Assembly (NCBI GenBank): GCA_030142905.1
Contig: JASJOG010000162.1
Coordinates: 143,501 to 207,500, forward strand
DNA: 64,000 nt
Reading direction: 5' to 3'
Origin: Heliopora coerulea
Lineage: Eukaryota; Cnidaria; Anthozoa; Scleralcyonacea; Helioporidae
Made by a program: the position numbers and the translations under genes. Of the stretch, positions 1-64,000 are shown in pieces. The notes under the pieces were generated by a model that did not search any database, was not told the DNA's origin, and worked only from the letters and a program-made list of their open reading frames with translations. Numbering within the stretch: position 1 is the first letter of the stretch; the number at the start of each line of letters is the position of its first letter.

Positions 1-1
1 T

Positions 2-1408
2 GAATTGGACCTATTGTCTGATCCGCAAATGTATCTAATGATTGAAAAAGGAATAAGAGGTGGAATTTCAACTATTGTAAAAAGATATGCAAAAGCAAAT
101 AACAAATATATGGAAAACAAATACAACCCTAAAGAAGATAGTGTTTATCTTCCATATTTAGATGCAAATAATTTATATGGATGGGCAATGAGTAAAAAAT
201 TACCTGTGAAAGATTTCAAATGGATGAATGAAAATGAGTTAAATAATTGGGAAAAAATCGCAGACAACCCGAAGGCCGGTTGTATTTTAGAAGTTGATTT
301 AGAATATCCAGAAGATTTACATGATTCACACAATGAGTATCCTCTTGTACCAGAAAGATTAAAGGTTGGCCAAGTTGAAAAACTGATTCCAAATTTAAAT
401 AATAAAGAAAAATATGTTTTACATTGTGAAAACTTGAAATTGTATGAAAAATTGGGGCTTCGTTGTACTCGAATTCACAAAGGAATTAAATTTTATGAAG
501 AAGATTTCATGAAGCAATATATTGATTTGAATACAAATTTAAGAACAAATGCAAAAAATGATTTTGAAAAAGACTTTTTCAAATTGATGAATAATTCTGT
601 ATTTGGGAAAACTATGGAAAATGTAAGAAATAGAGTTGATATACAATTGGTAAATAGACAAGAAAAAGCATTAAAATTATTTTCAAAAAGTAATTTTAAA
701 AGTAGAACGATATTTTCTGAAAATTTAATTGCAATACATAAATATAAGACTAAAATTATGTTGAATAAACCAATATATTTAGGAATGAGTATATTGGATT
801 TATCAAAAACTTTAATGTATGATTTTCATTATAATTATATCAAGAAAAAATACGGCGGAGCTGCATCATTATTATTTACCGATACAGATAGTTTAATGTA
901 TGAAATTAAAACCGAAGATTTTTATAAAGATATTTCTCCAGATGTAGAAAAAATGTTTGATACAAGTAATTACTTAAAAGATCATAAAAGTGGGATAAAA
1001 ACTGGATTAAACAAAAAGGTTACTGGAATGATGAAAGATGAATGTGGTGGAAAACAAATAGAAGAATTTGTTGGTTTGAGAGCAAAATTATATGCTTACA
1101 AAATGTGTGGAGACGGTGAAAAAGAAGAAAAAAAATGTAAAGGTGTTAAGAAAAATGTAATTAAAAAAGAAAAAAATTTCCAAAATTACAAAGATTGTTT
1201 AATTGATGGAGAAGAACAAATAAGAAAAATGAATTTGATAAGACATAGAAACCATGAACTGTATACAGAAAGTGTTGAAAAGATTGCTTTGTCATATAAA
1301 GATGACAAACGAAACATACTTGAAAATAAAATAGACACTCTTGCATTTGGCCATTACATGAATGAAATGATTGACACTTATGAGAATATATTTGGGTTTA
1401 AACTGTAA
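2..1408 (+). CDS. Protein-primed DNA polymerase B, C-terminal part (Polinton copy A)
   Basis: This is the palm-thumb part of a family B, protein-primed polymerase that replicates Polinton DNA from its termini. The frame is open from the first bases of the window, so the 5' part lies outside; there is no real start here. Visible motifs are Pol A (LDANNLYG, about 163-186), Pol B (NNSVFGK, about 589-610) and Pol C (FTDTDS, about 877-894), all with catalytic residues. It is nearly identical to the C-terminal 467 residues of the PolB at 18104-20494. It differs by scattered substitutions (for example YGGAAS for YDENAS) and a short deletion in the lysine-rich loop near 1115. The frame is intact to the stop. 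Function is known for the family; activity of this copy is unknown. Confidence 0.93.
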   Translation, partial: ELDLLSDPQMYLMIEKGIRGGISTIVKRYAKANNKYMENKYNPKEDSVYLPYLDANNLYGWAMSKKLPVKDFKWMNENELNNWEKIADNPKAGCILEVDLEYPEDLHDSHNEYPLVPERLKVGQVEKLIPNLNNKEKYVLHCENLKLYEKLGLRCTRIHKGIKFYEEDFMKQYIDLNTNLRTNAKNDFEKDFFKLMNNSVFGKTMENVRNRVDIQLVNRQEKALKLFSKSNFKSRTIFSENLIAIHKYKTKIMLNKPIYLGMSILDLSKTLMYDFHYNYIKKKYGGAASLLFTDTDSLMYEIKTEDFYKDISPDVEKMFDTSNYLKDHKSGIKTGLNKKVTGMMKDECGGKQIEEFVGLRAKLYAYKMCGDGEKEEKKCKGVKKNVIKKEKNFQNYKDCLIDGEEQIRKMNLIRHRNHELYTESVEKIALSYKDDKRNILENKIDTLAFGHYMNEMIDTYENIFGFKL

Positions 1409-1466
1409 AATACTTTATCAGCGAAGCTGTTTAGCAAATAGACTTATTGTTTAAAATTCTGCCAAA

Positions 1467-1976
1467 AAAAAGGTAATTCCCCCACCAGTCGTTTAGTGAC
1501 TATCCCCGCATTCCATACATGCCTAATCTCCCTAACAACTGAGCAAACCGAAAATAGTTTTTTTGTTGACATCGAATGAGGCTAGTTGTTAGGGAGATTG
1601 AGCATGTATGGAATGTTTGGAATGTTAAGGTTATTCCCCCAAGACACTTTGAAAAATTTTGACCCGTTTTTAAAATGTGTTGAAATTCTTTGTAACTTAA
1701 TTAAATTCATGAAAGCGACCGGAAGTTAAGTAAACGATCGAACGAAGTTCTCATCGACCAGAGGTCTCAGCAGCGAAGCAACCGAAAGTAGCGCCGTCAA
1801 TATAAAGGAAACCCCCTACTACACTTGTAAATTTTTGACAAAATTTTAGAATGTTCTAGAAATGAGAAGCAAAACCGAAAGTGACAACGTAAGGAAAAAG
1901 GGAAACCCCCCACGACACTTTGAAAATTTTTGATTAAATTTGAAAATGTGCTGGAATCCCCACTTTATAGACTACT
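1467..1976 (+). repeat. Terminal inverted repeat of Polinton copy A
   Basis: About 510 bp, homologous to the roughly 426-bp TIRs of the complete element and ending at the same terminal motif. It contains the nested 107-bp palindrome (1509-1615). A roughly 55-bp module (C-run, GACACTTTGAAAA..., AAAATGTG..GAA) is reiterated at about 1634-1690, 1812-1866 and 1906-1961, which explains the extra length. The 3' flank AAGTAG (1977-1982) is a candidate target-site duplication but is unverified. Confidence 0.85.
1509..1615. repeat. Nested palindrome inside copy A TIR
   Basis: Imperfect inverted repeat of 107 bp. The outer arms ATTCCATACAT / ATGTATGGAAT and inner arms CTCCCTAACAACT / AGTTGTTAGGGAG enclose a loop of about 45 bp. 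It is present at the same relative place, and at identical length, in both TIRs of the complete copy. Confidence 0.85.
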
Positions 1977-2204
1977 AAGTAGACACGTTTTCAAAATTTG
2001 TTCCAAACAATTTTCATCAAAGAGAGAAAGAGAAGGTTGAGCGATGTTTGCATACGTACCATGACTTCAGACAACATAAAAGTGCATCGTATTTGATGAA
2101 TCGTAAAGCAGTTGTGTTTCTTTAGCTACCACCATGGTATCTCAATGTTTTAAAATCTGTTGCTCAATCAATTATTGTACTACTAATTTCATATTAAAGT
2201 GTCA

Positions 2205-3970
2205 ACTTACCACTTAGTTTTTTGTATTTTGTCAAAACATCGCCATCGAGCTCTTGTATTTTGGAATCAGATAATTTGAAATATTTCAACATTCTGCATT
2301 CCAAAGCTGTTTTGATTGCCGCTATTTCCAACTCTAGATTTTCGCAAAGGTAAAGTGTGCGTAGATTACCAAGATTTTTCAAGGATTCATCGATGGTTTA
2401 CCAGTTTATTACCAGTTAGATCTAAAGTAGTCAGCTCTTTGAGCTTTCTTATCTCAGATCCAATGGTATTGATTGAATTATACTTGAGAATTAGAATTTT
2501 TAGCAGGTCATGCATAAAATTTTCTCCGGAATTTTATTAAGTTTGCATTCAACAAGGCGAGGTCTTCTAAGTTGCGCAATTTCTCAATTTGATGAAATTC
2601 GTCATGCTGCAATTCACATCATTTAAGCTCCAACTTGTTAAGACTGGTAAGGTCGAACATCGTCTCCGGAATTCCAGAGAGTCCGGTTAAACGAAGTGTC
2701 ATTCCCCCAGTTTTGTTACTACTACAATGATCCACTAGTTTTGACAGTGACCAGCGCATTTTCAAAATTTCAGCCTTCAACTTCTTCTCAAAATTCTCCG
2801 ACATGTATATACCAAACTGCTGGGCGTATGATTTATCATAGGCTTCCAATAATTGCAACAGGAATCTCGCGTCTTTTTCCAATTTAGGGAAATTGGCTAT
2901 GTTGTGATCACTGTCGGACTTGTTTTTAGACTTGTTTTTGCTAATTGTCCATATCACGACCCATATAAGAATAAGTAAGTATAAACGTAAAACTACAATG
3001 GATTCAATCAAAGCCTATTCGAACACTAGCTGAAGGTTATGGGTACAAGTAAGATCATCTTGCACCACTGGAATGCACACACTGTCCACTGAGCACTTCA
3101 TTGATCCTTTTAAGCTCGTCACATGGAATGCATTTAAGAAGCAGAAAACCACCGTTGAACAGATTTGTATTGAAGTCTGAATAAGGTACAGTCTCCATAT
3201 CTTTCGAGACGATTTTATGCGCTCCATAAATCGCTTTACTTTCTCGCACAAAGCCATAACTTGAACAGCTGTCGCAATGTCAACATCTTACTCTCACTAA
3301 TTAGAGCTTTAGACGAAGAGGGAAAGTTTTCGCTGTCCTGCTGTATGTTACTAAGGAGTTGTTCGCTTTCTCCAGATCTTTGTTTGTCAAGCTTACTATC
3401 AACTACACTGCTTTCATTTCTGTCTGGTTGGTTGAACAGCTCGTGTGGTAAACAAAAACTAGTTTCCGGTGACTCGTAGCATTCAATGACTAGAATAGAG
3501 AAAGTTTCTATAACTGACGCTGTGGGTGGAAATTTAACCCAGAAGTTATCCAGTACTAAAAGAAGTAGGGCTTGGCCAAAAAGGAAAAAAGAAAAATAGG
3601 AAGGAAACCAATGAACGGCGGTTTTTCTGCACTCGGAGTTGACATATTTTGCACCGTGAGCCGGGTACTTTTTGAGCTCAACTGCGACTGTTGTTCCCTT
3701 ACAATCCATTGCTTTTCGAGAGGTGAAAAAAGCTGTGCATGCGTTGTTATAGTTTACCTTTGAAAACAACGTACGGCTGTTCGGCAAAGAGCAGTTGACA
3801 GTTGGTAGACAATCGAAACTGCCTGACGTTAATTCCATTCCTCCGACCAGAAGAGAGATCATTAGCAAGAGCTTCAGGAGATAATCGGTGATCAAGTTCC
3901 ACCATGGCTTAACGATCTGGACGGCAGATTTTGCACTTTCAAATTTCGCAAACTCACTCAAGGGCAGCAT
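2205..3970 (-). pseudogene. LRRC8/pannexin-like anion channel gene, decayed
   Basis: Read on the minus strand from an ATG at 3970, the N-terminal 230 residues resemble LRRC8 (volume-regulated anion channel) subunits. They show an MLPLSEFAKF start, KPWWNLITDY before the first membrane span, an extracellular loop with cysteines, and HWFPSYFSFF followed by DNFWVKFPPTAS. Two further membrane-loop segments (3257-3015 and 3011-2619) follow LRRC8 order, ending in SGIPETMFDLTSLNKLEL at the start of leucine-rich repeats. More LRR-like sequence continues to 2211, where a GTAAGT donor (2210-2205) follows. Breaks: frameshift near 3236-3257, in-frame TAG at 3012-3014, TGA at 2619 and further shifts in the LRRs. 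These make it a pseudogene unless several short introns are hidden. Family assignment is from remembered motif order and not a search. Confidence 0.72.
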
Positions 3971-5009
3971 TGTGTCTCCTTCAAGGCGATGGTCAACTGT
4001 ATCTCTTGGCTGAAATACGGGATTTTGTCGAGGATATCAAAGTTTACCAACATCGTAGCTATACTTTAATAAGCCTGTGGGTAGGGCTCTCGTCGATTAT
4101 CATCTACTGCATGAATTTTGAATAAAATATATAAAATGTTGCGCGCTACGCACTCAGTGATTGGCCAATTACCTTGGTACTATTGTAAAGAGAATTTAGC
4201 ATTTGAGGTTGAAAATAAAGTTGATTACTATCTGCCAAGTTCCTAGTTTGTTTCATATAAAAAGAAATACAGTTTGCCAGCTTTCGCATAGCTATATATA
4301 AACACTTGAAGAGTTATTGAAAACTGTGAAGCTTCTGTGTGAACCACACACAAGAAGCGCTGCAAATCTTTCGGATCCTTCCTGGTATTTGAATCAGGAT
4401 ATGTAAACATGGCTAAACAGTTTCGATTTCTCAAAAACTAATGAAAAACTATTGACACGAGCGATTAGCAGTTATGGGGAATTTTTATCAAGCGTTTGTT
4501 CAAGAGTTTAATGCTTTGAAAGTTCTTTTATATCCACTTGCAAATTACAATTTAGTGTACAATTTTGTTTTGTCTCTTCGAGTTTCAAACGTGCATGTTT
4601 GTCGGAAAGTTAATCAGTCCTTTTGATAACAGTTTGATACGTCCCTCCCGCTTATCTTTTGCCCCAAAAGTGAGAACATTCTTCACCAGACTACATTCAA
4701 ATATTAAGACTTAAACAGCCGATCAGATACCTTCTGAACAAAAATTAGGAAAATCCGCATGATCTAGAACGCAATTATCGAATCCAACTCAATAACGACC
4801 TATCCCCACTTTTATCAGGTGGTTGTTCACAGGATAATAAATTTGATCAATACAATATTGAAAATTTGACCGTCATCATTAAAAAGATCAAAGACATAAA
4901 CAAACCAGATCCGAAACAAGTTAACACGTCGGTTCATCTCGATGAGGATGCTGAGATCTCCCAGTTTGTTTTATCAATTCACGACACCCATACTGCGTGT
5001 TAATACAAA
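3971..5009. other. Non-coding stretch, nothing recognised
   Basis: 5' flank of the LRRC8-like relic followed by AT-rich DNA. Short open frames here show no domain and no conserved pattern. Confidence 0.6.
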
Positions 5010-5475
5010 GCCCTGTGGCAAGGCCGTAGCAAAGGGGGGTATTGGGGGGTGTTTCACCCCCCAACTTTTTTAAATTTCCGATATTCGGAAAATAATTCAT
5101 CCATTCAGAAAGCAATGGCTCCGTAGAATCAACGTTATTTAAATGAAGCGAACTACGGAAATTCTATTAAATTGACAAATTGTATAGAAGTTCGTAAACA
5201 CATAGATAACAAAAGCCTGTATATGTGAGATTTTTACTTATATGATACCTTTGTCAATAACGAATATACTTTTATTTTCATTTCTTTTCCGGATTTTAAA
5301 CAGGCTTCCTCGTTAATTTTTGTTGTATCCTTTGTTTTGTCGGATAGCAAATATCTTGATTTGAATCGGAAAGATTCGAACGAAAATCTTTGTCACTCGG
5401 AAATTTTCGCTTGGCATCCTCCCAGCTTTGACATGCTAGCTACGGCCCTGCCGTAGCTAGCATGTCAAAGCTGGG
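5010..5475. repeat. MITE-like unit ending in a perfect 55-bp palindrome
   Basis: The left end has AAGGCCGTAGC (about 5020) followed by a G/C hairpin (TTGGGGGGTG-TTT-CACCCCCCAA, 5042-5064). The right end reads GCTACGGCCCTG in inverted orientation, so the ends form a short TIR. At 5421-5475 two copies of the CCGTAGCTAGCATGTCAAAG end meet head to head, giving 26-bp perfect arms with a 3-nt loop. No transposase was seen. Confidence 0.6.
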
Positions 5476-7240
5476 GGGAAATTCAGCTTGAGGGAAAATC
5501 AGCTGCGCCTTATTTTCTCTAGTATAAATGGTCCTAATGAAGTGTAAATAAGCTTAGCTTCCAAAAGACCTGTCAAAAAGTATGAGTAAGGAATACAGGT
5601 AGCGACCACGAATGCATCCTCTTGGGAGGCTGTAACAGACTGGTCAGCAAAGATCGCATTCTTCAATCTTACCTCGTCAGATAACTTACTAAAATTGGTG
5701 AGGCTAATTTACCCAATTACTGCATTCCATGGCCTGGCCTGTTCTAAAAAAATACTTAATGATACACATATATATGAACATATGGTTACCCATAACTGTC
5801 TAAAATATGAATTTGTCGGGGATAATTTGCAGAGAAAATAGGCAAGTGAGCGTTAAAAATTAATAACTCGTTCAGTAAAACATAGAACCTAGAAGAGAAG
5901 GATAGGCAACTCCGATGGTTTCGAGTAATGCGGCTTGGCTATGTTGAAACAGGAATAAAATAAGATTTTTTTGTCTGCTCTGATAATGATCAGTGGTTAA
6001 CATTCGTTGACATACGTTACTTCAAAATATGAAATGTATGTAATATGAGAAAATCAATTTTTGCCCGGAATGAAATGCCATAGACAGCAACGTTTAATTA
6101 ATTAGTTTATTTTCAGTGCAGAAATGTGTATTAATACATGCTTAAAATAGGCCTTGCCAGCAGCCTATATACTGTTTGTTTTGAGTAATTCGAGGAATCT
6201 ATGATTGTTCTGTTGCTTTTTACGTAGTGGCATTTTCACAAACCTCTTAAAGCTGTCGTTGGGGCTTCCACTGCAAAGCATCAGAATTACTTGGGGTTTG
6301 TTTTATCAAAATCCCTCCGATCACCACTAAATTCTGCAGATTTCTGCTTCATCCCGTTCGGTCCTTTAATATTCCTTATCGTCATGATAAAAATAATCTT
6401 AATTTTAACATGGCATGATATTTATATACAGTTATAATTTATATGTATTCTGTTTAACGTGGGAAATTTAAAGTTTCGAATTGACATTACTGGAGTTTTC
6501 TTGAGGGTGAAAATGGCCGCTAAGACTATCTAAGTGGACAATGAACACTGGTCGAGATGGACTCATTAAGAAAACAGAAAGGGCTTCGTTTGAAAGGTCA
6601 GTACCTCTTCTCGTACCATTTGGCAGTTGGCTCACACTTTTGGCTCCTTACAAGTTGTTCAAAACCGCCGACACAGCACCGTTCTTGTATACCGTTCAGA
6701 AAACAATTCCTGTTTGTGATTGGTTGGGGGATGTTGCAACGTGTTCTTAGGAGGAGTGATTGTATGCCACAGTTGTACCAGGCTAATTAGCTTTGAGGAG
6801 GGGTCCTGAGGGAAATACTTATTAGAAATTGATAACTAACTAGAAATACGTGCACGAAACAAACAGTCGCCCTAACTTCGAGTAAGATCGATAATATTTT
6901 TCAAAATTGTCTAAAAGACTAAAGTTTAACTTTTGATAGGCAAATCGTCTGTCTTATAACTGGGAGAGTGAATGCAACTAAACTAGCAGAGTAATCTGCA
7001 CAAAAAAAAACATGATAATTCACTGCAGTCAAATCACCTGCACTCATCAATTAATATACTTTTATCTAATTTGCTATTATTTGATACATGTATTTCTCAT
7101 AATTGAAGGGTTTTTAAGTGATTAGTAAAATTTTTGTATTCTTATACAGTAGAATTTGTTTATCTTTGTCTACATGCATCATTACTTTGGTCATGAGAAG
7201 TGTACTTCATTCTTTGATAGTAATCAGCTGATTAAGTACC
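5476..7240. other. Non-coding stretch, nothing recognised
   Basis: AT-rich sequence with only short frames. The two overlapping frames near 6541-6790 show no family features and no splice context that I can support. Confidence 0.55.
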
Positions 7241-7612
7241 TTGGCGTGGTGGATTAGCTTGTGTGTTCCTATGACCCGGAGAGCTAAGCTGGCGGGAGCA
7301 AGTCTCCTGGTAGGTTTAACCAAGCCAGACAGGTTGAAGGGTAGGAACCAGACAAAATCTTAATCAACTAGAGGACTAAACCTCAATGACAATAAATCCA
7401 GGAGTGGGCAGCAGCTCTTTTGTGGCACTGATAGGCAAATACCGACAGACATATTTTGGCTATTTGTGTTTTGATCGATGGCGGATGATGAATGACAATG
7501 TCAAACACAATGGCATGGATCAACCATTTCTCATTAGTAGAAAACTGCGGTTACTAGTAGGAGTTGCGACCACTAGTACTGAATCGTACTTTTTCTGAAA
7601 GTGTGAAAGCAA

Positions 7613-9328
7613 TTGAAAAACAACATGACTAGCAGTTTTACAACTTCTTCATACCACATTGCTCGTCGCGTGGGTTACCAAGGAGCGCGTCCCCCAGTAG
7701 GATGTCATGCTGGAATCGAAAAGAATGCTACTGACCAAAACATTTCGAAGAATTGCCGGCTTTTTAAGTGTAGAAAGACTACTCTTGTTTCAATATTCAA
7801 CTGTCGCACTTTGTGTTCGATTGGAAGGACAGGTGAACTAACTGCACTAGCTCAAGAACAGAACATTGATGTCATATGTATCCAAGAACATCGGATCTTC
7901 CATGATGACATCGAGTTGAAGTTCCATGACATGAAGAAAGGTTGGGTTATGATTACATCTTCCGCTGAAAAAGCTACAAATAACTCAACAATACGAGGTG
8001 TTGGCTTACTTCTCAGTCCGAAAGCACATAAAGTACTGAACTCGGTAGAAACCATCAATCCAAGGACTCTCATTGCCACTTTCAATGGAAATCCTGCTGT
8101 TACTGTCATATGCTGCTACAGCCCCACCAATGTATCTAACGTGGACGATAGAGAGGAATTCTATGCAGAATTATCAGAACTGACAATGGCTGTTCCTAAA
8201 CACAATGTATTAGTAATTGGCGGAGATATGAATGGAAAGATTGGCGCAAGTGATGCTAAGGGGTCAGTTTACAACAAAAACACCAATGAAAATGGACAAC
8301 TACTTCTAAACTACATGTTAGATTGCAATCTCAAACCACTGAACACCAGTTTCAAAAAGCGCGAAGGTAAGCTTTGGACTCATATATTACCATCTGGAGC
8401 CAAATGTCAAATAGACTATATTTTGATAAACAATAAATGGAAAAACAGCGCTTTAAACTGCGAAGCATATAACTCCTTCTGTTCTGTGGGATCTGATCAC
8501 CGCATTGTCACTGCTAAAATAAGACTAAGCCTGCGGCAAAGTAAACCATCTGGCAAGAAAAAGATCAGATACAATTGCAACAAGCTTCTCAATGATAATA
8601 ACATCAAAGACATGTATACTGTGGAAGTCTGCAACCGATACCAAGCTCTACAGGACCTACATGGTAACCAGGATGCAAACCAGATGTATGAGAATATCAT
8701 GTCAGCCCATGAAAAAGCTGCAGAACTCAGTGTACCTGTGAAGGCCAAGATAAAGCAACACGTTCCGTGGGAAAATGAAAACATCATAGAAAAAAGGGAA
8801 ATGGTGAAGAGTGCATATGAGGTATGCTTGAGAAGAAATACTAGAAGCAGTGCTGCAAAACTGGAGGAGGCCAAACAAGATCTACAGGAATCTTACGATC
8901 GAGAACAAGAGAAGTATGTGAATGAAAAGATTCATGCAATTACTGACGCTATACAACACCAAAAATCCAGTCTTGCATGGGAAACGGTAAACGAGTTCAC
9001 AGGAAGAAAGGGCACAAACAGGGGTCGAATAAAAGCTAAAAGTCCTGAAGAGCGTATCAGTAAATGGAAGACACACTTCTCAAACCTGTTAGGTCAACCA
9101 CCCAGTGTTACAATAAAACCAACTCCTTCTATAATACATGAACCTCTCTCCATCAACACGGGTAACATAACCATGGACGAACTTGTTAAAAGTATCAAAG
9201 GTTTCAAAAATAGTAAAGCAAATGGTCTCGACAACATACCAATAGAAGTCTGGAAAACTGGTGGCTTAAATCAACAATTGCTTGACATCTGCAACAAAAC
9301 ATTCAATGGTGATCGACTGAATATATGA
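7613..9328 (+). pseudogene. LINE endonuclease and start of reverse transcriptase
   Basis: 571-residue open frame. The endonuclease has FNCRTL near the start, IDVICIQEHR (catalytic E), VIGGDMNGKIG (D/N), IDYILINN and the closing GSDHRIV (SDH), the order expected for an APE-type nuclease that nicks target DNA for target-primed reverse transcription. After a helical, charged linker the RT finger region begins (KANGLDNIPIEVWK). The frame then stops at 9326-9328 (TGA), but RT-like sequence (IIPLPKKGD, NYRGIS) continues directly beyond, so the stop is a lesion. The first ATG is not certain to be the original start. Confidence 0.85.
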
Positions 9329-10727
9329 GTTAAAAGTGGAATAATACCACTACCAAAGAAAGGTGACTTAGGTGACACAGGAAACTATCGTGGTATATCT
9401 CCTTAACTGTTACAGCCGTGAAAATCTATAACAAGATTCTATTAGATCGAATAAGACCTCATCTGGATCCTTTGCTCAGAGTGAACCAAAATGGATTTCG
9501 TACGGGTAGATCTACATTATCACAAATTTTAACTTTGCGTAGACTTATAGAGGGAATAAAAGATAAACGGCTACCTGCAATATTGACTTTCGTAGACTTC
9601 AGTAAAGCCTTTGATTCGATACATCGGGGGAAATTGATGGAGATCTTGAAGGCGTATGGAATTCCAACAAAGATAGTGGACGCCATCAGCATACTCTACA
9701 AGGACACCGAAGCGCAGGTGATAACTCCGGATGGTGATACAGAATTCTTTGAAATTCTTGCGGGAGTACTGCAAGGAGGCACACTCGCACCTTTCCTATT
9801 TATCATAGCCCTGGATTATGCCCTTAGAGAAGCTACTAGAGAAACACACTGGGTTCACGCTTATACCTCGGCAGAGCTCCCGTCTTAGAGCAACATACAT
9901 CACTGACACTGATTTCGCAGATGATCTTGTTCTAATTTCTGACTATCTTGAAGAGGCACAACTTCTCTTATTGAGACTGGAGGTTGATGCGAAAACAGTG
10001 GGTCTGCATGTTAACTATAAGAAAACGGAATACATACTGTATAACCAACCTGAAGGAGATCTTGTCACACTGGAAGGGAACAAATTGAAGCAAGTAGACA
10101 ACTTCAAATATCTTGGTTCGTGGATACAATCCAGTGAAAAGGACATGAATATAAGAATTGGACAAGCTTGGAGTGCACTAAACAAAATGATAAAAGTGTG
10201 GAAATCAAACCTACAAAACCATCTCAAAGTAGGTTTCTTTCGGGCCACTGTGGAAAGTGTACTGCTTTATGGTGCTGAATGCTGGACGATGACTGGAAAG
10301 ATGAGGAATAGATTGGATGGTACGTATACAAGAATGCTTAGAGTAGTTCTTGGAGTCTCCTGGAAGGAGCATAAAACCAACAAAGAACTGTACGGCAACC
10401 TTCCTAAGATTACAGATACACTGAAGATCAGGAGACTGCGCTTTATAGGACACTGTTGGAGAAGAAAGGATGAGGTGATAAGTGATCTACTACTCTGGGA
10501 ACCAAAGCATGGCGCAAGGAAGACCTGCTACAACATATGTAGCAGGTCTTGTATATGTAGCAGGTTTTGCATATGTAGCTACAACATACAGAGGAAGACC
10601 TGCTACAACATATGTAGACCAGTTGCGAAATGATAGTGGTTTGAGCATTTCTGAATTGAAGAGCATCATGGGAAATCAGAAGGAATGGATGAAGCTAGTT
10701 AATGGTGTTCGAGTTCGCTCGAAATAA
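9329..10727 (+). pseudogene. LINE reverse transcriptase, C-terminal part, frameshifted
   Basis: RT core in three frames. GFRTGRST and FVDFSKAFDSIHR (motif A, catalytic D) lie near 9500-9620. LQGGTLAPFLFIIALD (motif B) is near 9770. TDTDFADDLVLISD (motif C, ADD) is near 9905 in the next frame. The thumb and tail (LLYGAECWTMT, RRLRFIGHCWR) follow, and the true C-terminus (LRNDSGLSISELKS...MKLVNGVRVRSK) is in a third frame ending at 10727. Catalytic residues persist, but the shifts near 9400, 9870-9890 and around 10517-10617 prevent a full product. Confidence 0.85.
10517..10617 (+). repeat. Local palindromic duplication in the LINE tail
   Basis: The segment GAAGACCTGCTACAACATAT (about 10517) recurs at about 10593. 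Between them lie two inverted pieces carrying TAGCAGGT, so AGACCTGCTA...TAGCAGGTCT forms a palindrome. The insertion moves the conserved C-terminal coding (GRPATTYVDQL) into a new frame. It looks like a template-switch event. Confidence 0.7.
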
Positions 10728-10791
10728 GAAGAAGAATCAGCCTGAGTGAATTCTCCATCTTGGCTTCACTGGGCCTGCGAGGTTCAAACAG

Positions 10792-11151
10792 TGAACTCTA
10801 AAAAGACTGGAACGATACCTTGTTATTTCTGGCCTTACAACTGAGTGAAGCCGACATGGGGCAACCATGTGGGTCAAAAACACGCGTGGGAAAAAATTAT
10901 ACTGAACTTTTATTTTTCAAGGACAGTTAATTCTAACAAATATGCAGTCCTGACGACATTGTCTTCCACTTTACTAAGGACAAAAAAGAAAACTGTCAAA
11001 AAATCCGAAATTTGGGTGAAGTTTTTCACAATAGATTGCGTGTTTTATCGCGTAGGGGACTGGGGTGACCTGCAAATTAACCCACATGTCAGCCCCCATG
11101 ATGGCTTCAAAATGCAGTTTGCAGGTATCGTTCCAGTCTTTTTAGAGTTCA
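10792..11151. repeat. Perfect 29-bp inverted repeat flanking about 300 bp
   Basis: TGAACTCTAAAAAGACTGG... at 10792-10820 is exactly reverse-complementary to 11123-11151. The enclosed sequence has an inner partly inverted pair (GACATGGGG / CCCCCATG). This could be the termini of a small non-autonomous DNA element; no transposase or target duplication was identified. Confidence 0.6.
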
Positions 11152-12678
11152 ATGGGTTCAATTGAACTGGCCTCATTCGGACGATACAGTTTGACGTCAT
11201 AAACACACCTGTGGTTGAATTGTCACGTAGTGGAACATAGTGCAGGTATTTTTTACAGAGCTGATGGGACTCACCAAGGAACCTATAATTTGACGGTATT
11301 TAACAAATTCTTTGTTGAGCCGAGACAGTTTCTGGAATGAGAGATCGAATTGAAACGAGAGATCGAATTGAAGGATATTGTTCTCGTTCTTTTCCGCTTT
11401 TATGGACCACTACAAAATTGTTTACATCACGTAAACACTCAAGCCAGTGAATTATTGAACACCAGCTCATGAGATGGCTTTCGTTAAAGAGTTGGAGCTT
11501 GCGACTGATTTCAGTTTTTGAGGCCGTCTGAATCATTCATGACTTGGACATTGAAATAGCAGTTTTCTAACTTAGGCCCAGAGAATTTGCCCGGCTTATC
11601 ACTTTCTGTGGCCAGGTTTTGAGTTGGTTTTTCCTAATGAATTTCGACAAAGGTTACAGGCATAAGGGAACTCGAGCTGGCGCTTGTTGACTGGACATTT
11701 GCTGAGCAACTCATTGTTTATGACATTCTTAACTGATGTTGAATGGATGCTCAGCATGAATCGAGACTTTTCACGTTCTGGTAGCCATGCACTTAGCTAT
11801 GCTACGTAAATCACAGGTACGTCTAAATCTAGAAACCTTGAAATACAGCTTTTGCAATCAGAATGATTCATTAATCTTCCTTGATGGTCATTGTTTTGAG
11901 CAACTTTCAAAAATAGCTTCCCGACATCATTCTTCCGTAAAGGACACTTCTTGTATCAAATATTATCTCCTTTCCGATATTCGACCAGCAACTGCTTTCT
12001 ACTGTATTTGAAAACTTATCTAAAGTTTAAACTCGTCTTCATTGAGCAAATTTGCCTTTGAACCCTTTTGAGGTGCCTGTGAATACTTGGTTGAAAAGCC
12101 TTTAGAGTTTCGGGTTTATACGGTTCGCCATTTTTCTTTTTACTTCTTCGAAAATAAACGTAAGCAGAAGGTTTAACCGCCGGAAAGTTGAATTTTTTAC
12201 TTCTCCCTGCTCATTTGTCTTTCCACAAAAGTTTTACCACGTTTGATTGTCGTATTTCGTTTTTTGTTTTGCATTTTCCAGTTTGTGGTCTGTAGTAAAA
12301 TTGCAGAACTCATTCATGTTTTTTCTGTCGATTTCGTAATTCGTCTTACCTTCGTCATAAACGTCTTACAGCTCTGGGTTAACAGTAGACTCTTGTAACC
12401 AATTTTGAGACGACGTACAATTCTTCAATTTTTTAATGACAAAATGTCAAATAAGTTTTCAATCATGATCAGTCGGTAGTGTTGCTGTCCGGCCTGTAAG
12501 CTGTTGCGAGAATGGTCTGTTTTTAAGTCGGGCAGTCTGCCCATGTAATGAAAAATCTTACTTTAAGGCGAATTGAGTGAGATATGTAAATGCAAAACGA
12601 CACGGAATACTACAAGCAAGCACCTGATATAGGGTCTTGGTCCAACCACCCACTGTTTTATTTGTCAGAAGAAATCTG
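11152..12678. other. Non-coding stretch, nothing recognised
   Basis: No coding sequence, RNA gene or repeat that I can support. Confidence 0.5.
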
Positions 12679-12780
12679 TTAAGCCTGGTTTACACTTAGG
12701 AAAATAACGAGATAACGGGGTCACGGGAAAGTAAGGTGTATTCAGTTTCTATAGAATATGTCGATAGTGTAAACTAGGTA
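12679..12780. repeat. Short MITE-like inverted repeat
   Basis: GCCTGGTTTACACTTA at the left and TAGTGTAAACTAGGT at the right are inverted with one mismatch over about 13 bp, spanning about 100 bp. Weak evidence. Confidence 0.35.
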
Positions 12781-13676
12781 ACATAATCAAAGTAAAGTAA
12801 AATGACAACATGGAATAGTCAAATCCTCAAAAAAATTTATATTTACCGCTACAAGAGTGCAGCTCAACCCAGTCGCAATATTCGTTTAATCGACTACAAA
12901 ATCCATATCATTACTATAGTGAAGTATATATACATAGGATTGTACAACCTGACATGGCTATAGAGTTCTTTTTTCCTCAATTTGACCACGAGTTGCTGAG
13001 AAAAAGCAGTCGGCAGTTTCACTCCTAATGCCCCAGGAAGTATTTGAAAGGAAAGAAGTCCTGAATTTGCAAGAAGTGCGTAGTCTCTTTCAGTTCTGCC
13101 ACCAGTACATCACGCGTCTCCGCTTCCGCGTTCTTTGCGTCCAGCAGATCTGAAAAATTTCCAGGGTTTCTAGGGTCCTGTTAGTTATTACCGCTCACAG
13201 TTCGTAAATCGTGATTGTCATTTAATTTTTGCATCATTCTCGTTAATTGGATGCTCCATTACTCTAGCAGTAGTTCTGTACTTGTAACCGTAGGTACTGT
13301 CGAAAATGGACAGAAAATGTTCTTCCTTGACGCGGGTAAATGTAATCAACGAAAGCTAATCCTTGCTGAATAATTCGAGTAAAATTCTGAAGAAAATTAC
13401 GAACTGTCTTGGTTAGGATGAGGAGCTGCTACCCAGCCAGGTATGGTTAGGCAACAGTTTTAACATTTGTCATTGTAAATTTGACGTTGTTCCACTGGAC
13501 AGGGGGGAAATATTATGCGTCCAATTCATAAGTTCTCACATTCTTAATGTTTAGTGTTCAATATCGTCATTTACATGAAAGGAAGGACATGACCACAATC
13601 AGTCCTCAAAAGAACAGAGACTCTCGGTTTCGGGGGGAGAGCGTAATTAACCCTCCACTTTTTTGAATGAATAACA
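12781..13676. other. Non-coding stretch, nothing recognised
   Basis: No supported feature. Confidence 0.5.
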
Positions 13677-13765
13677 GATGAACGATCGTCAAGCTCTTAC
13701 GTCAGAAAAACAATTTCTGAGCCTAAGACGGGGATCGAACTCACAACCTTCTGATTTCAACTGTT
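13677..13765 (-). repeat. tRNA-derived SINE, 5'-truncated copy 1
   Basis: On the minus strand it reads AGAAGGTTGTGAGTTCGATCCC...GAGCTTGACGATCGTTCATC, matching the two SINE copies at 42.7 and 43.0 kb. It retains the polymerase III B-box region (GAGTTCGATCC) and the SINE tail. It abuts the 3' side of the LINE RT fragment at 13766 onward. Confidence 0.7.
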
Positions 13766-15440
13766 CATGAAAATACGATTTCGAAGAATTGATCATCTTA
13801 AATTTTATTTCGAAGAATTGATCATCCAGATTTTTTAAGAGAATTGCATGGTCAACAGTATCAAAGCCTTTGCTGAGGTCAGTAAGAACCACGCCGTTTA
13901 AATAACCATAATCTATATTATTGTACCAGCGTTCTATTGACTCCAGCAAAGTAGTTAATATCGAAGGTTGTGACCCAAATCCAGATTGAAATTTGGTTAG
14001 AACATCATTTTCACAGAAGTGAAAATATTACTGGTCAAAACTCTTTGCTACAACTGGAAGCACTGAAATTGATCTGTAATTAGTTGTATCATTTTTTGTA
14101 GATCCTTGATGAATTGGTAATACTTTGTCCATCTTCCATTTTTCTGGAAAAATACGAGTAGTTAAGGATTTATTGAAAATGGTTCATAAAGGCTTACTAA
14201 TAACTCCTGCAGCATCTTTGAACAACTTGGCTGAGATACCATCAAGACCACAGGCTTTGAAGGCAGACAATTTCTACAACAGTACCAGCAACTGTTGACT
14301 CAGTAATCATAGTAAATTGAAATTCACATGAACATGGTTCAACATACAATTCAGATGATATAGTGGTTGGCCGCACATCCTCACCAACCTTAATACCTAT
14401 TGTAGAAAAGTGATTATTAAATGCATTGCAGATTTTATCAGCTTCAGTTACTAAAGAGTCACCAACTTTTACTTCAGTGACAACAATTACTTTAGTTTTT
14501 CTACAAATTAATTGATTAATTGCTCTCCAAGAGCAGTGAGTGTCACCATTTCTTGCTACCTCTGTTGTACATAATCCTTCTTAGCTTTCTTATTTGCAAC
14601 ATTTACTTTATTTCTAACAGTTTTGTAGGACTTAAATAAGCTGTAAGAACCAGTTTTCAATGGTTTTTTCTTTAAGTGATCTCTATGATATGCCAATTTC
14701 TTAATTGATGGATGGAGCCAGGGACAGGGCTTGTTTTCACAGTAATTCTCTTCTTTAATGGAACATGCTCATTTACAACCTCCAAGAAGAGCTTTTTCCA
14801 GCTGCAAATTAGAGTCTTCATTGATATCTAGTAGATCCCAAGGGACATTACTGAGATCATAAATTAACATTTTTTGGATCATAATACGTTAAATTCCGAG
14901 TGTCAATATACTTTGGACTACTTTTAAATGCTGGAAACCTTCTTATCCCATAGACCAAATAATGGTCGCTAATATTGACTGGGATAACACCAGATGTAGA
15001 GATCTTCTGAGGCTCATAGCTAATTAAATGGTTAATTATAGTTTTTGGGTTCTTGGTGACTCTGGTATATTCAGTAATTAATTGTGAAAACTGATATGCA
15101 TTATAGAGGTATTGCAATGGATCAGCTACGAGATCTTGGGTATCCTCAGCCAAATTTCAGTTGGTATCCCCAATTAATAAAGTTTCTTTCTGTTCTGATA
15201 CATGGCTCTAAGAAAATTTTAAAAATCTAACAGTATATTACCGGTAATGAGAGACTTTCGTGGTCTGTACCAAGTAGACACAATATAAGGCTTAACTTTT
15301 GGATTTGATGTTTCTATTGCCAACACTTATAAGTTATAAGGTACGAAGTCATCTCTTATGACATGATTTACAATGTAACGAATGAAAAAAGCAACTCTAC
15401 CTCCACAGATATTGCAGCCATTACTATCCACAGAACCATC
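13766..15440 (-). pseudogene. CR1/L2-like LINE fragment (endonuclease + RT), decayed
   Basis: Minus strand. The endonuclease end near 15440-14857 includes SQLITEYTRVT, a predicted beta strand and SGVIPVNISDHYLVYG (SDH motif). The RT motif A region near 13949-13840 reads GYLNGVVLTDLSKGFDTVDH (catalytic D). Between them lie the linker and RT fingers in several frames (for example sequence matching ACGLDGISAKLFK near 14220-14260 on the minus strand). Many stops and shifts are present. The downstream RT is missing; the SINE follows instead. Confidence 0.75.
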
Positions 15441-15559
15441 AGAGAAGGGGAGAGAGAAAGAGAGAATGATTTATTTAAATTCAGATATCCTTCAGTTAAA
15501 AAAGCAAACTCTTTTACAAAGAGCCGAGTTTAAAAATATTTTCAATTAGTACATACTGT

Positions 15560-15570
15560 ATATATACGCC

Positions 15571-15618
<48 letters not shown>
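15560..15618. repeat. TA-rich microsatellite
   Basis: Alternating TA run centred at 15585-15616. Confidence 0.9.
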
Positions 15619-15621
<3 letters not shown>

Positions 15622-15627
15622 TAAACA

Positions 15628-15712
15628 TCGAGCAGGAGTGCTTTATCGTGATTTAAAACACGAGGCGATAGCCGAGTGTTTTAGATCCGATAAAGCACGA
15701 ACTGCGAGCTTT
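15628..15712. repeat. Short fold-back repeat
   Basis: GTGCTTTATCG...AAAACACGAGG on the left and CGAGTGTTTTA...CGATAAAGCAC on the right are inverted around AGCC, giving an imperfect hairpin of about 85 bp typical of a MITE. Confidence 0.5.
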
Positions 15713-15888
15713 TTAAATGTCTTCTAAAATGAACTACTTAATATGCTAATTCGGGAAGAAAGTTTGGAAATTTATCTTTCGTAAGCCGAAAAAATCGAAC
15801 ATCTTCTTCACCTATAAAGGCACATGTACCTATATCACATATATAGATCCCACACGGTTATGATTTTCTTTTGTATTCTCCTCATAAA

Positions 15889-15932
15889 GTTGCCTGACGA
15901 TCGCCTGAGCGCGTGAAACTCAGAGTAGCGAC
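15889..15932 (+). ncRNA. Hammerhead ribozyme motif (PLE type, short stem III)
   Basis: Stem I arms GTTGC / GCGAC, conserved box CTGACGA (CUGANGA), stem II CGC...GCG flanked by T/T, then GAAA, a minimal stem III ACT...AGT and the UA cleavage position before GC. This agrees with the hammerhead layout with minimal stem III described for Penelope-like elements. Cleavage would fall after the A of AGTA (about 15927). Confidence 0.72.
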
Positions 15933-16036
15933 AGCAAAATTTTGTCTTTCGTATTTACTTATTCGCTCTACCAGTAACGGTATTGGGCGCTCTATATTTT
16001 CATTCCAACGCTGTAACCTTCGTGGTACTCATCATT

Positions 16037-16038
<2 letters not shown>

Positions 16039-16072
<34 letters not shown>
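16039..16072. repeat. (TA)n core of the palindrome
   Basis: About 34 bp of alternating TA between the two inverted arms. Confidence 0.9.
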
Positions 16073-16075
<3 letters not shown>

Positions 16076-16177
16076 CAATGATGAGTACCACGGTTACAGC
16101 GTTGGTATGAAAATATAGAGCGCTCAATACCGTTACTGGTAGAGCGAATAAGTAAATACGAAAGACAAAAATTTGCT

Positions 16178-16221
16178 GTCGCTACTCTGAGTTTCACGCG
16201 CTCAGGCGATCATCAGGCAAC
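16178..16221 (-). ncRNA. Hammerhead ribozyme motif (PLE type, short stem III)
   Basis: Mirror copy of the motif at 15889-15932, with box CTGATGA instead of CTGACGA. Stem I GTTGC/GCGAC, stem II CGC...GCG, GAAAC and short stem III are all present. It lies 3' of the Penelope coding remnant at 16268-16818 on the same strand, as expected for an element-encoded ribozyme. Confidence 0.75.
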
Positions 16222-16267
16222 TGACAGATATAATTTAATTATTCACATATATACAGGCAACAAAAGT

Positions 16268-16818
16268 TTACAGGAAGTGTTTGGTTACATGTCGGCATTT
16301 GCTAAATAGTTCGGACCGTCTGTTCAAAATGTTTTTCCCTTGTCTCTTTAGGATAAGCAACTTTTCTTCGAGGCATAGGCGACATTTTCTTGATCCTGCC
16401 TTGCATGATGGAATTTGCTTGATGATATCCCACGCGATTGTGTATTTGCCTTTGTTGTCTTTCAGGTTCCAAATGTGTTTTGAAAGCTCGGTTTCGTTTA
16501 AGTATTTTTGTTGTTGAGAGATTTGCAGTGATTTCGGCACCTAGTTTTGAAGTCGTTACCTGTTACACCTATGTATGTCTTCGTCTCTTTGTTGTCAGTG
16601 GTCGTTACTCTTGCCTTGTAAAGGACGCTGGTTTGCAGGCAAATGCCATTTACAGGACATTGTTCAGGGTTTCTACAGTTACATAGTCGAGTGTTTTTTG
16701 TGTAAGATAGTTTCTCTTGATTGTCGTGTCGCTTCAGCATTGCATTGTTGTGCCTTTTAATAAATGTTTTCATGTTTTCGCTGCAGAGGCCACAAGAGGC
16801 CACAAGAAGAGTGAACAA
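16268..16818 (-). pseudogene. Penelope-like element, C-terminal GIY-YIG endonuclease remnant
   Basis: Two overlapping minus-strand frames (16818-16498 and 16540-16268) form the C-terminus of a Penelope-like retroelement. They show a CNCRNPEQCPVNGICL cysteine cluster, VLYKA (GIY equivalent), YIGVTGNDFKTRCRNH (YIG and catalytic R), then ELSKHIWNLKD, CRLCLEEKLLIL and NRRSELFSKCRH. The nuclease motifs are intact, but a frameshift falls near 16498-16540. The reverse transcriptase is missing, so this is a 5'-truncated copy. Its 3' end carries the hammerhead at 16178-16221. Confidence 0.88.
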
Positions 16819-16923
16819 GGTACTGACTTTTGTAACACTCTTTGACGTTTATAAATATTGGTTGCATAAACAGTTTAGCCAAGTACAGTACGAGTTCAGA
16901 TTTTTAAACCTAGAATAATACGC

Positions 16924-16991
16924 ACAATGACTACACTCTTATAATGACTACACTCTTATAATGACTAAACTCACACAATGACTAAACTCTT
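16924..16991. repeat. Tandem repeat, four 17-bp units
   Basis: Four copies of a TAATGACTACACTCTTA-like unit. Confidence 0.85.
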
Positions 16992-17616
16992 ACTCGCTTA
17001 CATTTAAAAATTGAATGCAAAGCAGTGATCAAGATAATTCAAAAACGTTTTAGAAATGTTGAGCATAGTGTTGTTTTTCTGTTGTAAACATCTTCATTTG
17101 AGATATTTCCTTTCATTGTGCGGATTCTCAAGTACTTAATAATAAAACTCTGATTCTAAAAGGATATTAAGTCCAAACGCGCAACGTATAATGTATAAAT
17201 GCCGTAAGTCGTAGCAGAAACCAGCTGTTGACTAAGATTGATTCTTTGTTATGAGTGTGAGTGAGTCAGCAAATGAAGTGAACATTTTGCCGCTAAAAAT
17301 GAGCTAAATAATGCTCGAAAATCATGTTTAAACGGCTTCTAAAAAAATAAAAGTGTTCCTTTACCTTAATTTCAAAAGGAATAAATGTAGAATGAAAATC
17401 GTCCGGTTATTTCTCTAGATTCAGTGGTCCAACTTCGATTTCTTCACTTTTCGCCATATTATTCCTTGTTGCATTTGTTTGAGTCAGTTTCAGTCCCCTC
17501 CGCGGGCTTGTACGTCAGTTTTAGTCTCCCACGCGACTTTTTACTTTTTGTGAATATTTTCCATATTGAAAATACACACAAAACATGTCTTCAAAAGATA
17601 GAAGTGAGTTTAAGAA
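16992..17616. other. Non-coding flank of the Polinton
   Basis: AT-rich sequence with no feature I can support. Confidence 0.5.
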
Positions 17617-17622
17617 TTTCAA
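17617..17622. repeat. Target-site duplication, left (TTTCAA)
   Basis: Six bases identical to 35816-35821, directly abutting the two ends of the Polinton. Six-bp duplications are the usual Polinton integration footprint. Confidence 0.92.
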
Positions 17623-18048
17623 AGTAGTCTATAATATGGGGATTCTAGCACATTTTGGGATTTGACTAAATTTCCACATTTTCAAAATAGACAAAAATAG
17701 TCGGGGAAAACCCTTTTCCTTGTTTACGTAATTTTCAGCTGCTTCACTACAGCTTCGCTCGATCACTTCCGGCGACTTCTAGACTCTTCCAGGAATTTGT
17801 TAACGTTACCGGGAACTTCAACACATTTTAAAAACGGGTCAAAACTTTTCAAAGTGTCTTGGGGGAATAACCTAACACAGCAAACTGATAAATTCCAAAC
17901 ATTCCATACATACCAGATCTCCCTAACAACTAGCCTCACTCGATGTCAACAAAAAAACTATTTTCGGTTTGCTCCGTTGTTAGGGATATCTGGAATGTAT
18001 GGAATGTGGGGAAAACCCCGCAACGACAAGCGGGTAATTACCTTTTTT
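17623..18048. repeat. Left terminal inverted repeat of the Polinton
   Basis: About 426 bp, reverse-complementary to 35389-35815 with high identity over its whole length. It starts AGTAGTCTATAATATGGGG. In this element class the TIR ends serve as protein-primed replication origins and integrase substrates. Confidence 0.95.
17900..18006. repeat. Nested palindrome inside left TIR
   Basis: 107-bp inverted repeat with outer arms ATTCCATACAT / ATGTATGGAAT and inner arms CTCCCTAACAAC / GTTGTTAGGG, loop about 45 bp. It is conserved in all three TIRs in the window. Confidence 0.85.
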
Positions 18049-18103
18049 GACAGAATTTTAAACAATAAGTCTATTTGCTAAACAGCTTCGCTGATAAAGT
18101 ATT

Positions 18104-21100
18104 TTACGGTTTAAATCCAAATATATTCTCATAAGTGTCAATCATTTCATTCATGTAATGACCAAATGCAAGAGTGTCTATTTTATTTTCAAGTATGTTT
18201 CGTTTGTCATCTTTATATGACAAAGCAATCTTTTCAACACTTTCTGTATACAGTTCATGGTTTCTATGTCTTATCAAATTCATTTTTCTTATTTGTTCTT
18301 CTCCATCAAATAAACAATCTTTGTAATTTTGGAATGTTATTTCTTTTTTAATTACATTTTTCTTAACACCTTTACATTTTTTTTCTTCTTTTCCTTTGTT
18401 GTCTTCGCCGTTTCCACACATTTTGTAAGCATATAATTTTGCTCTCAAACCAACAAATTCTTCTATTTGTTTTCCACCACATTCATCTTTCATCATTCCA
18501 ATAACCTTTTTGTTTAATCCAGTTTTTATCCCACTTTTATGATCTTTTAAGTAATTACTTGTATCAAACATTTTTTCTACATCTGGAGAAATATCTTTAT
18601 AAAAATCTTCGGTTTTAATTTCATACATTAAACTATCTGTATCAGTAAATAATAATGATGCATTTTCGTCATATTTTTTCTTAATATAATTATAATGAAA
18701 ATCATACATTAAAGTTTTACTAAGATCTAATATACTCATTCCTAAATATATTGGTTTATTCAACATAATTTTAGTCTTATATTTATGTATTGCAATTAAA
18801 TTTTCAGAAAATATCATTCTACTTTTAAAATTACTTTTTGAAAATAATTTTAATGCTTTTTCTTGTCTATTTACCAATTGTATATCAACTTTATTTCTTA
18901 CATTTTCCATTGTTTTTCCAAATACTGAATTATTCATCAATTTGAAAAAATCTTTTTCAAAATCATTTTTTGCGTTTATTCTCAAATTTGTATTCAAATC
19001 AATATATTGCTTCATGAAATCTTCTTCATAAAATTTAATTCCTTTGTGAATTCGAGTACAACGAAGCCCCAATTTTTCATACAATTTCAAGTTTTCACAA
19101 TGTAAAACATATTTTTCTTTATTATTTAAATTTGGAATCAGTTTTTCAACTTGGCCAACCTTTAATCTTTCTGGTGCAAGAGGATACTCATTGTGTGAAT
19201 CATGTAAATCTTCTGGATATTCTAAATCAACTTCTAAAATACAACCGGCCTTCGGGTCGTCTGCGATTTTTTCCCAATTATTTAACTCATTTTCATTCAT
19301 CCATTTGAAATCTTTCACAGGTAATTTTTTACTCATTGCCCATCCATATAAATTATTTGCATCTAAATATGGAAGATAAACACTATCTTCTTTAGGGTTG
19401 TATTTGTTTTCCATATATTTGTTATTTGCTTTTGCATATCTTTTTACAATAGTTGAAATTCCACCTCTTATTCCTTTTTCAATCATTAGATACATTTGCG
19501 GATCAGACAATAGGTCCAATTCAATTTTTGTAATTTTTAACATTGCATCCCAAGCTAATCTAGGTGAAGTAAAATACCAAGCAGGATCTAATTTATAATT
19601 TTGTTTACAAACTTTTCTAAAATTTTCAAATACATCAGCTAAAAGCATCACATCAGTTTTTAAATATAAATCATGATATTGTCTCATATTTTTAATATTA
19701 AATTTATTCCAAACATTTTGTGCGTGTTCATAATCTTCATCACTTATATTTTCATCATTTAATTTAGAATAAAAACATTCTTTATCAGGCAATTTTTCTT
19801 CTTTTAATTTTTGAATACTATCAAACCAATCATATGGAAAAACACCTTTTCTAGTTAATAATTGCCTTTGTTTTTCATTTTTATAAAATTTCTTTAACAT
19901 ATTTAATTCATTTTTATCTAAATTATTAACTAAATTTGATAAACTAGTTTGCATAAATTTAAAACTATCAATAAATCTAATTTTTCTTTTTACTTCAACA
20001 ATTTCTTTAATTTTATACTGGACCTGCGGCCCTGTCGTTTCACTGTCAATAATTAATTCTTCACACTCAATAATATTTTCTTTTGATCTATTTTGTAGTT
20101 GTTTTTTAGTTATTATGTCTGTTTTTTGATATTTACCAACAATAAATTCTTTTGTAAATGAAATGTATTTTTCCTCAGTGTTTGGTATACAATCAATTTC
20201 ACCTTCTGAAACACCAAGATTTTTAATAAACAAATGACTGTCATAGTTTTGTAAATTATGAAATATAACTGGGATAAATTTTGGATTTTTCATTTTTGAA
20301 TTACAACTAACACAAGCAGCTCCACGATATTTTCCAGTGTAATGACAATGATCCATAACTTTTTTACCTTCATTTTCAAATTTGATTCCACAAGCATAAC
20401 AATTTTCTGCAGTTCTAAAATCTACTTTATCCTTTTCACTTAATATTATCTTTTTTTGAAAATTTAAATTTCTCATATATTTTTTTAATATCATTTTCTA
20501 AACTTTTTACAAATTTTAATGAAATATCGAAATCAGGTTCACCGGGTTTTTTAGAACATTTTACTAATTTTGGTTTATATAAATTATCATCAAAACATTT
20601 TATCAAATAACTATATCCAGATGGTTCATGTTTTTGGGTTTGTTTTGTTTTATCTCCTACACCGCTAAGCGGTGTGACCTCCAGTCGATCGTTTATATTT
20701 TTAAGACAACATTCAAAATCTGCATAAATCACAAATGGGACATCATGCATTCTTTCATAATTTCTAAACTTTAATTTTTCACCTTTATCTGGATAAACAG
20801 TTTTTCCACATTCATACTCTTTACAATATTCTAAATGATTTTTATAAACATTTTCCTTACTAAAATGTTGTAAACAATTATCACAAATATGTGTTTTCTC
20901 TTTGTGTTTACTAACCTGACTTGAAAATAATCTACTCTTATTTTTACTCAAACAATAATGTTTGTCTCCATTTTCATTTGTTATTAACAATATATTTACA
21001 CGTGGTTGTTTTTCATGATTGTTCAAATTAAATTTACTTACTCTCAAAGGAAAAATTTCATGATTTTCTTTTCCAAATCTTTTTTCTTCGTTGTACCCAA

Positions 21101-22220
21101 ATAAATTAATTGCAATGTTATTATTTTTTTCAAATTTATCAATATCAGAAAATCCACATGGAAATTTCACATCTTTAACATTAAAATTCTCAGCTTTCTT
21201 TTTCAAAATTTTTGTAATTCTTCCAGGATTTTTTAAGTTGGGATTAGTTTTCAAAAGTTCATTTATTACAACACACCATAATAAACACTTTTGATCATCA
21301 TTTTCTGGGTTGATAATTGCTTTTTTATTTTTTAAAAACTCTGGTAAAGGAATATAAGATGAAGCAAGTAATCTTTTAATTTCATTAATATTGAGAATTA
21401 CTTTCAAACCTTTATGAAATTTCCACAAACTTGAATTTTTTAAAAATTCTTCAAAACTCAAAATAACTTTTTGCGTCATTTTTTCATATATTTCGTCAAA
21501 ATTATTTCCTTCAAAAATTTCTTCATAGTAACTATGAAAATGAGCATTATCCACAGTTTGTTCTCCTGTTGCGGGGTTTGTTTTTGACATCAAACACACA
21601 AGAGTTATTTGTTGTTTTGTGCTTGGATATTTTTTGAATTTTTTAATTACCAATGGTTTTATTTTTTTCAAAAGAGTCAAAGGATCATATAAAGACAATT
21701 CAAATTTTTTCAAATTCAATTCATATCTTTTCGTTACATTCAAAGCTTCTTTATCCAATTTAAATTTTGCAGTTGGGGTTGAAACTTTACCTTGTATTTT
21801 GTTAAATATATCTAAAACATTATCTTTCAGATGATTATACCAATTTGTTATTTTTTCTTTTCTATTATTCAAGGGTGTATATTTATCAAATAAATTAAGT
21901 ATTTTATCTTTACTCTTGTTAAATAAATCATTTGCTTTTTGTTTTGATCTTTCAAGTAAATTAATGTTTAAATTTTTTTTTGGTCTTAAAGGTTCTTGTA
22001 ATTTTTCTTCTATAATTGTTTTGTCTAAAATTGATGAAGAAATTTCTTGATTTTTTCTTGGTCTTCCTCTATTTCTAACAACAATTCGTTCATTTTGTCT
22101 TTTTTCTGGAGGTAATGTTACTGGCCTTCCTCTATTTTCGCGTCTTGGTCCTACAAAAGAACCAAAAGGATATTTTCTTGGTCTTCCACGACCGCGTTTT
22201 GAACTTCACTCGATATTCAT
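18104..22220 (-). pseudogene. Protein-primed DNA polymerase B (two lesions)
   Basis: About 1,370-codon gene read from an ATG at 22220. The N-terminus carries three AT-hook-like GRP motifs (RGRGRPRK, NRGRPV, NRGRPRK; about 22195-22050). Next come a zinc finger (CDNCLQHF...H...C), the exonuclease motifs YADFEC (about 20715), HNLQNYDSH (about 20255) and YHDLYLKTD (about 19665), and an EndoVII-like zinc-binding segment (CYACG...DHCHYTGKYRGAACVSCN). Polymerase motifs LDANNLYG (about 19360), NNSVFGK (about 18925) and FTDTDS (about 18640) follow. Lesions: a TGA at codon 5 (22206-22208), and a +1 frame offset at an A7 run (20451-20457) that splits the gene into 20436-21872 and 18104-20494. All catalytic residues remain. 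Either lesion could be a sequencing error at a homopolymer (A7) or real. Confidence 0.92.
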
Positions 22221-22286
22221 CTTTTGTTATATATGTTTTTTTTTTAAAGACAAAAAAAAAAAAAAAAAATTTTTTTTGGGTTGTGG

Positions 22287-22294
22287 TCACGTGA
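22287..22294. promoter_or_regulatory. TCACGTGA palindrome upstream of PolB
   Basis: Perfect 8-bp palindrome containing the CACGTG E-box, about 70 bp upstream of the PolB ATG and next to a long A/T tract. E-boxes are bound by host bHLH-ZIP factors. Use as a promoter element here is inference. Confidence 0.35.
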
Positions 22295-22318
22295 TTAGAT
22301 TTAAAAAAAAATAACTGA

Positions 22319-22633
22319 TTACTGAATTTTTTTTAATATAAAAATATTAAATGATGAATATAATTTTTTTAAATGTGATTTTAATATTTCTTTTGGTTTC
22401 AATATAATTTTATAAGATTCTATAAGAGTTTCTTCTTCATCATATTCTCCATATTCAATTTCATATTCGTTAAAAATACAATATTTTTCATCATAATTTA
22501 TTGTAAATTCATGATGTGGTAATATTCCTTCACCTGTAATTTCAGCAATTTTATTAAGAAAAACATAATAAATATATTCTTTATCATTATTTTCATAATC
22601 TTCTTGTTTTAAATATTTTTCAATTATATGCAT
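22319..22633 (-). CDS. Acidic hypothetical protein (Polinton)
   Basis: 104 residues from the ATG at 22633 (MHIIEKYLK...), chosen because it follows TATATATAATAAAA, the start context used by the other genes of the element. An upstream in-frame ATG at 22720 would overlap the next gene. The product is rich in E, Y and D (EYEIEYGEYDEEE) and ends in a basic hydrophobic helix. No family is recognised. It lies between PolB and the NUMOD1-like gene on the same strand. Confidence 0.6.
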   Translation of the reverse strand: MHIIEKYLKQEDYENNDKEYIYYVFLNKIAEITGEGILPHHEFTINYDEKYCIFNEYEIEYGEYDEEETLIESYKIILKPKEILKSHLKKLYSSFNIFILKKIQ

Positions 22634-22709
22634 TTTTATTATATATAAATTTTCCTTTAAACAAAAAAATTTTAAAAAAAATAAAAAATAGCTTTGCTGA
22701 ACTTTCAGT

Positions 22710-23057
22710 TCAACAGTCATAAAAAATCAAAAATTCTTGCCCATTAATTTTCAAATCTTTTTTATTATTAATTCTATATTTTATACTTCCCGCATTTTTA
22801 TTAAAATTTTTTGCAGCAGATCCAAGACTTTTAAAATTTAAGATTTCACCAGTTGCTCTATTTATAGCTATTACTGGGACTGGGTTTTTCATTTTTTCTC
22901 TACAATATTTCTCATACTTTTCATTTGGTTTGCTTATTTCAAATCTAAGCATTTCTTCAAGTTGATTTTTGTTAAAAGTTTTATAATATTTTATTTTTCT
23001 TTCTCTTGCAATATTCCACAATTGTTTAAATGTTTTGTGTTGATAATGTTTTCCCAT
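22710..23057 (-). CDS. NUMOD1-like DNA-binding protein (Polinton)
   Basis: 115 residues. The N-terminus (residues 5-40, KTFKQLWNIARERKIKYYK...NQLEEMLRFEIS) resembles a SAP/Rho-N-type helix pair. The C-terminal half (PVIAINRATGEILNFKSLGSAAKNFN...SIKYRINN) resembles a NUMOD1 helix-turn-helix repeat (V..I...TGE...F.S...AA......I...I). These repeats normally accompany GIY-YIG or HNH homing endonucleases; no nuclease domain is present. Start context is CTTAAATAAATG. Possible roles are DNA binding in replication or regulation; this is inference. Confidence 0.6.
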   Translation of the reverse strand: MGKHYQHKTFKQLWNIARERKIKYYKTFNKNQLEEMLRFEISKPNEKYEKYCREKMKNPVPVIAINRATGEILNFKSLGSAAKNFNKNAGSIKYRINNKKDLKINGQEFLIFYDC

Positions 23058-23091
23058 TTATTTAAGATAAATTTTTTTTTAAAGAAAAATT

Positions 23092-23494
23092 TTATAAAAA
23101 TTTATAAACTATGTAGCCTCCTGAAAGTCCAACCAGAAAAAAAGCAACATTTTGATATTCTTTCATTTCATCAGAAGGTTCATAATAATCTTTTAATTTT
23201 GGTGGTTCCCTGTCATTTTCTTCATTTTCAAGAGATTTTAAACGATTATTAATTTCAGCAAGATTTTTCAAAGACATATTTGTTTTATTTATATCAGCAT
23301 TTGCATCAGATAATTGCTGTCTTAATTTTTCAATTTCTTCTTTTCTTTTTACTTGCTCCTCATACCATTTTTCCTTTGCTTCACTAAGTTTTTCCATTGC
23401 TTCATTATGTCTTTTTATCTCTTTTTCACATCCAGAATGATTTAGCACCTGCAAAAGCAACTGCATTAAATAATCCACCAACTACTGTTTCCAT
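23092..23494 (-). pseudogene. Coiled-coil, C-terminally membrane-anchored virion protein candidate, frameshifted
   Basis: The conserved start context TATAAATAAATG places the start at 23494, but that frame runs only 22 codons to a TGA at 23426-23428. The long frame (23092 to about 23450) encodes EIKRHNEAMEKLSEAKEKWYEE... with heptad-like charged repeats (predicted coiled coil, about residues 20-90 of the open frame). A conserved-looking PSDEMKEYQ segment and a C-terminal hydrophobic span (NVAFFLVGLSGGYIVYKFL) follow. The first frame also gives a small, hydrophobic N-terminus (METVVGGLFNAVAF). Both pieces would make sense joined, so a frameshift near 23430-23460 is likely. Function unknown; the membrane span suggests a virion membrane or vertex role. 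Confidence 0.6.
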
Positions 23495-23517
23495 TTATTT
23501 ATACATTTTCTCATTTT

Positions 23518-23751
23518 TTATGATTTGAATGGATCAGAAGGAATCCACTTTTTGTCTTGAGCATATTTAACTGCAAGCGATGATAATCCAACAGCTGCTG
23601 CAAGTTTTAAAGTAGGAACTAAACTAGATGGAGTTGATAAACCATCACTAATTACTTTTCTTGATATCATTCCAACTCCAACAGCACCCAATGTAATTAT
23701 TGTAGAATCATATAATTCATTCATAACTTCTTTTCTATTCATTTCACCCAT
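23518..23751 (-). CDS. Small hydrophobic protein (Polinton)
   Basis: 77 residues beginning MGEMNRKEVMNELYDS, with two hydrophobic stretches (STIITLGAVGVGMIS, about 16-30, and LVPTLKLAAAVGLSSLAVKYA, about 44-64). The start is preceded by TGTATAAATAA. It sits between two other membrane-protein genes on the same strand. Family not recognised; a small virion membrane or matrix protein is plausible. Confidence 0.6.
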   Translation of the reverse strand: MGEMNRKEVMNELYDSTIITLGAVGVGMISRKVISDGLSTPSSLVPTLKLAAAVGLSSLAVKYAQDKKWIPSDPFKS

Positions 23752-23802
23752 TTATTTATACATATAAAAAAAAAATTTTTGTAAAATTTATTTTACAAAT
23801 TT

Positions 23803-24357
23803 TCATAGGTTTTCAATACATGACTTACTAGTTGGTGGATTACATTTAGTAATTTCATAATCATTTTTATTTATGATATTAACTTTTTTGTTTTTACTTT
23901 CACTTTCACTTGCAGCTTTGCTGAAGCTTTGCTTCTGAGGACTTCGTCCGATGCTGAGTCCGAAGAACGATCGCTCATTTTGTTCACTAAGTTTGCTTTG
24001 CTCAGTTTCACTTCGCTCAGTTTCACTACGTTCAAGTCTTTTGTCGCTTTTATATGCATAATATAGACCTCCAAGTGCAGCAACAATTGTCACACCACCA
24101 ACAAAATACCTGAAATCTACATAATCATTTATTTCTTTTGTAAAACTACGGTCGCTTTGCTCAAGTTCGTGGTCTGCTTCACGTTCTCTTCGCTCAGATT
24201 CTCTTTGTCTTGCTTTTCTTTCTTTTGCTTCTTTTGAAATTTTTGCTAATTTTTTTCCCAATTCAACTTTTCTTGGGTCTTTTGCTTTTTCATCTGCTTG
24301 CAGCTTTGCTGATTTTTCAACTGCTGTTACTTTATTTGTTTTACTGTCTTCACTCAT
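23803..24357 (-). CDS. Charged single-span membrane protein with SETE repeats (Polinton)
   Basis: 184 residues. A lysine/arginine/glutamate-rich N-terminal region (about 1-75) is followed by one membrane span (YFVGGVTIVAALGGLYYAY, about 83-101) and a cytoplasmic-type tail with a repeated LERSETERSETEQSKLSEQ motif. At the DNA level, 23913-23949 packs four perfect tri-loop mini-hairpins into 37 bp, so part of the tail looks like inserted hairpins. Start context TTATAAATAAATG. Function unknown. Confidence 0.6.
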   Translation of the reverse strand: MSEDSKTNKVTAVEKSAKLQADEKAKDPRKVELGKKLAKISKEAKERKARQRESERREREADHELEQSDRSFTKEINDYVDFRYFVGGVTIVAALGGLYYAYKSDKRLERSETERSETEQSKLSEQNERSFFGLSIGRSPQKQSFSKAASESESKNKKVNIINKNDYEITKCNPPTSKSCIENL

Positions 24358-24378
24358 TTATTTATAATTTTTTTATTC

Positions 24379-24654
24379 AAAAGTTATTTAAAATTTATTC
24401 AAGTTATTCATAAGTAAAATTAAATAGATTCAAATAAAAAACAAGTAAATTTTTTTATTTAAAACAGCTTTGCTGTCATGCTTCACGTTATTTAAAAGTT
24501 ATTTAAAATTTATTTAAAAGTTATTCAAAGTTATTCATAAGTAAAATTAAATAGATTCAAATAAAAAACAAGTAAATTTTAAATAGCCACAAACAGCAAA
24601 GCTGCGGCAAGCGGTTATTTAAAATTATTTAAAATTTATTCAAAATTTATTTAG
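24379..24654. repeat. Non-coding AT-rich direct repeats in the Polinton
   Basis: The only sizeable gene-free gap inside the minus-strand block. A unit of about 50 bp (GTTATTCATAAGTAAAATTA...AACAAGTAAATTT) occurs at about 24403-24452 and again at about 24530-24579, surrounded by TTATTTAAAATTTATT repeats. Two mini-hairpins (ACAGC-TTT-GCTGT at 24464-24476 and CAGC-AAA-GCTG at 24594-24604) sit next to the copies. It could be a regulatory, packaging or replication site, or simply decayed sequence. Confidence 0.7.
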
Positions 24655-25836
24655 TTATTTAGTTATATATTTTAATATTTCATCTTCGTCAAAATCAACA
24701 CCATATTTTTTACAAAGAAGATAATGGTTTAAAACAATTTCTGGATATTTCATTTTTCTTGTTGAAATATATACATATAATATTTCTCCATCCATTTTTC
24801 CGTGGTCTTTATTTTTTGATCCAAGATAAAATTTCATATTTGGAGTGTGATGCTTTCTAGCGCTTGTATAAAAAGAAACAATTTCTTTTCCATTCACATA
24901 AAGATTTCCTTTTTTTACACCGCAGAGATTACCTTGATCCCAATGAACAGAAAGACATATTAATTTGTTTATTTGAGTTGCATTTGCTTTCAATTGCCAT
25001 CTGTCATTTGAAATTGAATAAACGGATGAATTTGTGATATATAATAATGAATTACGATAAGAAATACCAAAATTAGAAGGATCTGGTTGACTTGCTGTTT
25101 CATTATCTACGATTTTAAACAACGAAACCTCATTGTTAGACGAATTTAATGATTTTAAACCATATACAAAATAAAAATTCAAGTGTTGATTGCTTAAAAT
25201 ATCTTGTGTACTAACTAAATGTAAATTGTTGCTATTTGATATAAGATTAGTGTGGTATTGAACACAATAAAAATTATTATTAATTGTAGATTTTTTGAAA
25301 AATGGTTGTTTGTTTGGATCATCTTGATTGAAAATCCAATCTTTTTTTCTTGACAAATTTAAAAGTTTTTCAACCTTTTTATCACTTCCAGTGTATTCAA
25401 TATAATCATCATCATCTTTAACTTCAAAAATTCCTAAATCATCCATTTGTAAATTATAAATACACGACAACGAAGTTGTCACAATATCATTTCTCAAAGC
25501 TTTAGTTTTGCCATCAACGTATTTTTTATTCACAACATGATAATTAGAAGAAGGAGAATAATTTGCAGCGTGAACAATATGATTATTTCCCATATCCAAA
25601 TCTCCTGTCATTGTTCCACCAGATAAAGATAATTTGGAATCAACATATGATTTATTTGTTAAATCAGTATTTCCAGATGGTGTTGCACTGGAAATTACTT
25701 TATAAGAAAGCATATTCAAATTTCCATGCATTGTTCCGCCAGATAAATATAATTTTTTATCAAATTCTTTTAATAAAAATTTTTTTTGACTTTGTGTTTT
25801 TGAACTAAAATCATCATCATCAAATATAACACTCAT
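24655..25836 (-). CDS. Fibre-like receptor-binding protein, paralogue 2
   Basis: 393 residues. Residues about 25-110 contain two repeats of the form LSGGTMTGDLDMGNNHI...(N)KKYVD, a beta-structured stalk unit seen in phage and viral fibre proteins. The remainder is a predicted beta-sandwich lectin-like (ConA/LamG-type) head, with WIFNQDDPNKQPFF, LICLSVHWDQG, NLYVNGKEIVSFY and a terminal GEILYVYISTRKMKYPEI...YLLCKKYGVD segment. It shares architecture and C-terminal motifs with the neighbouring gene at 25860-27332 and is probably a tandem duplicate. Likely role: attachment of the particle to host cells (inference from architecture). Start context TGTATAAATAAATG. Confidence 0.75.
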   Translation of the reverse strand: MSVIFDDDDFSSKTQSQKKFLLKEFDKKLYLSGGTMHGNLNMLSYKVISSATPSGNTDLTNKSYVDSKLSLSGGTMTGDLDMGNNHIVHAANYSPSSNYHVVNKKYVDGKTKALRNDIVTTSLSCIYNLQMDDLGIFEVKDDDDYIEYTGSDKKVEKLLNLSRKKDWIFNQDDPNKQPFFKKSTINNNFYCVQYHTNLISNSNNLHLVSTQDILSNQHLNFYFVYGLKSLNSSNNEVSLFKIVDNETASQPDPSNFGISYRNSLLYITNSSVYSISNDRWQLKANATQINKLICLSVHWDQGNLCGVKKGNLYVNGKEIVSFYTSARKHHTPNMKFYLGSKNKDHGKMDGEILYVYISTRKMKYPEIVLNHYLLCKKYGVDFDEDEILKYITK

Positions 25837-25859
25837 TTATTTATACAATTAAATTAATT

Positions 25860-27332
25860 TCATGATATATTTATTGAATCATGATCAACATTGTATAAAT
25901 TACAAAGAACATAATGATAAAACAAAATTTCTTTTTCTGTCATTTTTTCATGTTTCAAAACTGAAAAGAAAGACATGCTTCCATCAAAAGGTGAATTTGT
26001 GCTGTTTTTTATATCTCCAATTGTTAAAGCTGTGCTGCCTGAAACAGTTTTCGATGTAAAAGATGTTAACTTTTTTCCATTACAATAAACAAAACTTTCA
26101 TTATCTTTTGGTGTTGTATACATATCCCAATGAATACTCAAACATATCCATTTATTGAAAACTCCAGCATTGGCTTTTGATTGAAAAGTAGCAATTGGTG
26201 TCTTATGATTTACAGCATTTGAACCAATACAGATAAAATTAGCACTATCTCCAGAAATAACTAATTCTTTTGTGGATGGATTTGCAAAACAAACAAATTT
26301 ATCATAACCTCCATTATCATGTCCAAAAATTCCTCCTTTTAACCAATCACTTCCAGATGAAGGAACAGAATTCAATTTATAAACAACAAAAACATTTACA
26401 ATATCTTTTTTTCCTGATATGGTTCCCGATATCGGATTAATGTTGGAATCTGAAATCATTCTGCTGTTGGTTCCATTAAATTTTAAAAAATATTTATTAT
26501 TTTCTTTTTCATTTTCTAAACACAAAGAAGGTTGAAGACTTTTTGTTGTTTGTTTAAAATTTTTTCCTTCAATTCCATAATCAATTAATTCTTTAACTTT
26601 TCCTCCATTTCTTTCAAACAATAAATCATAAACTGAATTATATTCAATGAAATATAAATTATGAAATTTCAAAGAAAAATTATCTTTCAAAATTGAAAAA
26701 CTAACATCTTTTTTGAGAATGTTTAAACTATTAGAAATATGGTCGTTGACGTATTTCTTCCTCGCTAAATGTGTTTCAAGTGTAGGATTTGTTGAAGAAA
26801 TAATTTTATTACTTCCAATTGTAACATCACCTGTCAATGTTCCGCCAGTTAGGGATAATTTTTTAGAATCTTGATTATCTACATATTTTTTTTTTGCTAA
26901 ATGTTTTTCACCCGTAGGATCTGAAGTTGTTAGAATTTTATGATTTCCCATGCTAATATTTCCTGACATTGTTCCACCAGTTAAGGATAATTTTCTAGAA
27001 TCTTGATCATCTACATATTTTTTTCTAGAAAGGTCTTTATCACTTGAAGGATTCACATTTGTTGTAATTTTATTAGGGCCCATATCAATATTTCCTCTCA
27101 TTGTACCTCCTCTTCTTGATAGATAATCTACATCTGTGTGTCTTCTTACTAAATCATCTACATATTTTTTTCTAGCAAGGTGTTCTCTTTTTGTTGGGTC
27201 AACTGATGTTATGATATGGTTTGAACCCATGTTAATATCTCCTGTCATATCCCCTCCTGTTGTTGGTAAACCTCCTGTTGTTATATCGTGTACGTTATCA
27301 TTAACTTTTTCATATCCATAGAATAAACTCAT
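25860..27332 (-). CDS. Fibre-like receptor-binding protein, paralogue 1
   Basis: 490 residues. Four stalk repeats (about 21-60, 72-112, 116-153, 158-196) each read GGTM(T/S)G(D/N)I.MG.NKI......LARKKYVDD. The C-terminal 290 residues form a predicted lectin-like beta sandwich with NKYFLKFNGTNSRM, KWICLSIHWDMY, FVYCNGKKLTSF and DGSMSFFSVLKHEKMTEKEI...YHYVLCNLYNVD. The stop of the penton gene (27333-27335) touches this ATG with no gap, so the shared ATAAAATAAATG acts as stop, possible promoter and start. It is probably a trimeric fibre for host attachment. The intact frame suggests recent function. Confidence 0.78.
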   Translation of the reverse strand: MSLFYGYEKVNDNVHDITTGGLPTTGGDMTGDINMGSNHIITSVDPTKREHLARKKYVDDLVRRHTDVDYLSRRGGTMRGNIDMGPNKITTNVNPSSDKDLSRKKYVDDQDSRKLSLTGGTMSGNISMGNHKILTTSDPTGEKHLAKKKYVDNQDSKKLSLTGGTLTGDVTIGSNKIISSTNPTLETHLARKKYVNDHISNSLNILKKDVSFSILKDNFSLKFHNLYFIEYNSVYDLLFERNGGKVKELIDYGIEGKNFKQTTKSLQPSLCLENEKENNKYFLKFNGTNSRMISDSNINPISGTISGKKDIVNVFVVYKLNSVPSSGSDWLKGGIFGHDNGGYDKFVCFANPSTKELVISGDSANFICIGSNAVNHKTPIATFQSKANAGVFNKWICLSIHWDMYTTPKDNESFVYCNGKKLTSFTSKTVSGSTALTIGDIKNSTNSPFDGSMSFFSVLKHEKMTEKEILFYHYVLCNLYNVDHDSINIS

Positions 27333-28046
27333 TTATTTTATAATAATTTCCAATAAAACATTTCCAATAGATGATGAACCACTACCACGCTTCACGACAA
27401 CTTCGTTGTTTCCTTCCACTTTGAATATTAACTCATTATAAATTCCATTTGATAATTTTATTCCTCCTCCCGGTCCTGTTTCTTCAGGTGGATAAATTTT
27501 TGAGACACTTCCTTTTAGTGTTTGTTCTGTTGTTATTGGAATTTGAATAAGAATGTCACTTCTTTTACCATCTACAAAATTTTTACTTTTATCAATCATA
27601 TTACAGCTTATGTTTACATATTCCAAGTTGTTATTAATATTTACCTCGCTGTCACTCTCTGTTAATGTATTTGCTTGTATAACTTTATTTTCTGGAAATC
27701 CTATGATTGGTCCAAATGTTTGTAAATTTAATGTTTTATCTGATTTTATTGTACATTTTCCAGAAAAATCAATTTGTTCTAATTCTATTTTCCCAACATT
27801 TTCAAATTCAGTTTTTAAAATATTAAAGGTATAATATCCATCTTTAAAGTTAACTTTTCTGTTAGCACCTTGTGTATCATAAGTATAATGATGAATATTT
27901 TTATCCAAATTATCATAATTCCAAAAAATACTTACTGACTTTACAAACATTTTATGGCAATTGTTTAATATAATTGGTTCATCTAATGAAATTACTTTAT
28001 TAGAGTTTTCATCTTTTGTTATGAAGATTTTTAAAGATATTGTCAT
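27333..28046 (-). CDS. Penton/minor capsid protein candidate (single jelly roll)
   Basis: 237 residues with no membrane span and a high beta content. Its layout follows Polinton minor capsid proteins: an N-terminal strand with EPIILNNCHKMFVKSVSIFWNYDN, then GYYTFNILKTEF, IKSDKTLNLQTFGPIIGFPENKV, EVNINNNLEYVNISCNMIDKSKNF, ILIQIPI and a closing ELIFKVEGN...VLLEIIIK. In the family this forms the pentameric vertices. It is directly upstream of the two fibre genes, consistent with fibre attachment at the vertex. Start context TTATAAAATAAATG. Assignment rests on motif order and context; structure prediction would confirm it. Confidence 0.72.
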   Translation of the reverse strand: MTISLKIFITKDENSNKVISLDEPIILNNCHKMFVKSVSIFWNYDNLDKNIHHYTYDTQGANRKVNFKDGYYTFNILKTEFENVGKIELEQIDFSGKCTIKSDKTLNLQTFGPIIGFPENKVIQANTLTESDSEVNINNNLEYVNISCNMIDKSKNFVDGKRSDILIQIPITTEQTLKGSVSKIYPPEETGPGGGIKLSNGIYNELIFKVEGNNEVVVKRGSGSSSIGNVLLEIIIK

Positions 28047-28097
28047 TTATTTTATAATATATTTTATAATATATATTTTGATTCGAAACTTTGTTTC

Positions 28098-28637
28098 TCA
28101 GAGCACGTACCGTGCAATTAAAATTCCACCAACAATCGATAAAGATAAAATAATAAAAGATTCGCTTTTCATAGTATTTTTTGATGATGTTGAAAAGTTA
28201 TTTAAAGGTTTTTGTAATTTATTATTTTTTAAAGGTTTTTGTGATTTATCTAAAGGTTTTTGTGATTGATCTAAATTTTCAAGTTTTTTTAATTCAATGT
28301 TGTGTTGTTTAACATCTTTTGTGTTGGATACTCCATAATAATTTAAATTTTTATTAATTCCAAAAACCATATTTTCATCAGAAACTTTTAATTTGTTATT
28401 ATATCCTTCAATAGGATTTTTTAAAATAATTAAAGATGATGGAATTAACCATAAAGTTGGACTTATAGCAGTATTTAAAACCACATTAGTTGACGAAATT
28501 GCTTGATTCATATTATTAATCCATGTTGTCATATCATAATTTATTATAGAATCTTCAAAAATTTGTCTAAAAACTTTTTGTGTTTCTAAAGCTGAAGCTC
28601 TATTTGAAACAATACTTTGTCTTGTTCTCGCTTGTGC
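28098..28637 (-). CDS. In-frame downstream segment with C-terminal membrane span
   Basis: The frame is open from immediately after the TAA that ends the 28638-29630 gene; the first ATG inside it is at 28532 (144 residues). It lacks the element's usual TAAATAAATG start. The product has a helical beginning (NRASALETQKVFRQIFEDS, encoded before the ATG), lysine-glutamine repeats (QSQKPLDKSQKPLKN) and a C-terminal hydrophobic span (SFIILSLSIVGGILIARYVL). It is therefore either the readthrough or lost C-terminal part of the upstream protein or a separate gene from 28532. At 28085-28115, just after it, lie two mini-hairpins. Confidence 0.6.
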   Translation of the reverse strand, partial: AQARTRQSIVSNRASALETQKVFRQIFEDSIINYDMTTWINNMNQAISSTNVVLNTAISPTLWLIPSSLIILKNPIEGYNNKLKVSDENMVFGINKNLNYYGVSNTKDVKQHNIELKKLENLDQSQKPLDKSQKPLKNNKLQKPLNNFSTSSKNTMKSESFIILSLSIVGGILIARYVL

Positions 28638-29630
28638 TTAAAGGATTGTATAAAGATATGCTTCAATGCTGTGATTTAATAATTCTGTTCCCTTTTTGAT
28701 TAATCCATCTGAAATTTTTGGAACAAATTTTTTGTAATCATTTTGTGTATCTCTAATTTGACCAGGACCGTGTTGATACCCCCTCCATGATGTAGTCATA
28801 TCAATTGCATGAGAATCTCCAATGTGTCTTTTTTTTCCTGAAATTTCTTGCCATGTCCATTTTGGATAGTGATCTTTTAAAAAACCAGCATTAAATTTAT
28901 AAAATGTTTTATCATCACCATTTCTCAATTGCCACATAATTCTTCTAACTGTAAAATATAGATGAAATCTCATAAATGATGTAATTTGTTTTGGAACATC
29001 AGCTGAAAATAATAAATGTTGTATTGAAATTCCACATCCATAAGTTGCAATCCATGTTCCTATAATGCTTTGAAAATATGACTCATTAAGTGACCATTTT
29101 GCATTATCATCTGTAGTTATATTTAATCCGGGTAAATTACTTTGAAAATAATCTGTATTGTTTACATAAATCCTAAACTGATTTATAGGATAACTTAAAA
29201 CATATTGTGTAGGAAATTCATCCCAATAATATGATTTTCCAGTATAACCAACATGTCTTTTTCCTCTTGGTAATTCTTGTATACTTCCACCAAGTTTCCA
29301 AATTTTTGGAAAGTGAGGTTTTGGTTTATTTATTGTTAAATACTTTGTCATATTTGGATCATTTTTAAATGTATCTGAATTTATGTCTGTTGAAACATCG
29401 AGCCCCTGGCTCGCCGCTTCGCGGTTTTTGAAATATGTTATTGTTTTTTCCCAACTTCCATCTTTATTAATATCATGTTCAAAATAAAACTTTGACATGT
29501 CTGCATATGGATATTTTTTCAAAAAATTTTCTTTAAACTTTTTATCTAAAATTTTTCTTTCATTAACCACAAAATCATAATTTTTTCCATAATATTTTTT
29601 CTCAGCTTTTTCAATGTCAGTTGAAGTCAT
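28638..29630 (-). CDS. Conserved-looking structural protein candidate, 330 aa (Polinton)
   Basis: 330 residues, first gene of the minus-strand block, transcribed away from the integrase. No family is recognised with confidence. Features: a charged N-terminus; two tandem-like motifs, ELPRGKRHVGYTGKSYYWDEF (about 118-138) and EISGKKRHIGDSHAIDMT, suggesting an internal repeat (KRH(V/I)G); tryptophan-rich segments (WSLNESYFQSIIGTWIATYGCG); and FHLYFTVRRIMWQL. No signal peptide or span. A pair of mini-hairpins (29401-29425) is inserted in-frame within the N-terminal third. It ends at a TAA that is followed by open in-frame coding to 28098. Start context AAAATAAATG. Confidence 0.6.
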   Translation of the reverse strand: MTSTDIEKAEKKYYGKNYDFVVNERKILDKKFKENFLKKYPYADMSKFYFEHDINKDGSWEKTITYFKNREAASQGLDVSTDINSDTFKNDPNMTKYLTINKPKPHFPKIWKLGGSIQELPRGKRHVGYTGKSYYWDEFPTQYVLSYPINQFRIYVNNTDYFQSNLPGLNITTDDNAKWSLNESYFQSIIGTWIATYGCGISIQHLLFSADVPKQITSFMRFHLYFTVRRIMWQLRNGDDKTFYKFNAGFLKDHYPKWTWQEISGKKRHIGDSHAIDMTTSWRGYQHGPGQIRDTQNDYKKFVPKISDGLIKKGTELLNHSIEAYLYTIL

Positions 29631-29657
29631 TTATTTTAATGACTATTATAAAAATAA
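29631..29657. promoter_or_regulatory. Divergent promoter gap
   Basis: Only 27 bp separate the divergent start codons at 29630 (minus) and 29658 (plus). Both sides read (T)ATAAAATAAATG-like. The whole control region of both blocks must lie here or overlap the coding sequence. Confidence 0.6.
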
Positions 29658-30785
29658 ATGAACACAAAAATGGATGAAAAAATGTTTGTTATTGAACAAG
29701 AGTTAAGAGATATTTATTACAACCCAGAAACAGGTTATCAATCTGCAGAAAGACTTTATCAAAAAGTAAAAGACAGACTTCCAAAGGGGTTAAACGTTAG
29801 TAGAAAAATTGTGCAAGACTGGTTAAAAACACAAGATACTTTTACAAGATACAAAGCAATTGTTAGAAGACATAAATTTCAAAAAACATTTGTTAAAGAC
29901 TTGGGAGACCAAATACAAATGGATTTAATTGATATGAAAAAATATAAAAAAGATAATGAAGATTATTACTGGATTCTTACAGCTGTTGAAATTTTGAGTA
30001 GATATGCATTTGCTATTCCTGTCTATAGAAAAGATACTTACAACATGACGTTAGCTGTTTCAAATTTGCTTAAAAAATTCAGAAAAAGATTTGGTAAATA
30101 TCCAAATGTAGCTCAATTTGATGAAGGAAAAGAATTTTATAATGTTGGCGTAAAGTGGTTATTGAAGGACCGTGATGTTGAATATTTTTCTTCTAAATCT
30201 GTTAAAAAAGCAGCTATAGTTGAAAGATTTAACCGAACTTTAAAAACATCCATGTGGAAATATTTCTACAACAATAAAACTTATAATTGGACCTCTGTTT
30301 TGAAAAAACTCGTAAATAATTATAATAATACTAAACACAGTGGTATATTAATGAAACCTGTTGATGTAAATGAGTCCAACAAAGACCAAGTGTGGAATAC
30401 ATTATATGGTTATCCATTGGGAGATTTACCTTTACCTAAATTCAAAATTGGTGATACTGTTAGGATTTCAAAATATAAGAATATCTTTAAAAAAGGTTAT
30501 GAAGCTAATTTTACAGAAGAAATTTTTAAAATTGTAAAAGTATTTAGAGGTGATCCAAACATGTATGAAGTGGAAGACCTTGAGGGAGAACCAATTATTG
30601 GGAAATTTTATGAACAGGAATTGTCTGCTGTGAATGATGTGAGTGATAAAGATCACTTATATAAAGTAGAGAAAATATTAAAAAGAAAAAAAGTGAAAGG
30701 AAAAAATATGGTGTTGGTAAAGTGGGAAGGTTATGACAATAAACATAACTCTTGGATTGAAGAAGAAAATATTCAAAATGTATAA
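29658..30785 (+). CDS. Retroviral-type integrase with C-terminal chromodomain
   Basis: 375 residues. An N-terminal helical region (1-75) is followed by an RVE/DDE core with D in QMDLIDM (about 94), D in AQFDEGKEFYN (about 154) and E in AAIVERFNRTLK (about 188). A small SH3-like region (FKIGDTVRIS, about 258-267) follows, then a chromodomain at the C-terminus (YKVEKILKRKKVKGKNMVLVKWEGYD...SWIEEENI, about 330-373) with the aromatic cage residues Y, W and W/Y. All catalytic residues are present. This protein inserts Polinton DNA with a 6-bp stagger, matching the TTTCAA duplication. The chromodomain would steer integration to methylated histones (family knowledge). Confidence 0.95.
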   Translation: MNTKMDEKMFVIEQELRDIYYNPETGYQSAERLYQKVKDRLPKGLNVSRKIVQDWLKTQDTFTRYKAIVRRHKFQKTFVKDLGDQIQMDLIDMKKYKKDNEDYYWILTAVEILSRYAFAIPVYRKDTYNMTLAVSNLLKKFRKRFGKYPNVAQFDEGKEFYNVGVKWLLKDRDVEYFSSKSVKKAAIVERFNRTLKTSMWKYFYNNKTYNWTSVLKKLVNNYNNTKHSGILMKPVDVNESNKDQVWNTLYGYPLGDLPLPKFKIGDTVRISKYKNIFKKGYEANFTEEIFKIVKVFRGDPNMYEVEDLEGEPIIGKFYEQELSAVNDVSDKDHLYKVEKILKRKKVKGKNMVLVKWEGYDNKHNSWIEEENIQNV

Positions 30786-30790
30786 AATAA

Positions 30791-32251
30791 ATGGATAATA
30801 ACGGTTTTGATGATATAGAATTAAATGAGCGAAATATAAAAGACCACGAGGAAGAAGAGGAATACAGAGAAGAACGTGAGGAGGGCGAAACAAGTGGAGG
30901 AAATTTTGCTGACACTGATTTAGACACTGGAGAAACAACTATATTACTCCCAGACCAAAACACCAGAGTAACTAGAGTTAAAGACCCTGATAACACCAAG
31001 TCTAAAGACCGCGACAGCGGCAAGCAAAGCTTGATTTTAAAAAAATTTAAAAATTTAGGAGGAGTTAAAAGATCAATGACTTTTGGTAAAAAAAATACTT
31101 TCAAAGATATATTTGATTTCACCCCTGAAAAGAAAAATGGAAAAAATAATACAATATTGTTAGACAAAACTAGGTTTGAAAGAAATGAAAAAGGAAATGT
31201 TTCAATTATTTACAAAGATAAAAGAATTGGTAATGTCGGTGATAACAATAAACTAAAATTATTTGTAAAATGGAATAAGAGTTATGTTAATGAATTCAAA
31301 GATATTTTAGAAAAAGCAAAAAAAGAATATGAAAAAACACCATATTCTATTATAGATAGAAAAATATCTGATGGAAGACAGGACCCAAAGGGCAGCGATC
31401 GAGCGGAGCTCTCAGCAGCGAAGCTGCAAGCTGATATTGAAATGAAAGAGATTGAGAGAAAAAATATAGTTGAAAATACCATTTCACAAATTAATGATAA
31501 AGTTGATAGAATAATTGATGAAAATAAATTGATTAAATTAGTTAGAGATGAAAATGATCCAAGAAGATCATTATTTGATTCAGATGATTTAAGAGAATTT
31601 AGAGGTTTATTAAATTTTGAAGAAGCCGTCTCTCCGGTTGGTGGTGAAGACTATTTTGATTTATCAGAAAATGAAAGAAAAAATGTTTTACGTGAAAAAA
31701 TTAGATCATTTGATAGAGAATATGAATATTGGAAAAATAAATCTGATTTAGAAACAGCTGAACCTCAAAAAAGTATATATAAGAGTTTTTCAGAAATTGC
31801 AAAATTATATTCAGATAAAACAAGAATTAAAAATAACGAAAAACCAATCAGTGAAGAAGGAATACAGATTTTAAATGAAAATGCTGAAGAATCTGACCTT
31901 GGAAGATTAGAAAGATTTAAAAAATGGGCAAAAGAAAATCTCGCTGGTTTATCAGCAGTAGCAATTTCTGTAGCAGGTATAATTACAGCAATAGTTATGG
32001 GAGCAAGAAACGCATTAAAACAAGGTGCAAATGCAGTTGGAAAATTGGGAAAAGCAATTGCAAATATAGGTAAAAATTTTGGTGCAGTCATTTCAGCAGT
32101 TTTAAATTTAATTTCACAGATATTATCATGGGGTGCAAACGGTATTGCTTTTCTTGCCAAAAATATATGGATATTAGCTATTGCAATTACTTACTTTTTA
32201 TACAATGAATACCGAAAGGACAAAGAATACCGAAAGAGTAATAAAGATTAA
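30791..32251 (+). CDS. Large acidic protein with hydrophobic C-terminus (Polinton)
   Basis: 486 residues starting 5 bp after the integrase stop. The N-terminal 110 residues are highly acidic and likely disordered (DHEEEEEYREEREEGE). The middle (about 110-380) is mostly charged helix. The last 100 residues contain GLSAVAISVAGIITAIVMGA, an alanine/glycine-rich amphipathic stretch and WGANGIAFLAKNIWILAIAITYFLYNEY. At 31401-31427 two mini-hairpins lie in-frame. No family is recognised. The position between integrase and capsid genes and the membrane-active C-terminus suggest a virion or penetration-related protein; this is inference only. Confidence 0.6.
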   Translation: MDNNGFDDIELNERNIKDHEEEEEYREEREEGETSGGNFADTDLDTGETTILLPDQNTRVTRVKDPDNTKSKDRDSGKQSLILKKFKNLGGVKRSMTFGKKNTFKDIFDFTPEKKNGKNNTILLDKTRFERNEKGNVSIIYKDKRIGNVGDNNKLKLFVKWNKSYVNEFKDILEKAKKEYEKTPYSIIDRKISDGRQDPKGSDRAELSAAKLQADIEMKEIERKNIVENTISQINDKVDRIIDENKLIKLVRDENDPRRSLFDSDDLREFRGLLNFEEAVSPVGGEDYFDLSENERKNVLREKIRSFDREYEYWKNKSDLETAEPQKSIYKSFSEIAKLYSDKTRIKNNEKPISEEGIQILNENAEESDLGRLERFKKWAKENLAGLSAVAISVAGIITAIVMGARNALKQGANAVGKLGKAIANIGKNFGAVISAVLNLISQILSWGANGIAFLAKNIWILAIAITYFLYNEYRKDKEYRKSNKD

Positions 32252-32280
32252 AAAAAATTTTTTTTTTTGTATAATAAAAA

Positions 32281-33519
32281 ATGAATAGAATAGACAAATT
32301 ATATCCAGGATATAAAAGATCAAAAATGAGTGATATTAAAGGAATCAGAACAAGACATGTTGTAACTTTAAATCCAAATTCAGTAAATCCAGAAGAAGAC
32401 CTTTATATAGATATCCCAAAATTAAACCCTAATTTATGTCTTGTACCCGATTCATTAAGATTGTTATTTAATTTTAAAAATTCAAACACCAAGTCTTGGT
32501 TTTTAAATAATTTATCAAAATTGTTAAAGAAAAGATTAGTTGTTAAATTTGCTGGAGAAATTGTTTATGATAATAGCGGAGAATCTCTTTTGGAAATTTA
32601 CAAAGATCTTTGGAAAACTAAATCCAAAAGAGCAGATATGGTTGAATATGGGTTAGCAAGTGAAAATTTGAGAAAATTAATTTCAAAAGATGACTCTGGT
32701 GCAACAAGTGGAAGTGCAGAAAAAGCTTCTGATAAACTAATGTTTGATATTTATGGAACAAAACAGTGCTTAAAATTGGAAAAAATACTCTCGGATCATG
32801 GATTATATGCTCCTTATGGGATGATTAATAATTTTCAATATATTTTAACTTTCCCAAAAGCAAGTGAAATTATGGTAGCACAAAGTGGTGAAAGTGTTGG
32901 TGGATATAAGTTGGAAAATTTAGAATTGGAATATGAAACAATTGAAAACCAGGATTTAGCAGTTGATGTTTTAACAAATTACACCACAGGAAGATCACTA
33001 TCATATAATTATGTAACTTTGATGAAAACGGTAGAATGGGATAAAAACGCAACTTTACATAATGAAACCATAAATATTCCACGTAAAAGTATGAAAGCAG
33101 TTGTACTGTTATTTAGAAATAAAACTGTAACAGATAGTGAGCAATTTGTTTATCCAAATATAACAGATGTCAAAATTAGTGTTGAAGGGGTTCCAAATAG
33201 CATATATTCCCAAGGATTTCCGAAAAGAAGATTTTTTGAAGAAGCACTTAGAATATTTCGTTGTAATTATTTTGATTGCGATGCAGTTATGGATATTGAA
33301 AAATTCTACAAAGATTCATTTGCATTATGTATTGATTTAAGAACATTAGATGACAACTTTGTTTATGGAAACGGTAAAAAATTGGTAAATGCACAGTCTG
33401 GACTGTTGTTAGAAATTAAAAAAACTACCATTTCTGCAAATGTAATGTGTCATATATTTGTGATAAGTGATGGATTGTTAAACATTGTAAATAAAGATTT
33501 GTCTTCAATTCAATTTTGA
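32281..33519 (+). CDS. Major capsid protein candidate (double jelly roll)
   Basis: 412 residues, no membrane span, mixed beta-rich sequence. It follows the layout of Polinton/adintovirus hexons: an N-terminal segment ending in LVPDSLRLLFNFKN, then a loop with WFLNNLSKLLKKRLVVKFAGEIVYDNSGE...LLEIYKDLW, which matches the conserved LVVKFGGE-type strand. The second half has LENLELEYETIENQDLA and SYNYVTLMKTVEW, and near the end RRFFEEALRIFRC...FALCIDLRTLDDN. The size fits the family (about 400-450 residues). The packaging ATPase follows immediately, as usual. Its role would be to form the hexagonal lattice of an icosahedral capsid. A structure prediction would settle the assignment. Confidence 0.82.
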   Translation: MNRIDKLYPGYKRSKMSDIKGIRTRHVVTLNPNSVNPEEDLYIDIPKLNPNLCLVPDSLRLLFNFKNSNTKSWFLNNLSKLLKKRLVVKFAGEIVYDNSGESLLEIYKDLWKTKSKRADMVEYGLASENLRKLISKDDSGATSGSAEKASDKLMFDIYGTKQCLKLEKILSDHGLYAPYGMINNFQYILTFPKASEIMVAQSGESVGGYKLENLELEYETIENQDLAVDVLTNYTTGRSLSYNYVTLMKTVEWDKNATLHNETINIPRKSMKAVVLLFRNKTVTDSEQFVYPNITDVKISVEGVPNSIYSQGFPKRRFFEEALRIFRCNYFDCDAVMDIEKFYKDSFALCIDLRTLDDNFVYGNGKKLVNAQSGLLLEIKKTTISANVMCHIFVISDGLLNIVNKDLSSIQF

Positions 33520-33540
33520 AAACAAGATGAAAAATAAAAA

Positions 33541-34158
33541 ATGAATGACAAAAAACCATTTAATATGATAATTGTTGGAATGACTGCTTGTGGAAAAACA
33601 AAATATCTATTAGATTTTATAGAAAATGAATATAAAAATTATTTTGATTATATTTTTTTAATTTGTCCTACATTTGAATGGAATAAAACTTATGAAAATT
33701 GGAAATATGATAAAGATGAAGATTTTATTGCTATTCCTTGTGACCAAGACAACGTTGAAGATTGGTTAAAATTTATAGTTAACTTTTCAAAAGGAAGTAA
33801 AAGTTTAATCATATTGGATGATTGTGCAAGTGGAAAAAATGTTAAAAATAGAACAAGTGAATTGGTTAAATTGGGATTTAGTGCTAGACATTATAATCTT
33901 TCTGTTGTTGTAATTACACAACAATTGACATCTATTGCAAAACCATTTAGAGAAAATATTTCAAAATTGGTTACATTTTATAACCCAAATAAAAAAGATA
34001 TGACAACAATAATTCAAGAATATTTAGACCTACGGTCCGCAAGCGGTGTAGACAACCGCACAGAATTGGATAAAATTTTAGAAACGTTAAAAACCAAAAA
34101 ATATTCATGCTTGGAAATTAATTTAATTTTTCCATTTGGTTATAAAATAAATGAGTGA
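33541..34158 (+). CDS. Genome-packaging ATPase (A32/FtsK-HerA type)
   Basis: 205 residues. Walker A is IIVGMTACGKTKYL (about 10-23), Walker B is SLIILDDCAS (about 88-97), and a downstream glutamine sensor strand reads NLSVVVITQQL. These fit the small packaging ATPases of Polintons, adintoviruses and nucleocytoplasmic viruses that drive DNA into the capsid. The frame is intact. It directly follows the capsid gene, and its last 8 bases overlap the next start (ATAAATGAGTGA), so the two are probably co-expressed. Confidence 0.93.
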   Translation: MNDKKPFNMIIVGMTACGKTKYLLDFIENEYKNYFDYIFLICPTFEWNKTYENWKYDKDEDFIAIPCDQDNVEDWLKFIVNFSKGSKSLIILDDCASGKNVKNRTSELVKLGFSARHYNLSVVVITQQLTSIAKPFRENISKLVTFYNPNKKDMTTIIQEYLDLRSASGVDNRTELDKILETLKTKKYSCLEINLIFPFGYKINE

Positions 34159-34678
34159 AAATAGTGAACGTGTAGAAGTCCCGCAAATTGAGACAAGTAC
34201 AACCGCCAGTGAAGAAAAGCAAACGCAAGATGAGAGCAGAGCGAACTCTGTGAAAAAAGAAGTAATGAAAAAACGAGAAGAATTGATAAAATTGTCTGAA
34301 GATGGGGAAATTAGTCAATCAGTTCAAAATTTGAAAAAAGCGAGTGATAAAATTATATTAAAAATTTATTCTGAATATGAAATTAAACAAGCAGAAAAAG
34401 CAAACGTATTTTTAACAGATTTACTAATTAGTAAATTTTCAGATTTATTAGGAGGGTTAGAAGCAATTGAAAGTAGTGAAGAATTAGAAAAAGAACTTGT
34501 TAAAGATAAATTATTAAAAAGAGATGTAAAAAATGTAGTTGAAAAAGTATCTCCATATCTACCATATCTTGGAATATTATCTGGTGGTATTACCGTTGGA
34601 AAACATGTTATTAAAAAACAAACTAAAACAAAAGAATCAACACCTCCGACAGAAGAATCAACATTCTCAACAAATTAA
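34151..34678 (+). CDS. Lysine/glutamate-rich protein (Polinton)
   Basis: 175 residues overlapping the ATPase gene by 8 bp, with the same TAAATG start context. The N-terminal 60 residues are charged and probably disordered. A helical middle section follows, then a short hydrophobic segment (VSPYLPYLGILSGGITVGKHV, about 135-155) before a lysine/threonine tail. Family not recognised. Its place as the last gene of the capsid-ATPase block suggests a virion component. Confidence 0.55.
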   Translation: MSENSERVEVPQIETSTTASEEKQTQDESRANSVKKEVMKKREELIKLSEDGEISQSVQNLKKASDKIILKIYSEYEIKQAEKANVFLTDLLISKFSDLLGGLEAIESSEELEKELVKDKLLKRDVKNVVEKVSPYLPYLGILSGGITVGKHVIKKQTKTKESTPPTEESTFSTN

Positions 34679-34714
34679 TTTTATAATATATTGATTTATT
34701 ATAAAATTACAAAA

Positions 34715-35113
34715 TTATTCATCTTCATTTTTAGGTTTTGGTTTGTTAACATTATCATTTTTTAAATTAATTAGTGAAGCAATTATTTTATCTTTTTCTG
34801 TGTCATTTTTATTTTCATTTTCAAGAGACTTTAATAATTTTAAATGACTATTATTTTCTGAAAAATTAACCTCTTCAATAGAATTACTTCCAAAATTTGC
34901 ACCAGCTTCAAAATCTTTAAAACCGATATCAACATGCGCGCCAATTCTAAAACCGCTTTTTTTAACTTTTCTAAAATTTATTGGTGGATAACCATGAAGA
35001 TTTATATCAAGATTTGATTTTGAATTTTTATTTTTAGAATTTTCAATATGATTTTCAATACTTGAATCGTGTGAATTATTTTCACTTTTTGTTTTTGAAA
35101 TACAATGACCCAT
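34715..35113 (-). CDS. Putative myristoylated/palmitoylated protein (Polinton)
   Basis: 132 residues starting MGHCISK: glycine 2 and serine 6 fit an N-myristoylation signal, and cysteine 4 is a possible palmitoylation site. The rest is asparagine/lysine/glutamate-rich and mostly disordered. A central, more structured segment (GYPPINFRKVKKSGFRIGAHVDIGFKDFEAGANFG) has an alternating hydrophobic pattern. There is no membrane span, so lipid anchoring is the predicted membrane link. It lies at the right edge of the element, convergent with the plus-strand block (36-bp gap). Start context ATATAAATAAATG. Confidence 0.6.
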   Translation of the reverse strand: MGHCISKTKSENNSHDSSIENHIENSKNKNSKSNLDINLHGYPPINFRKVKKSGFRIGAHVDIGFKDFEAGANFGSNSIEEVNFSENNSHLKLLKSLENENKNDTEKDKIIASLINLKNDNVNKPKPKNEDE

Positions 35114-35388
35114 TTATTTATATTAAATTTTAATAATAACTAATTTTTCCGCAAATTTTACATCGAAATGTTCTAGGTTCTGAAATATAAATATAAATAT
35201 AAAGTTTAAAAACATTATTCCAAAAAAAATCTAAACAATTTACTAAATCTTAGGTAAAAATTTAGAATTTTCAAACATTTTTTACATATTGTAAATAAAT
35301 ATCTATTAGTATTTCTTAAAACTATATCATACATTTTTATTTAAAACAAAATTCTTAAAAACGCTTCGCGTGGACCTTCGGTTATGTT
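35114..35388. other. Non-coding AT-rich segment inside the right TIR
   Basis: Extremely AT-rich, no open frame of note. It ends with a mini-hairpin (ACGC-TTC-GCGT, 35361-35371) just before the TIR. Confidence 0.6.
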
Positions 35389-35815
35389 AAAAAAGGTAAT
35401 TCCCCCACCAGTCGTTTAGTGACTTTCCCCGCATTCCATACATGCCTAATCTCCCTAACAACTGAGCAAACCGAAAATAGTTTTTTTGTTGACATCGAGT
35501 GAGGCTAGTTGTTAGGGAGATCTGGTATGTATGGAATGTTTGGAATTTATCAGCTTGCTGTGTTAGGTTATTCCCCCAAGACACTTTGAAAAGTTTTGAC
35601 CAGTTTTTAAAATGTGTTGAAGTTCCCGGTAACGTTAACAAATTCCTGGAAGAGTCTAGAAGTCGCCGGAAGTGATCGAGCGAAGCTGTAGTGAAGCAGC
35701 TGAAAATTACGTAAACAAGGAATAGGGTTTTCCCCGACTATTTTTGTCTATTTTGAAAATGTGGAAATTTAGTCAAATCCCAAAATGTGCTAGAATCCCC
35801 ATATTATAGACTACT
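35389..35815. repeat. Right terminal inverted repeat of the Polinton
   Basis: About 427 bp, reverse complement of 17623-18048 with only scattered mismatches, ending ...TATAGACTACT. It also shares its 107-bp nested palindrome. Confidence 0.95.
35432..35538. repeat. Nested palindrome inside right TIR
   Basis: Same 107-bp structure as at 17900-18006 and 1509-1615. Confidence 0.85.
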
Positions 35816-35821
35816 TTTCAA
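35816..35821. repeat. Target-site duplication, right (TTTCAA)
   Basis: Identical to 17617-17622. Confidence 0.92.
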
Positions 35822-36395
35822 ATATATTTCAACAAAGTCAAACTGAGTTACAGGTTATATATGTTCACGAAAATAAATTGCCAAACTCACGAGAAACCTG
35901 ATAAAACGGTCCGGACAAGTTACTTGAGGAAACTACTTAGTGCACATCCTTTTTTGCCGTCAGTTTACCATCTTTAGACAATCTAGGACAGTTTTTAGGG
36001 AACATGGCAATAACGAATCCTTTTAAACATTCAAATATGTAAAACATGGCCCAGTAATATTTCGTCTGTGCACTTTTTCCATGGTTGTGAATGTTTTCGA
36101 AGTCGAACCAAACAAAACTTAAAAATTAAAGTCGTGTAAAAGACTGGAACTGACGTACAAGACCGGGAAGAAGACTGAAACTGACGAACAAAATTTCTCT
36201 CCATGGGCAGTCATCTTGGTTTCGCCTTTTGCCCGAGCGAATGACTGGGAGTCAGCTTTCCAGATATGGAAATTGAGTTCACTGCTTTTCCTCTGAGTGA
36301 GACTTCTGGTTACTTCCTTATTCTGTGGTACGACTGTTGCAAACGCCACAATTGCATCATGGATGCATCAATGCAAGCTCGTCTTCGGGTTGATG
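35822..36395. other. Non-coding stretch, nothing recognised
   Basis: Host flank of the Polinton; no supported feature. Confidence 0.5.
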
Positions 36396-37313
36396 TACCG
36401 TATTTGCTCGATTAAGTGCCCCGAGGTGCTTATTAATTAGGGGACTTAAAGGAGGGGCGCTTATTCGAGGGAGGCGCCTGATACAAAATATAGAGAATGT
36501 CAAGAATAAGAAAATCGTTTTTCAAAAAAATACAAGAGAGCATCTAACGATTACAAAAGTTCAAACAAGCGGAAACGAATATTTAAAAATTGTTCATATT
36601 TTCTCAGTCGCTTTACCTGCAATCAGTCATGTTTCAATTTTAACAAAATTTTCAAAAACAAAAGAATGAAAAAAATTCTCTAATATTTTCTCTACAATCC
36701 TACTCCAAATCAATCAATTCATCATCATCTTCTTCATCGGACTCTAAAAGCGCCAAAAACTGTGTTTTGAGAGAGTAATAAGCAGCCATCATGTCTACAA
36801 GCAAGTCTGGAATCCCGAAATAGGCGAGAAGCTTTCATGTATGCCGGATAATCATGACGAGGTTCGCTTCAACGACTTGAGTGCGACTGGAACTGACAGT
36901 TAAGAAGCAGAGCATAAACTTGTAGGACGTATTCCCGTAGGACTTTCCTTCCTTTCCAAATGTTTCTTGACATCAAGAGATAATAATTCTCTAATTGCAG
37001 AGGTGACTGGTCAAAGGAAACGTGAAAATGGTTTGGTTGTACCATGTGTCTATTGTGCTACAACGGCACACTCAGGAATTGCAAAAACGTTGCACGCGGA
37101 GTTGGTAAAAGGAAAAGGAACGTGTAAGCACATGGACATAAATATGAATGATGTTCAATTAAAAAAGAAAGTCTGCTTCAATTAACTTTTGTTGTAACTT
37201 TAGAAACTAACTAGTAAGGGGGGCGCTTATTCGAGGAGGGCACTTATTTGCAAAATCGAGATCTAGGAGGGGCGCTTATTCAAGGAGGGGCGTTTAATCT
37301 AGGAAATACGGTA
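36396..37313. mobile_element. DNA transposon remnant with TACCGTATTT termini
   Basis: Ends TACCGTATTTGCTCGATTAA (36396) and, inverted, CCTAGATTAAACGCCCC-type sequence ending AAATACGGTA (37313). Near both ends are subterminal GGGGCGCTTATTCGAGG-type repeats. About 918 bp. A minus-strand acidic peptide (LLESDEEDDDELIDLE, near 36710-36770) looks like a degenerate transposase tail. No complete transposase and no clear target duplication. Confidence 0.65.
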
Positions 37314-38330
37314 AACATGGTAAATCACCAGAATCAGGCATAGAACTGACGGGAGCTGTAGATGCCTTTGTGCGGGCCAATATAATGGGCGCAATATTGA
37401 CAAATTAGTCGCACACTACAACTCGATTCAATAAAAAGAAAAGATGGATTAACCGGACCAAGATGGATATTTGGCTATCGACAGTTTAATTATTTCCTGG
37501 GAATTTCGACTGTTGCATTTGCAACAGTTACAACAGTCTGGTCCGCCTCTGTTTCTCGCCGTAATATTTCACAATTACATCGTTACCACAAATTGGGATT
37601 CTATTCTGATCCCTATGAATTACAAGAATTTAACTGTATGAGGAATACTGTTTCTAGATCATATTTACGAAGCAACGTTTTGCGACTTCATTTCGTCATG
37701 GCTTCCATCACTACTACTTTGCAGCTCTCGCAACTGTCTCTTCCTACGTTTGGAAACTAAAAGGATACAATCAAACAAGGTACAGCTTAATGTTTTTTTC
37801 TTCTTAGAGAATAATAAGTTTTAATCACGAAGGGAACGTTTCTACTGCTTAATAATGATTACTTAATGCCGCTGTGTATTTTGGGGGGTTTTTTATCATT
37901 AATTTAACTTTAATGCAACCTTAAACTTTCCAATGCTCCCGTACTTGAACATCATGGTCACTCCTCAAAATCTAAGTAAAAGTGATTTCACTACTTCAGC
38001 CGTTGGATTCTTACCACAAGCTCCACAGTGCAAAGCTTGAAAAAGGGGTCATGGTTTTTCAATTTTGGGTTTCATCAAAAAGTTATACGACGATTTGTAA
38101 ACTAAAAGGAAAAAAACGGATCAATCGCACGGAACTGGTCATCAACGTAAAAATTGGTGACTTAATCAAAATCACCTGGTCATCCATGCAGTCAACCCTG
38201 TCAACGAAAAATAAATTTCAAAAAATACAGCTGAAATGTGCTGTCAATCAACAGTAAATCAATTTAATTCAACCAACCAAACATTCATGCAACCAGTTAA
38301 TAATCTTACCATCCATTTACCATGACTCTA
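37314..38330. other. Non-coding stretch, nothing recognised
   Basis: No supported feature. Confidence 0.5.
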
Positions 38331-38620
38331 GTCCTCCATCCATCCATCAATCCATCAATCCATCCATCGATTCATCCTCCCATCCTCCCATTTGCTGACC
38401 CATCTATAAATACGTCGGTCAGTCAGTCTGTCATTTAATCCATCCATTTGCCAACCGACTCGACCATCCATCCATTCATCCATCCATCTACCCATATACT
38501 CATCCATCCATTCATCTAACCACCTCAACAACTCATATATCCATCCATCCATACACCCATCAATCCATCTATTCATTCATCCTAATGTCTGCTAGTCCAT
38601 TCATCTGTTCATCCATGTCT
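38331..38620. repeat. (CATC)n-type microsatellite
   Basis: Long, imperfect CCATCCAT array. Open frames here are repeat translation and not genes. Confidence 0.95.
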
Positions 38621-38921
38621 TTTTCGAGAAACTTTGTAGTTAACGAAAGCTTTCAAAGTTTACACCAAAGGGAAAATCGCGGTTGTGCGAACTAATGGGT
38701 TCACCTAACTAGGCTGATTAATAATGTTAACTGGGTCACAAGTTCATGATGCAAAGTTTGGTATCATCAATATAATCAAAACTTCTATCAACAGGGCAAT
38801 TAATATAAAACGGTATACCAAAAGCAGGGGCAGTGATCCCGAGGATGAAACTCAAGGTCGCAACCGGATCGTATCTTCCTAGACATTAGTGATGGACATA
38901 CGATAAACAGCTTTTAAATAC

Positions 38922-39134
38922 CTATCTCTTCAACTTCGGTTCCATTGAATCCTCGGTCTCTATCTTTCCCATGCAATTCCCATGAGTTCAATGGATTTTC
39001 TGGTGAAATGGCTTGCCTCAGCTTCAGCAGCTCTTTGACTTCTGAAAGTGATATTTTGAATACTACCAATGCTTCAGGTGAACGTTCTGGCACAGGTAAA
39101 CGTCGTATCTTTGGTAATTCATCTCTTGACAACT
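38922..39134 (-). CDS. Internal exon, tyrosinase-like gene locus (downstream exon)
   Basis: 213-nt open exon on the minus strand flanked by a TTGCAATTTCAG acceptor (39146-39135) and a GTATTT donor. It encodes a hydrophilic peptide (LSRDELPKIRRLPVPERSPEA...). The corresponding segment of the duplicated copy (about 46000-46200) aligns but has lost its frame, which supports this being a real exon here. The link to the tyrosinase exon at 41366-42158 is by order and strand only. Confidence 0.5.
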
Positions 39135-39433
39135 CTGAAATTGCAATCAATTTTTATTATTATACATTCAAACTTCATTCATGTTTCTTATTGGTCAACA
39201 TTCGCCAGTTAATTCTCAATGTCCGAAAGCCATGACATCATTTCCGCCGAATATTTTGAATTATTCGGCGAAACTGTCCAAAAAACAAAAATTGGACGCT
39301 GATGACGTAACCATCTCAAGACCGCGAAAATCACAAAACAGCAAAAATGGCCTGCAGAAGTTTGGAAAGTTAATCGCACGAGTCCTTTTCCTGCAAATCT
39401 TTTTTTGCACCTATCGCTATTTTGAATGTACAA

Positions 39434-39565
39434 TAAAACAATTATTGGATTCGGCTTACGCATAATATCAAGAATTATCCAGACCTCGGTCAATGTTGTC
39501 CGCCTCAGCCTTTGGCTTTGGACAATTCTTGATATCATGCTCAGCCTCATGCAATAATTGTTTAT
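39434..39565. repeat. Fold-back repeat inserted in duplication copy 1
   Basis: AAACAATTATTGGATTCGGC...ATATCAAGAATTATCC on the left is inverted relative to GGACAATTCTTGATATCATG...GCAATAATTGTTTA on the right. It is absent from copy 2. A related AAGAATTATCCAGACCGAG fragment occurs at about 50169. Confidence 0.65.
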
Positions 39566-39639
39566 CAACAAGGAAAACAGTGTTTCGTCATGTTGAGTTG
39601 CAGATAAGCTGTTAAGTGAAATTATCTAAGTTCACAAAC

Positions 39640-39780
39640 CGATATTTCCATGAAGAAAACTTTGAAATTTTATAATCTATCGAAAATATTTTAGAATCTA
39701 TCAAATTTATCTTTCTTTCCATTTCTTTGGTGATCTGATTGTTTAAGGTTTTTGCATTTAGTGGAACGCCTTTATTATCT
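39640..39780 (-). CDS. Internal exon, tyrosinase-like gene locus (middle exon)
   Basis: 141-nt exon on the minus strand. The acceptor CTTGTTTGTTTTTAG and donor GTTTGT bound an open frame encoding RDNKGVPLNAKTLNNQITKE...SSWKYR. The duplicate at about 46545-46610 keeps the acceptor and the peptide start (LNNQI), but a MITE interrupts it. No domain recognised. Confidence 0.5.
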
Positions 39781-40585
39781 CTAAAAACAAACAAGAATAC
39801 TTCCAATGTTTTGCGTCGTTGCGGGGCAAGTGATTTGCCGTACAGGGTTGTAAATTTTTACGATTGTTGATATTTGTAAACATAGTTACTTGTTTTTGCC
39901 TTAAGTTAAACATATCAATTTAAGTCCCTTTTATTGTTATAATCAGTTATCCTAAAATTATAGTGTTGGACTTTGATGAGGCCCACTCATGGGAACAATA
40001 GACAATGCCAGGTGGAGCTTCCGGACGAAGCTGAAAACCACATTCAGGGATTGAATGTCAGCAGTTGTCAATTGTTAGTTGTCAGTTGTCGTTTGTGGTA
40101 GTTAGAACTTGCTTGGATTAATAAAAGAAAGAAATACAGTGGAATCGTGCGCGTGATCCGTGGCATACCGGAAAGATACAGTCCCCAACGAATAGAGAGA
40201 ACCGGCTGAAGTACAACTATCCCACGCGACGTAGAAAAGTGTGACAACGATCTTTGAATAAAAGAAATCGACTATTGGAAGCTGAGTGATCAAAAATGCA
40301 TTTGCAAGATCGATTTCAATAAATTTCTACAAATAGTATTCCTAGTTTATGACATATAATGAAACCTGAGGGTGCTCCACCTACAGTAGGACCTAAAGAT
40401 AACGTTTAGTAAGCGGAACGGAGCTGCATGATCGTAGCCACTTTGGCAATTTTGACCCAATCCAGCCAGTAGTCAGTCTGCTAAACATATTAGGTATTGA
40501 AATAAAAAAGTATTCATGCAAAGTTTTTTGTTGTTTTTTTTCCTACTTTTGTTTTGTTTTGTTTCTATATATCTTATTTTATTTT

Positions 40586-40762
40586 ACAAGATAAAATATA
40601 TTCCCAAGAGGAACATCTAGAAAACTCAGATTACGCGTCAAAACCAAGACAAAAGTTAAATCAGTTCTTCACTGAATTAGTTACTAATTCAACTTTCGTC
40701 TTGATTTTGACTCGTATCCTGAGTTTTCAAGATGTTCCTCTTCGGAATATGTTTTATCTTGT
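40586..40762. repeat. Imperfect 177-bp palindrome
   Basis: Arms ACAAGATAAAATATATTCCC...GAACATCTAGAAAACTCA and the inverted TGAGTTTTCAAGATGTTCC...ATGTTTTATCTTGT, about 80-85 bp each. It is absent from duplication copy 2, so it is an insertion. Confidence 0.75.
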
Positions 40763-41365
40763 ATTTTTTCAAATTTTCGGCTAACTCTGGCTTCTTATTT
40801 TATTTTATCTTATGTAATTATAGTAGCACTGTGGAAGGAGTTTCAGTACATAGGTCCTTTGCAATAAAGGACCTATACATACCTGTAACTAGTTCTAAAT
40901 TTCCCTGATGTAGGGTCGCGATCGTAACCATTTTTCCGGGAGAAACGAGGAAGTGAAGCATTGCTAGTTTCTCGAGAAATTGGAACAAATATTTACTTGT
41001 AAATTTCCTAAAAGTGTTCCCTATTCTGATTTTAAATCAGTTTAGCCTCATGGCAGTTTTATATCAGATTTGTGGAGTTTCTCTAAACTATAAGTTTTTA
41101 TATTTTTTTTTTCATTTGGTTGTATTTTCACAGTAGAATTCAATAAGTTAGGATCACGAAATGTAGCAAATGATATTATTTAAAGTCAGCCAATTTTTTG
41201 TTGCATTCACCTTTTTGGGAACATGCACGTAAAGGTTTAAAACAAAATGAAAATAAATGGTACTATTTCGAATAAGTTCGTCATTGCAAGATGGAACTTC
41301 AGACTGGAACGAATCTCAATTTGCGTTTAACGCAGTCACTGTAGAGCAAAATTAATGCAAATTAC

Positions 41366-42158
41366 CAACCTTCCACTTCCCGTAACATGTTGCTCTTAGG
41401 AGAAACATAATCCACGCAAACGTCACCTGGCTCATGGTGAAGATCAAGAAAATCGCGGAAACGGAAGTAAGTGGCGGACATTTGATCAGTTTGTAACATA
41501 AAATACTCATTAAACATATTATTCAAACTGATATTTTCCCAATCTGACCAAATTTTATCAATAAAGCCATGGTGCAAGAAAAACTCTGGTGCCGTGGCTG
41601 AATCCTGGCTGCACATTTGGCCGTTGATTTTACAGTGGACAACATTGTGGAATTCAGTACGCAATGATTTCTCAAAATAGTTGAACTTCGTAGAGTCCTT
41701 ATTATTCAGTATCAGCATTCTGACAGCAATTTCGTCTGAAGTCCTGCCATCGAATTCTCGAGTGAGGCATCCCCCTCTGGCACTCTCAATCACTGACCAC
41801 TCCCCGGCCCTGAAGGGACCAGTTGTCACACACTGTGATTGACCCACGCCTTTGCCTCCCAATCCCTGTGGCCCTGGATTCCACACATCACTTGAAAAAG
41901 GTTCACCGCCTACTAGACTCCAGTCCCAGTATGGCACCGTCACACGACAGTCAATTTCTCGGAGAAGATCTTCATACTGAAGAATAAACCAGCAATGCCA
42001 CGGGAGAAAGAAGTCTTTTCTGTGAATTGAGGTATCAAATTCCTGTGGGTTGTCAGTAGTTGCTCGTATCTTTTTTTGTAGGTTGGATTTGTTGATGCCG
42101 TTTTCACTGTGTTCACATATCGAACTCTATCGCCGTTGGTCATTTTTGTAAACTCCAT
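41366..42158 (-). CDS. Tyrosinase-like gene, copper-domain exon with frameshift
   Basis: Minus-strand exon with an acceptor at 42160-42159 and a GTAATT donor at 41365. It encodes a tyrosinase/haemocyanin-type dinuclear copper domain. A CuA-proximal TTHRNLIPQF (about 42060) is followed, in a shifted frame near 42030-41940, by sequence matching the CuA PWH region. PYWDWS then follows, with the CuB site LRTEFHNVVH...PEFFLHHGFIDKIWSDWE (H, HxxxH-type histidines) near 41640-41540. Such enzymes oxidise phenols, for example in pigment or matrix cross-linking. A 1-nt offset near 41990-42035 breaks the frame; it may be a mutation or a sequencing error. 5' exons were not found in the window. Confidence 0.75.
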
Positions 42159-42720
42159 CTATTGTCGACAACAATTTACAATCTTTCCATTTGTACATTT
42201 ACATTTTCCGCCTCATCGATCATAAACTGTGGGATTGCTACACCCCCAGTAGTAGCGATCTAAAACAAGAAACAAAGCGTGCAGTTGGATTTTTTTTATT
42301 TTTAAGAAATAGAAACCTTTTTTTGGACTGTGTTTATATGGCTTGGTGCAAACGCGAGGAGGAGGTTGGGAGAACCCGAAAGCTGCCGGTCAAAGGCCTA
42401 TACAGCCGCTTGAGAATCTCTCAGCCTCTCCGATAGCCTGCGTCGCAGCCCGACTTTCACGCGGAAGAAAGTGAGTCTGCGTAATAACGAACAAATCTAA
42501 GTTTTGAGCTTGCATGGTTGCACGATTTTATACAACAGAATTTGATTGCCTTATGCAAGTAAATTTGCTACTTCTAGAGACGTCAAGCGGCTGGGTTGTG
42601 TCTCTGATAGATAGCTGAATTCCCGTTTGCCTTCCACAAGGAATCTTTCGTTAAGTTTGTAAATTTTCTTGATGCAAGGATTGCATTCTGGTATATCCAT
42701 TCCCGAGTAAACTATAAGTT
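42159..42720. other. Non-coding stretch, nothing recognised
   Basis: 5' flank or intron of the tyrosinase-like exon. Confidence 0.5.
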
Positions 42721-42840
42721 AGATGAACGATCTTCAAGCTCTATACTCAGGAAATGATCTCTAAGCCCCAAACGGGGATCGAACCCGCAACCTTCTGATG
42801 ACCGGTTAGACGCTCTAACCATTGAGCTACCCAGACTCAG
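42721..42840 (-). repeat. tRNA-derived SINE, copy 2 (most complete)
   Basis: The minus strand reads GGGTAGCTCAATGGTTAGAG (A-box), ...GGTTGCGGGTTCGATCCCCG (B-box, T-loop), then a tRNA-unrelated tail ending GAAGATCGTTCATC. The tRNA-like head folds only partly (mismatched anticodon stem, loop CCGGTCA lacking the conserved T33). It is therefore a SINE and not a working tRNA. Confidence 0.82.
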
Positions 42841-42954
42841 ATGGTAAGCTAAGGTGCAAATCGATATATATGTGCGACCTAAGCGGAAGCCACTATATAT
42901 TAATAACGATTGAAGCAGTTTGATGTTTGAGAAACGTGAGAGCTTGGATATATT

Positions 42955-43047
42955 AAGGTAGATGAATGATCTTCAAGCTCGATACTCAGAAAATGATCTC
43001 TGAGCCCCAGACGGGGATCGAACCCGCAACCTTCTGATGACCGGTTA
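42955..43047 (-). repeat. tRNA-derived SINE, copy 3 (5'-truncated)
   Basis: Shares the B-box and tail with copy 2 and ends GAAGATCATTCATCTACC. Its truncated head is joined directly to the Penelope coding remnant at 43048, so the open frame there ends in translated SINE sequence. Confidence 0.8.
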
Positions 43048-43797
43048 AACCTTTTCCTAAACGATGTAATGGTACTTCCAACATAATCCTTTCTACATTT
43101 AGTACACGGAATTAGGTAAACCACGCCTTCAGAATCACAATCAAAGGGATAATTAATCCTAAATTTATTCCCATGTCCCTCGAAATCCCTATCCTTCTCT
43201 ATAAAACCACAAACTTTACAACGTAATTTACCACATTTTTTCATCCCTACACTAATAACCCTTTCATCCTTCCGCTTTGCCCTAGCCAACTCATCTTTAA
43301 GATTTCTAGGTCTTCTAAAAGAAACTATCGGCTTTTCCCCAAAAACCCTCTTCATATCATCCGACGTATGTAAAATCGGCCAAAGCGAATTAACCACTTT
43401 CCCAATCCCGATAACGCTGCTTGAAAGTTAACCACTAATGGGATTCTCTTAGAATTTTCTTTTGCCTTACTTCTAATGTTCTGAAAAACAGATCTTCCCT
43501 TCTTTCCGCTTTGGCCTTAAAAAACTGTTCGTCAGTAAGATTCTTCTTAAAACCTCTCTTAACAAGATTTCCCTCAAGTTCCTTAACTCTTTCCTTAAAC
43601 ACCTCATCTGAGTCACAAATTCGTCTCATCCGTAATGCCTGATCATAATGTATACCTCTCTTTACATGTGTTGGATGACAAGACCTGCTATCTAAATATT
43701 GTTGGGTATCCGTCTGCTTCGAATACACATCTGTAGAAATTCGATTATTCTTAAGCATAACCATATATGATATGATATATTTATAATCACAAAACAA
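43048..43797 (-). pseudogene. Penelope-like element, RT thumb to GIY-YIG remnant
   Basis: Minus strand, two frames (43797-43435 and 43397-43048). The first has TDVYSKQTDTQQYLDSRSCHPTHVKRGI...ALRMRRIC, the end of the Penelope-type RT. The second has FRRPRNLKDELARAK, a CGKLRCKVCGF cysteine pair and GVVYLIPCTKC...DYVGSTITSFRKRFN (GIY-YIG nuclease with the catalytic R). This is a different Penelope subfamily from the ones at 16.3 and 45 kb. A break lies near 43400-43435. The main RT is missing; a hammerhead-bearing terminal repeat sits just upstream. Confidence 0.85.
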
Positions 43798-43823
43798 AAT
43801 TTGGTTACTTCGTAAGAACTTTT

Positions 43824-43883
43824 ATTCACTACAGATCTGTTTCGTATGACAAGTCCGAAGCTTGCCACACTCGTCAGGTGAAT
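43824..43883 (-). ncRNA. Hammerhead ribozyme (canonical, long stem II)
   Basis: On the minus strand: stem I ATTCAC / GTGAAT (6 bp), box CTGACGA, stem II GTGTGGCAAG / CTTGTCATAC (10 bp including two G-U pairs), then GAAA, stem III ACAG-AT-CTGT and the UA cleavage position. All core nucleotides are present. It lies just upstream of the truncated Penelope copy (43797). Confidence 0.82.
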
Positions 43884-43986
43884 CAAATTTTGTGTTGTGA
43901 TTATTCCGCTCTACCTCGGTATAGAGCACTCGGCACCCATATGATTTTGTTATCGATACTTGTTATCAACACATATATCTATAAAT

Positions 43987-44022
43987 ATATATATACATAC
44001 ATACATACATACATACATACAT
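43987..44022. repeat. (CATA)n microsatellite
   Basis: Short ATAC/CATA array next to the terminal repeat. Confidence 0.9.
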
Positions 44023-44025
44023 AAC

Positions 44026-44067
44026 TACAGACGGAACCGTTTCGGCCTACTGGGCCTCATCAGTGTA
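44026..44067 (-). ncRNA. Hammerhead ribozyme (canonical, short stem III)
   Basis: On the minus strand: TACA-CTGATGA, stem II GGCC-CAGTA-GGCC, GAAA, stem III ACGG-TT-CCGT, then C (GUC cleavage triplet) and TGTA closing stem I. The catalytic core is complete. The short stem III resembles the hammerheads reported in Penelope-like elements, which are thought to act as dimers. Confidence 0.85.
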
Positions 44068-44190
44068 ATACTGACGAGCAGGATGGAGAAGCCTACATTA
44101 CATAGGCAACTCAAATGTTCCACACTTGTGGTACGTCTAAGCCATGCCAGAGTGCTCTAACTAGAGACTAGTGAGCGTGCGCAAATTCGC
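44026..44190. repeat. Penelope-type terminal repeat (pseudo-LTR), copy 1
   Basis: About 165 bp, repeated in direct orientation at 45600-45765 (for example ACGAGCAGGATGGAGAAGCC, CTCTAACTAGAGACTAGTG). Each copy begins with a minus-strand hammerhead ribozyme. Confidence 0.82.
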
Positions 44191-44213
44191 TAACGGCATG
44201 ACTCATCCTGTAT

Positions 44214-44214
44214 G

Positions 44215-44276
<62 letters not shown>
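44214..44276. repeat. (AC)n/(TA)n microsatellite
   Basis: Compound dinucleotide run. Confidence 0.9.
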
Positions 44277-44364
44277 AGTAAGTGATAGATTTTTCAATCG
44301 ACAACAGAGTGCTCAATACCACAGAGGTAGAGCAATGTTAATTTTGTTAAAGATAAGGTTTCGT

Positions 44365-44408
44365 GTTGCTACTCCGAGTTTCACGCTCTTCAGCGAACTT
44401 CAGGCAAC
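44365..44408 (-). ncRNA. Degenerate hammerhead motif (PLE type)
   Basis: Same layout as at 15889-15932 (GTTGC / GCAAC stem I, CGCT...AGCG stem II, GAAAC, CTCGGAG), but the core box reads CTGAAGT instead of CUGANGA. The last position (A9) is lost, so cleavage is doubtful. Confidence 0.6.
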
Positions 44409-44735
44409 TAATAAAGTTCCGCTTCGGTTGGAGTTTATAATTTCCGCCATACGTGGGATGACTTGTTGGTAGGTAGACCGCGATGACGTCACCGCATTCT
44501 TTCGTCGGCAATAGCTTTTGACAAAAAATCTATTTTCGTGGCGGCATTTAGAGATTATTTCTGTCCGTTTGTTAAATAAATTTCTTTTGTTGGCCTTCAA
44601 TATCATCAGCTTCTCTTCTAGACAAAGGTTACATCGTTTTCCTCCAGTAGAGTATGTTACGGCACGTTTCAAAACTGACCAAGTTAATGAAAATGGTATA
44701 TTTTCCTTTTCAAGTGCTAAATGTGTTTAGAAAGT
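44409..44735 (-). pseudogene. Penelope-like element 3' remnant
   Basis: Minus strand: ELSKHI, several stops, then STGGKRCNLCLEEKLMILK and FNKRTEIISKCRHE. This is the same C-terminal region as the 16.3-kb copy. It is followed by the degenerate hammerhead at 44365-44408. It joins head to head with the plus-strand copy at 44740 through a 14-bp perfect palindrome (about 44718-44750). Confidence 0.75.
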
Positions 44736-44739
44736 TCTT

Positions 44740-45426
44740 CTAAACACATTTCACAAACTTTTTAACAGAAACACGGTGAAAATAAACTACAGCTGTATGG
44801 AAAACCTTAAAGACCTCATACGTGGACACAACAACCGCATTCTTCGAAATAGATACCGCACAAGCACCAATAAGAATAACACAAACACTGACACAGACAG
44901 ACCAATTTCTGACACAAACACAAACGACGAAGTTAATAACGCAAGCTCCAACACCAACACAAACACACGTGAGAACGGTACCAACAGCAACAGTGACAAT
45001 TCATGCAACTGCAGACACAAAAACGAATGCCCAACCTCGGGAAACTGCCTGGTAAAAAGCGTCGTCTACAAAGCCGAAGTAAAAACCCCCCATAATAAAT
45101 CAACGAAAAGGTACATCAGCATGACAGCAAACGACTTCAAGCATTGTTACCGCAACCACCTGAAGTCCTTCCGAAACACACAGTACGCCAACGAAACAGA
45201 ACTCTCCAAATACATTTGGCGACTGAAGATGGAAAACCGGGAATACCAAATAAAATGGTCAATCGTTAAGCACGAAAGCTCATACAAATACGGCTCAAGA
45301 AGATGCAATCTTTGGCTTGAAGAAAAAATGTTGATACTGAAATCAAACAAGAAAAACTTGCTGAACAAAAGATCTGAACTATTCTCTTCATGCAGATACA
45401 CATCCTATAATCCGCTGGCCAGCTGA
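44740..45426 (+). pseudogene. Penelope-like element, GIY-YIG C-terminus (degenerate active site)
   Basis: Plus strand. Upstream NRNTVKINYSCMENLK is followed by an asparagine/threonine-rich linker (dinucleotide-like ACA repeats), CNCRHKNECPTSGNCL, VVYKAEV, RYISMTANDFKHCYRNH, ETELSKYIW, CNLWLEEKMLIL and NKRSELFSSCR. The YIG motif is changed to YIS and the catalytic arginine region is altered, so the nuclease is probably inactive. RT is missing. A hammerhead motif follows at 45507-45554. Confidence 0.85.
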
Positions 45427-45506
45427 TTGTGGGCACTCCAGCATCACAGTTAATTTTAGACAATTTGACCCATATTAGGTAAATGAATAGTGGAAGCGAA
45501 CTGTCA

Positions 45507-45554
45507 GTTGCCTGATGATCGTGTTCTAGACACGTGGAACTCCGAGTAGCAAAC
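45507..45554 (+). ncRNA. Near-complete hammerhead motif (PLE type)
   Basis: GTTGC, CTGATGA, stem II CGTG-TTCTAGA-CACG flanked by T/T, then GGAA in place of GAAA, CTCCGAG, TA and GCAAAC. The changed base in the GAAA box may abolish activity. It is downstream of the plus-strand Penelope copy, as expected for its 3' end. Confidence 0.6.
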
Positions 45555-45572
45555 GCTCTTCGAACCTTATTA

Positions 45573-45598
45573 AAGTTATATATATATATATATATATA
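45573..45598. repeat. (TA)n microsatellite
   Basis: TA run linking the hammerhead-bearing ends. Confidence 0.9.
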
Positions 45599-45599
45599 A

Positions 45600-45643
45600 C
45601 TGCAGACGGAACCGTTTCGGCCTTTTGGGCCTCATCAGTGCAG
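45600..45643 (-). ncRNA. Hammerhead ribozyme (canonical, short stem III)
   Basis: On the minus strand: stem I CTGCA / TGCAG, CTGATGA, stem II GGCC-CAAAA-GGCC, GAAA, ACGG-TT-CCGT, then C (cleavage). It differs from the 44026 copy only in loop and stem I, where both strands changed together (TACA/TGTA to TGCA/TGCA). That covariation supports the fold. Confidence 0.87.
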
Positions 45644-45765
45644 TGCTGACGAGCAGGATGGAGAAGCCTACATTATATAGGCTACTCAAATGTTCCACGC
45701 ATGTGGTACATCTAAGCCATGCCAGAGCGCTCTAACTAGAGACTAGTGGGAGTGCGCAAATAAAA
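45600..45765. repeat. Penelope-type terminal repeat (pseudo-LTR), copy 2
   Basis: Direct repeat of 44026-44190 with few differences. Confidence 0.82.
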
Positions 45766-45767
45766 AA

Positions 45768-47460
45768 AAAGCTTTCAAAGTTTACACCGAAAGATAAAAT
45801 CGCCAACCGTGCAAACTAATGAGGTGACCTATATCAGCGGGTTAACCACGTTAATTGGAGGATTAACCTCTCGGTTGCAGTTGGATCTTGTCTTCCTGAA
45901 TGCCACTGATGGGATATACTATAAACGCCCTCTAAATACCTCTCGCTTTGTATTCTTGGTATCCTTTGTATCCTTTGTATCCTTCGTATCCTTTGTATCC
46001 TCGTGCTTTATATTTTCCATGCAATGCTCATCTCTTGAACTGTTTGTCTGGTGAAAAGGCTTGACTCAGCTTCGATTGCTGTGGGAGATCTGCTTCTGAC
46101 ACTCCGAATAGTTTCTTTACCCCAGATGAAACATGTGAAAAAGGGAAACGATCTTTCTGTCGTAGTTGTTTTCTTGACAACTCTAAAAAAGCAATGCAGG
46201 ATTTTTGTTAACAATGAAAATGGTGTTTCGTTGACGTTTTTTTTTTCCACTAGGAGGATAAGCTGTTAAGTGAAATTTTTCTAGTGCATCAGAAGGATGT
46301 TTCTGTCAAGGAATTTTGAAATCTTGAAATCTTGAAATGTATAGAACGACAATTCAGCATTGTTAGAAACACACTGCAAAATAAGTAGTATGTCTTCTTT
46401 TAAAAAATTTTTTCTTATGAGATAGCTTATTAAGAAAAATTATCCTGTCTACAGGACAAGATAAAATTTCTTCATTTAAGAAATATGGTCTTAAAACAAG
46501 ACTTTTTTCTTAAATATAAGAACTTTATTTTTTGCAGTGTGCACATTTATCTCATTTTCCTTGGCGATCTGATTGTTTAAAGTTTCTGCATTAATGAACC
46601 TTTTTTATGACTTCTAAGAATGAACAGGAAATACTCACAAAGTTTTCCATCGTTTGGGGCAAACAATTTGTTATTAAGAGTTGTAAATTTTTTAATATCT
46701 TTGAATAAAACAAACCCAGCATTGAAAACTGAGAGGTTAAAAAAGCATTTGCGAAAGGAATTTCCCCGAATAGTATATCCCTAGTTTATCAAATAGAATG
46801 CAGCCCCTAGAGTAATCTACCGACTGTAGGAACGTAAAGCAAACGAAATGGAACTGATTGTAGTTACTGAAATGTGATTGTAGCTACTTCGGTAATTTTC
46901 ACGGAACTGGTTGTAGGCATCCTAGATATGGAATTATTAGATACTGAAATAAAATCTTTTCATGTGGCAGCGCCTTTTTTCATCTTTGTTTTCTATTGGT
47001 TTGTTTGGTTTTGAGATATTTCATTTTATTTTGTTTCATTTCATTTTATTTTATTTTATTCCATTTTATCTTATTTTATTTTACTTCATTTCATTTTAGT
47101 TCATTTCATTTTATTCTAATTTGCCTTATCTTATCTTCGCACCACTATACGAATGGAGTTTCCGTGTTGTAAAAAGCCTATACATTCTCGTAACTAGCTC
47201 TAAATTCTCGGAACTAATGATGCAACGTAATGATTTTGCCGTCTGGACCGAGGACGGGGAGCGTTGCTAGTTTCTTGAGGAACTGGAAAGAAAATTTCCG
47301 TTTCAATTTTATAAAAACAAGTGCGCTGCCCTAATTTTTAAATCAGTTTTACCTCATGGCAGTTTTACATTAGTTTCGCTACTTTGCTTGATTTATATAA
47401 GGTTATATTTTATTCTTTCATTTGGTGGTAGTTTCATAGTAGAATTCAAATGTAAGTAGT
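45768..47460. repeat. Segmental duplication, copy 2 (decayed exons)
   Basis: Direct, diverged copy of 38640-41150. The exon equivalents have lost their frames, and one carries a MITE (46371-46543). A (TTTGTATCC)n-like run at about 45955-46000 has expanded inside the first exon equivalent. Confidence 0.78.
46371..46543. repeat. MITE with CACTGCAAAA termini
   Basis: Ends ACACACTGCAAAATAAGTAG and, inverted, AATAAAGTTCTTAT...TTTTGCAGTGTG. The interior is palindromic with AT-rich arms. It interrupts the exon equivalent in the duplicated copy. Confidence 0.75.
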
Positions 47461-47990
47461 AAATAACAGGTGATAACTGATAACGGTGATAACTGATAAC
47501 GACAAGAACTGCAATTTAATCTCCATTGTAATGACAAGTCACAAGCCGCAAAATGTACACACGTGGAAATCATTCACATCCGGTGCTGAAAGCACCCACT
47601 GTTCTGTGGCACGAAAAACTACGGTATTGCTAGTCTAGAAAAATCCTTGCTGCTCAAGTTTCGTTTTAAGCCATCGAATAGAGAACTCGTCTCCTGTGAA
47701 ACAATACTCGCATGGGAGTTCTAAACCGTAGCCGGCCCCTCTGTTAACACTTGCCTTTCACAACGTCAAACAGCATTGACCGATTATTTTAAGTAAATCG
47801 TCCGTCAAAGGCTTTAAACTACAATAGATTTTACAATGATTGTTGGTGTGAAAAAAAGGTCTATATATTGTTTCATGGATTTTGTTGAATGTATCTTCAC
47901 GTGTTTAACTCTTTTCAAAAAGCATTTTGCTATATAGAGTCAATAAATCACGTTGACCGCCATTTCTGTCCGATTTATATTCTACCTCTA
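47461..47990. other. Non-coding stretch, nothing recognised
   Basis: No supported feature. Confidence 0.5.
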
Positions 47991-48056
47991 TTAAGCGGCC
48001 AACCTCTATTAAGCGGCCACTTTTCAAAGTCCCGAGGGTGGCCGCTTAATAGAGGT
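47983..48056. repeat. Hairpin repeat (ACCTCTATTAAGCGGCCAC)
   Basis: Perfect 19-bp arms at 48002-48020 and 48038-48056 with a 17-nt loop. A third direct partial copy of the arm lies at 47983-48001. Confidence 0.8.
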
Positions 48057-48349
48057 CGCACTGTAGTGTTTTTTGCGCAATTTGATTGGTTTCTCTATCT
48101 CGGAATGTCCTGCACTATTCACTTCTGAGTAGAACAAGATGGCGTCCGTTTTTGTTTCTGTTACCGATAAAGAACTATTTTTTAATCACGACGTCGCTGT
48201 GCCAGACAATACCAAAAAACTAACTCAATCTGACAATTAAGTTTTCATTTCTTATACTTTTTAGTGATAAACGCACTTACGATGTGTTTCAAGATGTTTT
48301 GTTTACAAATGATGAGTGGGCGACAAGCCGACGTTCCGTATACAGATTC

Positions 48350-48890
48350 CCGAAGATGTCTGCAGACATTTGTAGATGTTTGTGGATGGTTGTAGGTGTT
48401 TTTCGATGCCCGTAGATATTACTAGATATTGGCAAATTAATGTAGATGGGTGTAGATGTTTGGTCATGTTAAACGTAGATGTTTATAAAATTTATGCTCG
48501 AAGATAACTGTAGACGTCTGAAAATGTTTTCAGATGCTTGTAGATGTCCATAGATCTTTGTAAATGTTCGTAGATGCTTGTTAACATTTTTTGATACTTG
48601 TAGATGTCTGTAAACTATTGTATAAGGTCTTAGATGATTGTAGATATTTGTCGACACCTTTAGCAGTCTGTAGATGAGGGCATACAGCTCATTGTTGATG
48701 ATCATAATTGCTTTTAGATGTTTGCAGATGTTTATAGGTGTCTGTACACACTTTCTGCAGTAAATAGATGTTGAGATGCACATGATTGTAGATGTTTATA
48801 ATTGCTCATAAATATTTGTGGATATTTGTAGACATCTGTAGATATCTTCAGACGTTTGTAAAGGTTTGTATATACTTGTAGAAATAATGC
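48350..48890. repeat. Degenerate minisatellite (TGTAGATGTT-like)
   Basis: Over 500 bp of imperfect units around 'TGTAGATGTTTG'. Minus-strand frames here are repeat translation. Confidence 0.9.
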
Positions 48891-50832
48891 ATATTTTGTA
48901 GTACCTGAAATAGATACGACAAAAAGTACTGGAATCATTTATACTCATTGACGGGTGCATCATGACTCCATGTAAGTTGAGTTTCTGTGAAGTTTCATGT
49001 ATTAAAAACGTGGAACAATGAACTGGTGAAGAAATTGATATACCAAACCCAGACTATCTGTATTCAGTTATGCACCATTTCAACTTTTTGTTAGACATGG
49101 CTATTAAATTTCGGTGTTGACCAGAGGGATCTTTTCCCGGAGTAAATTTTTACCTTGCTATAAATGGATATAAAATGTTCATTTTACTTTGAGTTTTATT
49201 TAGCTTTTAGTGTGAGCATAACAATTATAACTGCTTGTTGCCCAACTAAATTTGAATTTCTCTTTGGCAGTGATTTTGCTCCATGGCACTAAGCTTCAAC
49301 TTCTTGTGGTCTTTTTCCGACGACTGTACTCTTCAATCCAATATGCGATGTTAAAGCTCGTGAAATCAATTACCTTGAAACTAGATCGTGCTCTCTTCTG
49401 GTTTCCTTGCATGGCTCGAATTGCCTGAATGGCCTGAATTGACGGAAGAGAGGGGAATAACCCCACTTCATCGTACTCCATGCACAACATCTTTTCGTCC
49501 TCCTAACGTAGGTATAAGTATTCTTCATTTTACGCGTTTCCATTTTTAATGTTTCTGTATCCTAATTTTGTTCAATTTCTTGTGTTTCGACATTCTGGAA
49601 TGGCTGGATATTTCGCTCAAAGTTAGTTTGAAATCTTTACATTTTACTTTCGCATCAACATAGCGATCCAAAAATTTCCGAACCTGGGAGTTTACAAGCC
49701 GGATAACTGTTCTTCTCGATTCTGTTCTTTCTTCTTAGGGTTCTTAAAATGTTGGGATAACTCTAATATAAAAACTATTTTATTTGATTGAGCTAAAGAC
49801 AATTTTTTATTTGTCGATTAAACCCTATTTTGATATAATTTTCATTGTCCATTTGAAAGTCTTGTCATTGTCCTTCGTACAAAGTGCCGTGGAACAACCG
49901 CGCGTTACTTGGCCATGGAGTGCATGACGACATCTGTCCAATATATGAATTGCCTTCAAGTAAGTGACCACGAGGATTTAACCAACATAAATGAGTGATG
50001 GCTTCATTTTTGGACGAAGTGCAGTTTCATTGAAATAAGTGGGGTAGTTTCGTCTTGGAGTCGGGAGGATTTTATTATTTTATTTTTTAGTACATGTTGT
50101 TATTGTATATTGATTACTCACTTATTAACCGAGTGTGAGGTCTGTGCGGGAAAGTGTTTGCACAGCCATAAGAATTATCCAGACCGAGCTCGAATTTTTC
50201 GGGAAAACAAAACTGTTTCCCTCGGGACCAAACATTAAGTGTATGTTTGTGTGGAATGCTGCTTCTACTGACGAAAATGAGAAAGTGGGTAGCGACAGAT
50301 CTGGTCAGCCTTCGCGCTTTTACGTTAAATCTCTATCGAAGTTCAACATCCGCCAGAACTGCCAATGTAAAAGTTATTCATTCTTTTCTCAAACCTTACC
50401 GACAGTTTATCTTGTGGCTGACTCTTGCTTACTTGCATTTTTTGGTAGATTACGAATAAGGGTGGTGCCAGAGGGGGGCAGTGGAGGTTACAGCCCCCGT
50501 CGGGGAACCTTAACCCCCTCTCGGGGAAAGATAGAAAATTGTTCTGGGAATTGTCACTGATGATACAACACTTATTTATTGTACAAACTATGAGTACTTG
50601 TTGTTAATTGAGCCAAGAAAGATAATAGACTCTTCTCTTCATATCAAATCTAAAAGTAAACTGTTTCTAATCGAGTGTCGCGATTATTCTTGCGAAAAAT
50701 AACATGTTATTTGACTTTCAAATAAGGAAATTGTAAAGGAGTCGTGGTCCTGGGCCCTCTGGTTTAGACCTTCTGTTGGGGACGTCAGATTCTGCGTCTC
50801 GGAATTCCTGGCGCCACCTTTGATTAGAAATA
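48891..50832. other. Non-coding stretch, nothing certain
   Basis: Contains a short plus-strand frame (50135-50560) without family features and a fragment related to the fold-back at 39.5 kb. No gene is supported. Confidence 0.45.
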
Positions 50833-51152
50833 TTATAGCGGTACATCTTTGACAAAACCTACCAACCGGGCTTCCAAATTCCTGGTTACGCAACTCGTTA
50901 CGCATTTTTCATCAGCAGTTTTGTGATCGAGCTTACTACAGTATATATCACCACTTTCCGTTATGAATTTACATTTGAAGCCTACGACAAGAAAGCCAAT
51001 CTTACCTTTGTCCTTCTCCATCTCTTCTTCATCGTTGGTTTCTTTATCGTCGGCTTCTTTCGGCATATCTTCGTCAGAGTAGAGAGCAGCCTCAGCTTCG
51101 TAGTCCCTTTGAAAAGCTTGAGACTGTTTGTTTTCCTCCTCTGTTTTCAAAG
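50833..51152 (-). CDS. Secreted cysteine-rich peptide gene, exon 2
   Basis: The minus-strand exon starts after the acceptor TTGCACTAG (AG at 51154-51153) with CT, which completes the split codon left by exon 1 (phase 1). It encodes an acidic pro-region (about 50 residues, EAEAALYSDEDMPKEADDK) and then a C-terminal part with four cysteines (FKCKF, IYCSK, EKCVTSC) before TAA at 50833. A GTAAGA donor-like site near 51010 could remove part of this exon, so the C-terminus is uncertain. The signal peptide + acidic propeptide + small Cys-rich layout fits secreted peptides of cnidarians; no specific function is claimed. Confidence 0.6.
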
Positions 51153-51637
51153 CTAGTGCAATTTGAATAGGAAGAAAATTATACTAGTTAATGGTTCTTG
51201 AGTTTCGTTATTACTTCAATTGACAGGACCAAATGAGATAGCCACAAGTAAACTTAATGACAATTTCCCCACACTCAGCTTTGCATCTTGCTGTAATATA
51301 GGAAAATGAGGCTTGAAAAACATTAAAGTATGTATAAATAAAGCCCTAACTTACTTGATCCATTGTAACATGTTGAAATACTTCAACAACAATTAAAACT
51401 AACTTAAGTTTGCAAAGTCTGGTGGTTAAATAGACAGCCGCAACCTTGAACAATTCTTAGGTACCAGCAACATGAAGCAAGTTCATCTGTACTAAACGGG
51501 TTGAAATTAAATTTCCAGAACATCAGAAAAATCAAAAAGTGAACAAGCGCGGAATTTTTCGATGCAGCTTGTAACATCATTGTTTTTATATTTTGCGTGG
51601 AAACGCGATTTTGCAGCCGAAATTTTTCAGCCTGATT
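51153..51637. other. Intron sequence (3' part)
   Basis: Intron between the two exons of the cysteine-rich peptide gene, to the left of the Gypsy insertion. Confidence 0.5.
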
Positions 51638-51642
51638 GACAC
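51638..51642. repeat. Target-site duplication GACAC (left)
   Basis: Matches 56173-56177 exactly, flanking the Gypsy LTRs. Confidence 0.9.
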
Positions 51643-51797
51643 TGTTGTGTTTGGACCGAGTAATATAACAAAATACACTACTACTAAATGATTTATTCAT
51701 CAACAACACAAGAAACAGGCGGGAAGACAAAAACTGTCCTCAACAAAACCGGAACCATGCGGTCTTCGGAAGCGCATTACCGGAAGTAAACACTACA
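51643..51797 (-). repeat. 3' LTR (Gypsy)
   Basis: 155 bp, 151 of 155 positions identical to 56018-56172. Confidence 0.95.
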
Positions 51798-51946
51798 ACT
51801 TCCTCCTCCCTATTTTTCATTACATTGTTTTCACCAATTTACACTGAACATCAAACTTAAACGTAACATAGACTGTCCGCTACGAAATGTTCTTACTTGA
51901 AGCTTATTTACTTTGACTATTATACAAGGTTATAACGTATAATCGT

Positions 51947-53515
51947 CTATTGATTGTCAATCAAGCGATTTGGTTTTTGTCTTGCTCTGCGCGGATAGCG
52001 CGGTTCTACAGGCGTATTTTCCGAGGGGCTGTTTAAGACTTCTTCTTTCTCTGTACTACCGGTGGACTGATTGGGCATAGGGGGTGTTGTTAAAGTCTTT
52101 TCTACAAGTCCACACGGATTGGTGGTACGCAGTGGTATGACAGGATCTATGTTTACGGTGGATGTCTGTTCTACAGCTTGAACGTTACAGTCAGGGTCGC
52201 CTGAACGCATTTGGTCTACGTGTCGTTTCCACTGCATGTTTCCCACTTGAACCGTATATGTGACGGGTCCCAATTTCTTCTGAATTACTCCTCTAATCCA
52301 TGATGGTTTATGCGGTCTATTTCGATAATCTCTAACTGTTACCAGATCGCCAACTTGGAGTGTTCGCGGTTTCTTCTCCTTCGGTGTTGATCTTTTCATG
52401 ATGGACTGTTCTAAAGCTGGTCTGATCGCATCCAGCCTAGTTCTCACTCTTCTTCCAAGGAAAAGTTCACTAGGGGTAGTTCTTGTCGTACTGTGGGATG
52501 TTGTGCGGTAAGATAACAGAAATGAAGCAAGTTTCACGTTCAAGGTGCCGCGTCCAGATGCCATCGTCTTCATGGCTTGTTTAAAAGTGCGTACCGCTCG
52601 TTCCGCCTCTCCGTTGGAACTCGGATGGTAGGGTGCGGATTTGATGAGTTATTCCATTTCTCTTTAGGAATTTCTGAAAATCTTCTGACACGAATTGTGG
52701 ACCATTATCGGAAACCACTTCTTTGGAAAGGCCATAGGATGAAAATAAATAGCGTAGAGCGTTGATGGTACTCTCAGCAGACGTCGATGTCATCCTTAAA
52801 ACTTCCAACCACTTTGAATGGGCGTCTACTACGATTAAAAACATTTCCTTCATGAACGGTCCAGCAAAGTCAATGTGTACTCTTTGCCATGGTAACTGTG
52901 GCCAGATCCAAGGGTTTGCTTGAGCTTTGGGTGCGTTGGGTAACTGTTTCTTGCAGGCTTCACATGTTACCACTTTACTCTCAATATCCGTGTCTAAGTT
53001 TGGCCACCAAACGTGTATCCTGGCGAGGGATTTCATTCGTACCATTCCCGGGTGGTTTTTATGTAACTCCGTGAGGACCTCTTCTCGATAACATTCAGCT
53101 ACTATTACTCTTACTCCACGCAGGAGGCATCCTTCAATTGTCAGTTCTTCGTGTATGCGATAGTATGGGCGCAGTTCGTTGTCGGGGTCTCCTTTCGGCC
53201 ATCCACTTCTGGTAAATTCGACCACGCTAGACAGTAACTTCTCATTTCTAGTTGCAGCAGCGATTCGAGTAGCGGTGATGGGCAGATCATTGACTTGCAT
53301 TTTGTTTACCTTCTCGGCTTCTCGAAAGAAAATACCATCACACACTTCCTCTGATGTACGTACGGGGAATCGTGAGAGGGTGCCCGCGTTCCCATTGTTG
53401 TTGGTGGTGCGATACTTGATATCGAACTGATAAGCTGACAGTTGAATTGCCAATCTCTGGATTCTCGACGCTGCTAATACTGGAATTCCTTTCTTTGGGC
53501 CTAAAATTAATGTGA
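51947..53515 (-). pseudogene. Gypsy RNase H end and integrase, frameshifted
   Basis: Minus strand, frames 53453-52581 and 52573-51947. LSAYQFDIKYR ends the RNase H connection. The integrase zinc finger is HKNHPG...C..C (about 53070-52980). The DDE core is HIDFAG (D), SDNGPQF (D) and an E region lost around the break near 52640-52600, where the frame changes just after THQIRTLPS. The C-terminus LQVGDLVTVRDYR is a GPY-like tail region. It would insert element cDNA, but the break disables it. Confidence 0.88.
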
Positions 53516-54835
53516 TGGTTTATGATCTGTCAGTAACGTAAACTTTCGCCCATATAAGTATTGGTGGAATTTCCGTATACCGAATACAATAGCCAGGGCT
53601 TCCTTTTCGATCATCGAGTAGTTTCTTTCCGCCGCTGTTAGTGTCCTAGAGGCATAAGCAATTGGTCGCTCAGAGGAATCTTCTTCGTTGTGGTGTGAGA
53701 TAACAGCTCCTAGGCCATGTGAAGAGGCGTCGACCGCTAGAACTACAGGCTTAGTCGGGTCGTAATGGACCAATACTTTAGAAGAAGCTAGTAGTTTCTT
53801 GACTTCTTTGCAGGCTTGCGCACATTTATCGGTCCATACCCACTCGGTGTCGTTGGCCAATAAATGGGTAAGAGGTTGAACCACGGTGGACATATTGGAA
53901 ATAAACTTACGGTAATAATTGACAATTCCCAGCCATGATTGTAGTTCTCTCTTGTTTCTCGGGTTTTCCAACTTCATAATCGCTTCGACTTTCTTGGGAG
54001 ACGGGTGAATTCCATTCTTATTTACTTTAAAGGCGAAATATTCAACCTCCTCTTGCATGAACGAGCATTTAGAGGGTTTGAGCTTGATGCCAAAGTCATC
54101 CAGTCGTTGTAAGGTCGATTCAAAATTCTTCTTATGCTCCTCATCATTTTTGACGGTTACCAGGATGTCGTCAAGGATATAACCCACGCCACTGATTCCT
54201 TGTAGCACCTTATCCATGGTCTGTTGGAAGATCGCCGGTGCAGCAGCTACACCAAAGGGTAATCTTGTATATCTGTACAATCCAAGGAGGGTGTTAATAG
54301 TTACATATTTACGTGAATCTTCTTCCAAGATTACTTGTTGATATGCGTGTGACAAGTCGAGTTTCGAAAACTTTTTTCCACCATTTAATTTACTGAATAT
54401 TTCTTCAGCTGTGGGAAGTGGATACTCAGGCACATCCAGGACTGGGTTGATCGTGACTTTGTAATCTCCACAAATACGAACGGTCTTGTCTGGTTTCAAC
54501 ACGGGTACTATGGGTGTAGCCCAGTCAGAACTTGATACTTTCTCTAACACTCCTTCTTTTTCCAATCGATGCAGTTCATCTGCAATTTTATCTTTCAATG
54601 CGAATGGTACAGGTCTTGGCTTAAAGAACTTTGGTTGACACTCTTGCTTGACTTTAAGACTTGCTGTTATTCCTTTCACTGTTTCTAGGTTACCCTTAAA
54701 CACTGAGTATGATTTTGACAACTCTTTAGCATTCAGACTGGCTGCTTGGGTGGTATAACGAATAGCTTTCCAATTTAACTTGAGGCAGTTCAACCAGTTC
54801 CTTCCAAACAATGCTGGTCCTCTCCCTTTTACCAC
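53507..54835 (-). pseudogene. Gypsy reverse transcriptase and RNase H
   Basis: 442-residue open frame. RT: WATPIVPVLKPD, FSKLDLSHAYQQV (catalytic D), RLPFGVAAAPAIFQ and GYILDDILVT, where the usual YxDD is YILDD with an extra hydrophobic residue before LDD. RNase H: VVLAVDASSHGLGAV (D), EKEALAIVFGI (E), LLTDHKPSH (D). It ends early at 53507, where the frame shifts to the next segment. Confidence 0.9.
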
Positions 54836-55956
54836 TAACAGGGGTAACTTTGCCTTCTGTGATTCATATTGACCTCAACTGTTGCTTCACCAAATACTGG
54901 TATAGTCTCTCCAATATAAGTTTTAAAAATCACTGAGGGATTCTTCAAAGGTGTAACTTTTTTAAATTTATTATTGTAAAGAGACTCTGAAATTATTGAT
55001 ACTGAAGCTCCTGTGTTCAACTCCATTTGTATTGGCTGGTTATCAATCTTTACCTGGAGCATGATTTCCTTTCTTTCATCAGATTTTATGGTATAAATAG
55101 GCCACTCTTCAATAATCTCTTCTTCAGAATCCTTACTGAGCTCAGTACACCTCCCCTTTGCTAATTTGTTAACTTTGGAAGATTTCTTCTTAATCCTCCC
55201 TTCCTTTCTTGGGGATTTTCCCGTTTTTTCTTTAGGCTTACCAGATTCATCCTTTTGATTATTAGGTTTGCATCGTTGTTTCTTTGGGCACATCTTACTC
55301 AAGTGTCCCAAATTATGGCAAGTGTGACATTGACTCTTCTTATGGAAGCACGAATCAGCACTATGGTTAGATTTACAACACCGAAAACAGTGAAATGATA
55401 TTTTGTTGGTCCTTTCCGTAACATCACCGGAAAGCTTGTGCGCCTCTCTCGCTGCCATCTCCATACTTAACGCGATGTCAACTGCTTTCTGTAGCGTTAG
55501 GTCAGCCTCAGATAACAACTTTCGTTGGATTATCACTGAGGATAGCCCACAGACAAATCGATCACGTAATGCATCATCCAAAAAGACAGCAAACTGGAAA
55601 TGTTCACTAAGCTTACGTAATTCTATCAAATACTGACTTACCGTCTCTGAATCTTTCTGCTTCCTTTGGTGGAATTTAAAGTGTTCGGCTATCACCAATG
55701 GCTTCGGCTTCAAATGATTTCGAATCAACATTTTAAGTTCAGTATACGTCTTCTCGCTTGGCTTAGCAGGGCTGACTAGGTTACGAACTAATCCATAGGT
55801 TTTATGACCACATACTATTAACAGGATAGCTCTTTTCTTTTCTTCGTCTTCTACATCATTTGCTACGAAGTAGTGTTCTAGTCGCTCCATATATTCGTCC
55901 CAATTCTGGTCTGTATAAATATCGAATTCTTCAATCTTTCCAAATACTGCAGCCAT
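54835..55956 (-). pseudogene. Gypsy gag and protease (protease active site Asp to Asn)
   Basis: 373 residues. Gag capsid-like helices start MAAVFGKIEEFDIYTDQNWDEY. Two zinc knuckles (CFRCCKSNHSADSC and CHTCHNLGHLSKMC, about residues 197-225) bind RNA. The protease starts at MELNTGASVSII, where the catalytic DTGA triad reads NTGA, so it should be inactive. The frame is lost near 54850, before the RT frame. Confidence 0.88.
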
Positions 55957-56017
55957 TTGACGTATTTCTTTTAGTAGTTTACAATGTCAAGTGTCGTAAT
56001 CCGATTCTCGTCACCAC

Positions 56018-56172
56018 TGTTGTGTTTGGACCAAGTAATATAACAAAATACACCACTACTAAATGATTTATTCATCAACAACACAAGAAACAGGCAGGAA
56101 GACAAAAACTGTCCTCAACAAAACCGGAACCATGCGGTCTCCGGAAGCGCATTACCGGAAGTAAACACTACA
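56018..56172 (-). repeat. 5' LTR (Gypsy)
   Basis: 155 bp; see the 3' LTR. Confidence 0.95.
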
Positions 56173-56177
56173 GACAC
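56173..56177. repeat. Target-site duplication GACAC (right)
   Basis: Identical to 51638-51642. Confidence 0.9.
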
Positions 56178-56362
56178 TGTAATTCCAGACCAACTTTCCA
56201 GCCCGCTCCAACTGGATTGAGGTTTCAAGACAGCTGAAAGACCGTTTAATTTGTACTTGATTATTTGTTAAGCTAAAACTGGCTTAGTTCGCCAAAGATT
56301 TTGTACCTAGAACGTTGCTTTTGATGTACAAAGTAAATCAAACCTCAATGGTAACAACTCAC

Positions 56363-56429
56363 CAAAAATGCATGCCGAAGCCAAGAGTAAGGAGCAAGTT
56401 ATTGCAAAGGTCTTCATAGTCTTCTCCAT
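56363..56429 (-). CDS. Secreted cysteine-rich peptide gene, exon 1 (signal peptide)
   Basis: 67-nt exon, too short for ordinary ORF lists. ATG at 56429, product MEKTMKTFAITCSLLLASAC..., a typical signal peptide with a basic start and hydrophobic core. The exon ends with a GTGAGT donor (56362-56357) in phase 1, which fits exon 2 at 51152. The intron is about 5.2 kb, of which 4.5 kb is the Gypsy insertion. A TATA-like box lies about 60 bp upstream. Confidence 0.65.
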
Positions 56430-56485
56430 AGCTTTCCAATCAGGCTACCACGACGACCAAATGATGACCAAGTGAAGAAATATCT

Positions 56486-56494
56486 CCTTTTATG
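56486..56494 (-). promoter_or_regulatory. TATA-like box (CATAAAAGG)
   Basis: About 60 bp upstream of the ATG of the cysteine-rich peptide gene; the spacing allows a transcription start about 25-30 bp downstream and a short leader. Confidence 0.45.
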
Positions 56495-57456
56495 CATTTT
56501 TGTGAATTCTAATTTAAATGTGAATTGTCTAGCTGCTGCCGGCACCGGAGCCACTGAAGGAATGTTATTCATTAAGTGATATTGGTTTTCTTTGTAGTTA
56601 TTTTAACGTTTCTCATTTTTTGGTATAAAGAACTATTTCAGGTATTGGAAAATAAAATTCACCAAAGGTCAGTACATCAAGAGTTTTTGATCTTTCAGAA
56701 CTAATTGTTATCTTATTTCCTGGACTTTCAATTCAAACAAGACAACTCCAGAAGTCCCATTCCCCGACTTAAGACTGGAAAACACCCACTTGAAAACACC
56801 TGGCGTTCTATTTCGATTTCTATTCCACACTCAAAAAGAAATCAATGAATTCAATAAACAGCGGGCGTTTCCTCTTTATTTGTTGACCGTTTTCTCTTTT
56901 GAATTAAGCCGAGAGTGCTTTTAGACTACAAGGCCCAGTTCAAACGTCGAGCTTATCATGTGCCGAAACTAATTAAAAGAAAAAACGGTCAACAAGTAAA
57001 AAGGAAACACACACTGTTTTCAGAATCTATTGGTTTATTATGAGTGGTAAATAGAAATCGCAATAGAAAGCCAGGTGTTCTCAAGTGTTTGTTTTCAAGT
57101 CTTAAGTCAGAGAAGGGGACATCTGGAGTTTTCTCACTTGATTTGGAAGCCCAAAAAATCGGATAACAACTTGTAATTTATCATGCAACATTAATTGGCC
57201 AAAGCATTGATGATAAACTGTCTGGTAGAATCCTATTACTGAAACATCAAAAAGAACTCAATTTGCTATGATCATCGACCATAATCTAAATTTAACTACC
57301 GTAAATCTCTTTGCAATCGAGCAGAACAATTAAACAATAATCAACCGAAATTGCCAAGAAAAAAATTCTCAGACAACAGCTACGACTACGGCTCTAGAAT
57401 GGTATGACAACAAAATGATATATACAAGCATGTGCGTGCTCAGCACGACTGCTCTA
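56495..57456. other. Non-coding stretch, nothing recognised
   Basis: Contains a weak internal inverted similarity (AGAAAGCCAGGTGTTCTCAA / GAAAACACCTGGCGTTCTAT; about 57068 and 56795) suggesting an old fold-back. Confidence 0.45.
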
Positions 57457-57753
57457 CAGGGTGTCCCAAAAAAAACGAAAACTATTGAAATCACTTATTG
57501 TTAAAATTTGAATGACCTAGGAAAAAGCTGAACGTAATGATGCGTAAAATATTGACAAGGTGCATGTATTAAAATTTAGGTAAGAAAATCGCCTTGTAAA
57601 GTGCACGATTTTTTGCCGTGGGAATGTATAAAATTACTTACATCAATCATTTATGCACTCGTGGGGACGAACAGAGTGCTAAGATATTCAAATTCTAACA
57701 ATTAAATTGTTATTGGTGATTTCAATAGTTTTCGCTTTTTTTGGGACACCCTG
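57457..57753. repeat. Mariner-type MITE with TA duplication
   Basis: 297 bp. Ends CAGGGTGTCCCAAAAA... and the exact inverted ...TTTTTGGGACACCCTG, flanked by TA on both sides. TIRs of about 38 bp (CGAAAACTATTGAAATCAC) are the mariner/Tc1 signature. No transposase inside. Confidence 0.9.
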
Positions 57754-59185
57754 TATTTTGCCAAAATTGCGTTAGCATTTTTAAAGAATGTTCTTCTCAG
57801 TGAAATTAAATTAGTGGGATATCGAAAGCTACGGTTACATGTCAATTTTTGGTGCGGATTTGTTTTGTAATGACGTTCCGAGGTTTAATACGGTGATTAG
57901 TTCATTATCACTTCGGTTTCCAGTGATGCCCCACGATACTTAAATTCACTTAATAACCGCTATAGTTCATTGGTTAATGTCCCAGGGTTAATATATATTA
58001 TCCCTAAGACATTAAGAAGTCGTCCAGCTGTACAAAAACCTAGCAATAAAAGAACGATGAAATCCCAATTTATTTTTAATCACTCAAATCAGATAGCACT
58101 GCACTGCAACATTCCATATGAAGACTCTATGATAATGAACTAAGAAGGTTAGTTTCCGCAACCTCGGTAAGTACTTCGGTAATTAACCTCTGCGCCTCGC
58201 ACTTCGGTTAATAACCATCGTAGTTACTACAGTTTCGGTAACTGACCTATAAGTGTAACATTCACCTGCAACGCGTATCTTAGCGATGCCGTAGAATTGA
58301 AAGTTTTTGAATTTGGTCAAAAACCTGCAACGCCATGTTGCAACGGAAATCTAAGTGAGTTTTGTTTTTTTTAAATTAGTACAATTATCCACTAAATCAG
58401 ACTTACGGACGGTAATTCTATAAACAATCTAGGGATAGTTCTTTCTAAAAGATCCGATCCACTCTCCTGTTTTTCTTCTTCACTGATTTATAATATCCTT
58501 CAAATTGTCGAAGCATAAAGTTACCCAAACTTTTTAAAATTTAGCAAGTAGACGGTTCCCCTTATTACGTTAGCTGAATACAACTACCAGAACTCTTTGC
58601 AGTTCTTTTCCATTTTCATGCAAACATTGAATTCCCAAAGCAAATAGAAAGACAGTTGCTCCGATTAACATCACAAATAAAATTTCGAAAGGCAGTCTGA
58701 TAGTTGTATACAAGGGGAACCTGTTATTCGTGCTAACGAATTCGCTGACTGCTACATGTAGTATGAATTAGGCTCTTAATATCAAAAAATTCTTAATATT
58801 ACTCAAAAAATCTGCCAGAGGATATTTCTTTAAATGTATTGCGAGATAGTTCTGAAGTCTAGCCTTCTGAATAGCTCAACAGCTGTATGTTTTTGACTTT
58901 CACAAAGCAACTTCCATAAATTCTGTAAAGATCTTTATTGTCGTATATAGACGTAACCTGGAATTGAGACTACAATATTTCATCCGGATAGAAAAAGAAT
59001 GAAATATTTGATTTGATACAAACTAGTCCATGTGTCTAATATTTGAGATCCTTCCAAGCCTCGTTATAGGAGTATTTTATAAAAATCCTGTTGAAATTAT
59101 TTCATGCTTTATAGTATAATTTAGGACCAGTAAATCCCCCACAAGTTACGACTCAACTCTTTAGATTTAAATTCTAATTAATGAA
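57754..59185. other. Non-coding stretch, nothing recognised
   Basis: No supported feature. Confidence 0.5.
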
Positions 59186-61421
59186 TTAATGGATGAATCT
59201 ATTCGCCCACGCGGTTATTCTAAGTATTCTTTCTAAGAAGCTATACTTCTCTAAGTCAACTACCTTATCAATTCCAAAAGTTTCTTTTACTCTAACATTA
59301 ATCGAAACTACCTTCTTCGCTTCATCTTTGCTCTCTGGTGTCTCAAACGACTTACATCGTGGCCATGTGTCTTCGCTTCCTGATAACCATTTTGGACCTG
59401 ACCACCAAAGTTTATTTTCATTTAATTTTGACGGTGCCATTCCTCTCGACCCTAAGTCTGCCGGGTTTTCTGTCCCTGGGCAATGACCCCAGTCTGTTTT
59501 ATGGGTAACCTTCAAAATCTCATTGACCCTATGCCGTACAAATTGTTTCCATTCGCCTTCATTCCTAATCAAGCAAAGTGCAGTTTTACTGTCTTACCAA
59601 AACTTAGTTTTTGAAATTTCGAGTTGCGATTTAAGAGCATTTTTCACCGAATTCATCAATCGCGCCAAGGCTACTGCTGACATAAGCTCTAGACGCGGGA
59701 TACTAAGGGACTTGAGCGGTGCTATCCTGGTTTAGCAGTAAGCAATCGAATGTGAATCCCTCGTTCCGTTTCACAGACGAAGTATATCACAGCGCAATAA
59801 GCTTTCTCGCTGGCATCTCCGAACCCCTGTAGTGAACAATTTAATACCTTGTCATCACTTCTACCGTAAAAACACCTTGGCACAACAATTTCCTTCGTTT
59901 GTCTCATGTCACCAACCCATTCTGACAGTTGCCTTGCATGCTCGTTGTACAACTCCTCATTCCAACCAACATTACTTTTACACAATGCTTGAAACAATAT
60001 TTTCATGGGAACGATTGCTGGCCCAATTATGCCTAAGGGATCAAATACGGTGGCAAGCATGCTTAAGATGTTTCGTTTTGTATGGGACAATCTGGCTGCC
60101 TTCCCGCCAAACCGCGATAAATTAAAGTTAATCGTATCTCCAACACAATTCCAGTTCAACCCTAAGACCTTTTCGCAACTAGAGCTGTTTTCCTCCTTTA
60201 ATCCTATACTCGATTTAGCAAATGTCTCAACCTCTTCCAGCCTTGTTACTTCTGCTGCGCTGTTATCCTTAACTTCACAATCCTTCACCAGTGTGGTTCT
60301 CACTTCCTCGTCATTTGTCAACCATTTCCTTAATCTAAACCTTCCTGCTGCCATTCTAGACTTCGCTTTCTCATACAAACTAACTGCTTCCTGTGTAGTT
60401 TTGCCTCCGGACACCAAATCGTCAACGTAGAATCCATCAAACATTTTCCGCACGAACTCGCTTTCATCCAATGTATATTTTTCGATGTGGCGCCTCAATG
60501 TCGCGTTCAAAAGAAAAGGCGAAGCATTTGATCCGAATACGACTCTGCAAAATCTATACACGACTACCTCTGGCTCTTCACTCGAAATATCTCTAGCCCA
60601 CAGAAATCGTAAGCAGTCTCTATCCTTCTAATGTACTTCGATATTTAATAACGCTTTTTCTATGTCTCCTACTAGAATAACCTTGTTTTCTCGAAACCTT
60701 AACAAAATATCGAACAACAGTGAGGACAGGGAAGGGCCTACGTGCAAACAATCATTTAGAGACGTTCCCTTCTTCCCCACCTTCGAGGTAGCATCGTACA
60801 CGATCCTTAGTTTAGTTGTTTTCGCTTCTTTACGAATAACTGCCTGGTGAGGTAGATAGTGAACCTTTCTTGTCTTTTCTAATTCGCTCACTCCTTCCAC
60901 TATACCAGACTTTAACTGATCCTTAATTATTGCGTCATACTCCCTTAACAATTCTGGCTCCTTTTTAAGCCTCGCTATTTGCCCCTTCATTCTTGCAAAA
61001 CTATTTGCGTAATTCGTAGGCAACACCTCATGACCTTGTTTCCATGGTAACCCCTCTGAGTATCTTGCCCATTGAAGGATATCTTGTCAACTAAGGCCTC
61101 GTGCACGGTATCTACTTCTCTAATTCCGAGAGTCGCTAAATCCTACAGCTTACGTACGCTGACGTCCAGTTCCCTAACACTCGTATTCTCTTGCGCCACG
61201 AAGTTGACGCACACCGCTTCATCGACAGGCTTTCCTTTCATCGGACCTGATAAAACCCAACCTAAAGATGTTTCGATCGCCACTGGTTCATCAATTCCGC
61301 CTCTAACGATCTTCCCACTCTGAAATGCCCAAAGATTATCTGCTCCAACTAATACATCTATTTCTATAACCTCCTTGTCCTCCCTGTTTTGACGGACAAG
61401 CTTGCATGATTTGTCGTACAA
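59186..61421 (-). mobile_element. BEL/Pao retrotransposon fragment (pol)
   Basis: Minus-strand frames 61421-61143, 61026-60628, 60561-59722 and 59572-59186. Protease-linked region: IDVLVGADNLWAF...GGIDEPVAIETSLGWVLSG, typical of Pao elements. RT: VHYLPHQAVIRKEAKTTKLRIVYDAT, ILVGDIEKALLNIEV, CRVVFGSNASPFLLNATL, FYVDDLVSGG (catalytic DD). RNase H to integrase linker: WKQFVRHRVNEIL, HCPGTENPADLGSRG. No LTRs, gag or integrase core in the fragment. Frame breaks fall between each piece. Confidence 0.9.
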
Positions 61422-61482
61422 TTTCCGTCCTTCTCACCTTCCCTTTCAATCATTTCCTTCAACTTCCTACAAATAGACTTAA

Positions 61483-61484
61483 GG

Positions 61485-61521
<37 letters not shown>

Positions 61522-61575
61522 GTCTGTCGTATGAAAATAATTCATACGACAGATACAACTATATGGAAACCTCCC
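61483..61575. repeat. Fold-back TIR-like repeat (GGTTTCCATAT)
   Basis: GGCTGGTTTCCATAT...GTATCTGTCGTAT and the inverted ATACGACAGATACAAC.ATATGGAAACC, loop about 8 bp. CGACAGATACAAC recurs at about 61600, just upstream of the MADF gene. Terminal style is like Harbinger/PIF elements. Confidence 0.65.
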
Positions 61576-61770
61576 GTACAACCGCTCAATACGACAGAAA
61601 CGACAGATACAACTTGTTGTATGAGGTAGAATGGATTCTATCTCCTGCAACAGATACAACAGGAAATGGGCGTGATACGACAGCATTTTGTTAATGGAAA
61701 CCATTGCATGCGACTCATACGACAAATGCAACAAAAATGTGTCCCAGAATGCACCTCTTTTGTTTTCAAC

Positions 61771-62265
61771 ATGGCGGCGGAGGTCGAAAGTGACGTTGAA
61801 TACTGGGTCGCCTCTTCCATGGAAGAACTTCAGCGCTATGAATGCCTTTACAACAAATTCTCGAAAGATTACAAGAAAAAACAAGTTAGAGATAACTGCT
61901 GGCTAGCATTGGGCAAGAAGTTCAATATGACGGCGGAAGAAGCGGAGAAAAAGTACAAGAGCATTCGCTCAAGCTACGGGCGATGGCTGCGAAAGGTAAA
62001 GAAGGTCCCGTCGTGTTCTGGAAGGGATGCCGTGCCTGCTGCAGGCGATTATGCAAATCTAGGGTGGCTAGAACAGCACATGAGCCACAGAACACGCTCT
62101 TCCAATTTTAATGGAGCTGATAGCGACGATTTGAATGGAAGTCAGTCTCCAGAAACTGAAGACAAAGAGGAGGAAGAGGACGCCGAATCAGACTTTGTAG
62201 AGGACCACGTGGACGTCGTGAAAGTCACCGCCAATAACGGAGGAAACCTCAAAAAAACCCAATGA
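61771..62265 (+). CDS. MADF-type (Myb/SANT-like) DNA-binding protein, 5' part
   Basis: 165 residues from the ATG at 61771 (AACATGGCGG, a good start context; upstream in-frame codons read through repeat sequence). It has an MADF-like three-helix region (EELQRYECLYNKFSKDYKKKQVRDNCWLALGKKFNMTAEEAEKKYKSIRSSYGRWL, with conserved W, G and Y positions), then an acidic tail (SPETEDKEEEEDAESDF). It ends where the frame breaks at an A-run near 62250-62265. MADF-BESS proteins are either host factors or the DNA-binding partner of Harbinger transposons; the adjoining TIR-like repeat favours the latter. Confidence 0.7.
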   Translation: MAAEVESDVEYWVASSMEELQRYECLYNKFSKDYKKKQVRDNCWLALGKKFNMTAEEAEKKYKSIRSSYGRWLRKVKKVPSCSGRDAVPAAGDYANLGWLEQHMSHRTRSSNFNGADSDDLNGSQSPETEDKEEEEDAESDFVEDHVDVVKVTANNGGNLKKTQ

Positions 62266-62687
62266 AGAAGACAGAAAGGAGAAAGGCAACCCCTGCAGCG
62301 ACCCCGAAGACAAAGCGGCCCTGGGCAGCAAACTGTAAGAAGTTAACTTCCCCCAAAGATAGCGTCGATTTGGCAATGGTTCCGATAGCTGAAAGGGTTC
62401 TTCAAAGTCCTACTGATAATAAAAATGAAAACGACGAAGACTCATTGTTTGGCCGAATTATTGCCAAGAGGGTGAAAAAGCTCCCACCAAAGACAAAGGG
62501 CTTTGTGAGACTGCAGATCAAGCAGTTTCTGTTTCAATCTGAGTTTGGGACAGGCACAAATCAGGGACATCAAGCACCTGGAATGGGTTTCAGTCATATT
62601 GATTATACACATCAGCACCATCACTCACAGTATACGGATTATCAAAATAGTAACCAGACATTTAGTAGTCAGCTACACCAGTATTAA
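62262..62687 (+). CDS. BESS-type C-terminal part of the MADF protein (shifted frame)
   Basis: 141 residues overlapping the previous frame by 4 bp. It contains DEDSLFGRIIAKRVKKLPPKTKGFVRLQIKQFLFQSEFG, a BESS-like motif, followed by a histidine/tyrosine/serine-rich tail. The break relative to 61771-62265 lies in a short A-run, so a single indel (real or sequencing) probably separates the two halves of one gene. Confidence 0.65.
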   Translation: MKKTERRKATPAATPKTKRPWAANCKKLTSPKDSVDLAMVPIAERVLQSPTDNKNENDEDSLFGRIIAKRVKKLPPKTKGFVRLQIKQFLFQSEFGTGTNQGHQAPGMGFSHIDYTHQHHHSQYTDYQNSNQTFSSQLHQY

Positions 62688-62824
62688 TAACTTGTAGACT
62701 GTCGGTGTGCCATGGTGTGGCGAAATAGCATACACAATTCGACAGGAGGTATCTATCAGTTTTTATTCTAGAGTAATATACCTTGGGCTTTTTTTATCCC
62801 CCTGTTGAGGAACTTGGGCGCCCC
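62688..62824. other. Downstream flank
   Basis: 3' side of the MADF-BESS gene; no clear terminator signal. Confidence 0.3.
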
Positions 62825-63062
62825 TTCACAGCCAAATTTGTAGTATCACGATGATCCAAAACTCAAATCCATGCTTTATTTTGGCAATTCTGCACTGTCA
62901 CTCAAACTGTCTAGGGCAATTCGTACATTAATTATTTTGCCTAGCTTTCTGTCGTGGCAGAAACCCATTGGCCTAGAAAGTTTGAGTGACAGTGCAGAAT
63001 CACCAAAACAAAACAGAGATTTTAGATTTGGATCATCGCGATACTACACATTTGGCTGTGAA
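62825..63062. repeat. Long fold-back repeat (about 95-bp arms)
   Basis: Left arm begins TTCACAGCCAAAT..GTAGTATC and includes TTCTGCACTGTCACTCAAAC. The right arm is its inverse with scattered mismatches (about 85-90 per cent), ending at GGCTGTGAA. The central loop is about 50 bp. Confidence 0.85.
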
Positions 63063-64000
63063 GTTCCCTGTTAAGGGTGGTCTCTCAAGTCTTGCTGTAA
63101 AGGCCTGGAAATTCCATTTTCACATTACATTTCCATTGCAATGGTAAAGTTATATCACCCCACTGAACACCCCATATCATTAATCTCACAAACAGGACTT
63201 ATCATGATTTTTGCCACCATGTTTGATGAGTAGGCAGCCCCCACAAAATGCTACCCATCGGGAAATACTCAAAATTTCCTTGTGACCCCCAAAGATACAA
63301 CAATAATTGATCTAACAATAATCATCATTATAGCTTTAATAATTTTCCATTGAAATATAAAATATTATGAATTTACAATAAGGTCTCAATTATTTGTATC
63401 TATATTTACATTTTGATTGTTACAGTTCAATATCAATAATATAATAATTAATATAGTATCAGTAATGTCACAAATTGGGAGGTCCCAAAAATTTCCCAGT
63501 GACACAACAATCACATCTATTTATGTTTACATTGTTATTGTTACAAATTGCTTATATACAAAAGTTTTTGTATTTATTAAGGAAATAATCTAAAATCAAA
63601 AGATTGTATGATTATTCTCAGTATCATTTCTCAAGTGACTATAAAATTTATGTCATATTTTGCAATTGTCACTTGAGACGATTATAACACTGAAGAATTG
63701 AGGGGCATGCACACTTGATTTTGAGATGTGGTGTAGAAATAAAAACAAAATAAATGTGTGTACGCGTTTGGAAATTTTAAAAAGTCACTTGAGTAATTTT
63801 ACTTAAAATGTTTAATAATGGATTAATATGTATTATTGCAGAATACCAGAGGAAAATATAGTTAAATTTATTCAAATATCTTAAAGCACCAAATATTGTC
63901 TGTATTGTATATTCTTCAAAGTTAATCTGGGACAGATCCAGGATTTCACAGTGCTCTTTGGGCATTAATAGTGGAAGGGGTTGGCATAACCTTACAAATA
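63063..64000. other. Non-coding stretch, nothing recognised
   Basis: AT-rich. It contains CTCAAGTGAC...GTCACTTGAG (63632-63678) and another GTCACTTGAG near 63783; no gene. Confidence 0.5.

Follow-up and report, generated by a model that had tools for sequence, protein, structure and literature searches.

Recent insertions of Polintons in the octocoral Heliopora coerulea: selected capsid genes, mosaic copies and a probable origin in a recombining, particle-forming population

The window, i.e. the whole 64,000-nucleotide stretch of Heliopora coerulea DNA that was analysed, contains a Polinton (Maverick) element of 18,193 bp at positions 17623-35815 (window coordinates throughout), the focal copy. 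The element and its flanks carry the following features:

17617-17622, no strand: left target-site duplication TTTCAA, read from the sequence
17623-17986, plus: left terminal inverted repeat (TIR), near-identical part, starting AGTAGTCTATAA
17987-18048, plus: left TIR, inner degenerate part
18104-20494, minus: DNA polymerase, C-terminal piece, 796 aa, endonuclease VII domain near the start of the piece
20436-21872, minus: N-terminal piece of the DNA polymerase, 478 aa, its frame differing from that of the C-terminal piece, with the frame break at an A-run
22319-22720, minus: ORF of 133 aa, no Pfam match at E 0.1
22710-23057, minus: ORF of 115 aa, weak Rho_N (0.0014) and NUMOD1-like (0.0097) matches, both under the curated cut-off
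23092-23481, minus: small ORF, probably a coiled coil, hydrophobic segment at the C-terminus (sequence as read)
23803-24357, minus: charged ORF with a single hydrophobic segment (sequence as read)
24655-25836, minus: fibre 2, 393 aa, repeats resembling those of phage tail fibres, C-terminal part laminin-G/ConA-like (PHROG 11338, 3.2e-6)
25860-27332, minus: fibre 1, 490 aa, repeats resembling those of phage tail fibres, with a distinct head (PHROG 8378, 5.2e-13)
27333-28046, minus: putative penton or minor capsid protein, 237 aa (structure model)
28098-29630, minus: conserved gene, here named P4, as ORFs 28638-29630 (330 aa) and 28098-28532 (144 aa) in the same frame
29658-30785, plus: rve integrase with a chromodomain at the C-terminus (Pfam)
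30791-32251, plus: ORF of 486 aa, N-terminal half charged, C-terminus Gly/Ala-rich and hydrophobic (sequence as read; no Pfam match above cut-off)
32281-33519, plus: major capsid protein (MCP), double jelly-roll, 412 aa (structure model)
33541-34158, plus: packaging ATPase of the poxvirus A32 type (Pfam Pox_A32, 1.1e-16)
34151-34678, plus: ORF of 175 aa, C-terminal hydrophobic segment (sequence as read)
34715-35113, minus: ORF of 132 aa (sequence as read, Pfam search)
35390-35815, minus: right TIR, outer 364 bp near-identical
35816-35821, no strand: right target-site duplication TTTCAA, read from the sequence

These features bear out the initial annotation of a Polinton that integrated recently and has exact ends and a set of capsid genes, and the TTTCAA duplication it reported is present as perfect copies on both flanks. 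The inverted arms (17621-18048 and 35390-35817, 428 nt) are 95% complementary, with four mismatches across their outer 364 bp (98.9% identity) and 22 further ones by ungapped position 430. Because mismatches pile up beyond 364 bp, the near-identical arm is ~364 bp rather than 426 bp; thus the ~426-bp near-identical TIRs proposed initially hold up in their outer part, while the remainder is degenerate. Artificial joining of the two ends is unlikely, since matching duplications flank both the focal copy and 16 of 17 other end pairs. The divergence between the arms may predate insertion, and therefore bounds the age of the insertion but does not clock it. From this divergence, neutral decay is expected to leave 3.6-5.5 stops in the ORFs, and one was recognised, a stop being recognisable only in genes with known relatives.

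The capsid, penton, ATPase, integrase and fibre genes had been called intact, and their ORFs are indeed open, with names supported by structure models (strongly for MCP, moderately for the penton), Pfam and PHROG. The predicted structure of MCP is a clear double jelly-roll, as the initial annotation had anticipated. It had expected a jelly roll in the penton as well; here the model is moderate (pTM 0.53), its matches being led by a mavirus penton of known structure and by a putative viral penton, which moderately supports a penton or minor capsid protein and does not refute the expected fold. For the integrase, rve was matched at E 1.7e-6 (28.6 bits, slightly missing the Pfam cut-off of 32.6) and the chromodomain at 1e-11; NCBIfam searches of 10 ORFs added only transposase-like matches for the integrase, below cut-off. 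Fibre 2 matched Laminin_G_3 at 0.0035, below the Pfam cut-off. PDB sequences searched with profiles of MCP, penton and P4 yielded nothing meaningful, and a scan of IMG/VR contigs with MCP and P4 returned no relatives.

The C-terminal piece of the polymerase matched Endonuclease_7 in Pfam (1.6e-8) and the DNA polymerase family PHROG 1907 (4.1e-12). Its polymerase part, which from its motifs we take to be a protein-primed polymerase of family B, had no match in Pfam, NCBIfam or PDB sequence searches. In the focal copy the gene lies in two overlapping frames, while a single frame runs across the site in 19 of 20 other genomic copies; a programmed frameshift, or slippage, as a rule of the family is excluded by these 19. 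It is fairly unlikely, although the break sits at an A-run and one other copy (C223) also changes frame there, that the break reflects a homopolymer error in the assembly, or a site of slippage, and that the copy is less broken than it appears. Apparent nonsense loci in virophages were unconfirmed on re-sequencing, according to the excerpted text of PMC8547959; however, slippage is opposed by the 19 copies in one frame, and were the break an assembly error the separate stop in P4 would persist. That in-frame stop splits P4 in the focal copy and is absent from 19 of the 20 other copies, the twentieth differing in frame; 11 of the 13 P4 homologues compared are 427-491 aa long, and the alignment continues past the stop in one frame. 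The element had been called complete, a description not supported in view of the frame-broken polymerase, the stop in the conserved P4 and the lack of a detected protease. The focal copy as assembled has at least two lesions and is probably non-autonomous.

Regarding the protease, none of the 23 ORFs of at least 90 aa matched a peptidase family at E 0.1, a search that a diverged protease might escape. P4 was considered for this role and rejected on its sequence: i) its invariant or nearly invariant columns hold no cysteine; ii) its homologues have no Pfam family in common, the four weak families, including NLPC_P60 at E 0.049, each being matched by one of 29 members. The two broken genes, the undetected protease and the lack of IMG/VR relatives weigh against the particle-forming origin discussed below.

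As in the vertebrate Mavericks described in the excerpted text of PMC8097293, the ends start with AGT, duplications are of 6 bp, the gene set includes polymerase, integrase, ATPase and two capsid genes, and the capsid is under purifying selection. According to the same excerpt, vertebrate Mavericks have the ATPase in the polymerase module, a protease among the core genes and both modules directed toward the centre, whereas in the Heliopora element MCP and ATPase follow the integrase, a protease was not detected, both modules are directed outward, and the penton and fibre genes share the strand of the polymerase. Adintoviruses are defined, in the part of PMC11071296 drawn on here, by a C-terminal chromodomain on the integrase, an OTU-like domain at the PolB N-terminus and a hexon that BLASTP recognises against adintovirus references. 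Of the label "adintovirus-like" given initially, the chromodomain integrase fits, but the other two traits were not confirmed: searches of the 478-aa N-terminal piece of the polymerase against Pfam and PDB sequences gave no meaningful match that would indicate an OTU domain, and the likeness to a hexon is one of fold, the fold matches of MCP including an adintovirus protein. Chromodomain integrase, double-jelly-roll capsid protein and the putative penton are shared with adintoviruses, including that of the coral Stylophora, while the endonuclease VII domain on the polymerase and the two phage-like fibres set the Heliopora element apart from those described in excerpts of PMC11071296 and PMC11071308.

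Cryptophyte Polinton-like viruses, according to the excerpted text of PMC12220804, also have phage-like fibres that carry domains of the Laminin_G_3 type and presumably sit on the penton, and their polymerase and structural genes have separate histories; their hosts, however, are protists, and the polinton polymerase and rve integrase are mostly absent from such viruses (excerpt of PMC11071308). The endogenous mavirus-like virophages of Cafeteria likewise have many copies, conserved capsid and integrase genes and module-exchanging recombination, but they are protist virophages, and the excerpt of PMC8547959 describes recombination for particular variants, e.g. EMALE02, and not along all copies.

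The genome, a HiFi assembly from which haplotigs were purged according to PMC10267220, holds ~100 or more integrase copies (110 integrase rows, 94 of them without a stop). A perfect 6-bp duplication, its own in each case, was found at 17 of the 18 end pairs examined, focal pair included; exact ends are therefore beyond chance. In a first set of 17 pairs, 16 had perfect duplications, and the arms of 13 of these 16 were identical at 99-100% over 340 bp; one further pair likewise had a perfect duplication. Compared with the focal copy, the full-length terminal repeats of others matched at 85-98%, while C329 (both ends) and C225 (one end) matched the focal repeat at 100% over 226 bp; thus not all copies are distant from the focal copy at the terminal repeat. 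In none of the 20 compared copies were all eight sampled pieces unbroken, the N-terminal polymerase piece being clipped by the retrieved sequence in four. MCP was intact in 13 of 21 copies, one of the 13 with a shorter start, and the integrase in 20 of 20, a count biased by the choice of copies for integrase similarity. The ends, duplication, gene set, capsid fold and many copies establish the element as an endogenous Polinton, one of very many mosaic copies.

Between copies, the capsid genes are under purifying selection. Comparing the focal copy with 20 others (19 for the ATPase), dN/dS was lower for MCP (0.122), ATPase (0.126) and penton (0.212) than for the integrase (0.244) and the polymerase pieces (0.279 and 0.284). 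Among copies with intact genes, the ratio was 0.110 for MCP (n=13), 0.199 for ATPase (n=16) and 0.263 for penton (n=20); the last, however, is not below that of the integrase. Selection on Maverick capsid genes has already been published for fish (excerpt of PMC8097293).

The element is mosaic along its length. Gene trees foreign to a gene were rejected by AU tests in 20 of 20 cross-tests, and the correlation of distances between blocks, 0.50 at separations under 500 nt, fell to 0.03 at 4-8 kb and was 0.12 at 8-16 kb. The nearest relative of each gene lay at a median distance of 0.0096-0.0205, depending on the gene, and closer than 0.002 in only two of 123 gene-by-copy cases (21 copies). C329 and C769, near-identical elsewhere, differ mainly from P4 to the fibres, in a block several kilobases long. 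Median dS between copies was 0.17-0.40 by piece, far above the divergence between arms within copies (<1% in 13 of 16 pairs); the divergence between copies therefore largely predates insertion.

Taken together, these copies are quite probably recent insertions from a recombining and probably particle-forming Polinton population endogenous in Heliopora. By what is known of the family, copying of the linear DNA by a protein-primed polymerase would proceed from the inverted repeats, the A32-type ATPase would fill a double-jelly-roll capsid whose penton vertices would bear trimeric, lectin-headed fibres, and the chromodomain integrase would insert the DNA, creating the 6-bp duplication. Particles would form, and recombination would occur between co-replicating genomes before insertion.

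Gene conversion among dispersed repeats is a known process, and between resident copies it offers another source of mosaics, which counts against such an origin. A purely intragenomic transposon family, multiplying in the germ line with capsid genes as passengers and mosaics made by such conversion, would agree with the numerous dispersed copies and with at least one piece scored broken in all 20 sampled copies (in four partly from the retrieved window). This we consider improbable: constraint on capsid, ATPase and penton exceeds that on integrase and polymerase (focal copy against others), the divergence between copies is largely older than insertion, and the C329/C769 block spans several kilobases. 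That near-identical 18-kb repeats were misjoined in assembly, HiFi reads being of similar length to the copies, is very improbable, as internal misjoins would break the flanking duplications that match in 17 of 18 pairs, and the nearest relatives of each gene are not identical among the 21 copies.

Under the favoured origin in a recombining population, the capsid genes appear to be kept working by natural selection and the copies look like shuffled recombinants. Tentatively, and with somewhat less confidence than we would need to favour it, Heliopora may host a currently circulating, particle-forming Polinton virus resembling a sexual population, whose genomes co-occur in a cell, recombine freely and, before insertion, swap a P4-penton-fibre cassette including the receptor-binding heads on an almost unchanged backbone, much like a serotype switch. 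Maverick particles had not been observed as of 2021, according to the excerpt of PMC8097293. A literature text search found no paper containing both "octocoral" and "polinton", and the words polinton and maverick are absent from the Heliopora genome paper. With ~100 copies, many of them young, the question of particles in animal Polintons becomes testable, and purifying selection on the capsid, recombinant copies and replacement of the P4/penton/fibre block in one compared pair are what transmissible particles predict.

A second Polinton copy (C71:127220-145476) reaches into the window with its right end; its duplication AAGTAG lies at 1977-1982 and again at its left end:

1-1976, plus: right end of the second copy, comprising the C-terminal polymerase part and the terminal repeat

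The Polinton copy at 17623-35815 (18,193 bp) was bordered on both sides by the 6-bp duplication TTTCAA, and its start, AGTAGTCTATAA, was identical on both strands. Its terminal arms had four mismatches across the first 364 bp and were degenerate farther inward: near-identity, as proposed in the initial annotation, was upheld, while the length proposed with it (about 426 bp) was generous. The element is real, well delimited and recent. GC was 27.0% versus 37.9% in the flanks, and the 17 ORFs taken as genes covered 86% of the element, spaced by less than 450 bp. A 58-nt inverted repeat (81%) lay in the host flanks on either side (17483-17540 and 36128-36185). The value of the element lies mainly in the surrounding population of copies.

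Copies were searched for in 429,824,877 bases on 769 contigs (PMC10267220 describes a H. coerulea HiFi assembly of 429.9 Mb and 769 contigs). The integrase query returned at least 110 matches, 94 without internal stop (best candidates alone were scored, making these counts lower bounds biased to good copies), and the left terminal repeat returned 55. With 16 further end pairs chosen from these, ours made 17, of which 16 had identical 6-bp duplications, no two pairs sharing one; the exception, on contig C27, was missing its left outer end. Over 340 bp, arm identity reached 99% or more in 13 of the 16 duplication-matched pairs (93.5, 95.5 and 97.4% in the others). An eighteenth pair came from the window itself: a second Polinton, 15.6 kb from ours and in opposite orientation, ended at 1976 (1-1982 with duplication), with its left end at C71:127220 and AAGTAG on both sides. 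Thus 17 of 18 paired ends matched, unpaired terminal-repeat ends standing outside this count.

Named genes of the element
18104-20494, minus strand, polymerase, C piece
20436-21872, minus strand, polymerase, N piece
24655-25836, minus strand, fibre 2
25860-27332, minus strand, fibre 1
27333-28046, minus strand, probable penton
28098-29630, minus strand, conserved gene P4 (ORFs 28638-29630 and 28098-28532)
29658-30785, plus strand, integrase
32281-33519, plus strand, major capsid protein (MCP)
33541-34158, plus strand, A32-type packaging ATPase

Protease aside, which was undetected, this gene content is of Polinton type. The polymerase, recognised by its motifs, was split at an A-run into two overlapping frames; the pieces shared one frame in 19 of 20 other copies (exception, C223). 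P4 was cut by one in-frame stop, beyond which 11 of 13 homologues (427-491 aa) aligned in one frame. Between its two pieces 19 of 20 other copies had no stop and the twentieth differed in frame. Other copies carried separate lesions elsewhere in P4, 13 of the 20 keeping the N piece as one stretch free of stops. Among the element's 23 ORFs of at least 90 aa, none gave a match to a peptidase family. The description "complete" therefore did not hold: as assembled, the element is well bounded but neither complete nor intact. A small ORF at 22710-23057, with weak Rho_N and NUMOD1-like matches, is perhaps a remnant of the DNA-binding part of a homing endonuclease. Several small ORFs (23092-24357, 28098-28532, 34151-34678), each with one hydrophobic segment as read from sequence, might encode virion membrane proteins.

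Gene by gene against pieces from 20 other copies, dN/dS relative to ours was 0.122 for MCP, 0.126 for ATPase (19 copies), 0.212 for penton, 0.244 for integrase, 0.279 and 0.284 for polymerase and 0.317 and 0.435 for P4, at median dS of 0.17-0.40 across pieces. Among copies with intact genes, a comparison confined to three genes, it was 0.110 for MCP (intact in 13 of 21, including one shortened at its start), 0.199 for ATPase (16 of 21) and 0.263 for penton (20 of 21). Since arms within a copy differed by less than 1% in 13 of 16 pairs, most between-copy divergence probably predates insertion and arose under selection preserving capsid proteins. As counter-evidence, in each of the 20 other copies one or more of the eight sampled pieces was scored as broken (four were affected by the limits of the fetched sequence); therefore inserted copies do decay.

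Pairwise distances were poorly correlated between genes (polymerase C piece versus penton, r = 0.00; highest, integrase versus MCP, 0.61). Maximum-likelihood trees of five genes from 20 copies rejected one another in all 20 combinations (AU p <=0.0101, SH p <=0.0003); several nodes were weak, as expected if exchange also occurred within genes. Across 20 blocks of ~400 nt, mean correlation was 0.50 below 500 nt, 0.26 at 2-4 kb, 0.03 at 4-8 kb and 0.12 at 8-16 kb. Two copies, C329 and C769, differed by 0-1% in most polymerase blocks and 0-2% in MCP-ATPase, and by up to 35% in P4-penton and 41% in fibre blocks. More than one exchange is likely here, because divergence began within the integrase gene, extended past fibre 2 and enclosed some similar blocks (0-4%). 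In the four other copies whose fibres were read, C329 had one fibre of 653 aa, starting as fibre 1 type and ending as fibre 2 of C769 (100% over 55 comparable residues); fibre 2 identity to ours was only 32% in C769, 78% in C223 and 97% in C222.

Gene conversion among resident copies is a possible source of such mosaics, yet the exchanged stretches are long, the genes are under selection and the divergence is older than insertion, which together argue for exchange between replicating genomes. Wrong joins inside elements during assembly would break the duplication match, yet 17 of 18 end pairs match, and nearest relatives per gene were not identical (distance <0.002 in 2 of 123 cases).

Recombination is known for endogenous virophages (PMC8547959) and phage-like fibres for polinton-like viruses (PMC12220804), a coral polinton carries its terminal-protein domain as a separate gene (PMC11071308), and vertebrate Mavericks differ from our element in gene order (PMC8097293). 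A literature search mostly short of full text found no paper describing, within one animal genome, a population of Polintons that is large, recombines and exchanges its fibre region.

Other features in the window
3236-3970, pannexin-like region of an LRRC8 channel (Pfam 4.1e-41), adjoining the second Polinton
7613-9888, LINE-type endonuclease and reverse transcriptase
41362-41943, tyrosinase domain fragment (Pfam 4.1e-16)
52581-55956 and 59722-60561, LTR retrotransposon parts (weak gag, reverse transcriptase with RNase H, rve; Pao-type peptidase)
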